Positions 1 to 64,000 of a DNA stretch of 64,000 nucleotides are shown piece after piece. Below the pieces are notes generated by a model. It searched no databases. It saw only the letters and a program-made list of their open reading frames with translations, and was not told the DNA's origin. The stretch is from positions 1,798,001 to 1,862,000 of the forward strand of contig JAGPNK010000004.1 in assembly GCA_020746835.1 (NCBI GenBank), read 5' to 3'. The stretch is from Stachybotrys elegans. Its lineage: Eukaryota; Ascomycota; Sordariomycetes; Hypocreales; Stachybotryaceae. Position 1 is the first letter of the stretch. Each line of letters begins with the position of its first letter. The position numbers and the translations under genes are program-made.

Positions 1-90
1 TGGATACGTTTTTCTCATGGGCACCGGGGTAGTTATCGCCAGGGTGGCTTTAATACGCCTCGGAATAGAGGGGCTCAGAGGAATATGTGA
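1..90 (+). CDS. possible C-terminal end of an Arg/Gly-rich protein (partial)
   Basis: Frame 1 is open from the window edge to a TGA at 88-90. It reads as a basic Gly/Arg/Asn-rich tail containing HGHRGSYRQGGFNTPRNRG. Such tails are common at the C-termini of fungal RNA-binding proteins, but I do not recognise the family and only 29 residues are visible. It could be a chance open frame, because a stop-free stretch of this length is not rare. The composition bias and the usual G+C content of this part of the window are the only support. Confidence 0.3.
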   Translation, partial: WIRFSHGHRGSYRQGGFNTPRNRGAQRNM

Positions 91-805
91 GCTGGTGAAA
101 GATGGTTTATGAGTAGAGTCCGTCTGACCAGCAGCGCACCGAGAGCTGAGTTAGCACCTTGAGACGATGACGTAGCCTTACCCAGGGTGTACAAGACACG
201 TCCCTTCTACCAATAGGCCAAGGCAACATGCCTATCTCACATGTTCCAAGATACCTACGTGTGAACCAGATGCCTAATTTTTAATAGCACCTACCTGGAG
301 TGGTTGTATTAATTTGACAGGCAGGTTTCATTTTTGCATATTTTGCCGAAACCTCAATGAAGCAGGCTGATCTTCGTACCGTACTTGAATTCCATCCATG
401 AGGCAAGGGATCGCTGCTGAAGTTTGGGTCTAACCGAATTCGGAACCCAACTGGTGGGAGCAGGTGATAGACCCAACAAATGAGATGAGATATCCCAACC
501 GCGCGCGCGATGAATTGCACAACGACGCTTGGAAACCACCATCGCCAGCCGTCACAAGCCGATTTTCCATACCCCGCGACCGTTTCTGCGCCATCGCCAT
601 CGTGTTTCCCGAATCGCCGTTCGTCGAAATTTGCCAACTAACCTACCACTACTTCGAGTGCGCCTGGCGCGAACCACCCCTCCACGACGACGACGCGAGC
701 GGAGCGCTGGCGGCTCGCGTGGCTAGAATGCCACAATGCTGAATGATTAAGGCTACCAAAGAACGTCCATCGATACTTGGTTAACGTGAGCATCGGAGCG
801 ACGCA
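91..805. other. intergenic, no gene recognised
   Basis: Several overlapping short open frames occur on both strands between about 280 and 740. They begin at non-ATG codons or show no family resemblance, and they contradict one another. The interval probably contains the 3' end of the preceding gene and the promoter and 5' leader of the Inp1-like gene. I see no clear TATA box. Confidence 0.5.
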
Positions 806-3034
806 ATGGAGACTGGAAAGGTGCTCAAAGAGGGCTTCCTCGCGCCCCGGCGAGTGGTGACAGCCCCAGTGTCGCTACCATCCAGTCGCCCGGATGCACA
901 TGACTCCAGCGGCATGGTTGAAACCCTTTACCACCATCCGAATGCGAGAATTATATCCTTCACCTCATCCGCTCGGGCACTTTCTGTGAGCCCTAACCGT
1001 GAGGGAACTGGTACCGCGGATGAAGACGAAGCCGGGTCCCTTTCCTGGTCGTCGCAACTCGAAAGGACTATCGCTATCGGTACGCTACACGCATCTACTG
1101 CTCAATGATTGATTTGATGTGTGGGAGGCTAATATTTGATGCAAGGCCCATTTCGCATTTACCGCGCCCCCGGATCGGTCGCCTTCCTCAACTGTGGCTC
1201 TGCACTGCAGCCCATCTTGCCCAAGAGTCAGTGTTGGTGCATCGACGAGATGAATAGCCGCTTTGTGTTACAGATCAGGAGACCAAACTATTGGAGGATA
1301 GAACTGCCCGTTTCGGATGCGCAGTACGAGCAGTTGGCTCATCAGTTCAGGGATGTATTGGACCGCATACTCCAGTTCGAGAAGACGAGATGCCCCTTCA
1401 AACGCTCCTTCACTGTTCAGCTCCCCGAACCACCAAAAACACCGCTCAAAAAGAAGCCTTGGAAGCCGGTTCCGCGAACATTACCTATACCGTCGCCCGA
1501 TGCATCCCCCTTGTCACCAATCGAACCGCTTACACCAAGGACCAGGCTACGAACATCCGTTAGTCAAGACTTCATGCCAGAATTGCGCCCCGACATGGGG
1601 CTCCCAAGCCCGCCTGAGGTAGAAAGGCCCTCCACATCGCCGGCAGAACCACCACCAAGCGCAACGGACCTAATACCTCTCTGGGAAGCAAAAATAACCA
1701 CACATCAAGATTCTGCGATTGAGCACGGCACCAGTAAAGTAGGAGAGAGTATTGCAGGGTCTTCCATTTCCCACAAGACGGGACTGCTGTCCCCTGCAGC
1801 CATTGTGTTGCAGGGGATACCAAATGATACGCTGGAGCCTCAGGTCTTTACCCCTCCTCCCTCAGAGAAGAAGCAGCCCAGTGCGCGATCCCACTCAGAG
1901 GACTCTGTAGCCTCATCCATTCGGGGTCATCATACTTCCGCGCTCAGTACTGCATCGGGCCGGCATGGAGCAGATTGCGTGGAAAGTGAGCCATCAACCT
2001 TAGAAACAGACGGTACATCATATGTACACGAAGGCGCCGGAAGTCGTCGAGGGCGGATGAAAGCCAGGCTTCGACGCACTGCTATTTTTCATTCGACACG
2101 CCCAACTCATTCCGAGCCTGATCTGACCATTGTAACAACAGCTGCTCCGACTCTGGTCTTCACAGAGGTTGCAGCAGCAGCAGCAGCTCCTGACCCAGAT
2201 TTCGTCCCAGTACCAGCATCTGCGTCAATACCGGCGACGGAGGAAGCTTCAGGTCCTTCCCCCGCTCCTGAAGCCCTCACCATTTCAGCAGGAAACAACA
2301 CCTTGGAGGAAGAAGGTAACATCTCTCCTACCGAATCCCAGGATTCGTTTCATAGTGTTCAATCCTGGCATTCGCAACCCTCTTTGTCGCCATCCTACCC
2401 ATCTTCGCGCCATGAGTCTCCTGAGCGACCCCTTTCTCCTATTCTGGTACCCGCCAATGACGACGAGCTTGTGGTCGATGAGCTGACACCCATCGCTCGG
2501 GAGCTGAATCTTCATGGAAATGGCTCATTGCTTGGAAGTGCCAATGATGATGACCTGTCCGAGACCGTCGTTACCGAACCTGTTGCTGGCACAGGCGCTG
2601 TTGATGATGATCTCTCTGGCTATGATCTTCCAGGAGCGTGGAAAGATAGCTCACCTGGCATTGGCACAGATGGAGAAGGCGTCAGACGTTGCAACCGCGC
2701 GAAGAGCACGCACCCAAGGCCGCGTACAGCGTCAAGCGCATTCCCTATGGCTACGTTGGCACCACCGACATACGTACCTCGGCCGAGGCAACTATATCGC
2801 ACAGGCTTCGAAACCGTAAAAAGTATTCCAATGGCCATTATCAGCCGGACATGCGGGTTGCTCCTAGGACCTCCAAGCTATCTCATCTCACTCATGCTCA
2901 GCGTCGCAGCGAAGATTACTGCTGGCGAGTGGAGTGGGCGAGTCATGGGATATGGCGACAATGGTGAAACGATACCCGTTCAATGGGACTATTCCGAAGG
3001 TGACTTCAGCGACTGGAGTGACGACGAGCCATAG
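806..3034 (+). CDS. inp1: Inp1-like peroxisome inheritance protein, two exons
   Basis: Proposed model: exon 1 at 806-1079, a 66-bp intron at 1080-1145 (GTACGC donor, CTAAT branch-like site, AAG acceptor), and exon 2 at 1146-3034, giving 720 residues. The join restores the conserved block ERTIAIG-PFRIYRAPGSVAFLN followed by LPKSQCWCID (residues about 85-125), which I recognise from fungal inheritance-of-peroxisomes protein 1. In yeast Inp1 anchors peroxisomes at the mother-cell cortex and binds Pex3. Residues about 180-640 are Ser/Pro-rich and probably disordered, with a short alanine run encoded near 2169. The C-terminal block (residues about 645-720) contains LLGPPSYLISLML and ends in an acidic SDWSDDEP tail, both typical of filamentous-fungal members. 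ATG 806 is the first in-frame start ahead of the conserved block. The AAG acceptor is unusual, but no other nearby AG keeps the conserved reading. Cell role is inferred from the family. Confidence 0.85.
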
Positions 3035-3971
3035 CATGCCTTTCCCGGGCAGTGCATCGATTGCAACAACTGATACGGCCAGGAAGGCTGCGGGAAGGAA
3101 CAAAACCACTGGGGAGCTTTAAGCGCGTTTGCTCTGGTGTAAGTATATTGTAATGATCGACTTTTTTTTCTTCTTCTTCTTCTTCTTCTTCTTCTTCTTC
3201 TTCTTCTCTTAGGCGGCGGTGTCTATAGATCTAATGCATGCATGTATGATGGTAGGAGATATGTAAGACAATAATATAATAGAAGCAGGTATACCCCAGA
3301 TGCTCTCATGTGTTGGAAATGGAACATATCATTAGCCAGTCTGGCCAAGCATGCAGCTGTTGTCATATCTGGCCATTTCCACGCCAAGTTCACGTCAATC
3401 AGCTCATGTGATGACGAAAATTCCAGATGCACCATTTGCTGCTTGGCAAAGCATTTATTTGGGTTGATATCCTTTCCTGCAGTCAACCGCTCTTCAGCCT
3501 CCCAGGCAGTGGCAGGCACCATCATTTTGGACGAATCAGATGTGAATGCGATGAATGCGAGATGGGAGGTGACAGCGGCTGAGGCTGATTGCCCCGCCCT
3601 TGACTGATTTAGGAAAGGCTTGATGACGGACAGTGAGGCAATATCCACCCCAGCAAGGCCCTACAGTCCATTTAAGGGCACGTCGTATTTCACAGAGCAA
3701 CGCGATTGGCTCTTGATTGTTCATGCGCCAATCGACGCCCGAACCCACGGCTACGGAAACGGAGTATTGGTGATGAATACAGGAGCACATGTTAAGAATG
3801 ACATATCGCCGGCGACGATAAATATCACGGATTGCCCCAAGATGAGTCGGCAGATACCATTAATGCCACCTGCTGTTAGGCACGTACCAGCACAGAGCCT
3901 ACCAGCAACCGTTTATCTGGAGACACCTGGGTGACAAGCGTTCCTGCACCGAGCTGTTGGACCAAGTCAAG
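3035..3971. other. intergenic between the Inp1-like and RTA1-like genes
   Basis: The interval holds the likely 3' untranslated region of the Inp1-like gene, a TTC microsatellite and the promoter of the RTA1-like gene. Open frames of 100-140 codons on both strands (about 3223-3934) start at non-ATG codons or overlap one another and show no domain I recognise. Confidence 0.5.
3168..3206 (+). repeat. (TTC)n microsatellite
   Basis: A run of about 12-13 TTC units follows a short T tract, 130-170 bp after the Inp1-like stop codon. It lies in the probable 3' untranslated or intergenic region, so length changes would not alter a protein. Confidence 0.95.
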
Positions 3972-5176
3972 ATGTCTAATGGAGAATACGGTCCGTCTCC
4001 CATGATGTCCTCTGATGCCCTGGTGCCCCAGCTAACCATTAGTTTAGTGGAGGGGAGTTGGTACTTTTATGCCCCGAATAGAGGCGCCGCCATCTTTTTC
4101 ACCTTGGCATTCTTAGCCACCTCTGTGGTCCACGCCTGGCAGTCCATGTAAGTTCTCATGTCTTACTAGGTCAAGGGCGCGAACGTCACTGACAAGATGA
4201 TAAGGCGCTACAGGTGCTGGAGACTGACATGGCTCTTCCCCTTCTGCTCCCTTCTCTTTGTTGCAGGGTTTGCTCTGCGTGTCTATGGATCATACCATTA
4301 CGATGTGCTCAACCCATTCATCGCCAGCATTTGTATCACCTACGCAGCTCCGTAAGTCGTGACAACCCTGATGTGAACATATCTCCGGGTGCGCTGACAA
4401 TAGTTTCCCGCTCGGCTAGGCCTCTGCTCGAACTCCAAAACTACCACATCCTTGGGCGTGTATTGTATTATGTGCCATACTTGGCCCCTCTACACCCTGG
4501 TCGAGTTCTCACGACCTTCGGCTTCGTTTCAGCCATTGTGGAGAGCTTGAATGGATGGGGCGCATCTCTTACGGCGAACCAGTCGCTAAGTGACGGCGAG
4601 ATCCAAATAGGACATCGTCTGATCCAAGCATCACTACTCATCCAGATCGTCGTCATTGTGTGCTTCCTTGCGCTCGCAGCCGTCTTCCACCGGAAGTGCG
4701 TCGAGCATGGAATTAAAACCCCCCAACTCATGTCGCCTCTGGTAACGCTGTATATAAGCATGTTACTCATCTTCATACGCACCATCTATCGGGTTGTGGA
4801 ATATTTTGGTATTTCCGAAATCCGATATGATGATCCGAGTCTAGATCCCGGCGACTTCATGCCCATGATCCGTTACGAGTGGTTCTTCTACGTCTTTGAG
4901 GCGTCCTTGATGCTCATCAACAGCGTGGTTTGGAACTTTCGACACCCTCGACGTTACCTCCCCGAGAGCTACAAGATGTATCTGGCACGGGACGGCATTA
5001 CCGAGGTCGAGGGCTCAGGGTACAAAGACCCACGGCCGTTCTGGCAGACAGTTGTTGACCCCTTTGACATCAGGGGCCTCCTGGCAGGAGGTAGTACCCA
5101 AAACAGCAAATTCTGGGAAACAGACCACGCCGAAAATAGTGCCTTGGCTACACAGGGGGGTGGGCTGTCAAAATAG
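3972..5176 (+). CDS. RTA1-like seven-helix membrane protein, three exons
   Basis: Exons at 3972-4147, 4205-4351 and 4420-5176 join to 359 residues. Intron 1 (GTAAGT donor, CTGAC branch-like site) ends at AAG 4202-4204. A CAG at 4211-4213 is also in frame and would remove three residues (RYR). Intron 2 runs 4352-4419, with GTAAGT, CTGAC and TAG. The joined protein shows the RTA1 family pattern of about seven hydrophobic segments: residues about 38-57, 64-82, 88-107, 137-160, 178-197, 213-236 and 262-280. It carries the family motifs AAPPLLELQNYHILGR (105-122), TIYRVVEYF (229-237) and EWFFYVFEASLM. RTA1/RSB1 relatives are plasma-membrane or endomembrane proteins linked in yeast to 7-aminocholesterol resistance and sphingoid long-chain-base release. 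The substrate here is unknown. A Pex3 or Inp1 link is not implied by proximity. Confidence 0.9.
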
Positions 5177-8100
5177 AACCTTGATCTGCGTATTGAGGCT
5201 CGAGGATAAACAGGAGACGGAGGAGAGAATGGAGGCGGTAGCATGTAATGCGAGAGGGAGCGGTCAAAAGCATCTTAATACAGGTTGAATGGACAGTTCG
5301 GAATGGAATGGGGGACACTGGCCATCGTAGCGAAGTGAGACGTTCGACGGGCCCCATGCCTGAAAAGATGCACATCCACAGGGTATGGCCCATGTAGTTG
5401 TCTGGAGACCTCACAAGGATCGTTAGTATGTATATTCAGTGCTGGGGGTAGTCAGGACATCCATCTAGCAACCTGTGATGGCAATTGTGACCGCCTCGGG
5501 GGCAGAACCACGTCGCTTGGACACCCTGGGCCATACAGTTTTGGAATCATAATCATGCGCGCTGGAAGGACGAGGGATGGTCTGATCTAAATAGGAACGG
5601 AGATGGGATTGAATGGGGACGATGGCAGTGACGAAGGATGAGACAGGCCATGGCCAGCGGTTGTTGTGTAAGGCATCTCGGGCGATTAACTCGCAGGACT
5701 ACTCTTCCATTTGAATGGCCCAAGGAACATGAATGTTGGGGCCACCTGCTATGTAGTTGGCGGCAGTCGTTGTCGCTTGGCATGGAAGCGAAAGCCAGGA
5801 AGCTGGGCATGGAGAAGAGAGATGAATTGTCGGGTACTTTGTGCTCGGTATCCATTGTCGAGATGCTAATAATAGCAGACTGCAGATAAAATGGGAATTT
5901 GAGGCTATACTCCTCTTGGCATGGATGGGCTTGCTAGGTCGGGGTGAGATTTCGATGAGGGGCTGTATAGCCCCGCTGAGTAAGGAATTGAGGTGATTGG
6001 GGTCGAGTGAGCGATGGCTCGAGGACGAGACTTGGTCATCGAATCTGCTACCACTGGGTCAGAGTGCCGAGTGCGATCGTGAGCGCGAATACCGCGTCGA
6101 ACTAACTACAAATGCGCACAATGGAGCGCGACGCTAAAACGCGAGGCGAGGACAGGCTACTCCACAGTTTTGAATGGCTCAACGGAAATGTGGGCTGGGA
6201 TGGGTGTCTAAAGTGGTGTGGAGGTGAGCCTAGTAGGGGCACGATTACTCACAATCACTCACCACCACATCCAGGAGACAAAGAGGAGAGGAGAGGGAAC
6301 GTCGGAGGGAGGGGGCCAGGCTGATGATTTGCGACACTGAAGTATATCAAGTCGCCGATGCTTGGTGAAAACAATAACCAGGGTAGCGAGGAGAAATAGG
6401 AAGGAGGATATGTCTGTGATGAGCCCAAGAGGGTTGTGTTGCAATAGCGAGTGCGAGTGCGACTCTCCTCCACTTATCCGCTGAGTTCCTCTACTAGGTA
6501 GATTTGATTACAGCGAAGTGAGCGGGCATCAAGAGAAAGCCTCCAGTGGAGAAAGGAATTGCGCGTTGGCTGCGTGTCGGTAGAGGTGTGTATGCATTCG
6601 GAATTCGAGCGAGATGATTCCTCATGGGGCTTCCCATTGCTTGGGCGCCCCTCGCTCACGGGGACTGTGCGGCTGCCCATTAATGAGCAGGATATAAAAA
6701 GACACAGATGAAGAGGGCCACAAATCGTGCAATGCGATGCCTGACATTGCGCTGTGATATCAAGCCTAGACACACTCTGTGCCCATGACGCGACGCGCAG
6801 TGCTTCGCTTCCACTGAGCAAGGTAGAGGTATCTTGCAGCATTTCCGCTCTGAAGAAATGTAGCCGGGAACGAATATGTATCAGGGAACGAGTCTCTGAG
6901 CCATGGATGATGGTCCAAGCATCGACAGCCCGGGGCTGAGGGAATCATGAGGTACCGCATAGCCACCCGAACGCTTAGCACACCATGTTGCCATGGCAGG
7001 CTTGGCGTGTCCTTCTGCTCTATAGCAATGATTCGTTTGTCGCTCCGTCGCATCATAAATTCATTCCGCACACCGGAGATGTCATGCTGCGAGTCTGGAC
7101 TGGGGTGTTGAGCAGCGCGACCCGTTCCAAGCTGGAGGCTAGGAGCAGGCGGTGCTGCACGCTGCACAATGAGGCAAAGAGAACCACATCAGCTCACATC
7201 AGTCAAAGACGGCCTCCAATCCATGTTGGGGGATGTTGTCGCGATTGCTAGGGCATGCCAGTATCGTCAAGAACGGTACACCGGATAAGCTGCCGTGAGC
7301 TGTCGGTAGGCAGAGGGGCACATGCAGCGGCGAGGCCCGGACGATCTCCGATATGAATAGTGACGTGCAGTGTCTGGCTGGGTATACAATAAGCGGTAAA
7401 TATGCTGGTCAACTTGCCTGTGTTGCTTATTCAAAGAGAAGCAGAAAAAAGAATATTCCGTTGGTGCTCTGTGGTGCTCTGCCAAAGAAACCCAAGTGTG
7501 GTCAGGTGCGCACCGAGCTTGTTAGATCAACCCAGCAGGTACTTCCTGTTTCGGGCAGCACCGAGGAGAGGTACTTGGCCAAACCTCCCGACCTGCCCCA
7601 CCTTCTTTGATTGACGGGTACCTCAGCGAGGGCGTGTCCGTACCGCCAAGGGCAGCTGTGGCGTATGACCCCTGCCATGCACTAAAAATCGATCCCCCTC
7701 AAGGCCCCCCTTCCATCCCCCTTCTCCATGGATCCATCGGGTCCCCTTCCTCAGCACCAACAACATGGAAGTTAGTGAATCCTAGCCCTGGTCAAGCCTC
7801 CTCCTTATTTAGGCCTTTGGACGAAGTAGTCTGACCGTAGGAATCATTAAGATGAAGGAAAACCCACCACTTGTCCATACCTGACTTACACTCATTCTTC
7901 GTTTATACGCTTTGCTGCCGTTCACCACTCGATCCCAACACTGTGTATTTCTGTACAACTCTACAGCCGAGCCCACTTAGCGACTTCAGTCCCGACGACC
8001 GCGAACCTGCTATCTTCGCTGCCCGGCCCCCAAAGTACATTTACATTCAGACACACACGCAACCGCCTCCCTGTGACAATCATCTCATCTTTGGTCAAGG

Positions 8101-8454
8101 CCGTGTGGGGTCGTCCCACGGCTTGATTTGCTTTTGGACACAGGGTCGACCAATCAACAAGATCGTTATTCGAGAGTGGCGGATCTACTTACACCTCCCG
8201 GTCCCCAAGAGCGCTCCCACAAACTCCCTCCCACCCTCAAGTCATATTACTTGACAGGAGTTCATTCTTGGTGGACTTCCATAACGGCTTTGGGGGCCAC
8301 GCACACTCTCCACGATTTGAACCTTTGTTAAGAACCAGGATATCAGTTGCCATCAAAGAGGCAAGGCCCAACTCCAAGTTGCCCTTACAGCGGACCTGCT
8401 GCAGTTCAACCGTCTCCGCCACATTACCACTGTCCGTGGACGCCGGCTTCAGCC
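5177..8454. other. long gene-poor interval, probable 3' UTR, promoter and 5' leader
   Basis: About 3.3 kb without a convincing coding region. The open frames here (for example around 5553-5889, 6474-7251 and 7607-8340) are short, overlap on opposite strands and lack recognisable domains. The stretch from about 7,640 to 8,450 is pyrimidine-rich, like fungal promoters and leaders, and may serve the gene starting at 8455. A TATAAAAAG sequence near 6,693 has no convincing gene downstream. A non-coding RNA or an upstream leader intron is possible but not shown. Confidence 0.5.
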
Positions 8455-9540
8455 ATGACCGATCGCACGTTCGAGCGCCCAGGCGTCTACTTTCACGTCG
8501 AATTCGGCGTCTCGTGGTCCCCTCGACGGCCATGTAAGAACCGCCAGGTGACTTACATGTCCCGCAGTCTTCGCGACCGCGAGCAACAGTTCCCTCGTCA
8601 GCTTCCACCTGCCAACACCAACTATCTCACAAACAACCCAGCTGCGCACTCTGTCGACCAGTTTAACCTTCACCAGCTACACCTGCAGCAGTATCCCTAC
8701 CAGCACTATTATTACAACCCGCAACTACCACGGAACCGACCTGAACAGAGTCCCAGGACAGACTCACCAAGGAGCCGTCGACAAGGACGACCGCCATCAC
8801 CCCGCACACCTGTTCAGGCTAGTCCCAACTCCAACGAGGGGAGACGGAGTTCACGGTCAGCAAGTCGTCGGCCGTCGCATGGGCGCGGTAAATCTGCACC
8901 TCCCCCGCTCAATGATAGCCCTTGGGATGATGAGCCGGAGCCTATGGCAGCTTCTGCTTTGCCAATCCCTAAGCACAAGGCCATGCCGCTACGAGAGCCA
9001 GAGCTTCGCAGGACCCTGACAGATGTCCCCAGCCTGCCTAGTCTCGGGCTTGATAGCCCACCAGGCATAGCTTGGGCATTGCCTACGGGGTTTATTGCGG
9101 GAATGGAAGACAATACGGATATTCCCTACGAGCAACATTCGCGTGCTAGGAGTAACACCGCCCCAAGGAACCGCGACGATCGCGACGCTCGACATGTTCG
9201 CGAAATGGGGTCACTCGCTGAGGCTTTGATGACCGTCGACAATGGCTTCGAGGATCAGTGGTGGTATCAGGGACCGCGACTGGTAAATATATCTGGCGAG
9301 ATGAGATTCCCATCGAGCGCAGGTCATAGAGGCTCAGTGGTAAGCGATAGCGACTGCGTATACTCGCCCGTTGAGCAGTATATGGATTATGACACCATTC
9401 CACAACCTCTGCAGCCAGTCAGTCCACCATCAACATTCACAGAACTTGTGTCACCATTAAGTCAAACTGCAAGTCCGGGTTCGGGATACCCAGCCCTTAC
9501 TAGATCTCTCACAACACGATCAGATGAGTTACATATGTAA
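8455..9540 (+). CDS. uncharacterised disordered protein with a DNGFEDQWW motif
   Basis: The open frame encodes 361 residues from the first in-frame ATG, MTDRTFERPGVYFHVEFGVS, to TAA at 9538-9540. The frame stays open upstream to at least 8347 without an ATG, so an additional 5' exon is possible. Residues about 40-100 are rich in Gln, Asn, Tyr and His. Residues about 95-150 are Arg/Ser/Pro-rich. Short ordered islands follow: LRRTLTDVPSLPSLGLDSPPG (about 180-200) and MGSLAEALMTVDNGFEDQWW (251-270). The tail is Ser/Pro-rich. I recall similar DNGFE-QWW blocks in uncharacterised fungal proteins but cannot name the family. It is the last apparently intact gene before the AT-rich compartment, and the DNA becomes AT-rich immediately after the stop. 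Confidence 0.65.
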   Translation: MTDRTFERPGVYFHVEFGVSWSPRRPCKNRQVTYMSRSLRDREQQFPRQLPPANTNYLTNNPAAHSVDQFNLHQLHLQQYPYQHYYYNPQLPRNRPEQSPRTDSPRSRRQGRPPSPRTPVQASPNSNEGRRSSRSASRRPSHGRGKSAPPPLNDSPWDDEPEPMAASALPIPKHKAMPLREPELRRTLTDVPSLPSLGLDSPPGIAWALPTGFIAGMEDNTDIPYEQHSRARSNTAPRNRDDRDARHVREMGSLAEALMTVDNGFEDQWWYQGPRLVNISGEMRFPSSAGHRGSVVSDSDCVYSPVEQYMDYDTIPQPLQPVSPPSTFTELVSPLSQTASPGSGYPALTRSLTTRSDELHM

Positions 9541-9693
9541 TTAGATGGGTAATTAAAATACTAATTAACTAAAACCCCTCCTTATATTATTGTATATATC
9601 TATCTCTTCTAGATATACAAGTCAAATATGTACATTATTATTACTTATAATATATAATTAAAGTGAAGATAACCAATCTATCAGTCAGAGTCA
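9541..9693. other. short AT-rich spacer
   Basis: Strongly AT-rich sequence begins directly after the stop codon of the preceding gene and ends at the inferred stop of the broken NACHT gene. It may act as shared 3' flank of two convergent genes. No repeat or element end is recognisable. Confidence 0.5.
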
Positions 9694-11740
9694 CTAAAGA
9701 CCCCTAAATAGCAAAGCCAACATCCTACCTACCCAGGCTGTATAGCTTACTCTACCTCCAGCAACGAGCTCTTCCAAGTCTGCCATTGCGTCCTGGCCGA
9801 CCAAACCCGTGAGCAAGTCCGGAACCCGTTTCCCATTGACAAGAGCATCTACCTTGGCACCGTGGCGCAGAAAGACGCGAGCAGCATCAGGAGCGTCTAC
9901 GTGCTAGGTCGTCGACCAGTCTTCCCAGTCCCTTGCACATATCTCCAGAAAGCAGATCCAGGCTGTGCCATGTCTCCGCCTATGTTGATCAAAGGTTGTA
10001 TTAGGATCGATGCCGAGGTCGACAAGTCCACCGATAAGCTTAGGATCCAGCGGTAGTTGCACGTCAAGGACAATGTATGCCAGTTCTGGCAGGAGCGCAC
10101 ATCGCATGCACATGGCTGCCTCCGCACGTGACAACTCTCGCCTTGCCCCAAGCTGGTGGAGAGAGTAGCGCCGTGGTCTCATCTGGATAGTCAAGTATAG
10201 AAAGTCAACATCGTCCCTGCCCCTGAGTAGCTGAACCCAAGATATGTGGCGGTTGCCCTAACCGCTGTCATTCAACAGCCTCTCCATAGTACGATTGAAC
10301 GTATCCACGAGCTCGAAATGGTAGGGCGATTGTCGACGAGCCTCTTCGATCTCCGCGGCATCATGTAAATACCGAAACAACTGAGCGATGAGAGACCCTA
10401 GGGAGTCGTCTGGCATCGGCGTGCGGCTTAGTGGACCTGTTAATAAGCAGGAATGTGAGTCGAGCGAGGAATGCCGGTTCGTTGAAGTCCGACGAGACCA
10501 GAGCACGGAGTTCCCCAGCATAGTGCTCTTCTCTTTAACTGTTCTATGGAGAAATATCACCTCAAACTGCTGGCACAGATTAACTCGTGACCTGTTATCA
10601 CTCAACCTGATGAGGTCGGTACATCGGTTCTGCAGACGCGGCTGCCATCCTTTGTACATCTGTTCCAGTTCTTCTCTTGTATAAAGACGTGATGCAAAGA
10701 CGGCGTTTGGGGTGTCCTGTCGTCACACAAAAGAGGTAAGCCCAGCATGGATAGGTTCGAATACGTCGCCGATAGGGCCAAAAGAAAGATCTCGGCACCT
10801 TGCCGCCTGTAGAAAGGGTCAATCCTCTCCATCATTTTGCGGAAATAGGCACCCAATTCCTGAGGTGATGAGTCGAGGCGATTTTTCCATTGCTGGAACG
10901 GCTCCCCATCTGTGGTGTCTCGGAGAATATCTCTTACAACTAGGTATATGCCCACAGCCACACACCGTTGGCCTTGTCTGAGATGTTGGGAATGATATCG
11001 AGACATTTCGGATCTTCAGCTGCCACGGACTTGAACTCGTCGCTGCTCTCGAGGCACTACTTCACATGTCTTATCATATCGTCTCTGGTAAAGTCCTGCA
11101 TCTTCAAGGTAGAGGCAGAACGATTCCACTCAGGATAAAAGGCCGACCATGGCCGAGTAGATGCGCAGATCTTGACATTGGTGCCGCTGCGATGGTCTTG
11201 ACGAGCTGGACGAGTGTCTCATATAGGCCCTGATACTCGTCTAAGCCGTCGATGAAGAAGCAAAACCTGATTGAGTATTTGGGTGCTGCAGAGAGTCGCT
11301 CGAAAGCTGTGGTAAGTTCTTGCATGCTCCATGGCGTTCCCGAATGATGACTGGGGCACAAGACGTCGACAAGGTTGAGATCAGCCTCAATAATCTGATA
11401 AAGTAAGGTTTGCAGGAGACCTTGATGAGGGTTTTGCATCTCAGTGCCTGCATTCCAGAAATAGTGACTGCCTGTAAGAAGCCTGCGGCTCCCAGCCCAA
11501 TTCGAAAGCGCGTGATGTATATTCTCGTCAGCCACAATAAACTTCATCAAAGTCGACTTCCTGCTCACTACCTATAGCAGCAGTATCAGCTAGATTTCGG
11601 CATCGCTCCCTATCCATGCTAGAAATTTCGAGAGTATATTGTCAGCCGGGAGCTCACCAGTCCACTTATCCAGTATATTCCAGAATCTGGGCTAAGTCAC
11701 TGGGTAGATTTGGTTCATGTTATGCTACCTATATATTGAG
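9694..11740 (-). pseudogene. broken NACHT/NLR-like (STAND) NTPase gene
   Basis: Read on the minus strand, fragments appear in the order expected for a fungal NLR-like protein. About 11,690-11,580 reads KWTGELPADNILSKFLAWIG, then stops. A decayed P-loop follows as SRKSTLMKFI (expected GSGKSTLMKF) near 11,560-11,535. WAGSRRLLTGSHYFWNAG comes next, then Walker B FCFFIDGLDEY near 11,232-11,267, KICASTRPW and MQDFTRDDMIRHVK. The post-NACHT helical block YLVVRDILRDTTDGEPF comes next (11,006-10,602), then FEVIFLHRTVK (near 10,560) and an ankyrin-like tail VFLRHGAKVDALVNG to a TAG at 9694-9696. The parts lie in different frames, with at least two frameshifts (near 11,180 and 10,950) and in-frame stops. 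The intact family mediates heterokaryon incompatibility or immune-like signalling in fungi. Its 5' end fades into the AT-rich block, so the N-terminal effector domain is unknown. Confidence 0.8.
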
Positions 11741-12197
11741 CGCTTAATAGCTAGTTTTGCCTTATAGTAACCTCCACCTTCGCCGACTCGCCCATCACTG
11801 GAAATCCATTGTTTATATAGATCGAGGTGTTTGTAAGGTGCACATGCCTAATAGATCTAATTAGGGGCTGCTGGCTGTAACTCAAATAGAGTCTTGCTGC
11901 CTTACTATGATTTCCTTGTCCCACAGGTAGGGCAGTTCTCTCCCGAGTTAATATAAGGACAGGTTTCGCATGGCATGTTAGAGATGTAATAAAAGATAAG
12001 TTGCTTATTAAGTACCTTGAATTAGAGTAGGAAGAGGGGTTAGGGTTATACCCGTTAGACCGGGGTAGCCTAGCTATATAGACTAACTAAGAGACATTTA
12101 TATCCCTTAGTTAACTATAAAACCCTAGCCTAATTATAAAAAGCAGTTAAACTAGAATTTATAGAAAATATAGTAAAATAATAAAATTACTATAGTA
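11741..12197. other. transition into AT-rich compartment
   Basis: Composition falls from gene-like to AT-rich over about 400 bp. The stretch may carry the remaining 5' part of the NACHT gene, but I could not trace a reading frame. A telomere-like GGGTTAGGGTTA occurs near 12,039-12,050 and is too short to mean a telomere. Confidence 0.4.
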
Positions 12198-12210
12198 GTA
12201 TTTTTTTTAT

Positions 12211-14455
12211 AATAAGGAAAAAAGTATATAGTATAGAATATAAATAGTAAAAAGTAAATAAATAGTAGAGATAGTATCTAGTGCTCTAGTAATTAATATA
12301 GTTATAAATAGTAAAGAAGAATAATAATAAGGCTATTATTAGGCTACCCTTGTGTATAGGGTAGCTAACTGGCTGAGTGGCCAAGCTATAGATAGCTATA
12401 AGTACTATTATAAGCCATACTAAGCTTATACATAGGTATATAATGCAATAGAATGTTAAGCTAGCCTCTTATAGACATATATATATATATATACATATAG
12501 AGGGTTAGGGCGGGGTTAGACTAAATAGAAGGCTCTAACTGACTATAACTATATAAGGTTATTAGTGTCTGGCTGGGAAGCTTTAGTTAATTTATTAAAT
12601 AAGGTTATACTATAGAAGCCTTATTATAACCTATGCCTAAATGGAAAGTGCCACTAGCTATAACTATAAGGTTATAATACTAATAAAAAGCTTTAATAAT
12701 ACTAGAAAAGCTATTACTTCAGGCTACTAATAGAAAAAAGCTTATTTTACTTTTAGTCTATAGCTATATAAAGCCCTTAAGCTCCTAGCTTAAGAGAGAA
12801 GAATTCCTTATCTATATTACTTAAATATCTATTATTATAGAATTAAATAGTAATATAAATATAGTAGAGAGGTTAAATCTCCCTACTATATAAGTAGCTA
12901 TAGTAGCTATAGCTACTACTATAGAAAGGCCTCTATTCTTTCTATTAGTTATCTATAAAATAAATTATCCCAAGGGATTTTCTAATAATAGTATTACTAA
13001 TAGTAATAAAATAACTTTTATATACTCTTAATATATAGTAATTTTAATAAGAAATTATAGCTAAAGCCTAGAAAAAAAAATAAAGAAAAGGGCTTTAGGC
13101 TATATAAGAGACTAGTAATAGAGGCTAGCTATATTAATAACTATAAATAGCTATATATAGGGCTCTAGAATAAATAGAGATATATAGCTTGCTTTAGGAG
13201 CCTTAGCTTGGTTTTTTAATATAGGTTTTTAGTTAGTTTTTTACTTTAGTTATTAAATTAATTACTTTTGCTATCTTGAAATTATATATCTAATGCCTCT
13301 ATAATATAATATTATAGAGAAAATAAACTGTAATAGCTAAAGTATAAATAATATATTAAAAGCTATAGTTATATATAGAAGGCTATAAAGGAACTATAGT
13401 AGTATAAAAAGGTTAAGCTATAAAGAAGCTATAGCTATATAAGAAGGCTAATATATAATATAAAGGAGCTATAGAGAAAGCTAGGCGCTAATTATATAAT
13501 ATAAAGAACCTACTCTTAGAGAGCTGGCTTCTCTTAGCCTTCCTGCTCTCCTGCTTTTTATATCCCAGTTCTAAATTAGCTAGGGAAGGGGGGCAGTAGA
13601 AGTCATTCTATTATATTCTAGACTATTAGTAATACTATTATTAGACCTCTTAGAATGACTTACCTTATGGATAACTTCTTTACTAGTATTATTATAGGCA
13701 GTAGCTAGGGCTATCACTACTATATCTATAGTTATATTATTATAGATATAGATATTATTTACTTATATTTTAACTATAAAGCATAAGTAGGTAGTAAGAT
13801 ATAGATAATAAATTTATCTCTCTTAAGCCAGGGGCTTAAGGGCTTTATATAGCCATAGGCATTAAGCTTTTTAGCAGCTCTATTAGTAGCCTAGAGTAAT
13901 ATTACAGGCTTTTCTAGCTTAGTTAAAGCTTTCCATTAGTATTGTAGCGCTCTCTATCTAGGCATAGGTTATAATAAGGCTTCTATAGCGCAACCTTATT
14001 TAATGAGTTAACTGAAGCTTCCCAGCTGGGCACTGAGCCTTCTATCTGACCCCGCCCCAACCCTCTGTATGTGTATGTGTATCTTGACATCCCGTTGCAT
14101 CACATGCCTACGCATGGTCACTCAGTGTGGCTTGTGACAAAGTCGCAGCCACCTGTGGCTCGGCCACTCAGCCGTTCGGCCAGTCGGCTACCCTGTATAA
14201 GTAAGGGCAGCCTAATAATGGCCTTATTATTATTTTTCTCTACTATTTATAACTATATTAGTTATTAGGGCACTAAATACTATCTCTACTATTTATTTAC
14301 TCTTTACTATTTATACCCTATACTATATACTCTTTTCCTTATTATAAAAAACTTATTTAGTTAGTAATAGTATATAGAAATAGATCTAAAGTAAGCTAGA
14401 AAAAATAGTAAAAAAAAACCAGTGTAAGTCTTTTAAACCTTATACTTAGAAAAGG
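12211..14455 (-). mobile_element. element E copy 1 (span; interrupted by copy 2)
   Basis: The copy begins at the left with the reverse complement of the CCTTATT end and resumes after copy 2 to finish with a decayed CTTAGAAAAG end. The GTATTTTTTTTAT before it (12198-12210) is matched by GTATTTTTTAT after it (14456-14466), a target-site duplication of about 11-13 bp that differs in its T run. The sequence is decayed by C-to-T and G-to-A changes and has no ORF. Confidence 0.8.
13516..14343 (+). mobile_element. element E copy 2, 5'-truncated, nested in copy 1
   Basis: About 830 bp of the 3' part of element E in antiparallel orientation inside copy 1, ending in CTCTTTTCCTTATT. Its left limit is internal to the element, so the first roughly 500 bp are missing. 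The flanks show an imperfect duplication of about 17-19 bp starting ATAAA. It belongs to the subfamily with an AAATTT module. The 65-codon open frame inside it is not conserved in other copies. Confidence 0.75.
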
Positions 14456-14519
14456 TATTTTTTTATAAACTATAATAATTTAGTTTATTTTAATATAAAG
14501 TAAATAAAAATAAATTAAT

Positions 14520-15911
14520 AATAAGGAAAAGAGTATATAATATAGAGTATAAATAGTAAAAAGTAAATAAATAGTAGAGATAGTATTTAATACTTTAGTA
14601 ATTAATATAGTTATAAATAGTAAAGAAAAATAATAATAAAGCTATTATTAAGCTATTTATATAAAGTAGCTAACTAGCTAAGTAGCTAAGCTATAGATAG
14701 CTATAATATTATAAGCTATATATATATAAATATATAATATAACGGGATATTAAGATATATATATATATATAGAGGGTTAGGGTAGGGTTAAACTAAATAG
14801 AAGGCTTTAACTAATAGTACCTAGCTAGAAAGCTTTAGTTAACTTATTAAATAAATGCTAACTAACTGAATAAGGTTACTAATACTATAGAAGCCTTACT
14901 ATAATCTATGCCTAAATAGAAAGCGCTATAATACTAATAGAAAGCTTTAACTAACTATAACTATAAGGTTACACTAGAAAAGCTATTGCTCTAGGCTGTT
15001 AATAGAACTACTAAAAAGCTTATTTAGTCTATAGCTATATAAAGCCCTTAAGTCCCTAGCTTAAAAGAGAAGAATTCCTTATCTATATTATTTAAATATC
15101 TACTAAAATTAATATTATTATAGAATTAAATAGTAATATAAATATAGTAGAGAGATTAAATCTCTCTATTAAAGCTATATAAATAGCTATAGTAGCTATA
15201 GCTATTACTATAGAAAGGCTCTTACTCTCTCTATTAGTTATCTATAAGGTAAGTTATTCTAAGGAATCTAATAATAGTATTACTAATAGTAATAGAATAA
15301 CTTTTATATACTTCTAATATATAGTAATTTTAATAAGGAATTATAGCTAAAGCCTAGGAAAAAAGTAAAGAAAAAGGCTTTAGGCTATATAAGAGACTAG
15401 TAATAGAGACTAGCTATATTAATAACTATAAACAGCTATATATAGAGCTATAGAGATATATAGCTTGCTTTAGGAGCTCTAATAGAAAGAAATACTTAGA
15501 ATTACTCTAAAAGAGCTTTCTTAGCTTGGTTTTTTAATATAGGTTTTTAATTAGTTTTTTACTTTAGTTATTAAATTAATTACTTTTGCTACCTTAAAAT
15601 TATATACCTAATGCCCCTATAATATAATATTATAGAGAGAAGCAATATATTAGAAGCCATAGTTATATATAGAAGCTATACACTGAGCTATAAAGGAACT
15701 ATAGTAATGTAAGAAGGTTAAGCTATAAAGAAGTTATAGCTGTATAAGAAGGCTAATATATAATATAAAGGAGCTATAGGGGAAGCTAGGTATATATAAT
15801 ATAGGGAACCTACTTAGTTAGTAATAGTATATAGAAATGGGTCTAGAGTAAGCTAGAAAAGATAGTAAAAAAAAACCAGTGTAAGCCTTTTAAACCTTAT
15901 ACTTAGGAGGG
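14520..15911 (-). mobile_element. element E copy 3, full length
   Basis: A complete copy of 1,392 bp between the two family ends, flanked by perfect 14-bp duplications AAAAATAAATTAAT at 14506-14519 and 15912-15925. Subfamily with the GAATTC module. No ORF is retained. Confidence 0.9.
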
Positions 15912-15963
15912 AAAAATAAATTAATAATTAAGGTTTTAAAAAATTAAATTAAATTTATATTAT

Positions 15964-16168
15964 AATAAGGAAAAAGTATATAGTATAGAGTATAAGCAGT
16001 AGAGAGTAAATAAATAGTAGAGATAGTGCCTAGTGCTTTAGTAACTAATATAGTTATAAATAGTAGAGAAAAATAATAATAAGGCTATTATTAGGTATAT
16101 AGAGTAGCTAACTGGCTAAGTGGCCGAGTGGCCGAGTAGCTAAGCTATAGGTGGCTATAATATTACTA
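15964..16168 (-). mobile_element. element E copy 4, fragment
   Basis: About 205 bp containing the CCTTATT end in minus orientation. It is joined directly to an oppositely oriented E fragment. No target duplication is visible, so this junction may reflect recombination rather than insertion. It contains the short GAGTGGCC tandem tract. Confidence 0.7.
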
Positions 16169-16847
16169 TTAAATAGCTTAGAGAAAACTACTTAAAAGGA
16201 CTTATTTTAATAATAATATTATTAGAGATATAAATAGAAATAGTAGCTAGAGCTACTATAGCTATTAAAATAGCTTTAGTAAAGGGATTTTATCTCTTTA
16301 CTATATTATTACTATTATTATTATTTAATTCTATATTAATAGATATTTAAATAATATAGATAAGGAATTCTTCTCTTTTAAGCCAGGAGCTTAAGGGCTT
16401 TATATAGCTATAAATTGCTTTATTAGTAGCCTAAAGTAATATTATAGGCTTTTCTAGTATAATCTTATAGTTCTAGTTAGTTAAAGCTTTCTATTAGCAT
16501 TATAGTACTCTCTATCTAGGTATAGATTATAATAAGGCTTCTATAGTATAATTTTATTTAATAAGTTAATTAAAGCTTCCTAGCTAGATACTATTAGAGC
16601 CTTCTATTTAATCCTACTCTAACCCTCTTTTAATATTCTATTATATTATATATCTATATATAAAGTTATAGCTATTTATAGCTTAGTTACTTAGTTACTT
16701 AGTTACTCTATATATTTAATAATAGCCTTATTATTATTTCTCTTTACTATTTATAATTATATTAGTTACTAAGGTACTAAATACTATTTTTACTATTTAT
16801 TTACTCTTTACTATTTATATTCTATACTATATACTCTTTTCCTTATT
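16169..16847 (+). mobile_element. element E copy 5, 5'-truncated fragment
   Basis: About 680 bp of the 3' part of E, with the GAATTC module, ending in CCTTATT. On its right it joins copy 6 at the same position as the joins at 18,713 and 27,544. Confidence 0.7.
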
Positions 16848-17415
16848 ATAAATAATAAAAAGTAAATAAATAGTAGAAATAATATTTAGTACCCTAGTAA
16901 CTAATATAATTATAAATAGTAAAAAGAAATAATAATAGAGCTATTATTAAATATATAAAGTAACTAACTAATTAAGTAACTAAGCTATAAATAGCTATAA
17001 TTTTATTATAAGCTATATATATATAGATATATAATATAATAGAATATTAAAATATATAGAGAGTTAGAGTAAAATTAAACTAAATAGAAGGCTTTAATTA
17101 ATAGTATTTAGTTAAAAAGCTTTAATTAACTTATTAAATAAAATTATTAATACTATAGAAGCCTTATTATAATCTATACCTAAATAAAGAGTACTATAAT
17201 ACTAATAAAAAGTTTAACTAACTATAACTATAAAATTATACTAGAAAAGCTAATAACTATAACTATATAAAATTACTATTACTTTAAACTATTAATAAAA
17301 TAGCCTATAGCTATATAAAGCCCTTAAGTCTTTAGTTTAAAAGAGAAGAATTCCTTATTTATATTATTTAAATATCTATTAATATAGAATTAAATAATAA
17401 TAATAGTAATAATAT
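16848..17415 (-). mobile_element. element E copy 6, fragment
   Basis: Begins about 30 bp inside the CCTTATT end of a minus-strand copy and runs to an internal position, where copy 7 starts. Both outer ends of the original copy are missing. Confidence 0.7.
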
Positions 17416-19981
17416 AATAAGGAAAAGAGTATACAGTATAGGGTATAAGTAGTAGCCCTCCTAAGCATAAGGTTTAAAAGGCTTGCACTGGTTTTTTTTC
17501 ACTGTTTTTTCTAGCTTACCCTGGACCCATTCCCACATACCGTTGCTGACTAAGCAGGTTCCCTATATTACATATGCCTAGCTTCCCCCATAGCTCCTTT
17601 GCATTACATGCTTCTTTACAGCGTACGCTTTCGCATATAACTATAGCTTCTAACGCATCACACACTTTCGCACACAACTATAGCTTCCAATACATTGCTT
17701 GTCATGTCACAGGGGCATTAGGTATACAATTTTAAGGTAGCAAAAGTAATCAATTTAATAACTAAAGTAAAAAACCAACTAAAAACCTATACTAAAAAAC
17801 CAAGCTAATTCTATTAGGGCTCCTAAAGCAAGCCTTATTCTAGGGCCCTATATATAGCTATTTATAGTTATTAATATAGCTAGCCTTTATTATTAGTCTT
17901 TTATATAGCCTAAAGCCCTTTTCTTTATTCTTTTTTCTAGGCTTTAGCTATAATTTTTTATTAGAATTACTATATATTAGGGATATATAAAAGTTATTCT
18001 ATTATATTTTAGACTATTAGTAATACTATTATTAAATCCCTTAGAATAACTTACTTTATAGATAACTAGTAAAGGGGGTAGAGGCCTTTCTATAGTAGTA
18101 ACTATAGCTACTATAGCTACTTATATAGCTTTAGTAAGAAGATTTAACCCCTCTGCTATATTTATATTATTATTTAATTCTATAATAATAGATATAATAG
18201 ATTTAAGTAATATAGATAAGGAATTCTTCTCTTTTAAGCTAGGGGCTTAAGGGCTTTATATAGCTATAGGCTATAGCAGCTTTATTAGCAGCCTAGAGTA
18301 ATATTATAGGCTTTTCTAGCGTCATTAGTTAAAGCTTTCCATTAGCATTATAACACTCTCTATCTAGGCACAGGTTATAGCAAGGCTTCTGCAGTGTCAC
18401 TTCCCAGCCAGGCACCATTAGAGCCTTCTATCTGGTCTGACCCCGCCCCAACCCTGTAAGGCCAGCTTGACATCCCGTTGCATTATATGCCTGTGTATGG
18501 TCACTTAGTGTGGCTTATAATAGTACTTACAGCCACCTATGGCTTGGCCACTTAGCCAGTTAGCTACTCTATATAGATAGCCTAATAATAGCTTTATTAT
18601 TATTCTTCTTTACTATTTATAACTATATTAATTACTAAAGTACTAAAGACTATCTTTACTATTTATTTACTTTTTACTACTTATACTCTATACTATATAT
18701 TCTTTTTTTTATTATAAATAATAAAAAGTAAATAAATAGTAAAGATAATATTTAATACTCTAGTAATTAATATAGTTATAAATAGTAAAAAATAATAATA
18801 ATAAAACTATTATTAGGCTATTTATATAGAGTAGCTAATTAGTTAAGTGGCTAAGCTATAAGTGGCTATAACTTTATTTATAAGCTATATATATATAGAT
18901 ATATAATATAATAGAATGTTAAGATATATAGAGGGTTAGGGCAGGGTTAGACTAAATAGAAGGCTCTAATAGTGCCTGGCTAGAAAGCTTTAGTTAACTT
19001 ATTAAATAAAGTTATACTATAGAAGCCTTACTATAACTATAACTATAACTTATATCTAGATAGAAAGTGTTACTAGTAATACTAATAGAAAGCTTTAATA
19101 ATACTAAAAAAGCCTATAATATTACTTTAGACTACTAATAGAGAAAAGCTTATTTAGCTTATAGCTATATAAAGCCCTTAAGCCCCTAGCTTAAAAGAGA
19201 AGAATTCCTTATCTATATTACTTAAATATCCACTAAGATTAATATTAATATAGAATTAAATAATAATACTAGTAATAATATAGTTATATTAGAGGGATAA
19301 AATCCCTTTACTACTCTAGTAGCTATAGTAGCCCTAGCTACTATCTCTATTTATATCTTTAATAATATTATTATTAAGATAAATTCTTTTAAATAGTCTT
19401 CTCTAAGCTATTTAATAATAGTATTACTAATAGTCTAGAAATAGAATAATTTCTATATATTACTTTTATATAGTAATTTTAATAAAAAATTATATTTAAA
19501 GCCTAAAAAAAAGGGTAAAAAAAGGGGTAAGAGGCTAGAAAGAAGACTAGAGATAGAGACTAATTATATTAGTAGTAAAAGCAAATAGCTATATAGGGCC
19601 CTAGTATAAGGCTTACTTTAGAAGCCCTAATAGAATTGGCTTGGTTTTTTAATTAGGGTTTTTAATTGGTTTTTAGATTAGTTTTTAAATTAATTGCTCT
19701 TACTATCTTTAAATTATATATTTAATGCCTCTATAATATAATGTTTAATTAAATGCTAATACTATTATAGAGAGAATAGACTATGGTAGCTAAAGCGCAA
19801 GCAATATATTAGAAGCTATAGTTATATATAGAAGCATATAATGCAAAGGAGCTATAGAGGAAGCACGTAATATAGGGAACCTGCTTAGTTAGCAATGGTA
19901 TATGGGAATAGGTCTAGGGTAAGCTAGAAAAGACAGTGAAAAAAAACAGTACAAGCCTTTTAAACCTTATGCTTAGGAGGG
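17416..19981 (-). mobile_element. element E copy 7 (span; interrupted by copy 8)
   Basis: The first 39 bp of the copy (17416-17454) and the remainder from about 18,714 to the CTTAGGAGGG end at 19,981 are separated by copy 8. No outer target duplication is evident: the left neighbour is copy 6 and the right neighbour is the gypsy-like carcass. Confidence 0.8.
17456..18713 (+). mobile_element. element E copy 8, full length, nested in copy 7
   Basis: Complete copy from CCCTCCTAAGCAT to TTTTATT, inserted antiparallel about 39 bp from the end of copy 7. It is flanked by TATAAGTAGTA (17444-17454) and TATAAATAATA (18713-18723), an 11-bp duplication whose two differences are both G/A. Its first 250 bp are among the least decayed E sequence in the window. 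Confidence 0.85.
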
Positions 19982-22041
19982 TTATAATTTCTATACTATA
20001 GTAATACTAATAAATATATTTTTAGTTTAAAAGCTAATAGCTATAATTAGTCTAGTTAATCTTCTATTTATTTAAAGATTAGTCTATTATTATTATAGAA
20101 AGGTAGTTTAGTCTAGTCTAGTAGATTAAGCTTATTATTATTCTATATTTACTTTAGGATTAGGCCCTAGGTCTTATTATTAATATAGCTCTAGATAAGC
20201 CTTATATAGAAGTCTAGGCTTAGTTTAATAAGGTATACTATTAGTTATAGAGCTAGTCTAAATCTATCTATTATATAATATACTAATTCTAGTAAATATA
20301 AGTTAAAATTAAAAGTAAGCTATAGCTTAGGTCTATTATTTAGTATATTATTTAGTTAACTAAATTAATCTATTTAATTCTCTAACTATTTATTATATAG
20401 TCTATTTAATATATTAGATATTAAATAGTCTTTATTAGATTTATATACTAGGTATATATTAAACTTACTAATATATTCTATTACTTAAATAATTTTTTTA
20501 TTAGCTATTACTCTTACTATTATATTTAAGATATTAACTTAATAGTTTATATTAATAATAGACTAATAGTTAGTAAAGTATATAATAGGTAGTTTATTAG
20601 TTATATTAACCTACTAATAGGTTTTATAGAGTATTTAAATATAACTACTTGTTTCTATTTCTATTAACTAGTAGGTTTTTTTAGTTATTAATAAAACTCT
20701 TAATAGAAATATAATAGATTTAATAGCTATATATAGAGAATATATTATAACTTATTCTTATTTACTATTATAGATCTTATTAATAGTATTCTTCTTAATA
20801 TAGTATATTATAACTTTAATTCCTTACTTTAATATATTAAAGTTAATAAATAGTATATAATTTAATAAAAATACATAAGTATTTTATTATTAGTTAGAGT
20901 TATCTTAATATTATAGAATAATTTAATTTCCTTTCTAGTTAATATAAGATTTATTAGCTTTTATAATTTAAATCTTAGCTTTATATTTATTAACTTATTT
21001 TCTAACTTTTAATGTATTATAGCTATCTTTTCTACTTAATATATTTATTATAGTTATAGCTTTTACTACTATAGTAGCTTAATAATTATTATATATTTTA
21101 AAATATAATTATAGAAAAAGTTTATAAATCTAAGAAATTACTTTATAGCCTTAAGGCTTATTAGGAATATTAGGCTCTTAATTATTTATAATTTCTAATC
21201 TAATATAGCTAGTCTAAGTATATTAATAAGCTTATCTAAAATCACTATAATAGAAAATATAATAAAGGTTTTAATTAATTTAATACTAATATTTACTACT
21301 AATAGATATATAAATATTTATTCTAGATTATAGAGATAGTTATTAATACTAACTAATACTATTATAATATTATTATAATATACTTTACTATTAATTCTAG
21401 ATAGAATTTAATCTATCTAGCACTAAATATATATATTAAAGCCTTTATATTCTATTATTAATATATTAAATATATACTAACTAATATATATTATAATTAT
21501 AAAGGCCTACTTAGATTCTAGATAGAGTTACTATTAATAGTAAAAGCTTATAGTATCTATTATTATAATATAGATAGCTTAATTTATTTTAAATATTAGT
21601 TTATCTTATTACTTTATTAAATATATATCTATAAAGATTATTTTATTAAGGGTATAGATATTAATAACTATATATTCTTTAATATTTAGTTCTATCTCTT
21701 ATTATATAATAAAGACTAGCTATAAGAATAGTATTTATTCTATTATTTTATAGACCTTATTATTATCTTTATTAAAATATTAGTATATTCTTTATTCTAG
21801 AATATATATTAATACTTATTAATTAGCTATTAAATATATTATATATCTAAGGTATTATTATTATAAATATAAATATCTAATAGATATATAATTATATACT
21901 TTATCTTAAATATATTTAATTATAAAAATAAAACTCTTATTAAATCTATACTTTTATTACTATCTCTATTATTTCTTTTAACTCTTTTTAATTTACTATA
22001 TATATATTATAATCTAGATTAATTAATTTAAAATAGTCTAT

Positions 22042-23344
22042 AATAAGGAAAAAGTATATAGTATAGAGTATAAGTAGTAAAGAGTAAATAAATAGTAGAG
22101 ATAGTATTTAGTACTCTAGTAACTAATATAGTTATAAATAGTAAAGAGAAATAATAACAAGGCCATTATTAGGCTGCCCTTGTGTATAGGGTAGCCAACT
22201 GGCCGAGTGGCCGAGCTATAGGTGGCGTTATAAGCTATACATGCATAGGCATGTAATGCAACAGGATATTAAGCTGGCCTCTCGCAGATATATATATATA
22301 TATATACATATAGAGGGTTAGGGCAGGATTAGACTAGATAGAAGGCTCTAACTAATAGTACCTAGCTAGAAAGCTTTAGTTAACTTATTAAATAAGGTTA
22401 TACTATAGAAGCCTTGTTATAACCTATACCTAGATAGAGAGTACTACTAGCAATACTAATAGAAAGCTTTAACTAACTATAACTATAAGGTTACTAATAC
22501 TAGAAAAGCCTATAACTATAACTATATAAGGTTACTATTACTCCAGGCTATTAATAGAGAAAAGCTTAATCTATGCCTATAGCTATATAAAGCCCTTAAG
22601 CCTCTAGCTTAAAAGAAATAAATTTATTATTTATATTCTACTATTTACTTATATTAGTTAAAATGCAAGCAAATAATACCTATATCTATAATAATATAGC
22701 TGCTTTAGTAGCTATAGTAGCCTTAGCTACTATTACTACTAATATTAGCAAAGTTATCTATAAGATAAGTTACTTTAAGGGATATATAATAGAATAACTT
22801 CTACTACCTCCCTTCCCTTAGAGCCCTAGAGCTATATAAGAAATAGTAAGGTAGAAAGAGCAAAAAGACCTAACTTACTAATAATAGACCCCTTAGTAGC
22901 TAAATTAAGCTAATAAGAGAAGGATAGCTATAGAGCTATAGAGATATATAGCTTGCTTTAGAAGCCCTAATAGAATTAGCTTGGTTTTTTAATATAGATT
23001 TTTAGTTAGTTTTTTTATTTAGTTATTAAATTAATTACTTTTACTATCTTTAAATTATATATCTAATGCCCCTATAATATAATATTATAGAGAGCTATTT
23101 AAGAAGAGCTAGAGTAGACTACAGTAGCCAAAGTGCAAGCAATGTATTAGAAGCTATAGTTATGTATAGAAGCTATATGGCTGTAAAGAAGCTATAGTAT
23201 GTAATGTAAAGGAGCTATAGGGGAAGTATGTAATATAAGGAACCTGCTTAGTTAGTAATAGTATGTGAGAATAGGTCTAGAGTAAGCTAGAAAAGATAGT
23301 AAAAAAAAAACAGTATAAGCCTTTTAAACCTTATGCTTAGGAGG
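22042..23344 (-). mobile_element. element E copy 9, full length, nested in gypsy carcass 1
   Basis: A 1,303-bp complete copy flanked by perfect 14-bp duplications TTAAAATAGTCTAT (22028-22041 and 23345-23358). AAATTT subfamily. It carries TGGCCGAGTGG near 22,200, in the variable 8-bp tandem tract. Confidence 0.9.
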
Positions 23345-24750
23345 TTAAAATAGTCTATTAGTCTATTATATACTATATATATTAGTCTAATAGTATTATT
23401 TATTATAATAATACTATTTATAAATATATTTATTAGAAGTATATATTAAATAGTACTCTCTATTATATTTAGTTTAAAGATAAAATCTTATTTATTTAAT
23501 ATATTATATAAGACTACTATAAATAACTATATATATAGTAAAATAATTTAGTTTATCTTTAATATAACTCTAGCCTTTATCTATTAGATTCTTATTTAGG
23601 CTAATATAAAGATAGTAATTCTATAAGATTATATATATACTATTCTAGAACTAAGATATATATTAATACATTTAGATTCTATAATATCTATTTTTAATAG
23701 TATATTAGCTCTTAATCTATTAACTAATATTACTTTAATTTATAATTTAGTATAGGCTTTTAACTAATCTTTTATTTATTTAAGAAAGTAAAGCTATAGC
23801 TAGATATACTTAATAATATAGTATTTATTATTAATAATACCTTAAATAATTATAGACTTAGGTTTAATATATATCTATATATTAAAGAAGTATATTATAA
23901 GCTATACTTTATTAATTAGGGTTATAGAATAGTCTATATTTATATAAATAGATTACTAGTTAAATTATTCTATATTAGGAATAATCTAAAACCTAAAATA
24001 TAATCAAGAGTAAATACTATATTATTTAAAATACTAAACTAATATATTAAATATAATAATAGAAATCTTAAATATTATATTTAGATTAAAATTAGAATTA
24101 AATATTAGTATAGAGTTAGAAATAAACTTTAATATATTATTAAATCTAATATAAAATATAACTATATCTTTATTTTATATTAATCTATCTTTAGAGTATC
24201 TATTTAACTATACTAACTTACTATTAAATTACTTATTTTATTAAAGTTAATAAATATCTTTAAAATATTAAAAAAGTTTATTTTATAAATAAAATCTTTT
24301 TAAATATTTATACTATTTCTAGCCTTTAACTTTTATATTAAATAGTATAGCTATATATATTATATTATCTTTACTATTTAGTATTTAAATCTATATATTA
24401 TCTAATATAGATAGTTTATATTAATATCTATTCTAGTCTATTTATTTAGCTTTATAATAGTATAAGTATTTATTTTAATAACCTTATAATTAGTTACTTA
24501 ATAACCCCTCTATTAAATCTTAGGTATTATTACTTCTATTAATATATATTACTTATTATAGTAGGGGTCTTTATCTAAATTAGAGTTAATATTATTATTA
24601 TTAGTAGAGCTATTAATATATTAAAAGGGATTAAGTAAAGGGATTATTATTAATATTCTATTCTTATAGTTAGTATTATTAAACTAGAGGGCTCTATTAG
24701 TTATACTATTTATTATTATATTATTAATTTATTCTATTACTATATCTATA

Positions 24751-24926
24751 TGTTAGAATATGGAACGCAGGAAAAGGGGGTCCTGGCTAGTCACATGACT
24801 AGAGCCGGCCCAGACCTCTATTTTAAGGCGTTCTACATACAGCTAGCTAGCTAGAAAGGTAGCATAGAGAATACATATATAGTAACCCCTACACTTATAA
24901 CTAAATCCTAGAAGAGCTAACTAATA
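24751..24926. repeat. left LTR of the short LTR element
   Basis: 176 bp. It differs from the right copy at about twenty positions, all C/T or G/A. Confidence 0.85.
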
Positions 24927-25120
24927 TTAATTAATAGTTAAATAGTAACTATAGATTAATAAGGTTAAAGAATGCCCTAGAATAGTAATAGTCTGGTTAG
25001 CCTAGTACTTGCCTAGGATTATTGTTCTAGAGCGTCTCTCTTGCTATAAATCTATTTAAATCTATAATCTAGCTGCAGGCCTATCCTAATAACCCTCTGA
25101 ATAGATACTCTAGACTAACT

Positions 25121-25300
25121 GTAATGTTCTACTAGCCTGCAATAGCCTTAGGCTTTTAAGAGTCTCTAGCCTAGGCCTGCCTAGAACCATTGTTCTAGAG
25201 AGTATTTTATTATACTTATAGTAAATGTACTGTTCTGCTAGTCTATAATAACCTTAGGCTTTTAAGAGTCCCTAGCCTAGGCCTATCTAGAACCATTATT
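25121..25300. repeat. internal ~100-bp spaced direct repeat of the short LTR element
   Basis: Two similar units of about 75-80 bp start at 25,121 and 25,221. Each contains AGCCTAGGCC and TAGAACCATT. A shorter related piece lies near 25,005-25,036. A further tract at about 25,420-25,515 repeats the motif GAAGGCCC several times. None of this is coding. Confidence 0.7.
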
Positions 25301-25580
25301 ATTAACCCTTTAAAGCCCCTATTTTAGAAAGCCTCTTTAATATAGTAACCTTTAAAGCCTTACTTAGAAGGCCTCTTTGAATTTAATACACTCTAAACCA
25401 CTTGATTAAACCGGCTACTATTTAGAAGGCCCCAGTGGAAGGCCCCTTGGAAGGGCCCCTATAGAAGGTCCCTATTAGAAAAGCCCTCTTTTTAGAAGGC
25501 CCTTTTAGTAGAAAGGAATAGGGCAGGGATAACTGAATGTAGCCTTTCTAGCTATCTAGCTATAAAGAAAGAACTGCCTG

Positions 25581-25756
25581 TATTAGAATATAGAATGTAG
25601 GAAAAGGGGGTCCTGGCTAGTTATATGACTAGAGCCAGCCTAGACCCCTATTTCAAGGCGTTCCACATACAGCTAGCTAGCTAGAAAGGTAGCACAGAGA
25701 ATATACACATAGTAACCCCTACGCTTATAACCAAATCCTAGGAGAGCCAACCAACA
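25581..25756. repeat. right LTR of the short LTR element
   Basis: 176 bp, equal in length to the left LTR. It keeps the CA terminus that has decayed to TA in the left copy. Confidence 0.85.
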
Positions 25757-26204
25757 CTATATTAAAATAGCTTTTAATCTCTATAGTTATTATTATAGCC
25801 TATCTATTACTAATCTTTTTTAATATATAGCTATTATTATAGCTAGTATTAGTCTATTTACTTTTACTAATATTTAGTAAAATAATATCTTTTTATTATA
25901 AGCCTATATAGGGCTATTTCTTTTAACTATATAGATTAGATAAAGTTATCTATAGTGGTTTTATTAGTTAGTTTATTAATTATTATCTAAATAGTATTAT
26001 TAAATCCTTAATAGACTACTTTTAGCTATTCTTAAAGATTAAGTTTATATATTTATATATTTTAAATAGTTTATTAAATAATAATATATATATCTTTTCT
26101 ATTATATAGATTATAAAAACTAAAGTAATTATACTTTAAATAATCTATTATATAAGTATAATACTCTTAGAATCTCTTAATAAATTTATTATAGATATTA
26201 TTAA

Positions 26205-27544
26205 CCCTCCCGAGCATAAGGTTTAAAAGGCTTGTACTGTTTTTTTCACTGTCTTTTCCAGCTTACCCTAGACCCATTCCCACACACCGTTGCTAACTAA
26301 GCAGGTTCCCCACATTACGTAACCAGCGCCCAGCTTCCCCTACAGCTCCTTTACATTATATACCTTCTTATACAATTACAGTTCCTTTATAGCATATATC
26401 CTGCTCTCCCTTTATTCTTTAGTCACTGCCTTATTTAATACAGTTAGTATATAGCTTCTATATATAACTATGGCTTCTAACACATTGCTTGGTTTGCCCT
26501 TATATTACTATAGCCTCTGCTAACCTCTTTAGTCTCTAACCATATCTAAGGATAGCTCTCTATAATATTATATTATAGGGGCATTAGATATATAATTTTA
26601 AAGTAGTAAAAGTAATTAATTTAATAACTAAAGTAAAAAATTAACTAAAACCTATACTAAAAAACCAAACTAACTCTATTAGGGCTTCTTAAGTTAGCTA
26701 GCCCTATAGCTATTTCTCCTTTATTAGCTTAATTTAGCTACTAAGAGGTCTATTATTAGTAAGTTAAGCTTTCTTACCCTTTTTACTCTATTGCTTTTTA
26801 TATAGCTTTAGGGCTTTAAAAGAAGGAAAATAGTAAAAGTTATTCTATTACTATTAGTAATACTATTATTAAAAGATCTCTTAAAGTAACTTACCTTATA
26901 GATAACTTTACTAGTATTAGTAATAGTAGTAGCTAAGGCTACTATAGCTACTAGAGTAGTAAAGAGATTTAATTTCTCTACTATATTATGATAAATATAA
27001 GTATTATTTATTTATATTTTAACTATAAGATATAAGTAAATAGTAGAATATAGATAATAAATTTATTTTTTTAAGCTAGAGACTTAAGGGCTTTATATAG
27101 CTATAGGTAAGGTAAATTAAGCTTTTCTCTATTAGTAGCCTAAAGTAATGTTATAGGCTTTTCTAGCTTAAAGCTTTCTATTAGTATTATAGTACTCTCT
27201 ATCTAGGCATAGTTATAGCAAGGCTTCTATAGTATTAGCAACCTTATTTAATAAGTTAACTAAAGCTTCCTAGCCAGGCACCACTCTATTCTAACCCTCT
27301 GCTAGCTTGATATCCTATTACATTATATACCTATATATATATAGCTTATAATATTATAGCTATCTATAGCTTGGCTACTTAGCCAGTTAGCTACCTTATA
27401 TATAAGGGTAGCCTAATAATAGCCTTATTATTATTTTTCTTTACTATTTATAACTATATTAGTTACTAGAGTACTAAATACTATTTTTACTATTTATTTA
27501 CTTTTTACTATTTATACTCTATATTATATACTCTTTTCCTTATT
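26205..27544 (+). mobile_element. element E copy 10, full length
   Basis: About 1,340 bp from CCCTCCCGAGCAT to CCTTATT, AAATTT subfamily. The flanks do not form a duplication. The right side joins copy 11 exactly 30 bp inside its end, as at 16,847 and 18,713. Confidence 0.8.
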
Positions 27545-27803
27545 ATAAATAGTAAAGAATAAATAAATAGTAGAGATAGTATTTAGTACTCTAGTAACTA
27601 ATATAGTTATAAATAGTAGAAAAGAATAATAATAAGGCTATTATTAGGCTGTTTATATAGGGTAGCTAACTGGCCGAGTAGCTAAGTGACTAAGCTATAG
27701 GTAGCTATAATATTATAAGCTATACTAAGCTTATATACTTATTATATTTTATATAGTATAATAGTCTATCTTTTTATTTAAATAGAATATAAATAAATTA
27801 GCA

Positions 27804-29116
27804 CCCCTTCTAAGTATAAGATTTAAAAGGCTTATACTAGGTTTTTTTATTATCTTTTCTAGCTTATCCTGAACCTATTTCTATATACTATTACTAACTA
27901 AGTAGATTCCTTACATTATATAACTAATGCCTAGCTTCCTCTATAGCTCCTTTATATTATATACTTCTTTACAGTGTATATTAGTATATAGCTTCTAATA
28001 TATTACTTCTCTCTATAATAGTATTAGCATTTAATTAAACATTATATTATAGAGGCATTAGATATATAATTTAATAAGAAGGTAGTAAAAGTAATTAATT
28101 TAATAACTAAATAAAAAAACGAACTAAAAACCTATACTAAAAAACCAAGCTAACTCTCTTAGAGTAACTCTAACTATCTCTAGTTTCTAAACTAAGCCAG
28201 CTCTATACCTATTTATAGCCATTCTTAATATAGCTAGCCTCTATTCTTAGTCTCTTAGATAGCTTTTTAAATAGCCTAGGGCTCTTTCTTTTACTCTTTT
28301 TTCTAGGCTTTAGCTATAATTCCTTATTAGAATTACTATATACTAAAAGTATATAAAAGTTATTCTATTTCTAGACTATTAGCAATACTATTATTAAATA
28401 ACTTAAAAAAGACCTTTTAGAATAACTTATTTTATAAATAACTAATATAAAGAGAGAGGGCCTTTCTATAATAGTAGCTATAGCTATTATAGCTATTTAT
28501 ATAGATATATTTATATTACTATTTAATTCTATAATAACATTAATTTTAGTAGATATTTAAGTAATATAGATAAGGAATTCTTCTCTCTTAAACTAGGGGC
28601 TTAAGGCCTTTATATAGCTATAGACTGGTCTATTAGTAGCCTAGAGTAATATTATAGGCTTTTCTAGCTTAAAGCTTTCTATTAGTATTGCTAGTAGTGC
28701 TCTCTATTTAGGTATAGATTATAGTTATAGTTATAGCAAGGCTTCTATAGTATTAGCAACCTTACTTAATAAGTTAACTAAAGCTTTCTAGCCAGACACT
28801 ATTAGTTAGAGCCTTCTATCTAGTCTAATCTTGCCCTAACCCTCTATATATATATATATATATATATATATCTATAAGCCAGCTTAACATTCCATTACAT
28901 TATATACCTATATATATATAGCTTATAATAGTGCTTATAGCTATTTATAGCTTAATTACTTAGCCAGTTAGCTACTCTATATACCTAATAATAGCCTTAT
29001 TATTATTTCTCTTTACTATTTATAACTATATTAGTTACTAGGGTACTAGATACTATCTCTATTATTTATTTATTCTTTATTGCTTATACTCTATATTATA
29101 TACTCTTTTCCTTATT
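27804..29116 (+). mobile_element. element E copy 12, full length, nested in copy 11
   Basis: About 1,313 bp from CCCCTTCTAAGTAT to CCTTATT. The inserted unit also includes 66 bp of non-E sequence (27738-27803) before its 5' end. The whole insert is flanked by 23-bp copies (27715-27737 and 29117-29139) that differ by one C/T. GAATTC subfamily. Confidence 0.8.
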
Positions 29117-29533
29117 ATAAGCTATATTAAGCTTATATATAGGTATATAATATAATAGAATATTAAGCTAGCCTTATATATATATATAAAGGGTTAGGGT
29201 AGGGTTAGACTAAATAGAAGGCTCTAACTAATAGTATCTAGCTAGAAAGCTTTAGTTAACTTATTAAATAAAATTGCTAATGCTATAGAAGCCTTACTAT
29301 AACTATATCTAGATAGAGAATTCTATTAGTAATATAAATAGAAAGCTTTAAGCTAGAAAAGCCATTGCTTTAGGCTACTAATAGAGAAAAGCTTAATTTA
29401 CTAGTCTATAACTATATAAAGCCCTTAAGTCTCTAGTTTAAAAGAAATAAATTGATTATTTATATCTTACTATTTATTTATATTTTATAGTTAAAATATA
29501 AATAAATAATAACTCTAACTATAATAATATAGC

Positions 29534-30803
29534 CCCTCCTAAGCATAAGGTTTAAAAGGCTTATACTGTTTTTTTACTGTCTTTACTAGCTTACCCTAGA
29601 CCTATTCCTATATACCATTGCTAACTAAGCAGGTTCCCCACATTACATAGTACCTTCCCCTATAGTTCCTTTGCATTACATACTTCTTTATAGCTTAACC
29701 TTCTTATATAACTATAGTTCCTTTATAGCTATATAGCTTCTATACATAACTATAGCTTCTAATACATTGCTTGCTAACTCTTCTCACTCTTTATAATATC
29801 ATATTATAGAGGCATTAAATATATAATTTAAAGATTGTAAAAATAATCAATTTAATAACTAAATAAAAAAACTAACTAAAAACTTATATTAAAAAACCAA
29901 GCTAATAACTCTATCTCTAGCTTCTTAAGCAAGCTATATATCTATAGTTCTCTATAATCTATTTATAAGGTTAACTTTCTAGCTAAGGGGCTTATTATTA
30001 AATAGCTAGCTTTTCTTAGTCTATTTACTCTTTTACTTTTTATATTCTAGTTCTAAATTAGCTAAAAAGGAGAGAAAGTAGAAGTTATTCTATTATTATT
30101 AGTAATACTATTATTAAATCTCTTAAAGTAACTTACCTTATAGATAACTTTACTAATATTAGTAGTAATAGTAACTAAGACTATTATAGCTATTACAATA
30201 GCTATATTATTATAGGTATAGATATTATTTACTTATATTTTAACTATAAAATATAAGTAAATAGTAAGATATAGATAATAAATTTATCTCTCTTAAGCTA
30301 GGGACTTAAGGGGTTTATATAGCTATAAATAAAGTAGATTAAGCTTTTTAGTAGCTCTATTAGCAGCCTAGAGTAATATTATAGGCTTTTCTAGCATTAT
30401 TAGTTAAAGCTTTCTATTAGTATTATCAGTGGCACTCTCTATCTAGGTATAGGTTATAATTATAGTTATAATAAGGCTTCTATAGTATAATCTTATTTAA
30501 TGAGTTAACTAAAGCTTTCTAGCCAGGTACTAATCCTGCTCTAACCCTCTATATATTTTAATATCCTATTATATTATATATCTATATATATATTGCTTAT
30601 AATAGTACTTATAGCCACCTATAGCTTAGCCACTTAGTTACTTAGCCAGTTAGCTACCCTATATAGGCAGCCTAACAATAGCCTTATTATTATTTCTCTC
30701 TACTATTTATAATTATATTAGTTACTAGGGTACTAAATACTATCTCTACTATTTATTTACTTTTTACTATTTATACTCTATATTATATATTCTTATCCTT
30801 ATT
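29534..30803 (+). mobile_element. element E copy 13, full length, nested in copy 11
   Basis: About 1,270 bp, inserted antiparallel, flanked by TATAATAATATAG at 29520-29532 and 30803-30815 (13 bp; the first base is shared with the element end). AAATTT subfamily. Confidence 0.85.
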
Positions 30804-31479
30804 ATAATAATATAGCTATAGATATAATAATAGTAGGCCTAGTTACTATTTATAATAATGCTAATAAAGAAGTTATTTATAAAGTAAATTATTTTAAGAG
30901 ATTTAATAATAGTATTACTAATAGTAATAGAATAACTTTTATTACTTTTCTTTTTTAACTAATTTAAAACTAAAATATAAAAAGTAGAAAAGTAAAAAAA
31001 TTAAAAGAAGCTAGCTCTTTAATAATAGATCTTTTAATTAATAAACTAAGGGTATAAGAAAGTAATAGCTATAAAGCTAACTAATTTAAAAAGCTAGAGA
31101 TAGTTAGAGTTACTTTAAGAGAGCTTTTTTTAGTTTAGCTTGGTTTTTTAGTATAGGTTTTTAATTAGTTTTTTATTTAGTTATTAACTTAATTACTTTT
31201 ACTATCTTTAAATTATATATCTAATGCCCCTATAATATAATATTATAGAGAGCTATTAAGTAATATATTAAAAGCTATAGTTATATATAGAAGGCTATAA
31301 AGAAAGCTATAAAGAAGTATTTAATATAAAGGAGCTATAGGGAAAGCTAGGCACTAGTTATATAATATAGGAAACTTACTTAATTAGTAATAGTATATAG
31401 AAATAGATCTAGGGTAAGCTAGAAAAGATAGTAAAAAAAACAGTATAAGCCTTTTAAACCTTATACTTAGAAGGGTTAT

Positions 31480-31808
31480 AATAAGGAAAAGAGTATATAG
31501 TATAGAGTATAAATAGTAAAAAGTAAATAAATAGTAAAGATAATGCCTAGTACTCTAGTAACTAATATAGTTATAAATAATAAAGAATAATAATAATAAG
31601 GCTATTATTAGGCTGCCCTTATATATAGGGTAGCTAACTAGCTAAATGGCTAAGTGGCCGAGCTATAGGTGGCTATAACTTTATTATAAGCCACACTAAG
31701 TATATATAGGCATATAATACAACGGGATATTAAGATATATAGAGGGTTAGGGCGGGGTTAGACTAAATAGAAGGCTCTAACTAATAGTGCCTGGCTGGGA
31801 AGCTTTAG
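31480..31808 (-). mobile_element. element E copy 14, 5'-truncated
   Basis: 329 bp keeping the CCTTATT end, immediately after the end of copy 11 and before the copia-like carcass. No clear duplication is visible, so its insertion history is uncertain. It retains more G and C than its neighbours. Confidence 0.7.
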
Positions 31809-33190
31809 ATTAATAATATAATAGTTAGATATATTAGGTCTAAATAGGTTTTTATAACTAAGAAATTAATAGATTCTATAATCTATTAGTATTTTATAAT
31901 ATTAATAATATTTTCTAGTTAAGATTAGAAAGGGAATATACTTAGGTTTAGTAATATTTATTAGTTATTATAGTTAGTAAAGCTAAATTATTTAAGGATA
32001 TATTTAGTATATCTTTATTATATACTAATAATCCTATTATTAGTATATATTAGTTTAAAGCTAAATAGATACTTATATTAATCTAAGTTTTTATATTTTA
32101 GTTTAAATAATAGTAGTTTCTTAAATTTAGTAATAAAACTATTAGTATTAGTAAGGAAGATATTATTAATATATATAATAATTATTAAGAAAGCCTTAAT
32201 AAAGATATATAGGTTAAATAATATCTTTTAAAAGTTATATTTAGTTAGCTATAATTAAAGGATATTATACTATTTAAGCTTAAACTATTTAAGTCTATAT
32301 AATGCTTAGTTAAGTTATAATATAATTTTATTATTATTAGATATTTATTTAATATAGTCTAGTAGATATTTTATATATATAGTATATTATAAGTATTTAT
32401 TAAGATATATAGTCTTTATATCTATCGATTAGATATTCTATCTTATTATTATAGTAATATATATAATAATATATAAACTATTACAATATATAATAGATAA
32501 GTATATGTTATTATAGTTTATTCTATAAATTTAAGTAAATCTATAGGTAATAAAATATATATTATATTATACTAGTATACTATTTATATAGTATTTCTTA
32601 GTAAATACCTATTATAGATTAATAAGAATTAATAGATTAATACTATTAGTATTCTATTTAGTCTAAATCTCTTTCTTTATTAATAAATAAACCTCTAGAT
32701 TAATAGCTTAATACTATTTTATACTTTTTAATCCTTTTATTATTTAATTATATATAATAGATATATCTCTATTAGATATAGTAATAAAAGTCAAGATATT
32801 TTCTTTATTAAAATTAATAATATTATTTCTAGTAGTGGTAGTTTATAACTAAGTTATTTTAGTCTATATATTTGCTCTAAAAGTTAATAATAATAAGTGT
32901 ATTAACTATATTATAGCTAATTTATTAAAGGAGTTATTCTATATTAAATATTATATTATATAGAGAGTTAATAGAATATAATAGTTAGATAGATTATTTA
33001 GTTTAAGAGTATTAAATAATAATAAATAACTATTATTCTATATTTAAGGTATATTATTAGTATTTTAAAATTAAAGTATATTATTATTATTAATTAATAA
33101 TATTATAAAGAGCTTATTAATTTTAAATAACTAAATCTATATGGTTTCTATTAATTTAATATTAATAATAGTCTTAATCTATAGTTAGAT

Positions 33191-34484
33191 CTCTTCTAAG
33201 CATAAGGTTTAAAAGGCTTACACTGTTTTTTTTTTACTATCTTTTCTAGCTTACCCTAGATCCATTTCTATATACTGTTGCTAACTAAGTAGATTCCTAG
33301 CATTATGTGGTACTGCCTAGCTTCCCCTACGGCTCCTTTGTATCACATGCTTCCACACATGACTACGGCTTCTAATACATTGCTTGGACCAGTGTGTATA
33401 GACTAACTCTCTAAGCGCTTTGGCTACTATAGTCTATTCTCTTTATAATATTATATCACAGGGGCATTAGGTATATAATTTAGTAAGCAAGAGTATTTAA
33501 TTTAAAAACCAACCCTAAAAACCAACTAAAAACCCTAACTAAAAAACCAAGCTAAGAGAGCTCTTTTAAAATAACTCTAACTATCCCTAGCTTCTAAAGC
33601 AAGCTAGCTCTCTATTTATAGCTATTCTTAATATAGCTGGCCTTTACTACTAGCCTCTTAAATAGCTTCTTAGGCAGCCTAAGGCTTTATCTTTTACTCT
33701 TTTTTTCAGGCTTTAGCTATAATTTCTTATTAGAATCACTATATAAGGGTAGTATATAGAAGTTATTCTATTTCTAAACTATTAGTAATACTATTATTAA
33801 AAGATTACTTAAAAGGACTTATCTTAATAATAATATTATTAGGGATATAGATAAGGGTGGTAGCTAGGGCTACTATAGCTACTAAAGTAGTTATATTATT
33901 ACTATTATTATTATTATTTAATTCTATATTAATAGATATTTAAGCAATATAGATAAGGAATTCTTCTCTTTTAAGCTAGGGGCTTAAGGGCTTTATATAG
34001 CTATAGGCTAGAAGCAGAATAAGCTTTTTAGTAGCTCTATTAGCAGCCTAAAGCAATAGCTTTTCTAGCTTAAAGCTTTCTATTAGTATTACTAGTAGTG
34101 CTCTTCTTTTAGATATAGATTATAATAAGGTTTCTATAGTATAATCTTATTTAATAAGTTAACTAAAGCTTCCTAACTAGACACTATTAGTTAGAGCCTT
34201 CTATTTAGTCTAAGCCTGCCCTAACCCTCTGTATGTATATATCTTAATATTCTATTATATTATATGCCTGTATATATATGGCTTGTAATAGTATAAGTTA
34301 TAGCTATCTATAGCTCGGCCACTCAGCCAGTTAGCTACCCTATATAAGCAGCCTAATAATAGCCTTATTGTTATTTTTCTTTACTATTTATAACTATATT
34401 AATTACCAGGGCACTAGATACTATCTCTACTGTTTATTTACTTTTTACTATTTATACTCTATACTATATACTCTTTTCCTTATT
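33191..34484 (+). mobile_element. element E copy 15, full length, nested in copia carcass
   Basis: 1,294 bp with perfect 14-bp duplications ATCTATAGTTAGAT at 33177-33190 and 34485-34498. GAATTC subfamily. Confidence 0.9.
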
Positions 34485-34876
34485 ATCTATAGTTAGATAG
34501 ATATCTATATTAAATATAATTTAGTTATAGTTATAATATATCTTTTAGAAAGAAGGTATATTTAATAGATAGATATACTATTATATTTAATAAAATGTCC
34601 TTTAGTTATATAGTTTAGTAATTTAAAATCTAGCTTATAAGCTTTAATAGTAATATATAAATAGTAGAGTATAAAGAAGGATTAATAGTATATAACTAAT
34701 AGTTTTTATTTATATAGAGCCTTAAAGAGTATTATCTATAGAGATAAAGATTAATATAACTTACTATTTTATAATTTAATAGTATAAAAGATAGCTTTAG
34801 TTTATATAAAGAGTATTTTTTATTATTAATTATTATCTATATATTAGTAATAATTATTTAATTATAATACTTAAAT

Positions 34877-35014
34877 ATAGATAGCCTAATAATGGCCTTA
34901 TTATTATTTCTCTTTACTATTTATAACTATATTAGTTACTAGGGTACTAGGCACTATCTCTACTATTTATTTACTTTTGACTACTTATACTCTATACTAT
35001 ACACTCTTTTCCTT
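34877..35014 (+). mobile_element. element E copy 16, 138-bp 5'-truncated copy
   Basis: Only the last 138 bp of E, yet flanked by perfect 16-bp duplications ATTATAATACTTAAAT (34861-34876 and 35015-35030). Direct evidence for truncated insertion anchored at the CCTTATT end. Confidence 0.9.
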
Positions 35015-35118
35015 ATTATAATACTTAAATAAACTATTTACTTTATACTTATATAATAGTAATATATTATAGATAATATCTCTTTTCTTTATAATTAACT
35101 ATATATCTCTATTAATAT

Positions 35119-35990
35119 AATAAGGAAAAGAGTATATAGTATAGAGTATAAATAGTAAAGAGTAAATAAATAATAGAGATAGTATTTAGTACTCTAGTAA
35201 CTAATATAGTTATAAATAGTAGAGAAGAATAATAATAAGGCTATTATTAGGTATATAGAGTAGCTAACTAGCCAAGCTATAGATAGCTATAACTTCTTAT
35301 ATTAAGGTTAGCTAAAGTCTAGATATAAGCCTTGCCTAGATTAGGTATAGGTATATATACACTGTTATAAGCTATATATATATAGGTATATAATGCAATA
35401 GAATATCAAGCTAGCCTTAGAGGGTTAGAGCAGGATTAGACTAGATAGAAGGCTCTAACTAATAGTGCCTAGCTAGAAAGCTTTAGTTAACTTATTAGAT
35501 AAACACTAACTGACTAAATAAGGTTATACTATAGAAGCCTTATTATATTCTATACCTAGATAGAGAGTACTATAATACTAATAGAAAGCTTTAACTAATA
35601 ATACTAGAAAAGCCTATAATATTGCTTTAGGCTACTAATAGAGAAAAGTTTATTCTATAGTCTATAGCTACATAAAGCCCTTAAGCCCCTAGCTTAAAAG
35701 AGAAGAATTTCTTATTTATATTACTTAAACTTATATTTACTAAAATTAATATTATTATAGACTCAAATAGCAATATAAACATAGCTATATAAGCAGCTAT
35801 AGCAGCCATAGCTACTGCTATAGAAAGGCCCCCCCCCCCCCCCCCCTCTACTAGTCACTAGGCATATTAAAGTCAGTCTATTTTAAATGCTAAGCTGTAG
35901 TTTATAGTACTTACTCTATAAGGTAAGTCGTCCCGAGGGGTCTTCTCCAAGTCATTAATATAAGCGGTTAGTAAACTCTCGAGCTATAGC
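35119..35990 (-). mobile_element. element E copy 17, partial, with poly-C tract
   Basis: Starts with the CCTTATT end and follows the GAATTC subfamily. It contains an extra ~70-bp segment near 35,292-35,362 and an 18-base C run at 35829-35846, then another ~65-bp insertion. A CpG-containing stretch resembling undecayed E follows, to about 35,990. The 5' half is absent and no second duplication was found, so the right limit is approximate. Confidence 0.65.
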
Positions 35991-36253
35991 TATAGTCTTG
36001 CTTATAAAGATTTATTATTAAAGAAATAGTATATACTATTAAGTATTAAAAGGTTTTATAGATAATAGAAAGAAGTTCTATTATAATAAGTTTAATATTA
36101 ATAGATTTATTTTAAGTCTAGAAAAATAGTTATTTTATATTAGAAGATTATATTAAAGACTTATATTATAAAGTATTATTATAATAGTAGTTAAGAATAT
36201 ATAGCTACTTATATAAAAATAAAATAATATCTCTAGATGTATAATATTTAATG

Positions 36254-36336
36254 GTTGCTAGGGCACTAAGCACTATCTCTACTATTTATTTACTCTCTAC
36301 TACTTATACTCTATACTATATACTCTTTTCCTTATT
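36254..36336 (+). mobile_element. element E copy 18, 83-bp 5'-truncated copy
   Basis: The last 83 bp of E, flanked by TATAATATTTAAT (36240-36252) and TATAACATTTGAT (36338-36350). This is a 13-bp duplication with two differences, both transitions of the C-to-T/G-to-A kind. Confidence 0.85.
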
Positions 36337-36367
36337 ATATAACATTTGATTTTATTATAATTATAAT

Positions 36368-36397
36368 CCTACTGTATTTTAAATAAAATACAGTAGG
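36368..36397. repeat. 30-bp perfect palindrome
   Basis: Arms CCTACTGTATTTTA and its exact complement are separated by AA, able to form a 14-bp hairpin. A second imperfect inverted repeat (arms CTATTAAAC) follows at about 36412-36434. Confidence 0.9.
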
Positions 36398-36532
36398 CCA
36401 GGAGCTTATAATCTATTAAACTATAGGTTTAATAGAATAGATTAATTAAAGGTTAATGGTTTAAGCTAGCTATTATCCCCACCTATATTATTATATACCC
36501 CTGTTATTATATATACATTAAACACAATATAG

Positions 36533-36908
36533 TGTTATAATATAACCACTATAAAAAGGTCACAGGACCAGAGGGTTATATAATATATATAAGTTAATAG
36601 TATATAATTAATAGTAGTTAATACTAAATAACTTTATATATATTAATAGAATATAGTTAGTATTAATTAACTATAGTTAATATATTAAAAGTATATAGAT
36701 ATATAGAGTAAGTAAGTACTATAAGTTATCTTAAAGTATTTACTAACTATTAATATAACTTAGTTATACTCTTACCTTTAGTAAATAGTATATTACTAGA
36801 TATAATACTATAACTAATACTATAATATAAATCTAACTTAGTTCTTTAGAATCTTAATTACTAATCTATCTCTATTTACTCTATACTAGAATAAGCTAGA
36901 TTATTATA
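36533..36908 (+). repeat. 5' LTR of the chromovirus
   Basis: 376 bp. It matches the 3' LTR apart from transitions and a ~27-bp tandem duplication present only in the 3' LTR. Confidence 0.85.
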
Positions 36909-37199
36909 TATTAATAGCTTTTATCTAGATAGCTTTTATATACCCTTTAAATAATATTCTAAAAATACTATATAATATTTTAGATAAGTAAAGATATTAT
37001 AATAGCTAATATACCCCTAAGTAATATAGAGCTTTAAATAGAAATTTAATTTCTCTAATAGTGCTTAAATATCTAATCTATTAGTAGGCTAACCTAGGAA
37101 TAAATTAACTATATTAATACTATATAAAATATAATTAATATCTTGTAATAGTAGAATAATATAGTGCTTAGATATATTAAAGCTTAAGATACTATAGCT

Positions 37200-40100
37200 A
37201 ATATTATTATCTAAGTAGTTATTAGGAATAGGCTAGGATAGAAAGGCTATAAAGAGAGCTATATTCTTAAAATTAATAAAATTAATAAGTTTAATAATAA
37301 TTCTTTTAAAATTAAGGATTTCTTTAACTAATTTAAAATATACTTTATTTACTTTTTAAAGATACTTAAAGATAATAAATACTAGATTAACTTTATAGTT
37401 ATTTAATTTAAAGGGAATATAAAGAAAATATTTATATTAGTTTTCAAAGACTAATAGAAATATAAACCTAAGAATAATAATAACTAAGATAAAAGAGATA
37501 ATAAAACTAAAGATATCTATAAAAACTATAAAAGATTTAAGTAATAGATTAAAAACTCCTTTAGTATTATTAATAAAAAATACCAAGCTATATAAAAGAT
37601 ATACTACCTTAAGCAAACTAAGTCTATAGTATAGCTCTCTATATAAAGTATAATAGCTAGAAATAATCCTTAAATAAAATAATAATATTATTATAGATAT
37701 TATTTATAAAGGGCTAAAGAAGGATATTAAAGATAAGCTTATTAAAAATAATTAATTAAATACTATAGTTAAGTATATAATAATAGCTATTTATATTAAT
37801 AATTAACTATTTTAAAAGCATTTAGAAAGAGAATATAAGAATTATAGTTATTAAAGCTAGTATACTATAAACTAAAGAAAGAAATAATAAATTATAGTAT
37901 ATAGAACCTATAGTAGACTAATAGAGATTAGCAATATTAAGAAACAGAAATACAATAAGAAAGATATTAAATACTATAACTATAGTAAGAAAGGATATTT
38001 TATATATAAGTACTAAATTTCTAAAATAAACAAGAAGGTATATTCTAAAGTATTTAAGGAATAATAACTTACTACTACTAATATAAAGAAGTAAACCAGA
38101 ATTAAAATAATTATAATAATAACTAGAATAACTCTATATAAAGTAATACCCTAGACTATATACTATAATAACTAGTATTAAATATATAAAGATAGTAAGG
38201 AAAATAGATTCTATCTATACTAAATATATACTATATAAAGATATAGTAATATATCTAGAAAAAACTATATAATACTTATTATAATATATTTCTATCTATA
38301 TACTAAAATATATATAATAATACTAAAATAATCTAATATATATTTATCCCTTATAATAAAAATATAAAAACTATATATATATAACCTTATTAAAGTAGTT
38401 ACTAGAGTTAAAAGTTATATAGGAATATTAATAATAGGGTAGTTAATAAAAAGAGAATATAAAGCTATATAATACTTAAAGTTCTATATTAATAAGAATA
38501 ATATAGATAATAAAAAACTAAAAAGATTATATATACTTTATAGAATATATATTAAGCTTAATATAAAATAAATAAATCTAAAACTATTAGAAAGTAGTAA
38601 AGAAAATAGTAATATAAGCTTACTAAATAAAAAATAAAGTAGAAAAAGAAATAAAAAGAAGTCTATATAGTATACCTTAGGGAGTAAATAAAATAGCTAT
38701 TAGTACTAAAAACTAAATAAAAATACCCTATAGAAAAATAGTAAATAATTATAGCTATATAATAAATAATAAGTAATAAAGAAAAGAGAGCTACCTAGAC
38801 ACTAGTAGATCTCTACCTTAATTTTATTTTAAAAAATTAAAAAAAAGTTATAAAAAATAGTAGAATAGAATAAATAAAAACTTACTAGAGTAATATATTA
38901 ATTTATAATACCTAGAATAAATATTAAAAATAATACTAATACTAGAGAAAATAGTAATAACTAAAGAATAAAAGAAAGTATAGATTATAGTAAAAAGAAT
39001 AAATACTATAATCTAATAACAAAATACTAGTAAAATATTCTATCTATATAAAATCCCTATAGTATAAATACTAATAGATATTTAAATAGAAAACCCTATA
39101 GATAATTCTATTCTATACTAATATTATTAATAATACTATACTATCTTATAGATCTTATACTACTACTATAACTATAAGAAGTATTAGTATAAAAAGGTAT
39201 AAAATAACTACTTTTCTATATAAGTTATAACTAGACTACTATAAGGATAGTATAGTATAATAGAACTTATAGAATATAAAGTAATAGAATAAATTACTTA
39301 TAATATTATAGTTATATAACTAGTACTATATATATATAAAAGAGAATATATATTAAGGGAAGAACTAGATAAATATTAGTATTCTAAATATAAAGTATAT
39401 AAAAAAGTTAAAATTAACTAATAGTATTATATAAAAATAAATAATACTATTTATAAAGGGACTATAAATAAGGTAATAATAATAAAAGAAATAATAAAAG
39501 GCTTTATATATAATAATAAGTCTAACTAAAATAATATAATAGTTTAAAATAACTATATAAGTATAAATAGAAAAATATTAGTTTATTACTTTAGTAAATA
39601 GTAAAGCTAAAAAGAATTTAATTAAACTAAATATTATTAATTAATTCTAGCTACTATAAAAGAATAAAAAGTAATTATATTAATAAAAGACCTTTAAAAA
39701 AGAATATTTAACTATAATAGAGGCTATATAAAATAAAAGACTAATTAACTTAAAATCTTTATAGTAAGATAGAGATAAAATATTACCTTTAATATTATAC
39801 TAATAAGGAGTTATAATATAGTCCTAAAATATCTATAGCTTAAATAATATAATCTATTGATTTATTAATATATTAGCTAGGTATAACCTTTTAAGGTAAT
39901 ATAGTTAATAATTAATAATATAATAATAAAGATCTTAAACTTTAAATAATAAGAATACTAAAGCTAGAAAGAAAGATAATCTTCTAAAAGAAATATAATA
40001 TAAATAATAAAAGAGTATATTAAATAATATTAATAAACAATTAGACTCTTTAAATATTAGTTTATATAATTTAATAAAGATCTAAAGATATAAATAGATA

Positions 40101-43100
40101 GCTAGAATAATAGGCTAAAAAATATTCTATAATAATACTAAAAGTATAAAAAGCTTTTAAGAAAGAACTAAAGACTAAACTATTATAGTATTATAATAGA
40201 ACTATATTATATATTTAAAGGATAGAATTAAACTAGGCTTTTACCCTATCTATAACCTTAATAATAAAGAAAGTAATATTCTAAAAGAATATCTAGAGAA
40301 AAACCTATATAAAGGTTATATATAGATATTTTAATCCTTAGCTAGCTATTCTATTATATTTATACTAAAAAGAATAGTAATTATAGCTTATAGTTAACTA
40401 TTAATAGCTAAATAAGATTATACTAAAGAACTATATACTATTTCTATTTATTAGTAAGATAAAAGACTAATTATATAGCAAAAGAATATTTATAGCTTTA
40501 AATCTTAAAAAAGCCTATAACCTTATCTAAATTAAAAAAAGGAATAAATAGAAAATAGTATTTTAAATAAAATATAGACTATTTAAGTACTTAGTAATAC
40601 TTTTTAAACTTATTAATATACTAGTCTTTTTCTAGAAAATAATTAATAATATTCTAAGAGAGTATTTTAATTGCTTTATAGTATACTACATTAATAATAT
40701 TTTTATTTTTTTAGATAATAAAAGAAAATATAAGAAATATATATATATAGTATTTAAACTACTTAAAGATATAAACCTATTAATAGAACTAAAAAAAAAG
40801 CAAGTTTTATATAAAAGAAATAGAATTTTTAAAATATATTATATTCTATAATAAAATCTATATAAACCCTAAGAAAGTTATAGTAGTTACTAAATAAAAG
40901 AAACCTACTAATATTAAAGAAATATAAGCCTTTTTAGGATTTATTAACTATTACTAAAAGTTCTTTAAGAACTTTAATAAAATTATAATACTACTTATTA
41001 ACCTAATAAAAAAAGAAATTATTAATAATAACTTTACTTAATACTAATATAAACTATAATAATAAGTATTTAAATAAATTAAAGAACTTATCCTTAGTAA
41101 ACTAATACTTAAGATATTTAACCCTAATAAAAAAGTAGAATTAAAAACTAATACTTTAAACTTTACCTTTAAAGTATAAATTAAATAATATAATAAAAAT
41201 AGTAAGCTATATTTAATTATATTCTATTTATATAAACTCTATAGACTAGAACTAAACTATTTAATTTATAATAAAGAATTTAAATACTATATATTTAAAA
41301 GTAAATATTAAATAAAGATTTATACTAACTATAAGAATATTATTTACTTTATAATAATTTAATAGCTTAGCAAATAATAACTAAAATATATAAAATATAT
41401 ATTAGAGTTTAATTATATTATAATCTATTAAAAAAGAATAGAGAATAGTAAAGTAAATACTATTAGCTAAAGGCTAGACTTTAATATAGAATAAACCCTA
41501 ATTAAAGAATAATTACTAGAGAAAATACTAAAGAAATACTATAAATAAATTAAAAATATAATAAAGCTATTAATACTACTATAAGAGTATTTATAGAAAT
41601 TATAATCCCTCCTGAGCATAAAGTTTAAAAGGCTTATACTATTTCTTTTTTACTGTCTTTTCTAGCTTATCTTAGACCTATTCCTACACTTTATTACTAA
41701 CTAAGCAGGTTCCCTACATTATGTGGTATTGCCTAGCTTCCCCCACGGCTCCTTGGCATCACATGTTAGCCTTCTCACACAGCCGCAGCTTCTTCACAGC
41801 TCAGCGCATAGCTTCCGCATACAACTATGGCTTCCAACGCATTGCACACCCTTAGCTTCCGCACATGACTACGGCTTTCAACATATTGCTTGCGCTTTGG
41901 CTACTGCAGTCTGTTGTATGTCGTTCGCTAGAGTTGCCCTTGCATTACCACAGCCTCTGCCAATCTCTTCAGTCTCTGACTATATCTAAGGATAGCTCTC
42001 TATAATATTATATTATAGAGGCATTAGGTATATAATTTTAAGATAGTAAAAGTAATTAATTTAATAACTAAAGTAAAAAACTAATTAAAAACCTATACTA
42101 AAAAACCAAGCTAAAAGAGCTCTCTTAAAGTAACTCTAACTATCTCTAACTCTTAAAGTAAGCTATATATCTATAGTCCTCTATAATCTATTTATAAGAT
42201 TGACTTTCTAGCTAAGGCATTTATTATTAAAGAGCTAGCTTTTCTTAGTCTACCTGCTTTTCTACTTTTTATATTCTGGCTTTAAATTAACTAAAAAAGG
42301 AAAGTAGTAGAAGTTATTCTATTACTATTAGTAATACTATTATTAAAAGACTTCTTAGAGTAACTTACCTTATGAATAACTTTATTAGTATTTATAGTAG
42401 TAGTAGCTAAGGCTGCTATAGCTACTAGAGTAGCTTTAGTAAGAGAATTTAACCCCTCTACTATATTATTATAGGTATAGGTATTGTTTACTTGCATTTT
42501 AAGTAACTATAAGGCATAAGTAGATAGTGAGATATAGATAATAAATTTATTTCTCTTAAGCCAGGGACTTAAGGGCTTTATATAGCTATAGGCAAGGCAG
42601 ATTAAGCTTTTCTCTATTAGTAGCCTGGAGTAGTGTTATAGGCTTTTCCAGTGTTAGTAACCTTATAGTTACAGTTAGTTAAAGCTTTCCATTAGTATTA
42701 TAGCGCTCTCCTTCTGGGTATAGATTATAATAAGGCTTCTATAGCACAATCTTATTTAATAAGTTAACTAAAGCTTTCTAGCTAGACACTATTAGAGCCT
42801 TCTATTTAGTCTAATCCTGCCCTAACCCTCTGTATGTATATATATATAAGGCTAGCTTGACATCCCGTTGCATTACATGCCTGCGTATGTATGGCTTGTG
42901 ATAGTGCAAGTCACAGCCACCTGTGGCTCGGCTACTCAGCCAGTTGGCTACCCTATATGCAAGGGCAGCCTGATAATAGCCTTATTATTGTTTCTTTCTA
43001 CTATTTACAACTATATTAATTACCAGGGCACTAGGTATTATCTCTACTATTTATTTACTCTCTACTACTTATACTCTATATTATATACTCTTTTCCTTAT

Positions 43101-44720
43101 TATAGAAATTATAATAACTAAAGTTAAATTAGTTTCTATTATTTTATATATAGTATATTTTAAAGTAAGAAATAAAGTAATATACTAATAAAAGGATAGC
43201 TCTATTTTACTAATTAAAGTACTATATTATAGAATAGTACTACTAGAAATACTATAAAAAGTAAAATAAGAATTTAAAAAAGTCTATAAATTAAGTAATA
43301 ATACTAATATATATTTTAAAAGCCTTGCCTTATAGTATAACTACTATATACTAGAAATTATAAAAATAAAATAATAACTTAATAATAAAGATAAATAAAT
43401 AAGGATTATACTAATATAATAAATTAAACCTACTATTATTAAAGATAAAGCTAAATAATTAAAACTTATTAAAGAAATATATAAATTACTACTTTATAAA
43501 TACTCTAGAGTAAATAAAACAATAAAATAACTTAAAGGTAGATATACTTTCCCTAAAATAAAGAAATAAATTAAAGAAATTATTAAAGAATACTATAAAT
43601 ATATAATTAATAAGGTATAATACTATAAACTATATAGATTACTATAATTTCTACTAGTCCCTATATAACTATAGAACTTAATATTAATAGATTTTATTAT
43701 AAAACTATCTCTATTATATAATCTAGCTACTAGAGTTATATATAATAGTATTTTTATTATTATAGATAGACTTATAAAGTTTTTTTATTTTATACTATAT
43801 TAGAAAGTAATAAATATAAAATAGTTTTTCTATATTTTTCTATAAATAATTATTAATATATATAGATTACTAAATAATATTATTTTAAACAAAGAACTAC
43901 TATTTATATCTAAGTTCTAGTAAAGCTTTATAGTTAGAATAGACCTAAACTATAAGCTTATAATAGCTTAGAGACTATTAGTGAATAGATAAACTAAATA
44001 AATAAACTAAATACTAGAAATATATTTATAATACTATATTAACTATAAATAGAATAACTAGCTAGAAAAGTTACTAATAGTATAGTATATTTATAATATA
44101 GTAGTTAGTAAAAGTATAAAAATAACTCTAGTAATAGCTAACTTTAGGTTTACCCTAGAACTATTTTATAAAATTAGAGAAAGACTAAATATACTAAAAG
44201 TAAATATTAAAGTAGAAGACCTATAGAACCTTTATAATAAACTATAAAAATAACTTTTCTTTATATAATAATAGATAGCTAAATACTATAATAAAAAAAG
44301 ATTAAAAGGACTAACTTTTTAAAGAAAGATATAGTCTATCTAATAATAAAAAATATCTTAATAATATAACTAAATAAAAAACTTAATATTTAATATCTAA
44401 GACTCTATAGGGTTATAAACAAAATTAGTAAAGATAACTATAGACTTAATATACTAAATAAATTATAAATATACCTAGTCTTCTATATATCTCTACTTAA
44501 GACTATAGTAGATATAATATATATAGAAAGATAACTAGACCTAGTTATTATACTCTAAGAGAAATAGAAAGTTAAGAAAATCCTAGGTTTATAGATAAAA
44601 GAAGGGCAAATAAAATACTATATTAAATAGAAAAGCTATTCTAATTTAAATAATATATAGAAACTACTATAATATTTTATAAATGTCTAGAAGAAAATAT
44701 AAAAGTATTTAAAAATATAA
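37200..44720 (+). pseudogene. decayed gag-pol of the chromovirus
   Basis: A CCHC zinc-knuckle remnant (YYNYSKKGYFIY, with cysteines turned to tyrosine) lies at about 37,972-38,013. The reverse transcriptase reads NLKKAYNLI from 40,501, then YRLFKYLVILFKLIN, and the YLDD box has become YYINN at 40,687-40,698. A segment FLGFINYY-KFFKNF follows near 40,928, typical of the start of the RNase H region. After E copy 19, the integrase core appears as YNSIFIIIDRLIKF near 43,740-43,785. A decayed target-capture region resembling DGQTER-NQ is near 43,990-44,060. A chromodomain remnant (EKILGL, YYIK-KSYS) lies near 44,570-44,700. Stops are spread throughout, mostly TAA and TAG where Gln, Arg or Trp is expected, consistent with C-to-T/G-to-A decay. 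It cannot encode a protein. Confidence 0.85.
41607..43100 (+). mobile_element. element E copy 19, full length, nested in chromovirus
   Basis: 1,494 bp, the longest intact copy, with perfect 15-bp duplications TATAGAAATTATAAT (41592-41606 and 43101-43115). AAATTT subfamily. Its GC-richer first 370 bp leaves a chance 88-codon open frame, which is not conserved in other copies. Confidence 0.95.
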
Positions 44721-45377
44721 TACTAAAATTAAAGCTAGAGAGATTTAATAAGAAACTCTAGTTAATAGAAGTATAGTCCTCTAATAGTTAGACTTTAGAT
44801 AAAAGAACCTTATATTCTTAAGTTTCTATAATCTCTACTATCTTTAACTTAATTAAGTTCTCTACTCTATAATAAAGTATCTTTACTGCCTTAGTATAGA
44901 GTACCTTCTTTTATTAATAAAGATACCATAAATAAACTAGTATTTTAAAAAGGTCTATCTCTATCTATTCCTTTTATTACTCTAAATAGTCTTTTTTATA
45001 AAAGATATAAATAACTTATATCTATTAAAAGACTAAAATAATATATAAAGAAATAAATTAACTTATAAGCCTATATAAATATATTATTAAAATTATAGTC
45101 TATCTATTTTAACTTAATATAATAGTTATACTAATACTTACCCTTAGTAATAAAGCAAGAATAGTTTAAATAGAAGTAAGGTATATAATAAGGTATTTTA
45201 AAACTAAATTTATTTATATAGGTAGTAATAGTATAATAATATTTAGTAGTAATTTTAGGCCTAGATATATACTTAGTAATATATAAAGATATAATAATAA
45301 AGAAAAAAGGTTATTTACTAAACTAAAGTAAAAGTCAGAAGTAGTTTTAGAGACTAAACTATTTAGAAAAGGTATTA

Positions 45378-45780
45378 TATTATAATATAATTACTATAGA
45401 AAGATTATAAAACTAAAGAGTTATATAATATATATAAGTTAATAGTATATAATTAATAGCAGTTAATACTAAATAACTTTATATATATTAATACTAAATA
45501 ACTTTATATATATTAATAAAATATAGTTAGTATTAATTAACTATAGTTAATATACTAAAAGTATATAAATATATAGAGTAAATAAGTACTATAAGTTATC
45601 TTAAAGTACTTACTAGCTATTAATATAACTTAGTTATACTTCTACCTTTAGTAAATAGTATATTACTAGATATAATACTATAACTAATACTATAATATAA
45701 ATCTAACTTAGCCCTTTAGAACCTTAGTTATTAATCTACCTCTCTATCTACCCTATACTAGAATAGACTGGATTGTTATA
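45378..45780 (+). repeat. 3' LTR of the chromovirus
   Basis: 403 bp, longer than the 5' LTR because of a duplicated block containing TAATACTAAATAACTTTATA. Confidence 0.85.
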
Positions 45781-46398
45781 TATAGAATAGAGGGGTTATT
45801 ATAATAAATTCCTTATAACTTTCCTAATTTTTATCTAAATTAAACTAAACTTTTAAAATAGAAAGACTAAAGGCTAACTATAAGGTTAATATTTAGAATA
45901 CTCTTAATAAGATTAGTATTAGAGTTCTAATCTATAAGACTACTTACTTATATACTATTATAGAGTCTATACTATAGGGCTATCTTTAAGGCTAGCTTAA
46001 GATATTAATAGCTAAAGAGCTAGCTTAAAGACTATTTTAAATATAGAAAGAATATCTAGTTAACTAAATTATAATAGAGAAAGCTACTAGCTATACTCTA
46101 ATAAAGGCTTAAGTAGTAGTAATAGCTAAGTTTATTCTTTATAAAAATAATAATTCTAATTCTATTAGGTATAACTAGATATTATGCTTTTTAGAATAGT
46201 ACCTAGAGATTAAAATAAAGATATTTTAATCTCTTATAGCTAAGAGATCCCTAGTATTAATTAAAGAAGCTATAGAGGCTTATATTAGCTATCTTAATAA
46301 ATTATAGTTATTAAGAAGATTCTACTATAGAATATATAGAATATAGATAAAACTAGTATTATAAAAGGTAAGACCTATACTAGTAAAATATATAGTAT

Positions 46399-46560
46399 AA
46401 TAAGGAAAAGAGTATATAGTATAGAGTATAAGTAGTAGAGAGTAAATAAATAGTAGAGATAGTGCCTAGTGCCTTAGTAACTAATATAGTTATAAACAGT
46501 AGAGAGAAATAATAATAAGGCTATTATTAGGCTGCCTATATAGGGTAGCCGACTGGCTGT
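46399..46560 (-). mobile_element. element E copy 20, 162-bp 5'-truncated copy
   Basis: The last 162 bp of E in minus orientation, flanked by AAAATATATAGTAT (46385-46398) and AAAGTATATAGTAT (46561-46574). The 14-bp duplication has one A/G difference. Confidence 0.9.
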
Positions 46561-47090
46561 AAAGTATATAGTATAGCCCTAATAAAGTAAATAACTATTA
46601 TAGAGAGTAATTACTATAAGTAGATAACTATTATTAAGTATAGTAGTACTCTAGGGAAGCTACTAACTTCTATTATTATCTTTATTAAGAAATACTATAG
46701 GGATAGTGGTTTCCTTATTATTTTCTAGACTAGAAGTATAACTATACTAAGTTGGACTAGGCAAATATATCATGCAATATATAGTGGTATAAGATTGATA
46801 TATTGTTTAAGCTAGTAACTAGAGTCCTCTACTAGTCTAATTATCTAATATATTAGGCCTACTATAGATTAGGCCGTTCTCTATAGACCTATATTATAAT
46901 AACTACTCTCTAAAGCAAATATAATACCTATTCTAGCTATATCTATATTATATAAAACCTATATATCTATCCTAATCCTATTTTCTAATTGCCTTATTAA
47001 GGTCTATTTTTTATTTCTCTCTTTTTATTATCTTTATATTTAAATTATTTTTTTATTTACTTACTATTACCATTATTATTCTTATATATA

Positions 47091-48444
47091 ATAAGAAAAA
47101 GAGTATATAGTATAGGGTATAAATAGTAAAGAGTAAATAAATAGTAGAGATAGTATTTAGTACTCTAGTAACTAATATAGTTATAAATAGTAAAGAAGAA
47201 TAATAATAAGGCTATTATTAGGCTATCTTTATATATAAGGTAGCTAACTAGCTAAATAGCTAAGTGGCTAAGCTATAGATAGCTATAACATTATAAGCTA
47301 TATATATATAGATATATAATATAATAGGATATTAAGTAAAATAATAGATGCATATACTAGACCAAATAGAAGGCTCTAACTGACTATAACTATATAAGGT
47401 TACTAGTGCCTGGCTAGAAAGCTTTAGTTAACTTATTAAATAAGGTTGCTAATGCTATAGAAGCCTTACTATAACTATACCTAGATAGAGAATACTACTA
47501 GTAATATAAATAGAAAGCTTTAAGCTAGAAAAGCCTATAATATTACTTTAGGCTACTAATAGAGAAAAGCTTAATCTACTAGCCTATAGCTATATAAAGC
47601 CCTTAAGCCTCTAGTTTAAAAAAGATAAATTTATTATCTATATCCTACTATTTACTTATATCTTATAGTTAAAATATAAATAAATAATAACCCTAACTAT
47701 AATAATATAATAGAGGGATTAAATCCCTTTATTAAAGCTATAAATATAATAGTAATAGCCCTAGCTACTATCTATACTAATATTAATAAAGAAGTTATCT
47801 ATAAGGTAAGTTACTTTAAGAGATATTTTTTAAATTATCTAATAATAGTATTACTAATAGTAATAGAATAACTTCTACTATTTCTCTTTTCTAGCTAATT
47901 TAGAATTAGAATATAAAAAGTAAAAGAGTAGAAAGGCTAAAAGAAACTAGCTCTTTAATAATAAGCCTTTTAGCTAGTAAACTAAAGGTATAAGAAAGTA
48001 GTAGCTATAGGGCTAGCTAACTTAAAAGGCCCTAATAGAGTTAGCTTAGTTTTTTAATATAGATTTTTAGTTAGTTTTTTATTTTAGTTATTAAATTAAT
48101 CACTTTTACTATCTTCTTATAAAATTATATATCTAATGCCTCTATAATATAATAAGCAATGTATTAGAAGCTATAGTTATATACAGAAGGTACTATGCAA
48201 TGCATCGGAAGCTATAGTTATATATAGAAGCTATATGGCTATAAAGGAAGCTATAAAGAAGCTATAGCTATATAAGAAGGCTAATATATAATATAAAGGA
48301 GCCATAGAGAAAGCTAGACACTAGTTATATAATATAGAGAACCTGCTTAATTAGCAATAGTATATAGAAATAGGTCTAAAGTAAGCTAGAAAAGATAGTA
48401 AAAAAACAACAGTATAAGCCTTTTAAACCTCATGCTTAGGAGGG
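47091..48444 (-). mobile_element. element E copy 21, full length
   Basis: 1,354 bp with perfect 16-bp duplications ATTATTCTTATATATA (47075-47090 and 48445-48460). AAATTT subfamily. Confidence 0.9.
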
Positions 48445-48882
48445 ATTATTCTTATATATAATAGGCTTTAGTTATTATATATCTAGCAATTCTAACTATA
48501 GTATAGCTAATACTATATCTTATCTATCTATATACTTAATTATTAATTAATATTAATATTACTATTCTACTTTTTTATATTTATCTTTTTTAAGTTTATA
48601 TTAAGTAATTATTAGGTCTAGAAAACTCTAAAACTGTCTAACTCTAGCCTTTTTATCTATTAATAATATACCTATATATTAATATTATAGTTATTAGTTT
48701 ACTTTTAAAAGGCTATATAATATATCTTTAAATATACTTAGGAATAAATAGGGCTTAATTAGCTATAAAGTAACTATTTTACTTTTTAAGCTTTTATAAA
48801 TAGTCTATTAAGCTTTATTTAGATTAACTATCTCTTTAAATATTAGATAAGTATTAGATATATTCTTAAAAGTTATTTTTAT

Positions 48883-50167
48883 AATAAGGAAAAGAGTATA
48901 TAGTATAGAGTATAAGTAGTAAAAAGTAAATAAATAGTAGAGATAGTACCTAGTGCCCTAGTAACTAATATAGTTATAAATAGTAGAGAGAAATAACAAT
49001 AAGGCTATTATTAGGTATATAGGGTAGCTAACTGGCTGAGTAACCGAGCTATAGGTGGCTATAATAAAATAATAGATGCATATACCAGACTAAATAGAAG
49101 GCTCTAACTAATAGTGCCTAGCTAGGAAGCTTTAGTTAACTTATTAAATAAGATTGTACTATAGAAGCCTTACTATAACTGTAACTATAATCTATGCCTA
49201 GATAGAGAGTGTTATAATACTAATAGAAAGCTTTAACTAATGACACTAGAAAAGCCTATAACTGTAACTACATAAGGTTGCTATTGCTTTAGGCTGCTAA
49301 TAGAGCTACTAAAAAGCTTATTCTATAGCCTATAGCTATATAAAGCCCTTAAGCCCCTAGCATAAGAGTGAAGAATTCTTTATCTATATTACTTAAACTT
49401 ATATCTATTAATATAGAATTAAATAATAATAATAATAATAATATAGCTATATTAAAGAGATAAAATCCCTTTACTACTCTAGTAGCTATAGTAGCTCTAG
49501 CTACTATCTCTATTTATATCTTTAATAATATTATTATTAAGGTAAGTCTTTCTAAGTAATCTAATAATAGTATTACTAATAGTCTAGAAATAGAATGACT
49601 TTTATATACTCCTAGTATATAGTAATTTTAATAAGGAATTATAGCTAAAGCCTAGAAAAAAAAGTAAAAGAAAGGGCCCTAGGCTATTTAAAAAGCTATT
49701 TAAAAAGCTAGTAGTAGAGACTAGCTATATTAAGAATGGCTATAAATAGAGGGCCCTAGAATAAGGCCTACTTTAGGAGCCTTAATGGAATTGGCTTGGT
49801 TTTTTAGTTAGGGTTTTTAGTTGGTTTTTTAGATTGGTTTTTAAATTAATTACTCTTGCTATTAAATTGTATACCTAATGTCTCTATAATATAATATTAT
49901 AGAGAGCTATTAAGCAATATATTAGAAGCTATAGTTATATATAGAAGGTACTATACAATGCATTAGAAGCTATAGTTATATATAGAAGCATATACTATAA
50001 AGAAGCATGTAATGCAAAGGAGCTATAGGGGAAGCTGGGCGCTGGTTACGTGATGTAGTGAACCTGCTTAGTCAGCAACGGTGTGTAGGAACGGGTCTAG
50101 GGTAAGCTAGAAAAGACAGTAAAAAAAAAAAACAGTGCAAGCCTTTTAAACTTTATGCTTAGAAGGG
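48883..50167 (-). mobile_element. element E copy 22, full length, no duplication found
   Basis: 1,285 bp with both family ends, GAATTC subfamily. Left and right flanks differ, and the sequence on the right belongs to another carcass, so the copy sits at a rearrangement or the flanks were lost. Confidence 0.8.
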
Positions 50168-50842
50168 CTAACTTACTATATAGTACTATCTTTAGTTTTT
50201 ATTTTTTATCTTTTAGCCTTTAAATTAGTTATTTCTATAAAATAGCTATTAGTTATCTATAATAAATACTTTTTATAAGTATAAATATAGTAGATTAGGC
50301 TTTAAGCCTACTTACTTTAATTAAGGTTCTATAGAGAATTATTTTAAGTATATTTATAATATAGATTATAGCTCTCTAGCTAGTAAATAGTAATTAATTT
50401 ATAGCTAGATACTCTACTTTCTCTATATTTAGTAGCTAAAAAAATCGATTGCTTACTTATTTATTACTTATTTATTATTAGTTTACTAAAAATTCTTTAA
50501 ATTTCTATACTAATAATCTAATTTAGCTTACTACTTAATATACTTAGTATACTAGTCTTAATAGTAAGTCTAGATATTTTTATAAGCTAGTAAAGTATTA
50601 GTTAGTAAATAAATAGTAGCTTATTAATAGCTAATTTATATTACTAGCTTAACTATATATTTACTATATATAAAATATATATAGCACTATATAAGGCCTC
50701 TTTAATATATAACTCCTTTAATTTTAATAATTAGCTTATTCTTTAGCTATTCTTTTATTATAAACTAATAGCTAATTTATTAATAGTCATTATTTTAAAC
50801 TAGTAAAAAAATAGATATTCTTACTATATAAAAGTATAAAAC

Positions 50843-52198
50843 CCCTCCTAAGCATGAGGTTTAAAAGGCTTATACTGTTTTTTTTTACTATCTTTTCTAG
50901 CTTACCCTGGACCCATTTTTATATATAATTACTAACTAAGTAGGTTCCCTATATTACATAGTATATATATCTAGTACTTTCTTAATGCTTTAGCTAATAA
51001 CCTTATCTAAGACTAGTACCTAGCTTCCCCTATAGCTCCTTTACATTATATACTTCTTTATAGCTTCCTTTATAGCCTTCCATATATAACTATAGCTTCT
51101 AATATATTATATATAGCTCTCTATAATATTATATTATAGGGGCATTAGGTATATAATTTAAAGGCAGTAAAAGTAATTAATTTAATAACTAAACTAAAAA
51201 ACTAATTAAAAACTTATACTAAAAAACCAAGCCAAGAGAGCTCTCTTAGAGTAACTCTAACTGTCTCTAGCTCTTAAAGCAAGCTATATATCTCTATAGC
51301 CCTATAGCTATTCCCTCTTTATTAGCTTAATTTTATTATTAAGAGGCTTATTATTAGTAAGTTAGGCTTTTTTATTCTTTTTACTCTACTATTTCTTATA
51401 TAGCTCTAGGGCTCTAAAGAAAGGTAGATAGTAGAAGTTATTCTATTATATTCTAGACTATTAGTAATATTATTATTAAAAGATCCCTTAGAGTAACTTA
51501 TCTTATAGATAATTTTACTAGTATTAGTAATAATAATAGCTAAGGCTATTATAGCTACTAGAGTAGTTTTAGTAGAGAGATTTAATTTCTTTACTATATT
51601 ATTATAGATATAGGTATTATTTGCTTATATTTTAATCTTAATTAGCTGGTATAAGTAAGTAGTGGGATATAGATAATAAATTTATCTCTCTTAAACTGGG
51701 GGCTTAAGGGCTTTATATAGCTATAGGCTGCTCTATTAGCAGCCTGAAGCAATGGCTTTTCCAGTATTATCAAAGATTTCCATTTACATTGCCAGTGGCA
51801 TTCTCTATCTAGGCATAGTTATAGTTATAGCAAGGCTTCTATAGTATAATCTTATTTAATAAGTTAACTAAAGCTTCCCAGTTAGGCACTATTAGTTAGA
51901 GCCTTCTATCTGGTCTAATCCCGCCCTAACCCTCTATATATCTTGACATTCTATTGCATTATATGCCTGTGTATGTGTGGCTTATAATAAAGTCACAGCC
52001 ACCTATGGCTCAGCCACTCGGCCACTTAGCCACTCGGCCAGTTAGCTACCCTATACATAAGGGCAGCCTAATAATGGCCTTATTATTATTTTTCTCTACT
52101 ATTTATAACTATATTGATTACTAGGGCACTAGACACTATCTCTACTATTTATTTACTCTCTACTGTTTATACTCTATACTATATATTCTTTTCCTTAT
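50843..52198 (+). mobile_element. element E copy 23, full length, nested in gypsy carcass 2
   Basis: 1,356 bp with perfect 16-bp duplications TATAAAAGTATAAAAC (50827-50842 and 52199-52214). It carries an expanded 8-bp tandem tract near 52,008-52,045. Confidence 0.95.
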
Positions 52199-55100
52199 TA
52201 TAAAAGTATAAAACTACTAGCTAGATTTTATACTCTTTTTAATTAAATAGTAAAAACTATAGGCCTTTTATTTAAAGAGTTATTTTAAACTTTTAATATA
52301 AGTATCTCTCTTACTATTTAATAGTTTATTAATTAATAACTTACTATTATATAGCTAAAGTTCTTTAGTATTTTAATACTATTATTTCCTTTCTTTAAGC
52401 CTAAGTTTAAAAAGAGAATATTAATAAGAATTAGTTTAGTTAGTTAGCTAGTAGTTAGCTATTCTCTTACTACTCTATTATACTATAGCTACTATTATCT
52501 ATAGAAATTATTACTTATAGAAATTAATATATATTACTTTCTCTTCTTTCTTTCTTTTCTTTACTATAATATACTTTTATTAATAACTTTACTATTTTTT
52601 TATTATATTTCTTTCTTTTCTTTCCTTTCTTTTTTCTTTTTTCCTAAGGCTATTACTAACTTATCTATAAATACTTTATATTCTCTATCTCTCTTTTTTC
52701 TTATATTATTAAAAGAATAATAGTCTTTAGCTCCTTTACTAAGAGATTATTTTAGAGCTATTATTTATAGCTATTAGGCTAAATTTATATTTAAATTTAT
52801 TTAAAGTTATAATATTTTTAAAGTTATTAAATAGCTTCTATATAGATTTTATTTAATCTTTTTAATAGATCTTTATCTTTCTAACTTTACTATAATCTAT
52901 CTTATAAATCCTTATTTTTAAAATACTTTATACTTACTATTTCTTTTTTAAAGCTATTATTTTATTATATTAATATTAGTTTTAGTTTTATATTATTAAT
53001 AATTTAAAAAGACAATAGATTATCTATAGTAAATATTAATAACTAAATATAGAAATAAGGGTTTATTTATAAAGATATATCTAACTCTATGCTATAAATA
53101 TTAATAACTTTTATAACTTAGTATTTCTTATATATTTAAACTAATTTCTATAATAGCTAGTCTATATTAATATTTTTAAAGTTTAATTAAATCTAGTTAT
53201 TTATTTAATAATTTAGTACTAGAGTCTATTATTTATTAACTATATTTTCTATATACTATTATACTATAGCTATAGCTACTTACATAAAGAAAGTTATCTC
53301 TCTTAGCTTTTTAATAAAGCTCTCTACCTTTACTTTTTTAAAGTAATTAGTATTAAGCTATAAACTATAGACTTAATTATATTTATATAGTAACTATAGG
53401 TAATAAAGAAAGGGCTAAGTTCTATTATTAAGATATTCTAGTTATTAATAGTAAGTATTATATTAGAATATAGCTATAACTAATCTTTCTAGATATATAT
53501 AATAAAGATATAGAGATAGACTAAGATTTTTAGTTTATTCTTTCTATATTACTATTTATTTTTAAATAAAAGGCTATATTAAGCTATTACTTAATTTTTA
53601 TTAACTTATAAAACCTTTACTAGAACTTTTTAATTTAGTTTATTTCTCTATTTAATATAATAGCCCTTAGAAATCTATAGAAATACTAAAAGTAATTAAT
53701 AAATTACTCTATATATACTTCTATAGTAATACTTAGTATAGATTTTAGAATTATTTCTTTAAAAAGTCTATCTATAATAACTATTAGATTAATTAGATTT
53801 CTATTTATAAAGGCTAGTAGCTTAACTATAAGATCTATAGATATCTTACTCTATAGCCACTGTAGAACTAATAATAGATAAAGAAGTCCTTACTTAGTAT
53901 ATTACTATACTATTCTTTTACTATAGACTTTATAGTTTTTAATAAAATATTTAATCTATTAATATAGCCTAGGCTAGAAATATCTATAACTAAATAATAC
54001 TATAGTTATTTTTCTACTAAAGTAATCTATAACTATTAAGTTATATATATACTAAATTAAGGCTATTTAAAATAGCTTATATACTAGTATTTAAATTCTT
54101 TTATAAAAGTATAAGATATTAGTATTATTAATCTTATATTCTATTATTAAAATAGCTAGTACTTTACTATTATTAGTCTTTACCTTTTTTAAAAAAACCT
54201 TTTATTATTTAGTATTAATTTATATATTATTTAATAGCTTTTATTAGTAATAATTTTTTAATTCTAGAGACTTTATAAGTTAAGGTTTATAAAGATTTTA
54301 TTATTATTAAAATAACTCTAACTATTAATACTAATTATTATTATTTAGCTACTTTTTACTAGGGGATTATCTACTAGCTATTTAAGCTATATAAGTTATT
54401 ATACCTTTCTAACTAACTATTTATCTTCTATATTCTTTAATATATTCTACTTTTAATAAAAAAAGTATTTCTCTATTTATTTATAGTTTTTAAGTAATAA
54501 ACTATTTAGAAATAGTATTTCTTTAGTTTCTTTAATTAATAAAACTATTAATCTAAAAGATACTATATTTAAATAAAGTATTTAAGGTTTTTATAATCTA
54601 TTAGAATTATAAAGGGTTTTACTATACTTTTTAGCTTTACTTTCTATATTTTTAAATAGCTAACTATTATTAATAGCTTCTTATTATATATAGTATAGTT
54701 ATACTTTACTATATCTAGCCTATAAAAGTAATATACTATAGAAATAAAAACTTCTTATTTATTTATCTATAATAAATAATAATTAAATATATAATCTAAG
54801 TAATTTATTTTAATAATAGTTCTTTTATTAGGGTTCTACTAAGTTAATATAGATTTTTAAGGAATTTACTCTTAAATTAGTTAAAAGTTTATTTTTATTA
54901 TTTATTATTTAAATAGTATATCTTTTTTAGTTAAGGTTAGTAATAGTCTTACTATTTTAGTATATTTATTAATAAACTAGTAATAGAAGTTAGAGAATTC
55001 TAGGAATAATCTAATGCTTTTTACTATTAAAAAAGCTTTCTATTTATAAATAGCTTATAGCTTCTCTAGGTCTATTTATATCTCTTTCTTTACTTTTATA

Positions 55101-57416
55101 ATAAACTCTAGAAATTTAGTTTTTTATATAAAGAACTTATATTTATTAATATCTAAGTATAGACTAGCTACTTTAAGATAGCTAAGTATTAGCTTAACCT
55201 TTACTAGATAGTTATTTTATAAGCTATTAGTCTAAACTAATATATTATCTAGATAGACTAAGTAAAATTAATCTAGATAATCTTATAGTAATTTATTAAT
55301 ATATTACTAAAGGATAGTAGAGATATTTAATAGACTAAATAAAATAACTAACTATTTAAATAAATCTAGCTTTATTTAGAAAGCTATTTTCTATTTATCT
55401 TCTTTATAGATATATAGCTTATAGAAAGCTATTTTAATATTAAGCTTAATGAACTATTTAGCCTTTAATAAATTAAATAATATCTCTTTTATTAGAGATA
55501 GTAAATATCTATTTACTTTTATTATTTAATTAAATATATAGCAGTTTATATAAAATTATAGGCCTCTTTCTAGCTTTTATATAAAGGGAATAAAGGCTCT
55601 AGCTAGAGAGCTACATATATAGATATAGCCCTTATTTAGTAGCTAAATAAGTATTTTTCTTAAAACTAATAACTTATTCTATATTATACTATATAAAGGT
55701 CCCTATAGTAATTAAAGTATTATTCTATTAGAGTTAAGAAGAAATAGCTTATTATTTACTTTTTCTTTAAATAGATCTTAAAATTCCTTTAGTTCTCTAA
55801 ATAGAGTATTTTTAATCTTTATTTCTTTCTTAAAGATAAGGGCCTTATTAATATTAGCTAGAGTTATTAAAAAGATAGTTATTAGCTTCTTTATAGCTAT
55901 CTCTTTTTTTTTTAAATATATTAAAGCTTTATTTCTATAGCTATTTCTACTAACTAGACTATATTTTTTATATTCTATATTCTTTTATTAATTAAAAAGT
56001 AACTATTTTTATATAACTATAAATTCTCTATTTACTTTAAAATAAATATATATTTCTTTATATAGTATAGTATATTTTCTATCTCTATCTAGGGTTTTCT
56101 AAGGATAATATTATAGATTAGATTACTAATTATATATATTTAAACTTAGTAAATATAGCTATTAAAATCTGGATTAAAGTATATAACTTTATTAATAATT
56201 TCTTTAGAATTAGTAGCTTATTATAGCTATCTTAGAGATATAGTAATATATAGAAAGGCTAGCTTATAAAGTAGCTAAAAGTAAACTATTAAATAGTAAA
56301 GATACTTTAAATCTATTAAAGCTTAAGTAAAGTATATTTTATTATAGAGTATACTAATTAAAAATAGATTTATATCTATTATTAGTATCTTTATTCTTAC
56401 TTTATTACTATCCTTTAGTTTATATTTCTATATATATTTCTATATAGAAATAGCTAGTTTTCTACCTTTTTTTTATTCTCTAGATTAAGCTTATTATTTT
56501 TATTATTTATTATAAAGGCTATTATATAGATAGTCTCTAGCCTTTTAATTAGTAAAAAGAGATAGTAAGCAATTCTATAGTTTCTATAGCTATAGTAAAG
56601 ATAGTATTCTTCTATCTTATATTTCTTATATTCTTTATTAATTATTTAATAAGCTTACTATTTCTTTACTAGCTTAAAGTAAGTACTTTCTATTATAGTT
56701 ATAGTTATATCTTCTTTAATATCTATCTTTAAATAGAATATACTTAATATTTCTTTTTAATTACTTTAGTATATTAATACTATACTTAAGTATCTCTATC
56801 TATATATTACTTTCTATCTAGCTATAATATATTATATCTCTTTAATATAGTTATAGTATTCTATATATAGATTTATTAGTATTAATATACTTTTTAACTA
56901 TATATTTAAAGCTTTTTTAATATTATAATTTTTAGAGTATTAGACTATACTATTCTCTAAGTATTTATAAGTATTTTTTTTATTTAATATGGAAGGTTAT
57001 AAACTTAATATTATTTCCTTATTTAATATTTAATAGTATAGTAGCTACTATTTACTTTTAGTATCTATTTAAAAACTAGAAATCTAGATATATCTAGAAT
57101 TAATCTAGATTATAGAATCCTTTATCTCTCTTTAATATATAGTAGCTATATACTAATATTTAAACCTTTTTAATTATATTATTATAAATAGTATAGAACT
57201 TATTAATAGCTATACTAATAAATTAGATATCTTTAAATAGTTTATATTAAAGCTTTTTTTTCTATACTTAGTATTTAATTTACTTACTATTAAATTTCTT
57301 TAGCTAGAATAGTTACTTTCTTTATATGAAGTTATTAATAGTTTTATTATTTAGGGTTTAGATATTTATTAAAGGCTGAATTAGGGATATAAAGATTAAA
57401 TTATAAGTAATAGCTT

Positions 57417-58788
57417 CCTCCCGAGCATGAGGTTTAAAAGGCTTGTACTGTTTTTTTCACTGTCTTTTCTGGCTTACCCTGGACCCATTCCCACACACCG
57501 TTGCTGGCTAAGCAGGTTCCCCACATCACATACGCCAGCTTCCCCCACGGCTCCTTCGCATCACATGCTTCTTCACAGCTCAGCGCACAGCTTCCGCACA
57601 CAACTACAGCTTCTAACACATCGCACAGTACCTTCCGCACACAACTACAGCTTCTAATACATTGCTTGCGCTTTAGCTACTATATTATATCACAGAGGCA
57701 TTAGGCATACAATTTAAAGGTAGCAAAAGTAATTAATTTAATAACTAAATAAAAAAACCAACTAAAAACCCATACTAAAAAACCAAGCTAAAGCTCTCTT
57801 AGAGTAACTCTAACTATCTCTAGCTTCTAAAGCAAGCTAGCTCTCTATTACTCTTTTATTAGCTTGATTTAGCTATTAAAAGGCTTATTATTAGTAAGTT
57901 AAGCTTTCTTACTCTTTTTACTCTACTATTTTTTATATAGCTCTAGGGCTCTAAAGAAAGGGAGGTAGTAAAAGTTATTCTATTTCTAGACTATTAGTAA
58001 TACTATTATTAAATCTCTTAGAGTAACTTACCTTATAGATAACTTTATTAGTATTTGTAATAGTAGTAGCTAAGGCTACTATAGCTACTAAAATAGCTAT
58101 ATTATTATAGATATAGGTATTATTTACTTATATTTTAAGTAACTAATATAAGTAAGTAGTGGAATATAGATAATAAATTTATCTCTCTTAAGCTAGGGGC
58201 TTAAAGGCTTTATATAGCCATAGGTATAAATCAAGCTTTTTAGCAGCTCTGTTAGCAGCCTGGAGCAATGGCTTTTCCAGCTTAAAGCTTTCCATTAGTA
58301 TCAGTATACATTTATTACATTTTCTCCTCAATATAGTATCTAATGTACAAGCAACCTTGTGGTTGCAGCCAGTGGCGCTCTCCATTTGGGCACAGGTCAC
58401 GGTCACAGTCACAACAAGGCTTCTACAGCATCAGCAACCTTATTCAGTCAGTCAGCGTTCATCTGATAAGTCAACCGAAGCTTCCCAGCCGGGCACCATC
58501 AGTCTGACCCCGCCGCAACCTTCTGTATGTGTACGTGTATGTATGTGTCTGCAAGAGGCCAGCTCGACATCCTATCACATCACATGCCTGCGCATGCTCA
58601 GTGTGGCTTGTAACACTACCTATAGCTCAGCCACTCAGCCAGTTAGCTACCCTATATACCGAACAATAGCCTTATTATTATTTCTCTCTACTATTTATAA
58701 CTATATTAGTTACCAGGGCACTAGATACTATCTCTACTATTTATTTACTCTTTACTACTTATACTCTATATTATATACTCTTTTCCTT
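57417..58788 (+). mobile_element. element E copy 24, full length, least decayed
   Basis: 1,372 bp, starting CCTCCCGAGCATGAGG, with 17-bp duplications ATTATAAGTAATAGCTT (57400-57416) and ATTATAAATAATAGCTT (58789-58805), one G/A difference. The parts at 57,417-57,700 and 58,350-58,620 keep CpG sites and most cytosines, so this is the best template for the ancestral sequence. TGGCTAAGCAGG at 57505-57516 fits an RNA polymerase III A-box consensus, but I see no B box. Short open frames here are not shared by other copies. Confidence 0.95.
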
Positions 58789-59520
58789 ATTATAAATAAT
58801 AGCTTTTTATAAACTAGTTAGTTACTTAAGTATATAGTTATAAAAGTTCTTAATATCTTAGTATAATTAGACTATCTTACTAAATAAAATATATAGATCT
58901 ATTTAAAAAGCTTAAATAATTATTATAGTTTTACTAGGATTAAGCTACTTATTTATTAATTAGAGTAAAGGGCTTCTTTATAGTTATAGTTTAAAGCTAT
59001 CTTCTATAATAGAATCTATCTAGACTTTATAGTTAATAAGCTATAACTATACTATAGTTAGGGAGATTAGTTAAAATATAATAGGCCTATTAAGGCTAGC
59101 TTAAAATAAGGCTGAATAAATGTATTAATTAATTTAAAGAGTAAAGAAAAAAAGGAAAAAGAAACTAACTAGTAAAGAATTTATAGAGAAATAGCTTAGA
59201 ATGTATTGGCTTACTAATATTAGCTTATATAGACTATGCCTATAATATAAATAGTCTATTATAATAAAGAAACCCTTCTAAATATAAAATTTAAAAGACT
59301 TATACTATTTCTTTTTTACTATCTTTTCTAGCTTACTTTAGATTTATTTCTATACTTTATTACTAACTAAGTAAGTTCCCTATATTATATAATTAATATC
59401 TAGCTTTCTCTATAGCTTCTTAGTATTATATACTTCTTTATAATATATATATATAGCTTCTATATATATTACTTATACTTTAGCTACTATAGTTTATTCT
59501 CTTTATAATAGTATTAGTAT

Positions 59521-60927
59521 AATAAGGAAAAGAGTATATAGTATAGAGTATAAATAGTAAAAAGTAAATAAATAGTAGAGATAGTACTTAATGCCCTAGT
59601 AACTAATATAGTTATAAACAGTAGAGAAAAACAATAATAAGGCTATTGTTAGGTGTATAGGGTAGCCAACTGGCTGAATAGCCGAGTGGCTAAGCCACAG
59701 GTGGCTGCAAGCACTATTACAAGCTATATATATACAGGCATGTAATGCAATAAGATGTTAAGCTAGTATATATAGAGGGTTAGGGCAGGGTTAAACTAGA
59801 TAGAAAGCTCTAACTAACTATAACCACACAAGATTGCTAGTGCCTAGCTGGGAAGCTTTAGTTAACTTATTAAATAAGGTTATACTATAGAAGCCTTATT
59901 ATAATCTATGCCTAGATAGAGAGCGCTACTAGCAATGCTAATAGAAAGCTTTAAGCTAGAAAAGCCTGTAACTATAACTATATAAGGTTGCCATTGCTCC
60001 AGGCTGCTAATAGAGAAAAGCTTAATCTACCTTACCTATAGCTATATAAAGCCCTTAAGCCCCTAGCTTAAGAGAGATAAATTTATTATCTATATCCCAC
60101 TATCTACTTATGCCTTATAGTTAAAATATAAGTAAATAATATCTATATCTATAATAATATAGTAGAGAGATTAAATCCCTTTACTAAAGCTACTCTAGTA
60201 GCTATAGTAGTCTTAGCTACTACTATTATAAATACTAATAAAGTTATCTATAAGATAAGTTACTCTAAGGGATTTTTTAATAATAGTATTACTAATAGTC
60301 TAGAATATAATAGAATAACTTCTACTATTTTCCTTTTTCTAGAGCTCTAGAGCTATATAAAAAGCAGTAGAGTAGAAAAAGCAAAAAGGCCTAACTTACT
60401 AATAATAAGTACTTTAATAGTAAAATCAAGCTAATAAAGAGGAGATAGAGAGCTGGCTTGCTTTAGGAGCCCTAATAGAATTAGCTTGGTTTTTTAGTGT
60501 GGGTTTTTTAGTGTGGGTTTTTAGTTAGTTTTTTTATTTAGTTATTAAATTAATTACTTTCACTACTGAATTATGTGCCCAATGCCTCTATGACATGATG
60601 TTTAATTGAATACTGATACTATTGTAGAGAGAAGCAATATATCGGAAGCCATAGTCATGTGCGGAAGTGTACGATGCATCGGAAGCCGTAGTCATATGCG
60701 GAAGCTATACAGCTGCAAAGGAACTGTAGTTGTGTGAGAAGGTCAAGCTACAAAGAAGCTGCGGCTGTATGAGAAGGCTAACATGTAATATAAAGGAGCC
60801 GTAGGGGAAGCACATAATGCAGGAAACCTGCTTAGTCAGCAATAGTATGTGGGAATGGGTCTAGGGTAAGCTAGAAAAGACAGTAAAAAAAAACAGTACA
60901 AGCCTTTTAAACCTTATGCTCAGGAGG
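59521..60927 (-). mobile_element. element E copy 26, full length, nested in copy 25
   Basis: 1,407 bp with perfect 13-bp duplications ATAGTATTAGTAT (59508-59520 and 60928-60940). AAATTT subfamily, less decayed in its 5' half. Confidence 0.95.
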
Positions 60928-60955
60928 ATAGTATTAGTATTTAATTAAATATTAT

Positions 60956-62198
60956 AATAAGGAAAAGAGTATATAGTATAGAGTATAAATAGTAAAGAGT
61001 AAATAAATAGTAAAGATAGTACCTAGTGCCCTAGTAATTAATATAGTTATAAATAGTAAAGAAAAATAATAATAAGGCTATTATTAGGCTGCCCTTATGT
61101 ATAGGGTAGCTAACCGGCCGAGTGGCTGAGTGGCTAAGTGGCTAAGTGGCCGAGCCATAGGTGGCTGTGACTTTATTATAAGCTATACATGCGTAGGCAT
61201 ATAATGCAATGGGATATCAAGCTAGCCTTAGAGGGTTAGGGCAGGGTTAGACTAGATAGAAGGCTCTAATAGTATCTAGCTAGGAAGCTTTAGTTAACTC
61301 ATTAAATAAGGTTATGCTATAGAAGCCTTACTATAATCTATACCTAGATAGAAAGTACTACTAGTAATGCTAATAGAAAGCTTTAATTAAGCTAGAAAAG
61401 CCATTACTTTAGGCTACTAATAGAGCTATTAAAAAGCTTATTCTGCTTTTAGCCTATAGCTATATAAAGCCTTTAAGTCTCTAGCTTAAGAAAGAAGAAT
61501 TCCTTATCTATATTACTTAAATCTATTATATTTATTAATATAGAATTAAATAATAATACTAGTAATAATATAATAGAGGGATAAAATCTCTTTATTAAAG
61601 CTACTTTAGTAGCTATAGTAGCCCTAGTTACTATCTCTATTTATATCTTTAATAATATTATTATTAAGGTAAGTTTTTCTAAGCAATCTAATAATAATAT
61701 TATTAATAGTAATAGAATAATTTCTATATACTGCCTTTATATAGTAATTTTAATAAAAAATTATATCTAAAGCCTAGAAAAAAAAATAAAGAAAAGAATA
61801 AAAGGCTAGAGAGAAGGCTAGAAATAGAAACTAATTATATTAGTAGTAGAAGCAAATAGATAGAGCTATAGAAATATATAGCTTACTTTAGAAGCCTTGG
61901 CTTGGTTTTTTGATTAGGGTTTTCAGTTGGTTTTTTAGATTGGTTTTTAAATTGATCGCTCTTGCTACCTTTAAATTGTATGCCTAATGCCCCTGTGACA
62001 TGACAAGCAATATGTCAGAAGCTGTAGTTGTGTGCGGAAGGCTGCAAAGGAACATGTGATGCAAAGGAGCCGTGGGGGAAGCACGTGATGTGGGGAACCT
62101 GCCTAGTTAGCAATGGTATATGGGAATGGGTCTAGGGTAAGCTAGAAAAGACAGTGAAAAAAACCAGTGCAAGCCTTTTAAACCTTATGCTCAGGAGG
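60956..62198 (-). mobile_element. element E copy 27, full length, nested in copy 25
   Basis: 1,243 bp with perfect 13-bp duplications AATTAAATATTAT (60943-60955 and 62199-62211). GAATTC subfamily. It has the longest 8-bp tandem tract, near 61,112-61,160. Confidence 0.95.
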
Positions 62199-62829
62199 AA
62201 TTAAATATTATATTATAGGGATATTAGATATATAATTTAAAGATAGTATAAGTAATTAATTTAATAACTAAACTAAAAAACTAAATAAAATTTTATATTA
62301 AAAAACCAAGCTAAACTAAAAAGAGCTCTTTTAAAGTAACTCTAACTATCTCTTTCTATTAGAGCTTTTAAAGTAAGCCTTATACTAAAGCTCTCTATCC
62401 CTCTTTTATTAGCTTAATTTTACTATTAAAAGGCTTATTATTAATAAGTTAGGCTTTCTTACTTTTTTTACTTTATTATTTCTTATATAGCTCTAGAGCT
62501 TTAAAAAAAAGAAAAATAGTAAAAGTTAGTCTATTATTATTAGTAATACTATTATTAATTAAAAAAGATCTCTTAAGGTAACTTATCTTATAGATAACTT
62601 TATTAATATTAATAATAGTAATAGCTAAGGTTACTATAGCTATTAAAGTAATAAAAGAATTTAATTCCTTTATTATATTATTATAAGTATAGGTATTATT
62701 TATTTATATTTTAACTATAAAGCATAAGTAAATAGTAAAATATAGATAATAAATTTATTTTTTTAAGCTAGGGGCTTAAGGGCTTTATATAGCTATAGAC
62801 TGTTCTATAAGTAGCCTAAAGTAATATTA

Positions 62830-64000
62830 AACTAGTATTAATAAACCTAGACATTCTCTTTTATCTCTAATAAAGATTCAATCTATCTATCTAACTATAA
62901 AACTAATAATTAATATTAAAAGTTATATTTTAATTTTAATTAGTATTTAATATAATAGCTAAATAGATATTAATATACTTATTAATAAGTTTAATTACTA
63001 ATAGAAAGAGTATAATAGAGATTAATTCTATTAGTTAATTATTAAAAAAGATAGATAAATAGTTTTTACTTAATAAATTTATAGCTATATAGACCCTAAT
63101 AAATTAGTTAATTAATAATAAGCTTTATCTATTAAATTAAGGTTTTATATATAGTTTATAAATTTCTATCTTTTTTACTTCATACTAATAGTCTTTTATT
63201 TAGATTATTTTAAATAGCTAAGAATTAAATAGATTATTTATAAGCTTATTTCTATATAATAAAAGGATTAGAATAATATTAATTAAAGTGCTTACTATAT
63301 TTAATCTAATAGATATAGTATTTATAGATTTATAAAAATAAATATAGCCTAAGGTATAGTAGATCTATAATTTAATATAGTCTATATCTATTTTAACTAT
63401 TAGCCTTACTAATAAATAGTTCTAAATGATTTTTAAATAATTTCTTTAGTTTAGCTAGATAATTTAATAATAGTTATAAGTATTTAACTAGAGATATACT
63501 TTTAGAATTAAAAATAACTAGAAGATTATATATATTAAATATTTTAATCTATAAAAGACTATAATTAAAAAGAAAGATATATATAGAGCTAGAACTAATC
63601 TAATATAAAGAAATATTAATTTATTTATTAATTTAGTTAGAGATAATATTATAATATAAAATAGAAAGGATTATATTAGACTTAATATAATCTAGCTTTT
63701 AAAAGAAAAAGCTTTAATATAGTAAATAGATTTAATAAAAGATATTAAAAAGGAAAGAATTAAGCTATCTATTAATAATTAGATTAATATAATAAGGAAA
63801 AGAGTGTATAGTATAGGGTATAAGTAATAGAAAGTAAATAAATAGTAGAGATAGTGTTTAGTGCCCTAGTAACTAATATAGTTATAAATAGTAGAGAGAA
63901 ATAATAATAAGGCTATTATTAGACTGCCCTTATGTAATTAGATTAATATATTATAAAAATAGTTCTATTTTAATTATATAAATACTATTTAAAAGCTATT
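62830..64000. other. unassigned AT-rich element remnant, runs off the window
   Basis: Abuts the broken end of E copy 25 at about 62,830 and continues to the window edge, interrupted by E copy 28. No protein motif was recognisable. Since copy 25 is cut here, this may be an element inserted into or recombined with it. Confidence 0.4.
63791..63934 (-). mobile_element. element E copy 28, 144-bp 5'-truncated copy
   Basis: The last 144 bp of E in minus orientation with perfect 15-bp duplications TAATTAGATTAATAT (63776-63790 and 63935-63949). Confidence 0.95.

Follow-up and report, generated by a model that had tools for sequence, protein, structure and literature searches.

E copies in an AT-rich block

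The window (the whole 64,000-nucleotide stretch analysed, from the fungus Stachybotrys elegans) is occupied from position 12041 onwards by an AT-rich block carrying the marks of repeat-induced point mutation (RIP), which extends to approximately C34:1,891,000 and measures about 81 kb in total. A search of the window by nhmmer with the least-mutated copy found of the repeat that fills it, termed E (L022:2982–4361, 1,380 bp), identified 29 segments representing 49 % of positions 12,211–64,000, 16 on the minus and 13 on the plus strand, in agreement with an earlier sequence-only reading that had counted at least 28 copies on both strands. The 3' end was reached in 24 of these segments and 13 were full length. 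They are listed below, with E coordinates given as positions in the L022 copy.

12041..64000, no strand, AT-rich, RIP-mutated block holding E copies (left edge by eye)
12212..13301, minus, E copy, E 336-1379 (nhmmer)
13506..14342, plus, E copy, E 534-1379, 3' part less mutated (nhmmer)
14521..15911, minus, full-length E, duplication ATTAATTTATTTTT
15969..16134, minus, E copy, E 1204-1375 (nhmmer)
16242..16846, plus, E copy, E 725-1379 (nhmmer)
17456..18710, plus, full-length E, duplication not significant (nhmmer)
18723..19981, minus, E copy, E 1-1342, back to back with the 17456..18710 copy
22046..23344, minus, full-length E, duplication ATAGACTATTTTAA
26205..27543, plus, full-length E, intron 5 of the C14 gene retained, duplication not significant
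27546..27730, minus, E copy, E 1174-1350 (nhmmer)
28008..29115, plus, E copy, E 294-1379 (nhmmer)
29188..29471, minus, E fragment, E 833-1128 (nhmmer)
29534..30802, plus, full-length E, duplication ATAATAATATAGC
30881..31475, minus, E fragment, E 1-694 (nhmmer)
31481..31808, minus, E copy, E 1066-1379 (nhmmer)
33194..34483, plus, full-length E, duplication ATCTATAGTTAGAT
34880..35016, plus, 5'-truncated E, 1243-1379, duplication ATAATACTTAAATA
35120..35721, minus, E copy, E 839-1379 (nhmmer)
36249..36335, plus, E copy, E 1293-1379 (nhmmer)
41607..43100, plus, full-length E, duplication ATAGAAATTATAAT
46400..46559, minus, 5'-truncated E, 1220-1379, 16-bp duplication with one mismatch
47092..48444, minus, full-length E, duplication ATATATAAGAATAAT
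48884..50166, minus, full-length E, no duplication found
50843..52198, plus, full-length E, duplication ATAAAAGTATAAAAC, intron 2 retained
57417..58790, plus, full-length E, duplication ATAAATAATAGCTT with one mismatch, intron 23 retained
59522..60927, minus, full-length E, duplication ATACTAATACTAT
60957..62198, minus, full-length E, duplication ATAATATTTAATT
62302..62821, plus, E fragment, E 419-934 (nhmmer)
63792..63932, minus, 5'-truncated E, 1239-1379, duplication ATATTAATCTAATTA

The two fixed ends proposed in the earlier reading were recovered in the window, CTCTTTTCCTTATT 34 times at up to two mismatches (18 exact) against 2.2 expected, and CCTCCYRAGCAT 19 times against 8.9 expected; genome-wide, 277 places matched the 5' and 402 the 3' end pattern. 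The size of 1.3–1.5 kb given previously needs correction, full-length copies (n=37) ranging from 1,164 to 1,494 bp, in part because of alternative splicing (see below). No tRNA match was found in the window and no Rfam family in the window or the L022 copy, and no Pol III-type head (tRNA, 7SL or 5S) was detected; the earlier reading knew of no named family with these ends. The longest stretch between stops on the sense strand of the L022 copy was 134 codons, and E carries no endonuclease/reverse-transcriptase frame of the kind that defines an autonomous LINE. Long poly(A) was absent from the 3' junctions of 96 copies; runs of six to eight A occurred near the junction in a few of these, one of them inside the duplication. 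E is an apparently non-coding family of approximately 1.2–1.5 kb with a fixed 3' end and 5'-truncated copies, and the earlier observation is confirmed.

Target duplications and mode of insertion

Flanking duplications were scored for the 96 E copies with a 3' end in the sequence examined (37 full-length and 59 shorter). With 1,899 shuffled flank pairings as the reference, 29 of the 37 full-length copies and 16 of the 59 shorter ones scored above the 99th percentile. Stricter anchoring at both junctions was tried on 93 copies, of which 91 carried a recognisable 3' end motif; among these 91, 34 duplications of 12–16 bp were found, 13 of them in the window. The range of 11–17 bp reported earlier was therefore right in kind, with some of the extra bases being chance extension in AT-rich DNA. 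All but two of the 34 strict duplications started with ATA, and the 3' junction was fixed as CATC/ATA, appearing as TATT/ATA after C-to-T decay. In 26 full-length copies with a duplication, what directly followed it was one to three of E's initial C (23 copies), GCC (two) or CT (one). Most apparent 5' starts at E ~333–366 and all those at ~828–848 lacked a significant duplication; they probably mark points where the alignment of a mutated copy breaks off and not true truncations; one start at E 336 had a duplication, which was of low complexity.

Because the 3' junction is fixed, the duplications measure 12–16 bp and copies are truncated at the 5' end, E copies were inserted by target-primed reverse transcription, as the first reading had proposed. 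The duplications of 4–6 bp and paired LTRs typical of LTR elements were not observed.

An intron-containing parent gene and decay of its copies

In a genome search in which 40 of 199 candidates were scored, E was found once as an intron-containing gene, at C14:291,404–287,689 on the minus strand. This gene of approximately 3.7 kb comprises 33 small exons and 32 spliceosomal introns, the exon map being drawn from the L022 copy, one of the 37 full-length copies, by an aligner with a preference for GT/GC-AG. By this spliced alignment 30 introns are GT-AG and two GC-AG, with a mean of 1.8 possible placements each, and the donors are GTACGT, GTAAGT or GTATGT. A branch-like site, CTRAB, was present in 27 of the 32 introns, compared with a mean of 6.3 and a maximum of 13 in 1,000 sets of shuffled introns. 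The exons next to the two GC-AG introns match poorly, and the position given to these introns may be wrong.

The full-length copies contained 937 scorable introns, of which 898 were wholly absent, 32 partly aligned and seven retained; at 589 of the 898 wholly absent introns the exons were joined exactly at the annotated sites. When the unspliced first 1,404 bp of the gene was used as the query (again with 40 of 199 candidates scored), 140 matches were obtained, and only C14 covered it in full. The other 139 were exon-sized blocks, six of which spanned one whole retained intron whilst a few used other splice sites. Judged from these alignments, the E copies have lost the parental introns in the manner of processed retrocopies, and those examined are DNA made from the spliced RNA of a single gene, that on C14. 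The sequence-only reading had the kind of element right in calling E a retroposon, but had overlooked the splicing, the single multi-exon parent and a second enzyme/RNA pair (see below).

Compared with C14, the 37 full-length copies showed 13,581 differences, 11,977 of them C>T/G>A against 272 in the reverse direction, and C14 is therefore the unmutated parent. CpA was changed in 75.5 % and CpT in 15.8 % of cases, a pattern indicating that the copies were decayed by RIP after insertion. The C14 gene itself shows no such mutation (GC 0.527) and no duplication at its flanks, and a second occurrence of its 3' flank was not found in the first 900 bp of the stretch examined (DNA upstream of the enzyme frame described below together with the very start of that frame). 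No match of at least 150 bp at 80 % identity or more was found between the parent and the E copies examined, whilst the L022 copy had 61 matches of at least 400 bp among E copies, itself included. The C14 parent may be intact while its copies are mutated because its introns cut the homology to the copies into stretches too short for RIP; this shielding is suggested by a correlation in one genome.

Neighbouring reverse transcriptases and the origin of E

An open LINE-type endonuclease/reverse-transcriptase frame ends 254 bp upstream of the C14 parent gene on the same strand. At C23, a reverse transcriptase 48 % identical to that of C14 is followed on the same strand, 73 bp away, by an RNA gene with its own exon-limited dispersed retrocopies, up to 100 % identical. 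Duplications flanked five of the six C23-type copies fetched (the sixth begins outside the stretch) and none of 30 mismatched control pairs. The two RNA genes both end in CATCATAAA and are weakly alike (69 % over ~100 bp, E 3e-5); to the eye their 5' ends also look similar, with a BLAST E of 3.1. RVT_1 and Exo_endo_phos_2 domains were found in the C23 frame; among its 20 best database relatives no RNase H domain was listed, and the best-scoring named relative was from Trichoderma (40 % identity). A third reverse transcriptase of the clade, at C3, has one in-frame TGA; exon-limited repeats downstream suggested a third pair, which was dropped since the junctions were not GT-AG. The C14, C23 and C3 reverse transcriptases each occurred once in a genome search, and as a control the DNA behind an unrelated LINE at C16 gave no exon-limited matches.

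With high confidence, the whole is best explained by E being the retrocopied spliced RNA of the C14 gene, inserted by target-primed reverse transcription and then decayed by RIP, with the enzyme pairing and the shielding from RIP as its conjectural parts. E RNA would be transcribed by RNA polymerase II from CCCTCCCGAGC onwards, the AUA that follows its CAUC would pair with the nicked target and so fix the 3' junction, and the enzyme copying it would be the product of the frame 254 bp upstream, a link suggested by position at two loci. Spliced copies would be unable to serve as intron-bearing sources, so that a single parent would drive the family. A poly(A) tail, to be expected from a polymerase II transcript, is missing from E copies, which counts against this model, and other long LINE frames in the genome count against the pairing with the neighbouring enzyme, as do the weak likeness of the two RNA genes and the C3 enzyme, for which no partner was found.

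It is possible, though rather unlikely, that another LINE (e.g. of the C22/C38, C37 or C16 families) moves E in trans and that the adjoining enzyme is coincidental. LINEs can copy foreign RNAs, and open LINE-type frames of 1,290–1,373 codons are present on C22, C38 and C37. However, the LINE tails of C22, C37 and C16, which end in CCTAA, TCCAA and TTGTA repeats, differ from E, and intron-rich RNA genes with the same ending stand immediately downstream of two reverse transcriptases of a single clade. The earlier suggestion, a LINE with the same terminal sequence as E, did not hold for these three families, but the search led to the intron-containing E behind a LINE-type frame. A C38 flank (L043) was scanned by motif only. 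A degenerate reverse transcriptase in the window (40,447–40,815) was rejected as a LINE partner, its residues being read by eye as a Ty3-type remnant.

The enzyme and E might instead be parts of a single autonomous LINE whose 3' region is rich in introns, E arising from an internal promoter or by processing of a long RNA. The short distances on the same strand at C14 and C23 favour this arrangement, but it is unlikely: BLAST found no enzyme or spacer sequence in the blocks examined (heavily mutated pieces could be missed), the duplication runs straight into the first C of E in most full-length copies that have one, and the C14 gene lacks both a duplication and, in the 900 bp covered, a recurrence of its 3' flank. 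It is very unlikely that E copies are processed pseudogenes of a coding gene. A 221-codon open stretch without ATG lies near the start of the spliced RNA (14 of 500 shuffles were as long) and 18 of the 33 exons are multiples of three, so that a coding past is conceivable, but the longest ATG frame has 120 codons, a length reached in 92 of 500 shuffles, and comparison at the protein level with a partial C23 exon set gave no convincing similarity; the coding reading proved weak on these comparisons. Some fungi are known to gain introns by insertion, but a self-propagating SINE-like E whose C14 copy later gained 32 introns is extremely improbable, since nearly all differences lead from a C14 base to what RIP makes of it, a duplication is missing at C14 and single C14 introns are retained at the matching place in some independent copies.

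As retrocopies of the C14 RNA, E copies resemble processed pseudogenes and other LINE-made retrocopies in their spliced RNA, target-primed insertion and 12–16 bp duplications, but differ in their hundreds of copies from one gene, lack of poly(A), shared 3' junction and a parent beside a reverse-transcriptase frame. Ape SVA-type composite retrotransposons are long, non-coding and of polymerase II type with spliced variants; unlike them, E is without poly(A) and stems from one parent gene that bears introns. Fungal SINEs, such as Foxy and Mg-SINE, are like E non-autonomous, without evident coding and inserted in LINE fashion, whereas E has no tRNA or Rfam match, measures 1.2–1.5 kb and comes from a spliced 33-exon gene. 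The SINEs of Aspergillus fumigatus (PMC5063351) are another fungal example. The C23 frame, with its RVT_1 and Exo_endo_phos_2 domains, is similar to those fungal non-LTR reverse transcriptases that lack an RNase H domain, from which the C14, C23 and C3 enzymes differ in that each occurred once in the genome search and that a spliced RNA gene follows two of them. Nothing comparable was found in those parts of the literature covered by a search for an E-like system or for repeats of the host.

The odds appear about even that the locus pairs a LINE-type reverse transcriptase with its own intron-rich, non-coding template, the spliced RNA being copied while introns hide the source from RIP, so that one parent could seed unlimited mutated copies in AT-rich, maybe centromeric, blocks, with at least two such pairs at work in one genome. 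E-rich, AT-rich blocks measure ~81 and ~107 kb, and from their size and AT-richness they may be centromeres; E may help to build AT-rich chromatin, perhaps that of centromeres. The parent, with its 32 introns, is apparently non-coding, and what can be seen of its output is copies in the genome; the reverse-transcriptase/RNA pairing is present at two diverged loci. One intron-shredded source with spliced offspring that bear it no long resemblance may be a route by which repeats persist despite RIP.

The intron-rich parent gene on C14

Reading the 3′ flanks of LINE frames for the tail of E led to a locus on contig C14. A search for a LINE sharing this tail had been suggested in the sequence-only reading; E sequence does lie behind a LINE frame, but in pieces parted by GT...AG stretches. 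The frame preceding them is open for 1,236 codons and has an RVT_1 match, and its amino-terminal part shares 43 % identity with the endonuclease region of a related frame on C23. Spliced alignment of the least-mutated E copy found (L022:2982–4361, on C5) gave a gene spanning C14:291,404–287,689, with 33 exons (12–143 bp) and 32 introns (45–195 bp, median 64). Intron boundaries were GT-AG in 30 cases and GC-AG in two, with poorly matching exons adjoining both GC-AG introns. The aligner favours GT/GC-AG sites and free placements were counted as a control; as these averaged just 1.8 per intron, placement choice is insufficient to explain the boundaries. Donors followed GTACGT, GTAAGT and GTATGT, and a branch-like CTRAB site occurred in 27 introns, whereas 1,000 shuffles averaged 6.3 such introns and never exceeded 13. 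When the unspliced first 1,404 bp were searched against the whole genome, at least 140 matches were obtained (40 of 199 candidates scored), of which C14 alone was full length and 139 were exon-sized; six of the latter included one complete intron and a few had other splice sites. The 3′ half of the gene (about 288,200–288,900) contains diverged tandem exon-intron modules with 59–74 % self-identity, in which the intron ends GGCAACCTTGTGTGGTTGCAG recur.

The 37 full-length E copies, including that on C5, were aligned to the gene with known introns alone permitted. Introns were wholly absent at 898 of the 937 scorable positions (in 589 of these the exon join falls precisely on the annotated sites), partly aligned at 32 and retained at seven, including the following.

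Introns retained in E copies of the window
57,417–58,790, intron 23
26,205–27,543, intron 5
50,843–52,198, intron 2

The 13,581 base differences comprised 11,977 C>T or G>A changes in the copy, 272 in reverse and 1,332 transversions. Mild penalties for C>T and G>A aid the alignment and should not be the source of this 44:1 asymmetry. Cytosine was changed in 75.5 % of CpA, 76.8 % of CpG, 23.4 % of CpC and 15.8 % of CpT. The C14 gene itself lacks the signature of repeat-induced point mutation (RIP; GC 0.527, TpA/ApT 0.97), and no flanking duplication was found there. Intron loss and the direction of change in the copies, together with these two features of C14, establish the gene as the parent of E and not a copy.

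The spliced RNA (1,384 nt) is read, with moderate confidence, as non-coding. Its longest ATG frame has 120 codons (92 of 500 shuffles were as long), and protein-level comparison with the partial C23 exon set gave nothing convincing. An open stretch has 221 codons (14 of 500), and 18 of the 33 exon lengths are divisible by three.

Insertion of E by target-primed reverse transcription

With the C5 copy (1,380 bp, 50 % GC, 14-bp duplication ATAGCCTAGCTCTA) as query, 130 E segments were identified in about 273 kb of sequence examined. The 29 inside the window bear out the earlier count of at least 28. Genome-wide, 277 places matched a degenerate 5′ end pattern (≤2 mismatches) and 402 a 3′ end pattern, while the reversed controls matched nowhere. 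A 3′ end was present in 96 copies. Of these, 29 of the 37 that are full length and 16 of the 59 shorter ones carried duplications exceeding the 99th percentile for 1,899 mispaired flanks. Stricter anchoring retained duplications in 34 of 91 copies with a recognizable end motif (12 bp, n=3; 13, n=12; 14, n=12; 15, n=6; 16, n=1); the 11–17 bp first read thus holds in kind, some of the extra bases being chance extension in AT-rich DNA. ATA formed the first bases in 32 of the 34, and 11 belonged to 5′-truncated copies, the duplication abutting the truncation within a few bases. The duplications and their position at truncations show that E inserts by target-primed reverse transcription, as had been proposed. 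An E last exon at L006:62–203 (C41) is 96 % identical to the parent, which suggests recent activity.

LINE-type insertion, retrocopies of spliced RNA and RIP are each already known; to our knowledge their combination has no precedent, and no such system was found in the open-access literature searched.

A second enzyme/RNA gene pair on C23

The C23 frame (1,093 codons; RVT_1 and Exo_endo_phos_2) is 48 % identical to the C14 reverse transcriptase over residues 226–1088. Downstream of it, across a 73-bp gap, come CCCCCCCCTGAGCATGGGGT (E counterpart CCCTCCCGAGCATGAGGT) and another intron-rich stretch, terminating, as does that of C14, in ...CATCATAAA. At their 5′ ends the two RNA genes resemble each other on visual inspection (BLAST E 3.1). 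Identity is 69 % across roughly 100 bp in one inner stretch (E 3e-5), and similarity between the exon sets is weak (best E 0.009). A search with 2,700 bp of the C23 stretch gave at least 156 matches (40 of 317 candidates scored); C23 was matched in full, and the other matches listed were exon-following blocks, mostly last exons, on many contigs, with 75–100 % identity, the upper value suggesting recent activity. At least one retained an intron (C11:430,701) and some had other splice sites. All six places examined were exon joins or a last-exon piece, with short flanks of 34–62 % GC. Five carried duplications (exact, 13, 14 and 16 bp; with one mismatch, 12 and 15 bp), compared with none of 30 mismatched pairs; the sixth copy starts outside the stretch examined. 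Under an aligner favouring canonical sites, all but one of the 12 junctions in the longest copy were GT/GC-AG. The control query, 1,800 bp from behind the C16 LINE, found itself, one duplicated segment and a single short match, and nothing more.

A third enzyme of the clade lies on C3, its frame broken by a TGA. The repeats downstream seemed limited to exons, but their junctions lacked GT-AG and the locus was not kept as a third pair, so partners are shown for two of three enzymes (C14 and C23). No enzyme or spacer DNA was found by BLAST within the E-bearing blocks examined, where strongly mutated pieces may escape. Among 7,997 candidates scored, the best-scoring named relative was from Trichoderma (40 % identity), and no RNase H domain was listed for the 20 best; among solved structures, LINE-1 ORF2 proteins come closest. 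Nearly identical members of one LINE family lie on C22, C38, C6 and C54, and some of them have long open frames; the C22 copy ends in a telomere-like tail, CCTAACCTAACC (L042, C22:23,401–25,400, about 480–510).

Genomic setting and proposed mechanism

Within the 43.4 Mb assembly (61 contigs), the window (C34:1,798,001–1,862,000) has 49–54 % GC to about 12,000 and 16–31 % beyond, where TpA/ApT of 1.4–1.6 is a mark of RIP. This AT-rich block of about 81 kb reaches about C34:1,891,000, past the window end; a comparable block on C1 is about 107 kb. Among the matches listed, E clusters in large blocks, many close to contig ends, as if the assembly broke within AT-rich, possibly centromeric, arrays.

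E clusters (among matches listed) and other features
C1:380–486 kb, E cluster
C34:1,810–1,891 kb, E cluster
Near ends of C2, C3, C4, C5, C7, C8 and C23, E clusters
Window 1,133–3,034, Inp1 frame
Window 10,258–11,571, bordering the AT-rich block, NPHP3_N and weak DUF7791 gene pieces (STAND-like)
Window 36,340–41,606, RIP-mutated DNA; its degenerate reverse transcriptase (40,447–40,815) reads like a Ty3-type remnant

The data show that the RNA was spliced, judging from its copies, that insertion was target-primed, that the copies underwent RIP and that one parent is intact. The E RNA would be a polymerase II transcript; an extra G between duplication and CC in two of 26 full-length copies could be a copied cap, although two are too few to rely on. 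The 3′ junction, CATC|ATA, corresponds to CATCATAAA in the parent, so synthesis could be primed by base pairing between three target nucleotides and the RNA; the ATA start of the duplications fits this. The neighbouring enzyme would perform the copying. Because its exons are short, the parent had no match of ≥150 bp at 80 % identity to the E copies examined; the L022 copy alone matched E DNA, its own included, 61 times over ≥400 bp. RIP is reported to require a few hundred base pairs of homology, and the parent, lacking such homology to its copies, would evade it, whereas the copies would not.
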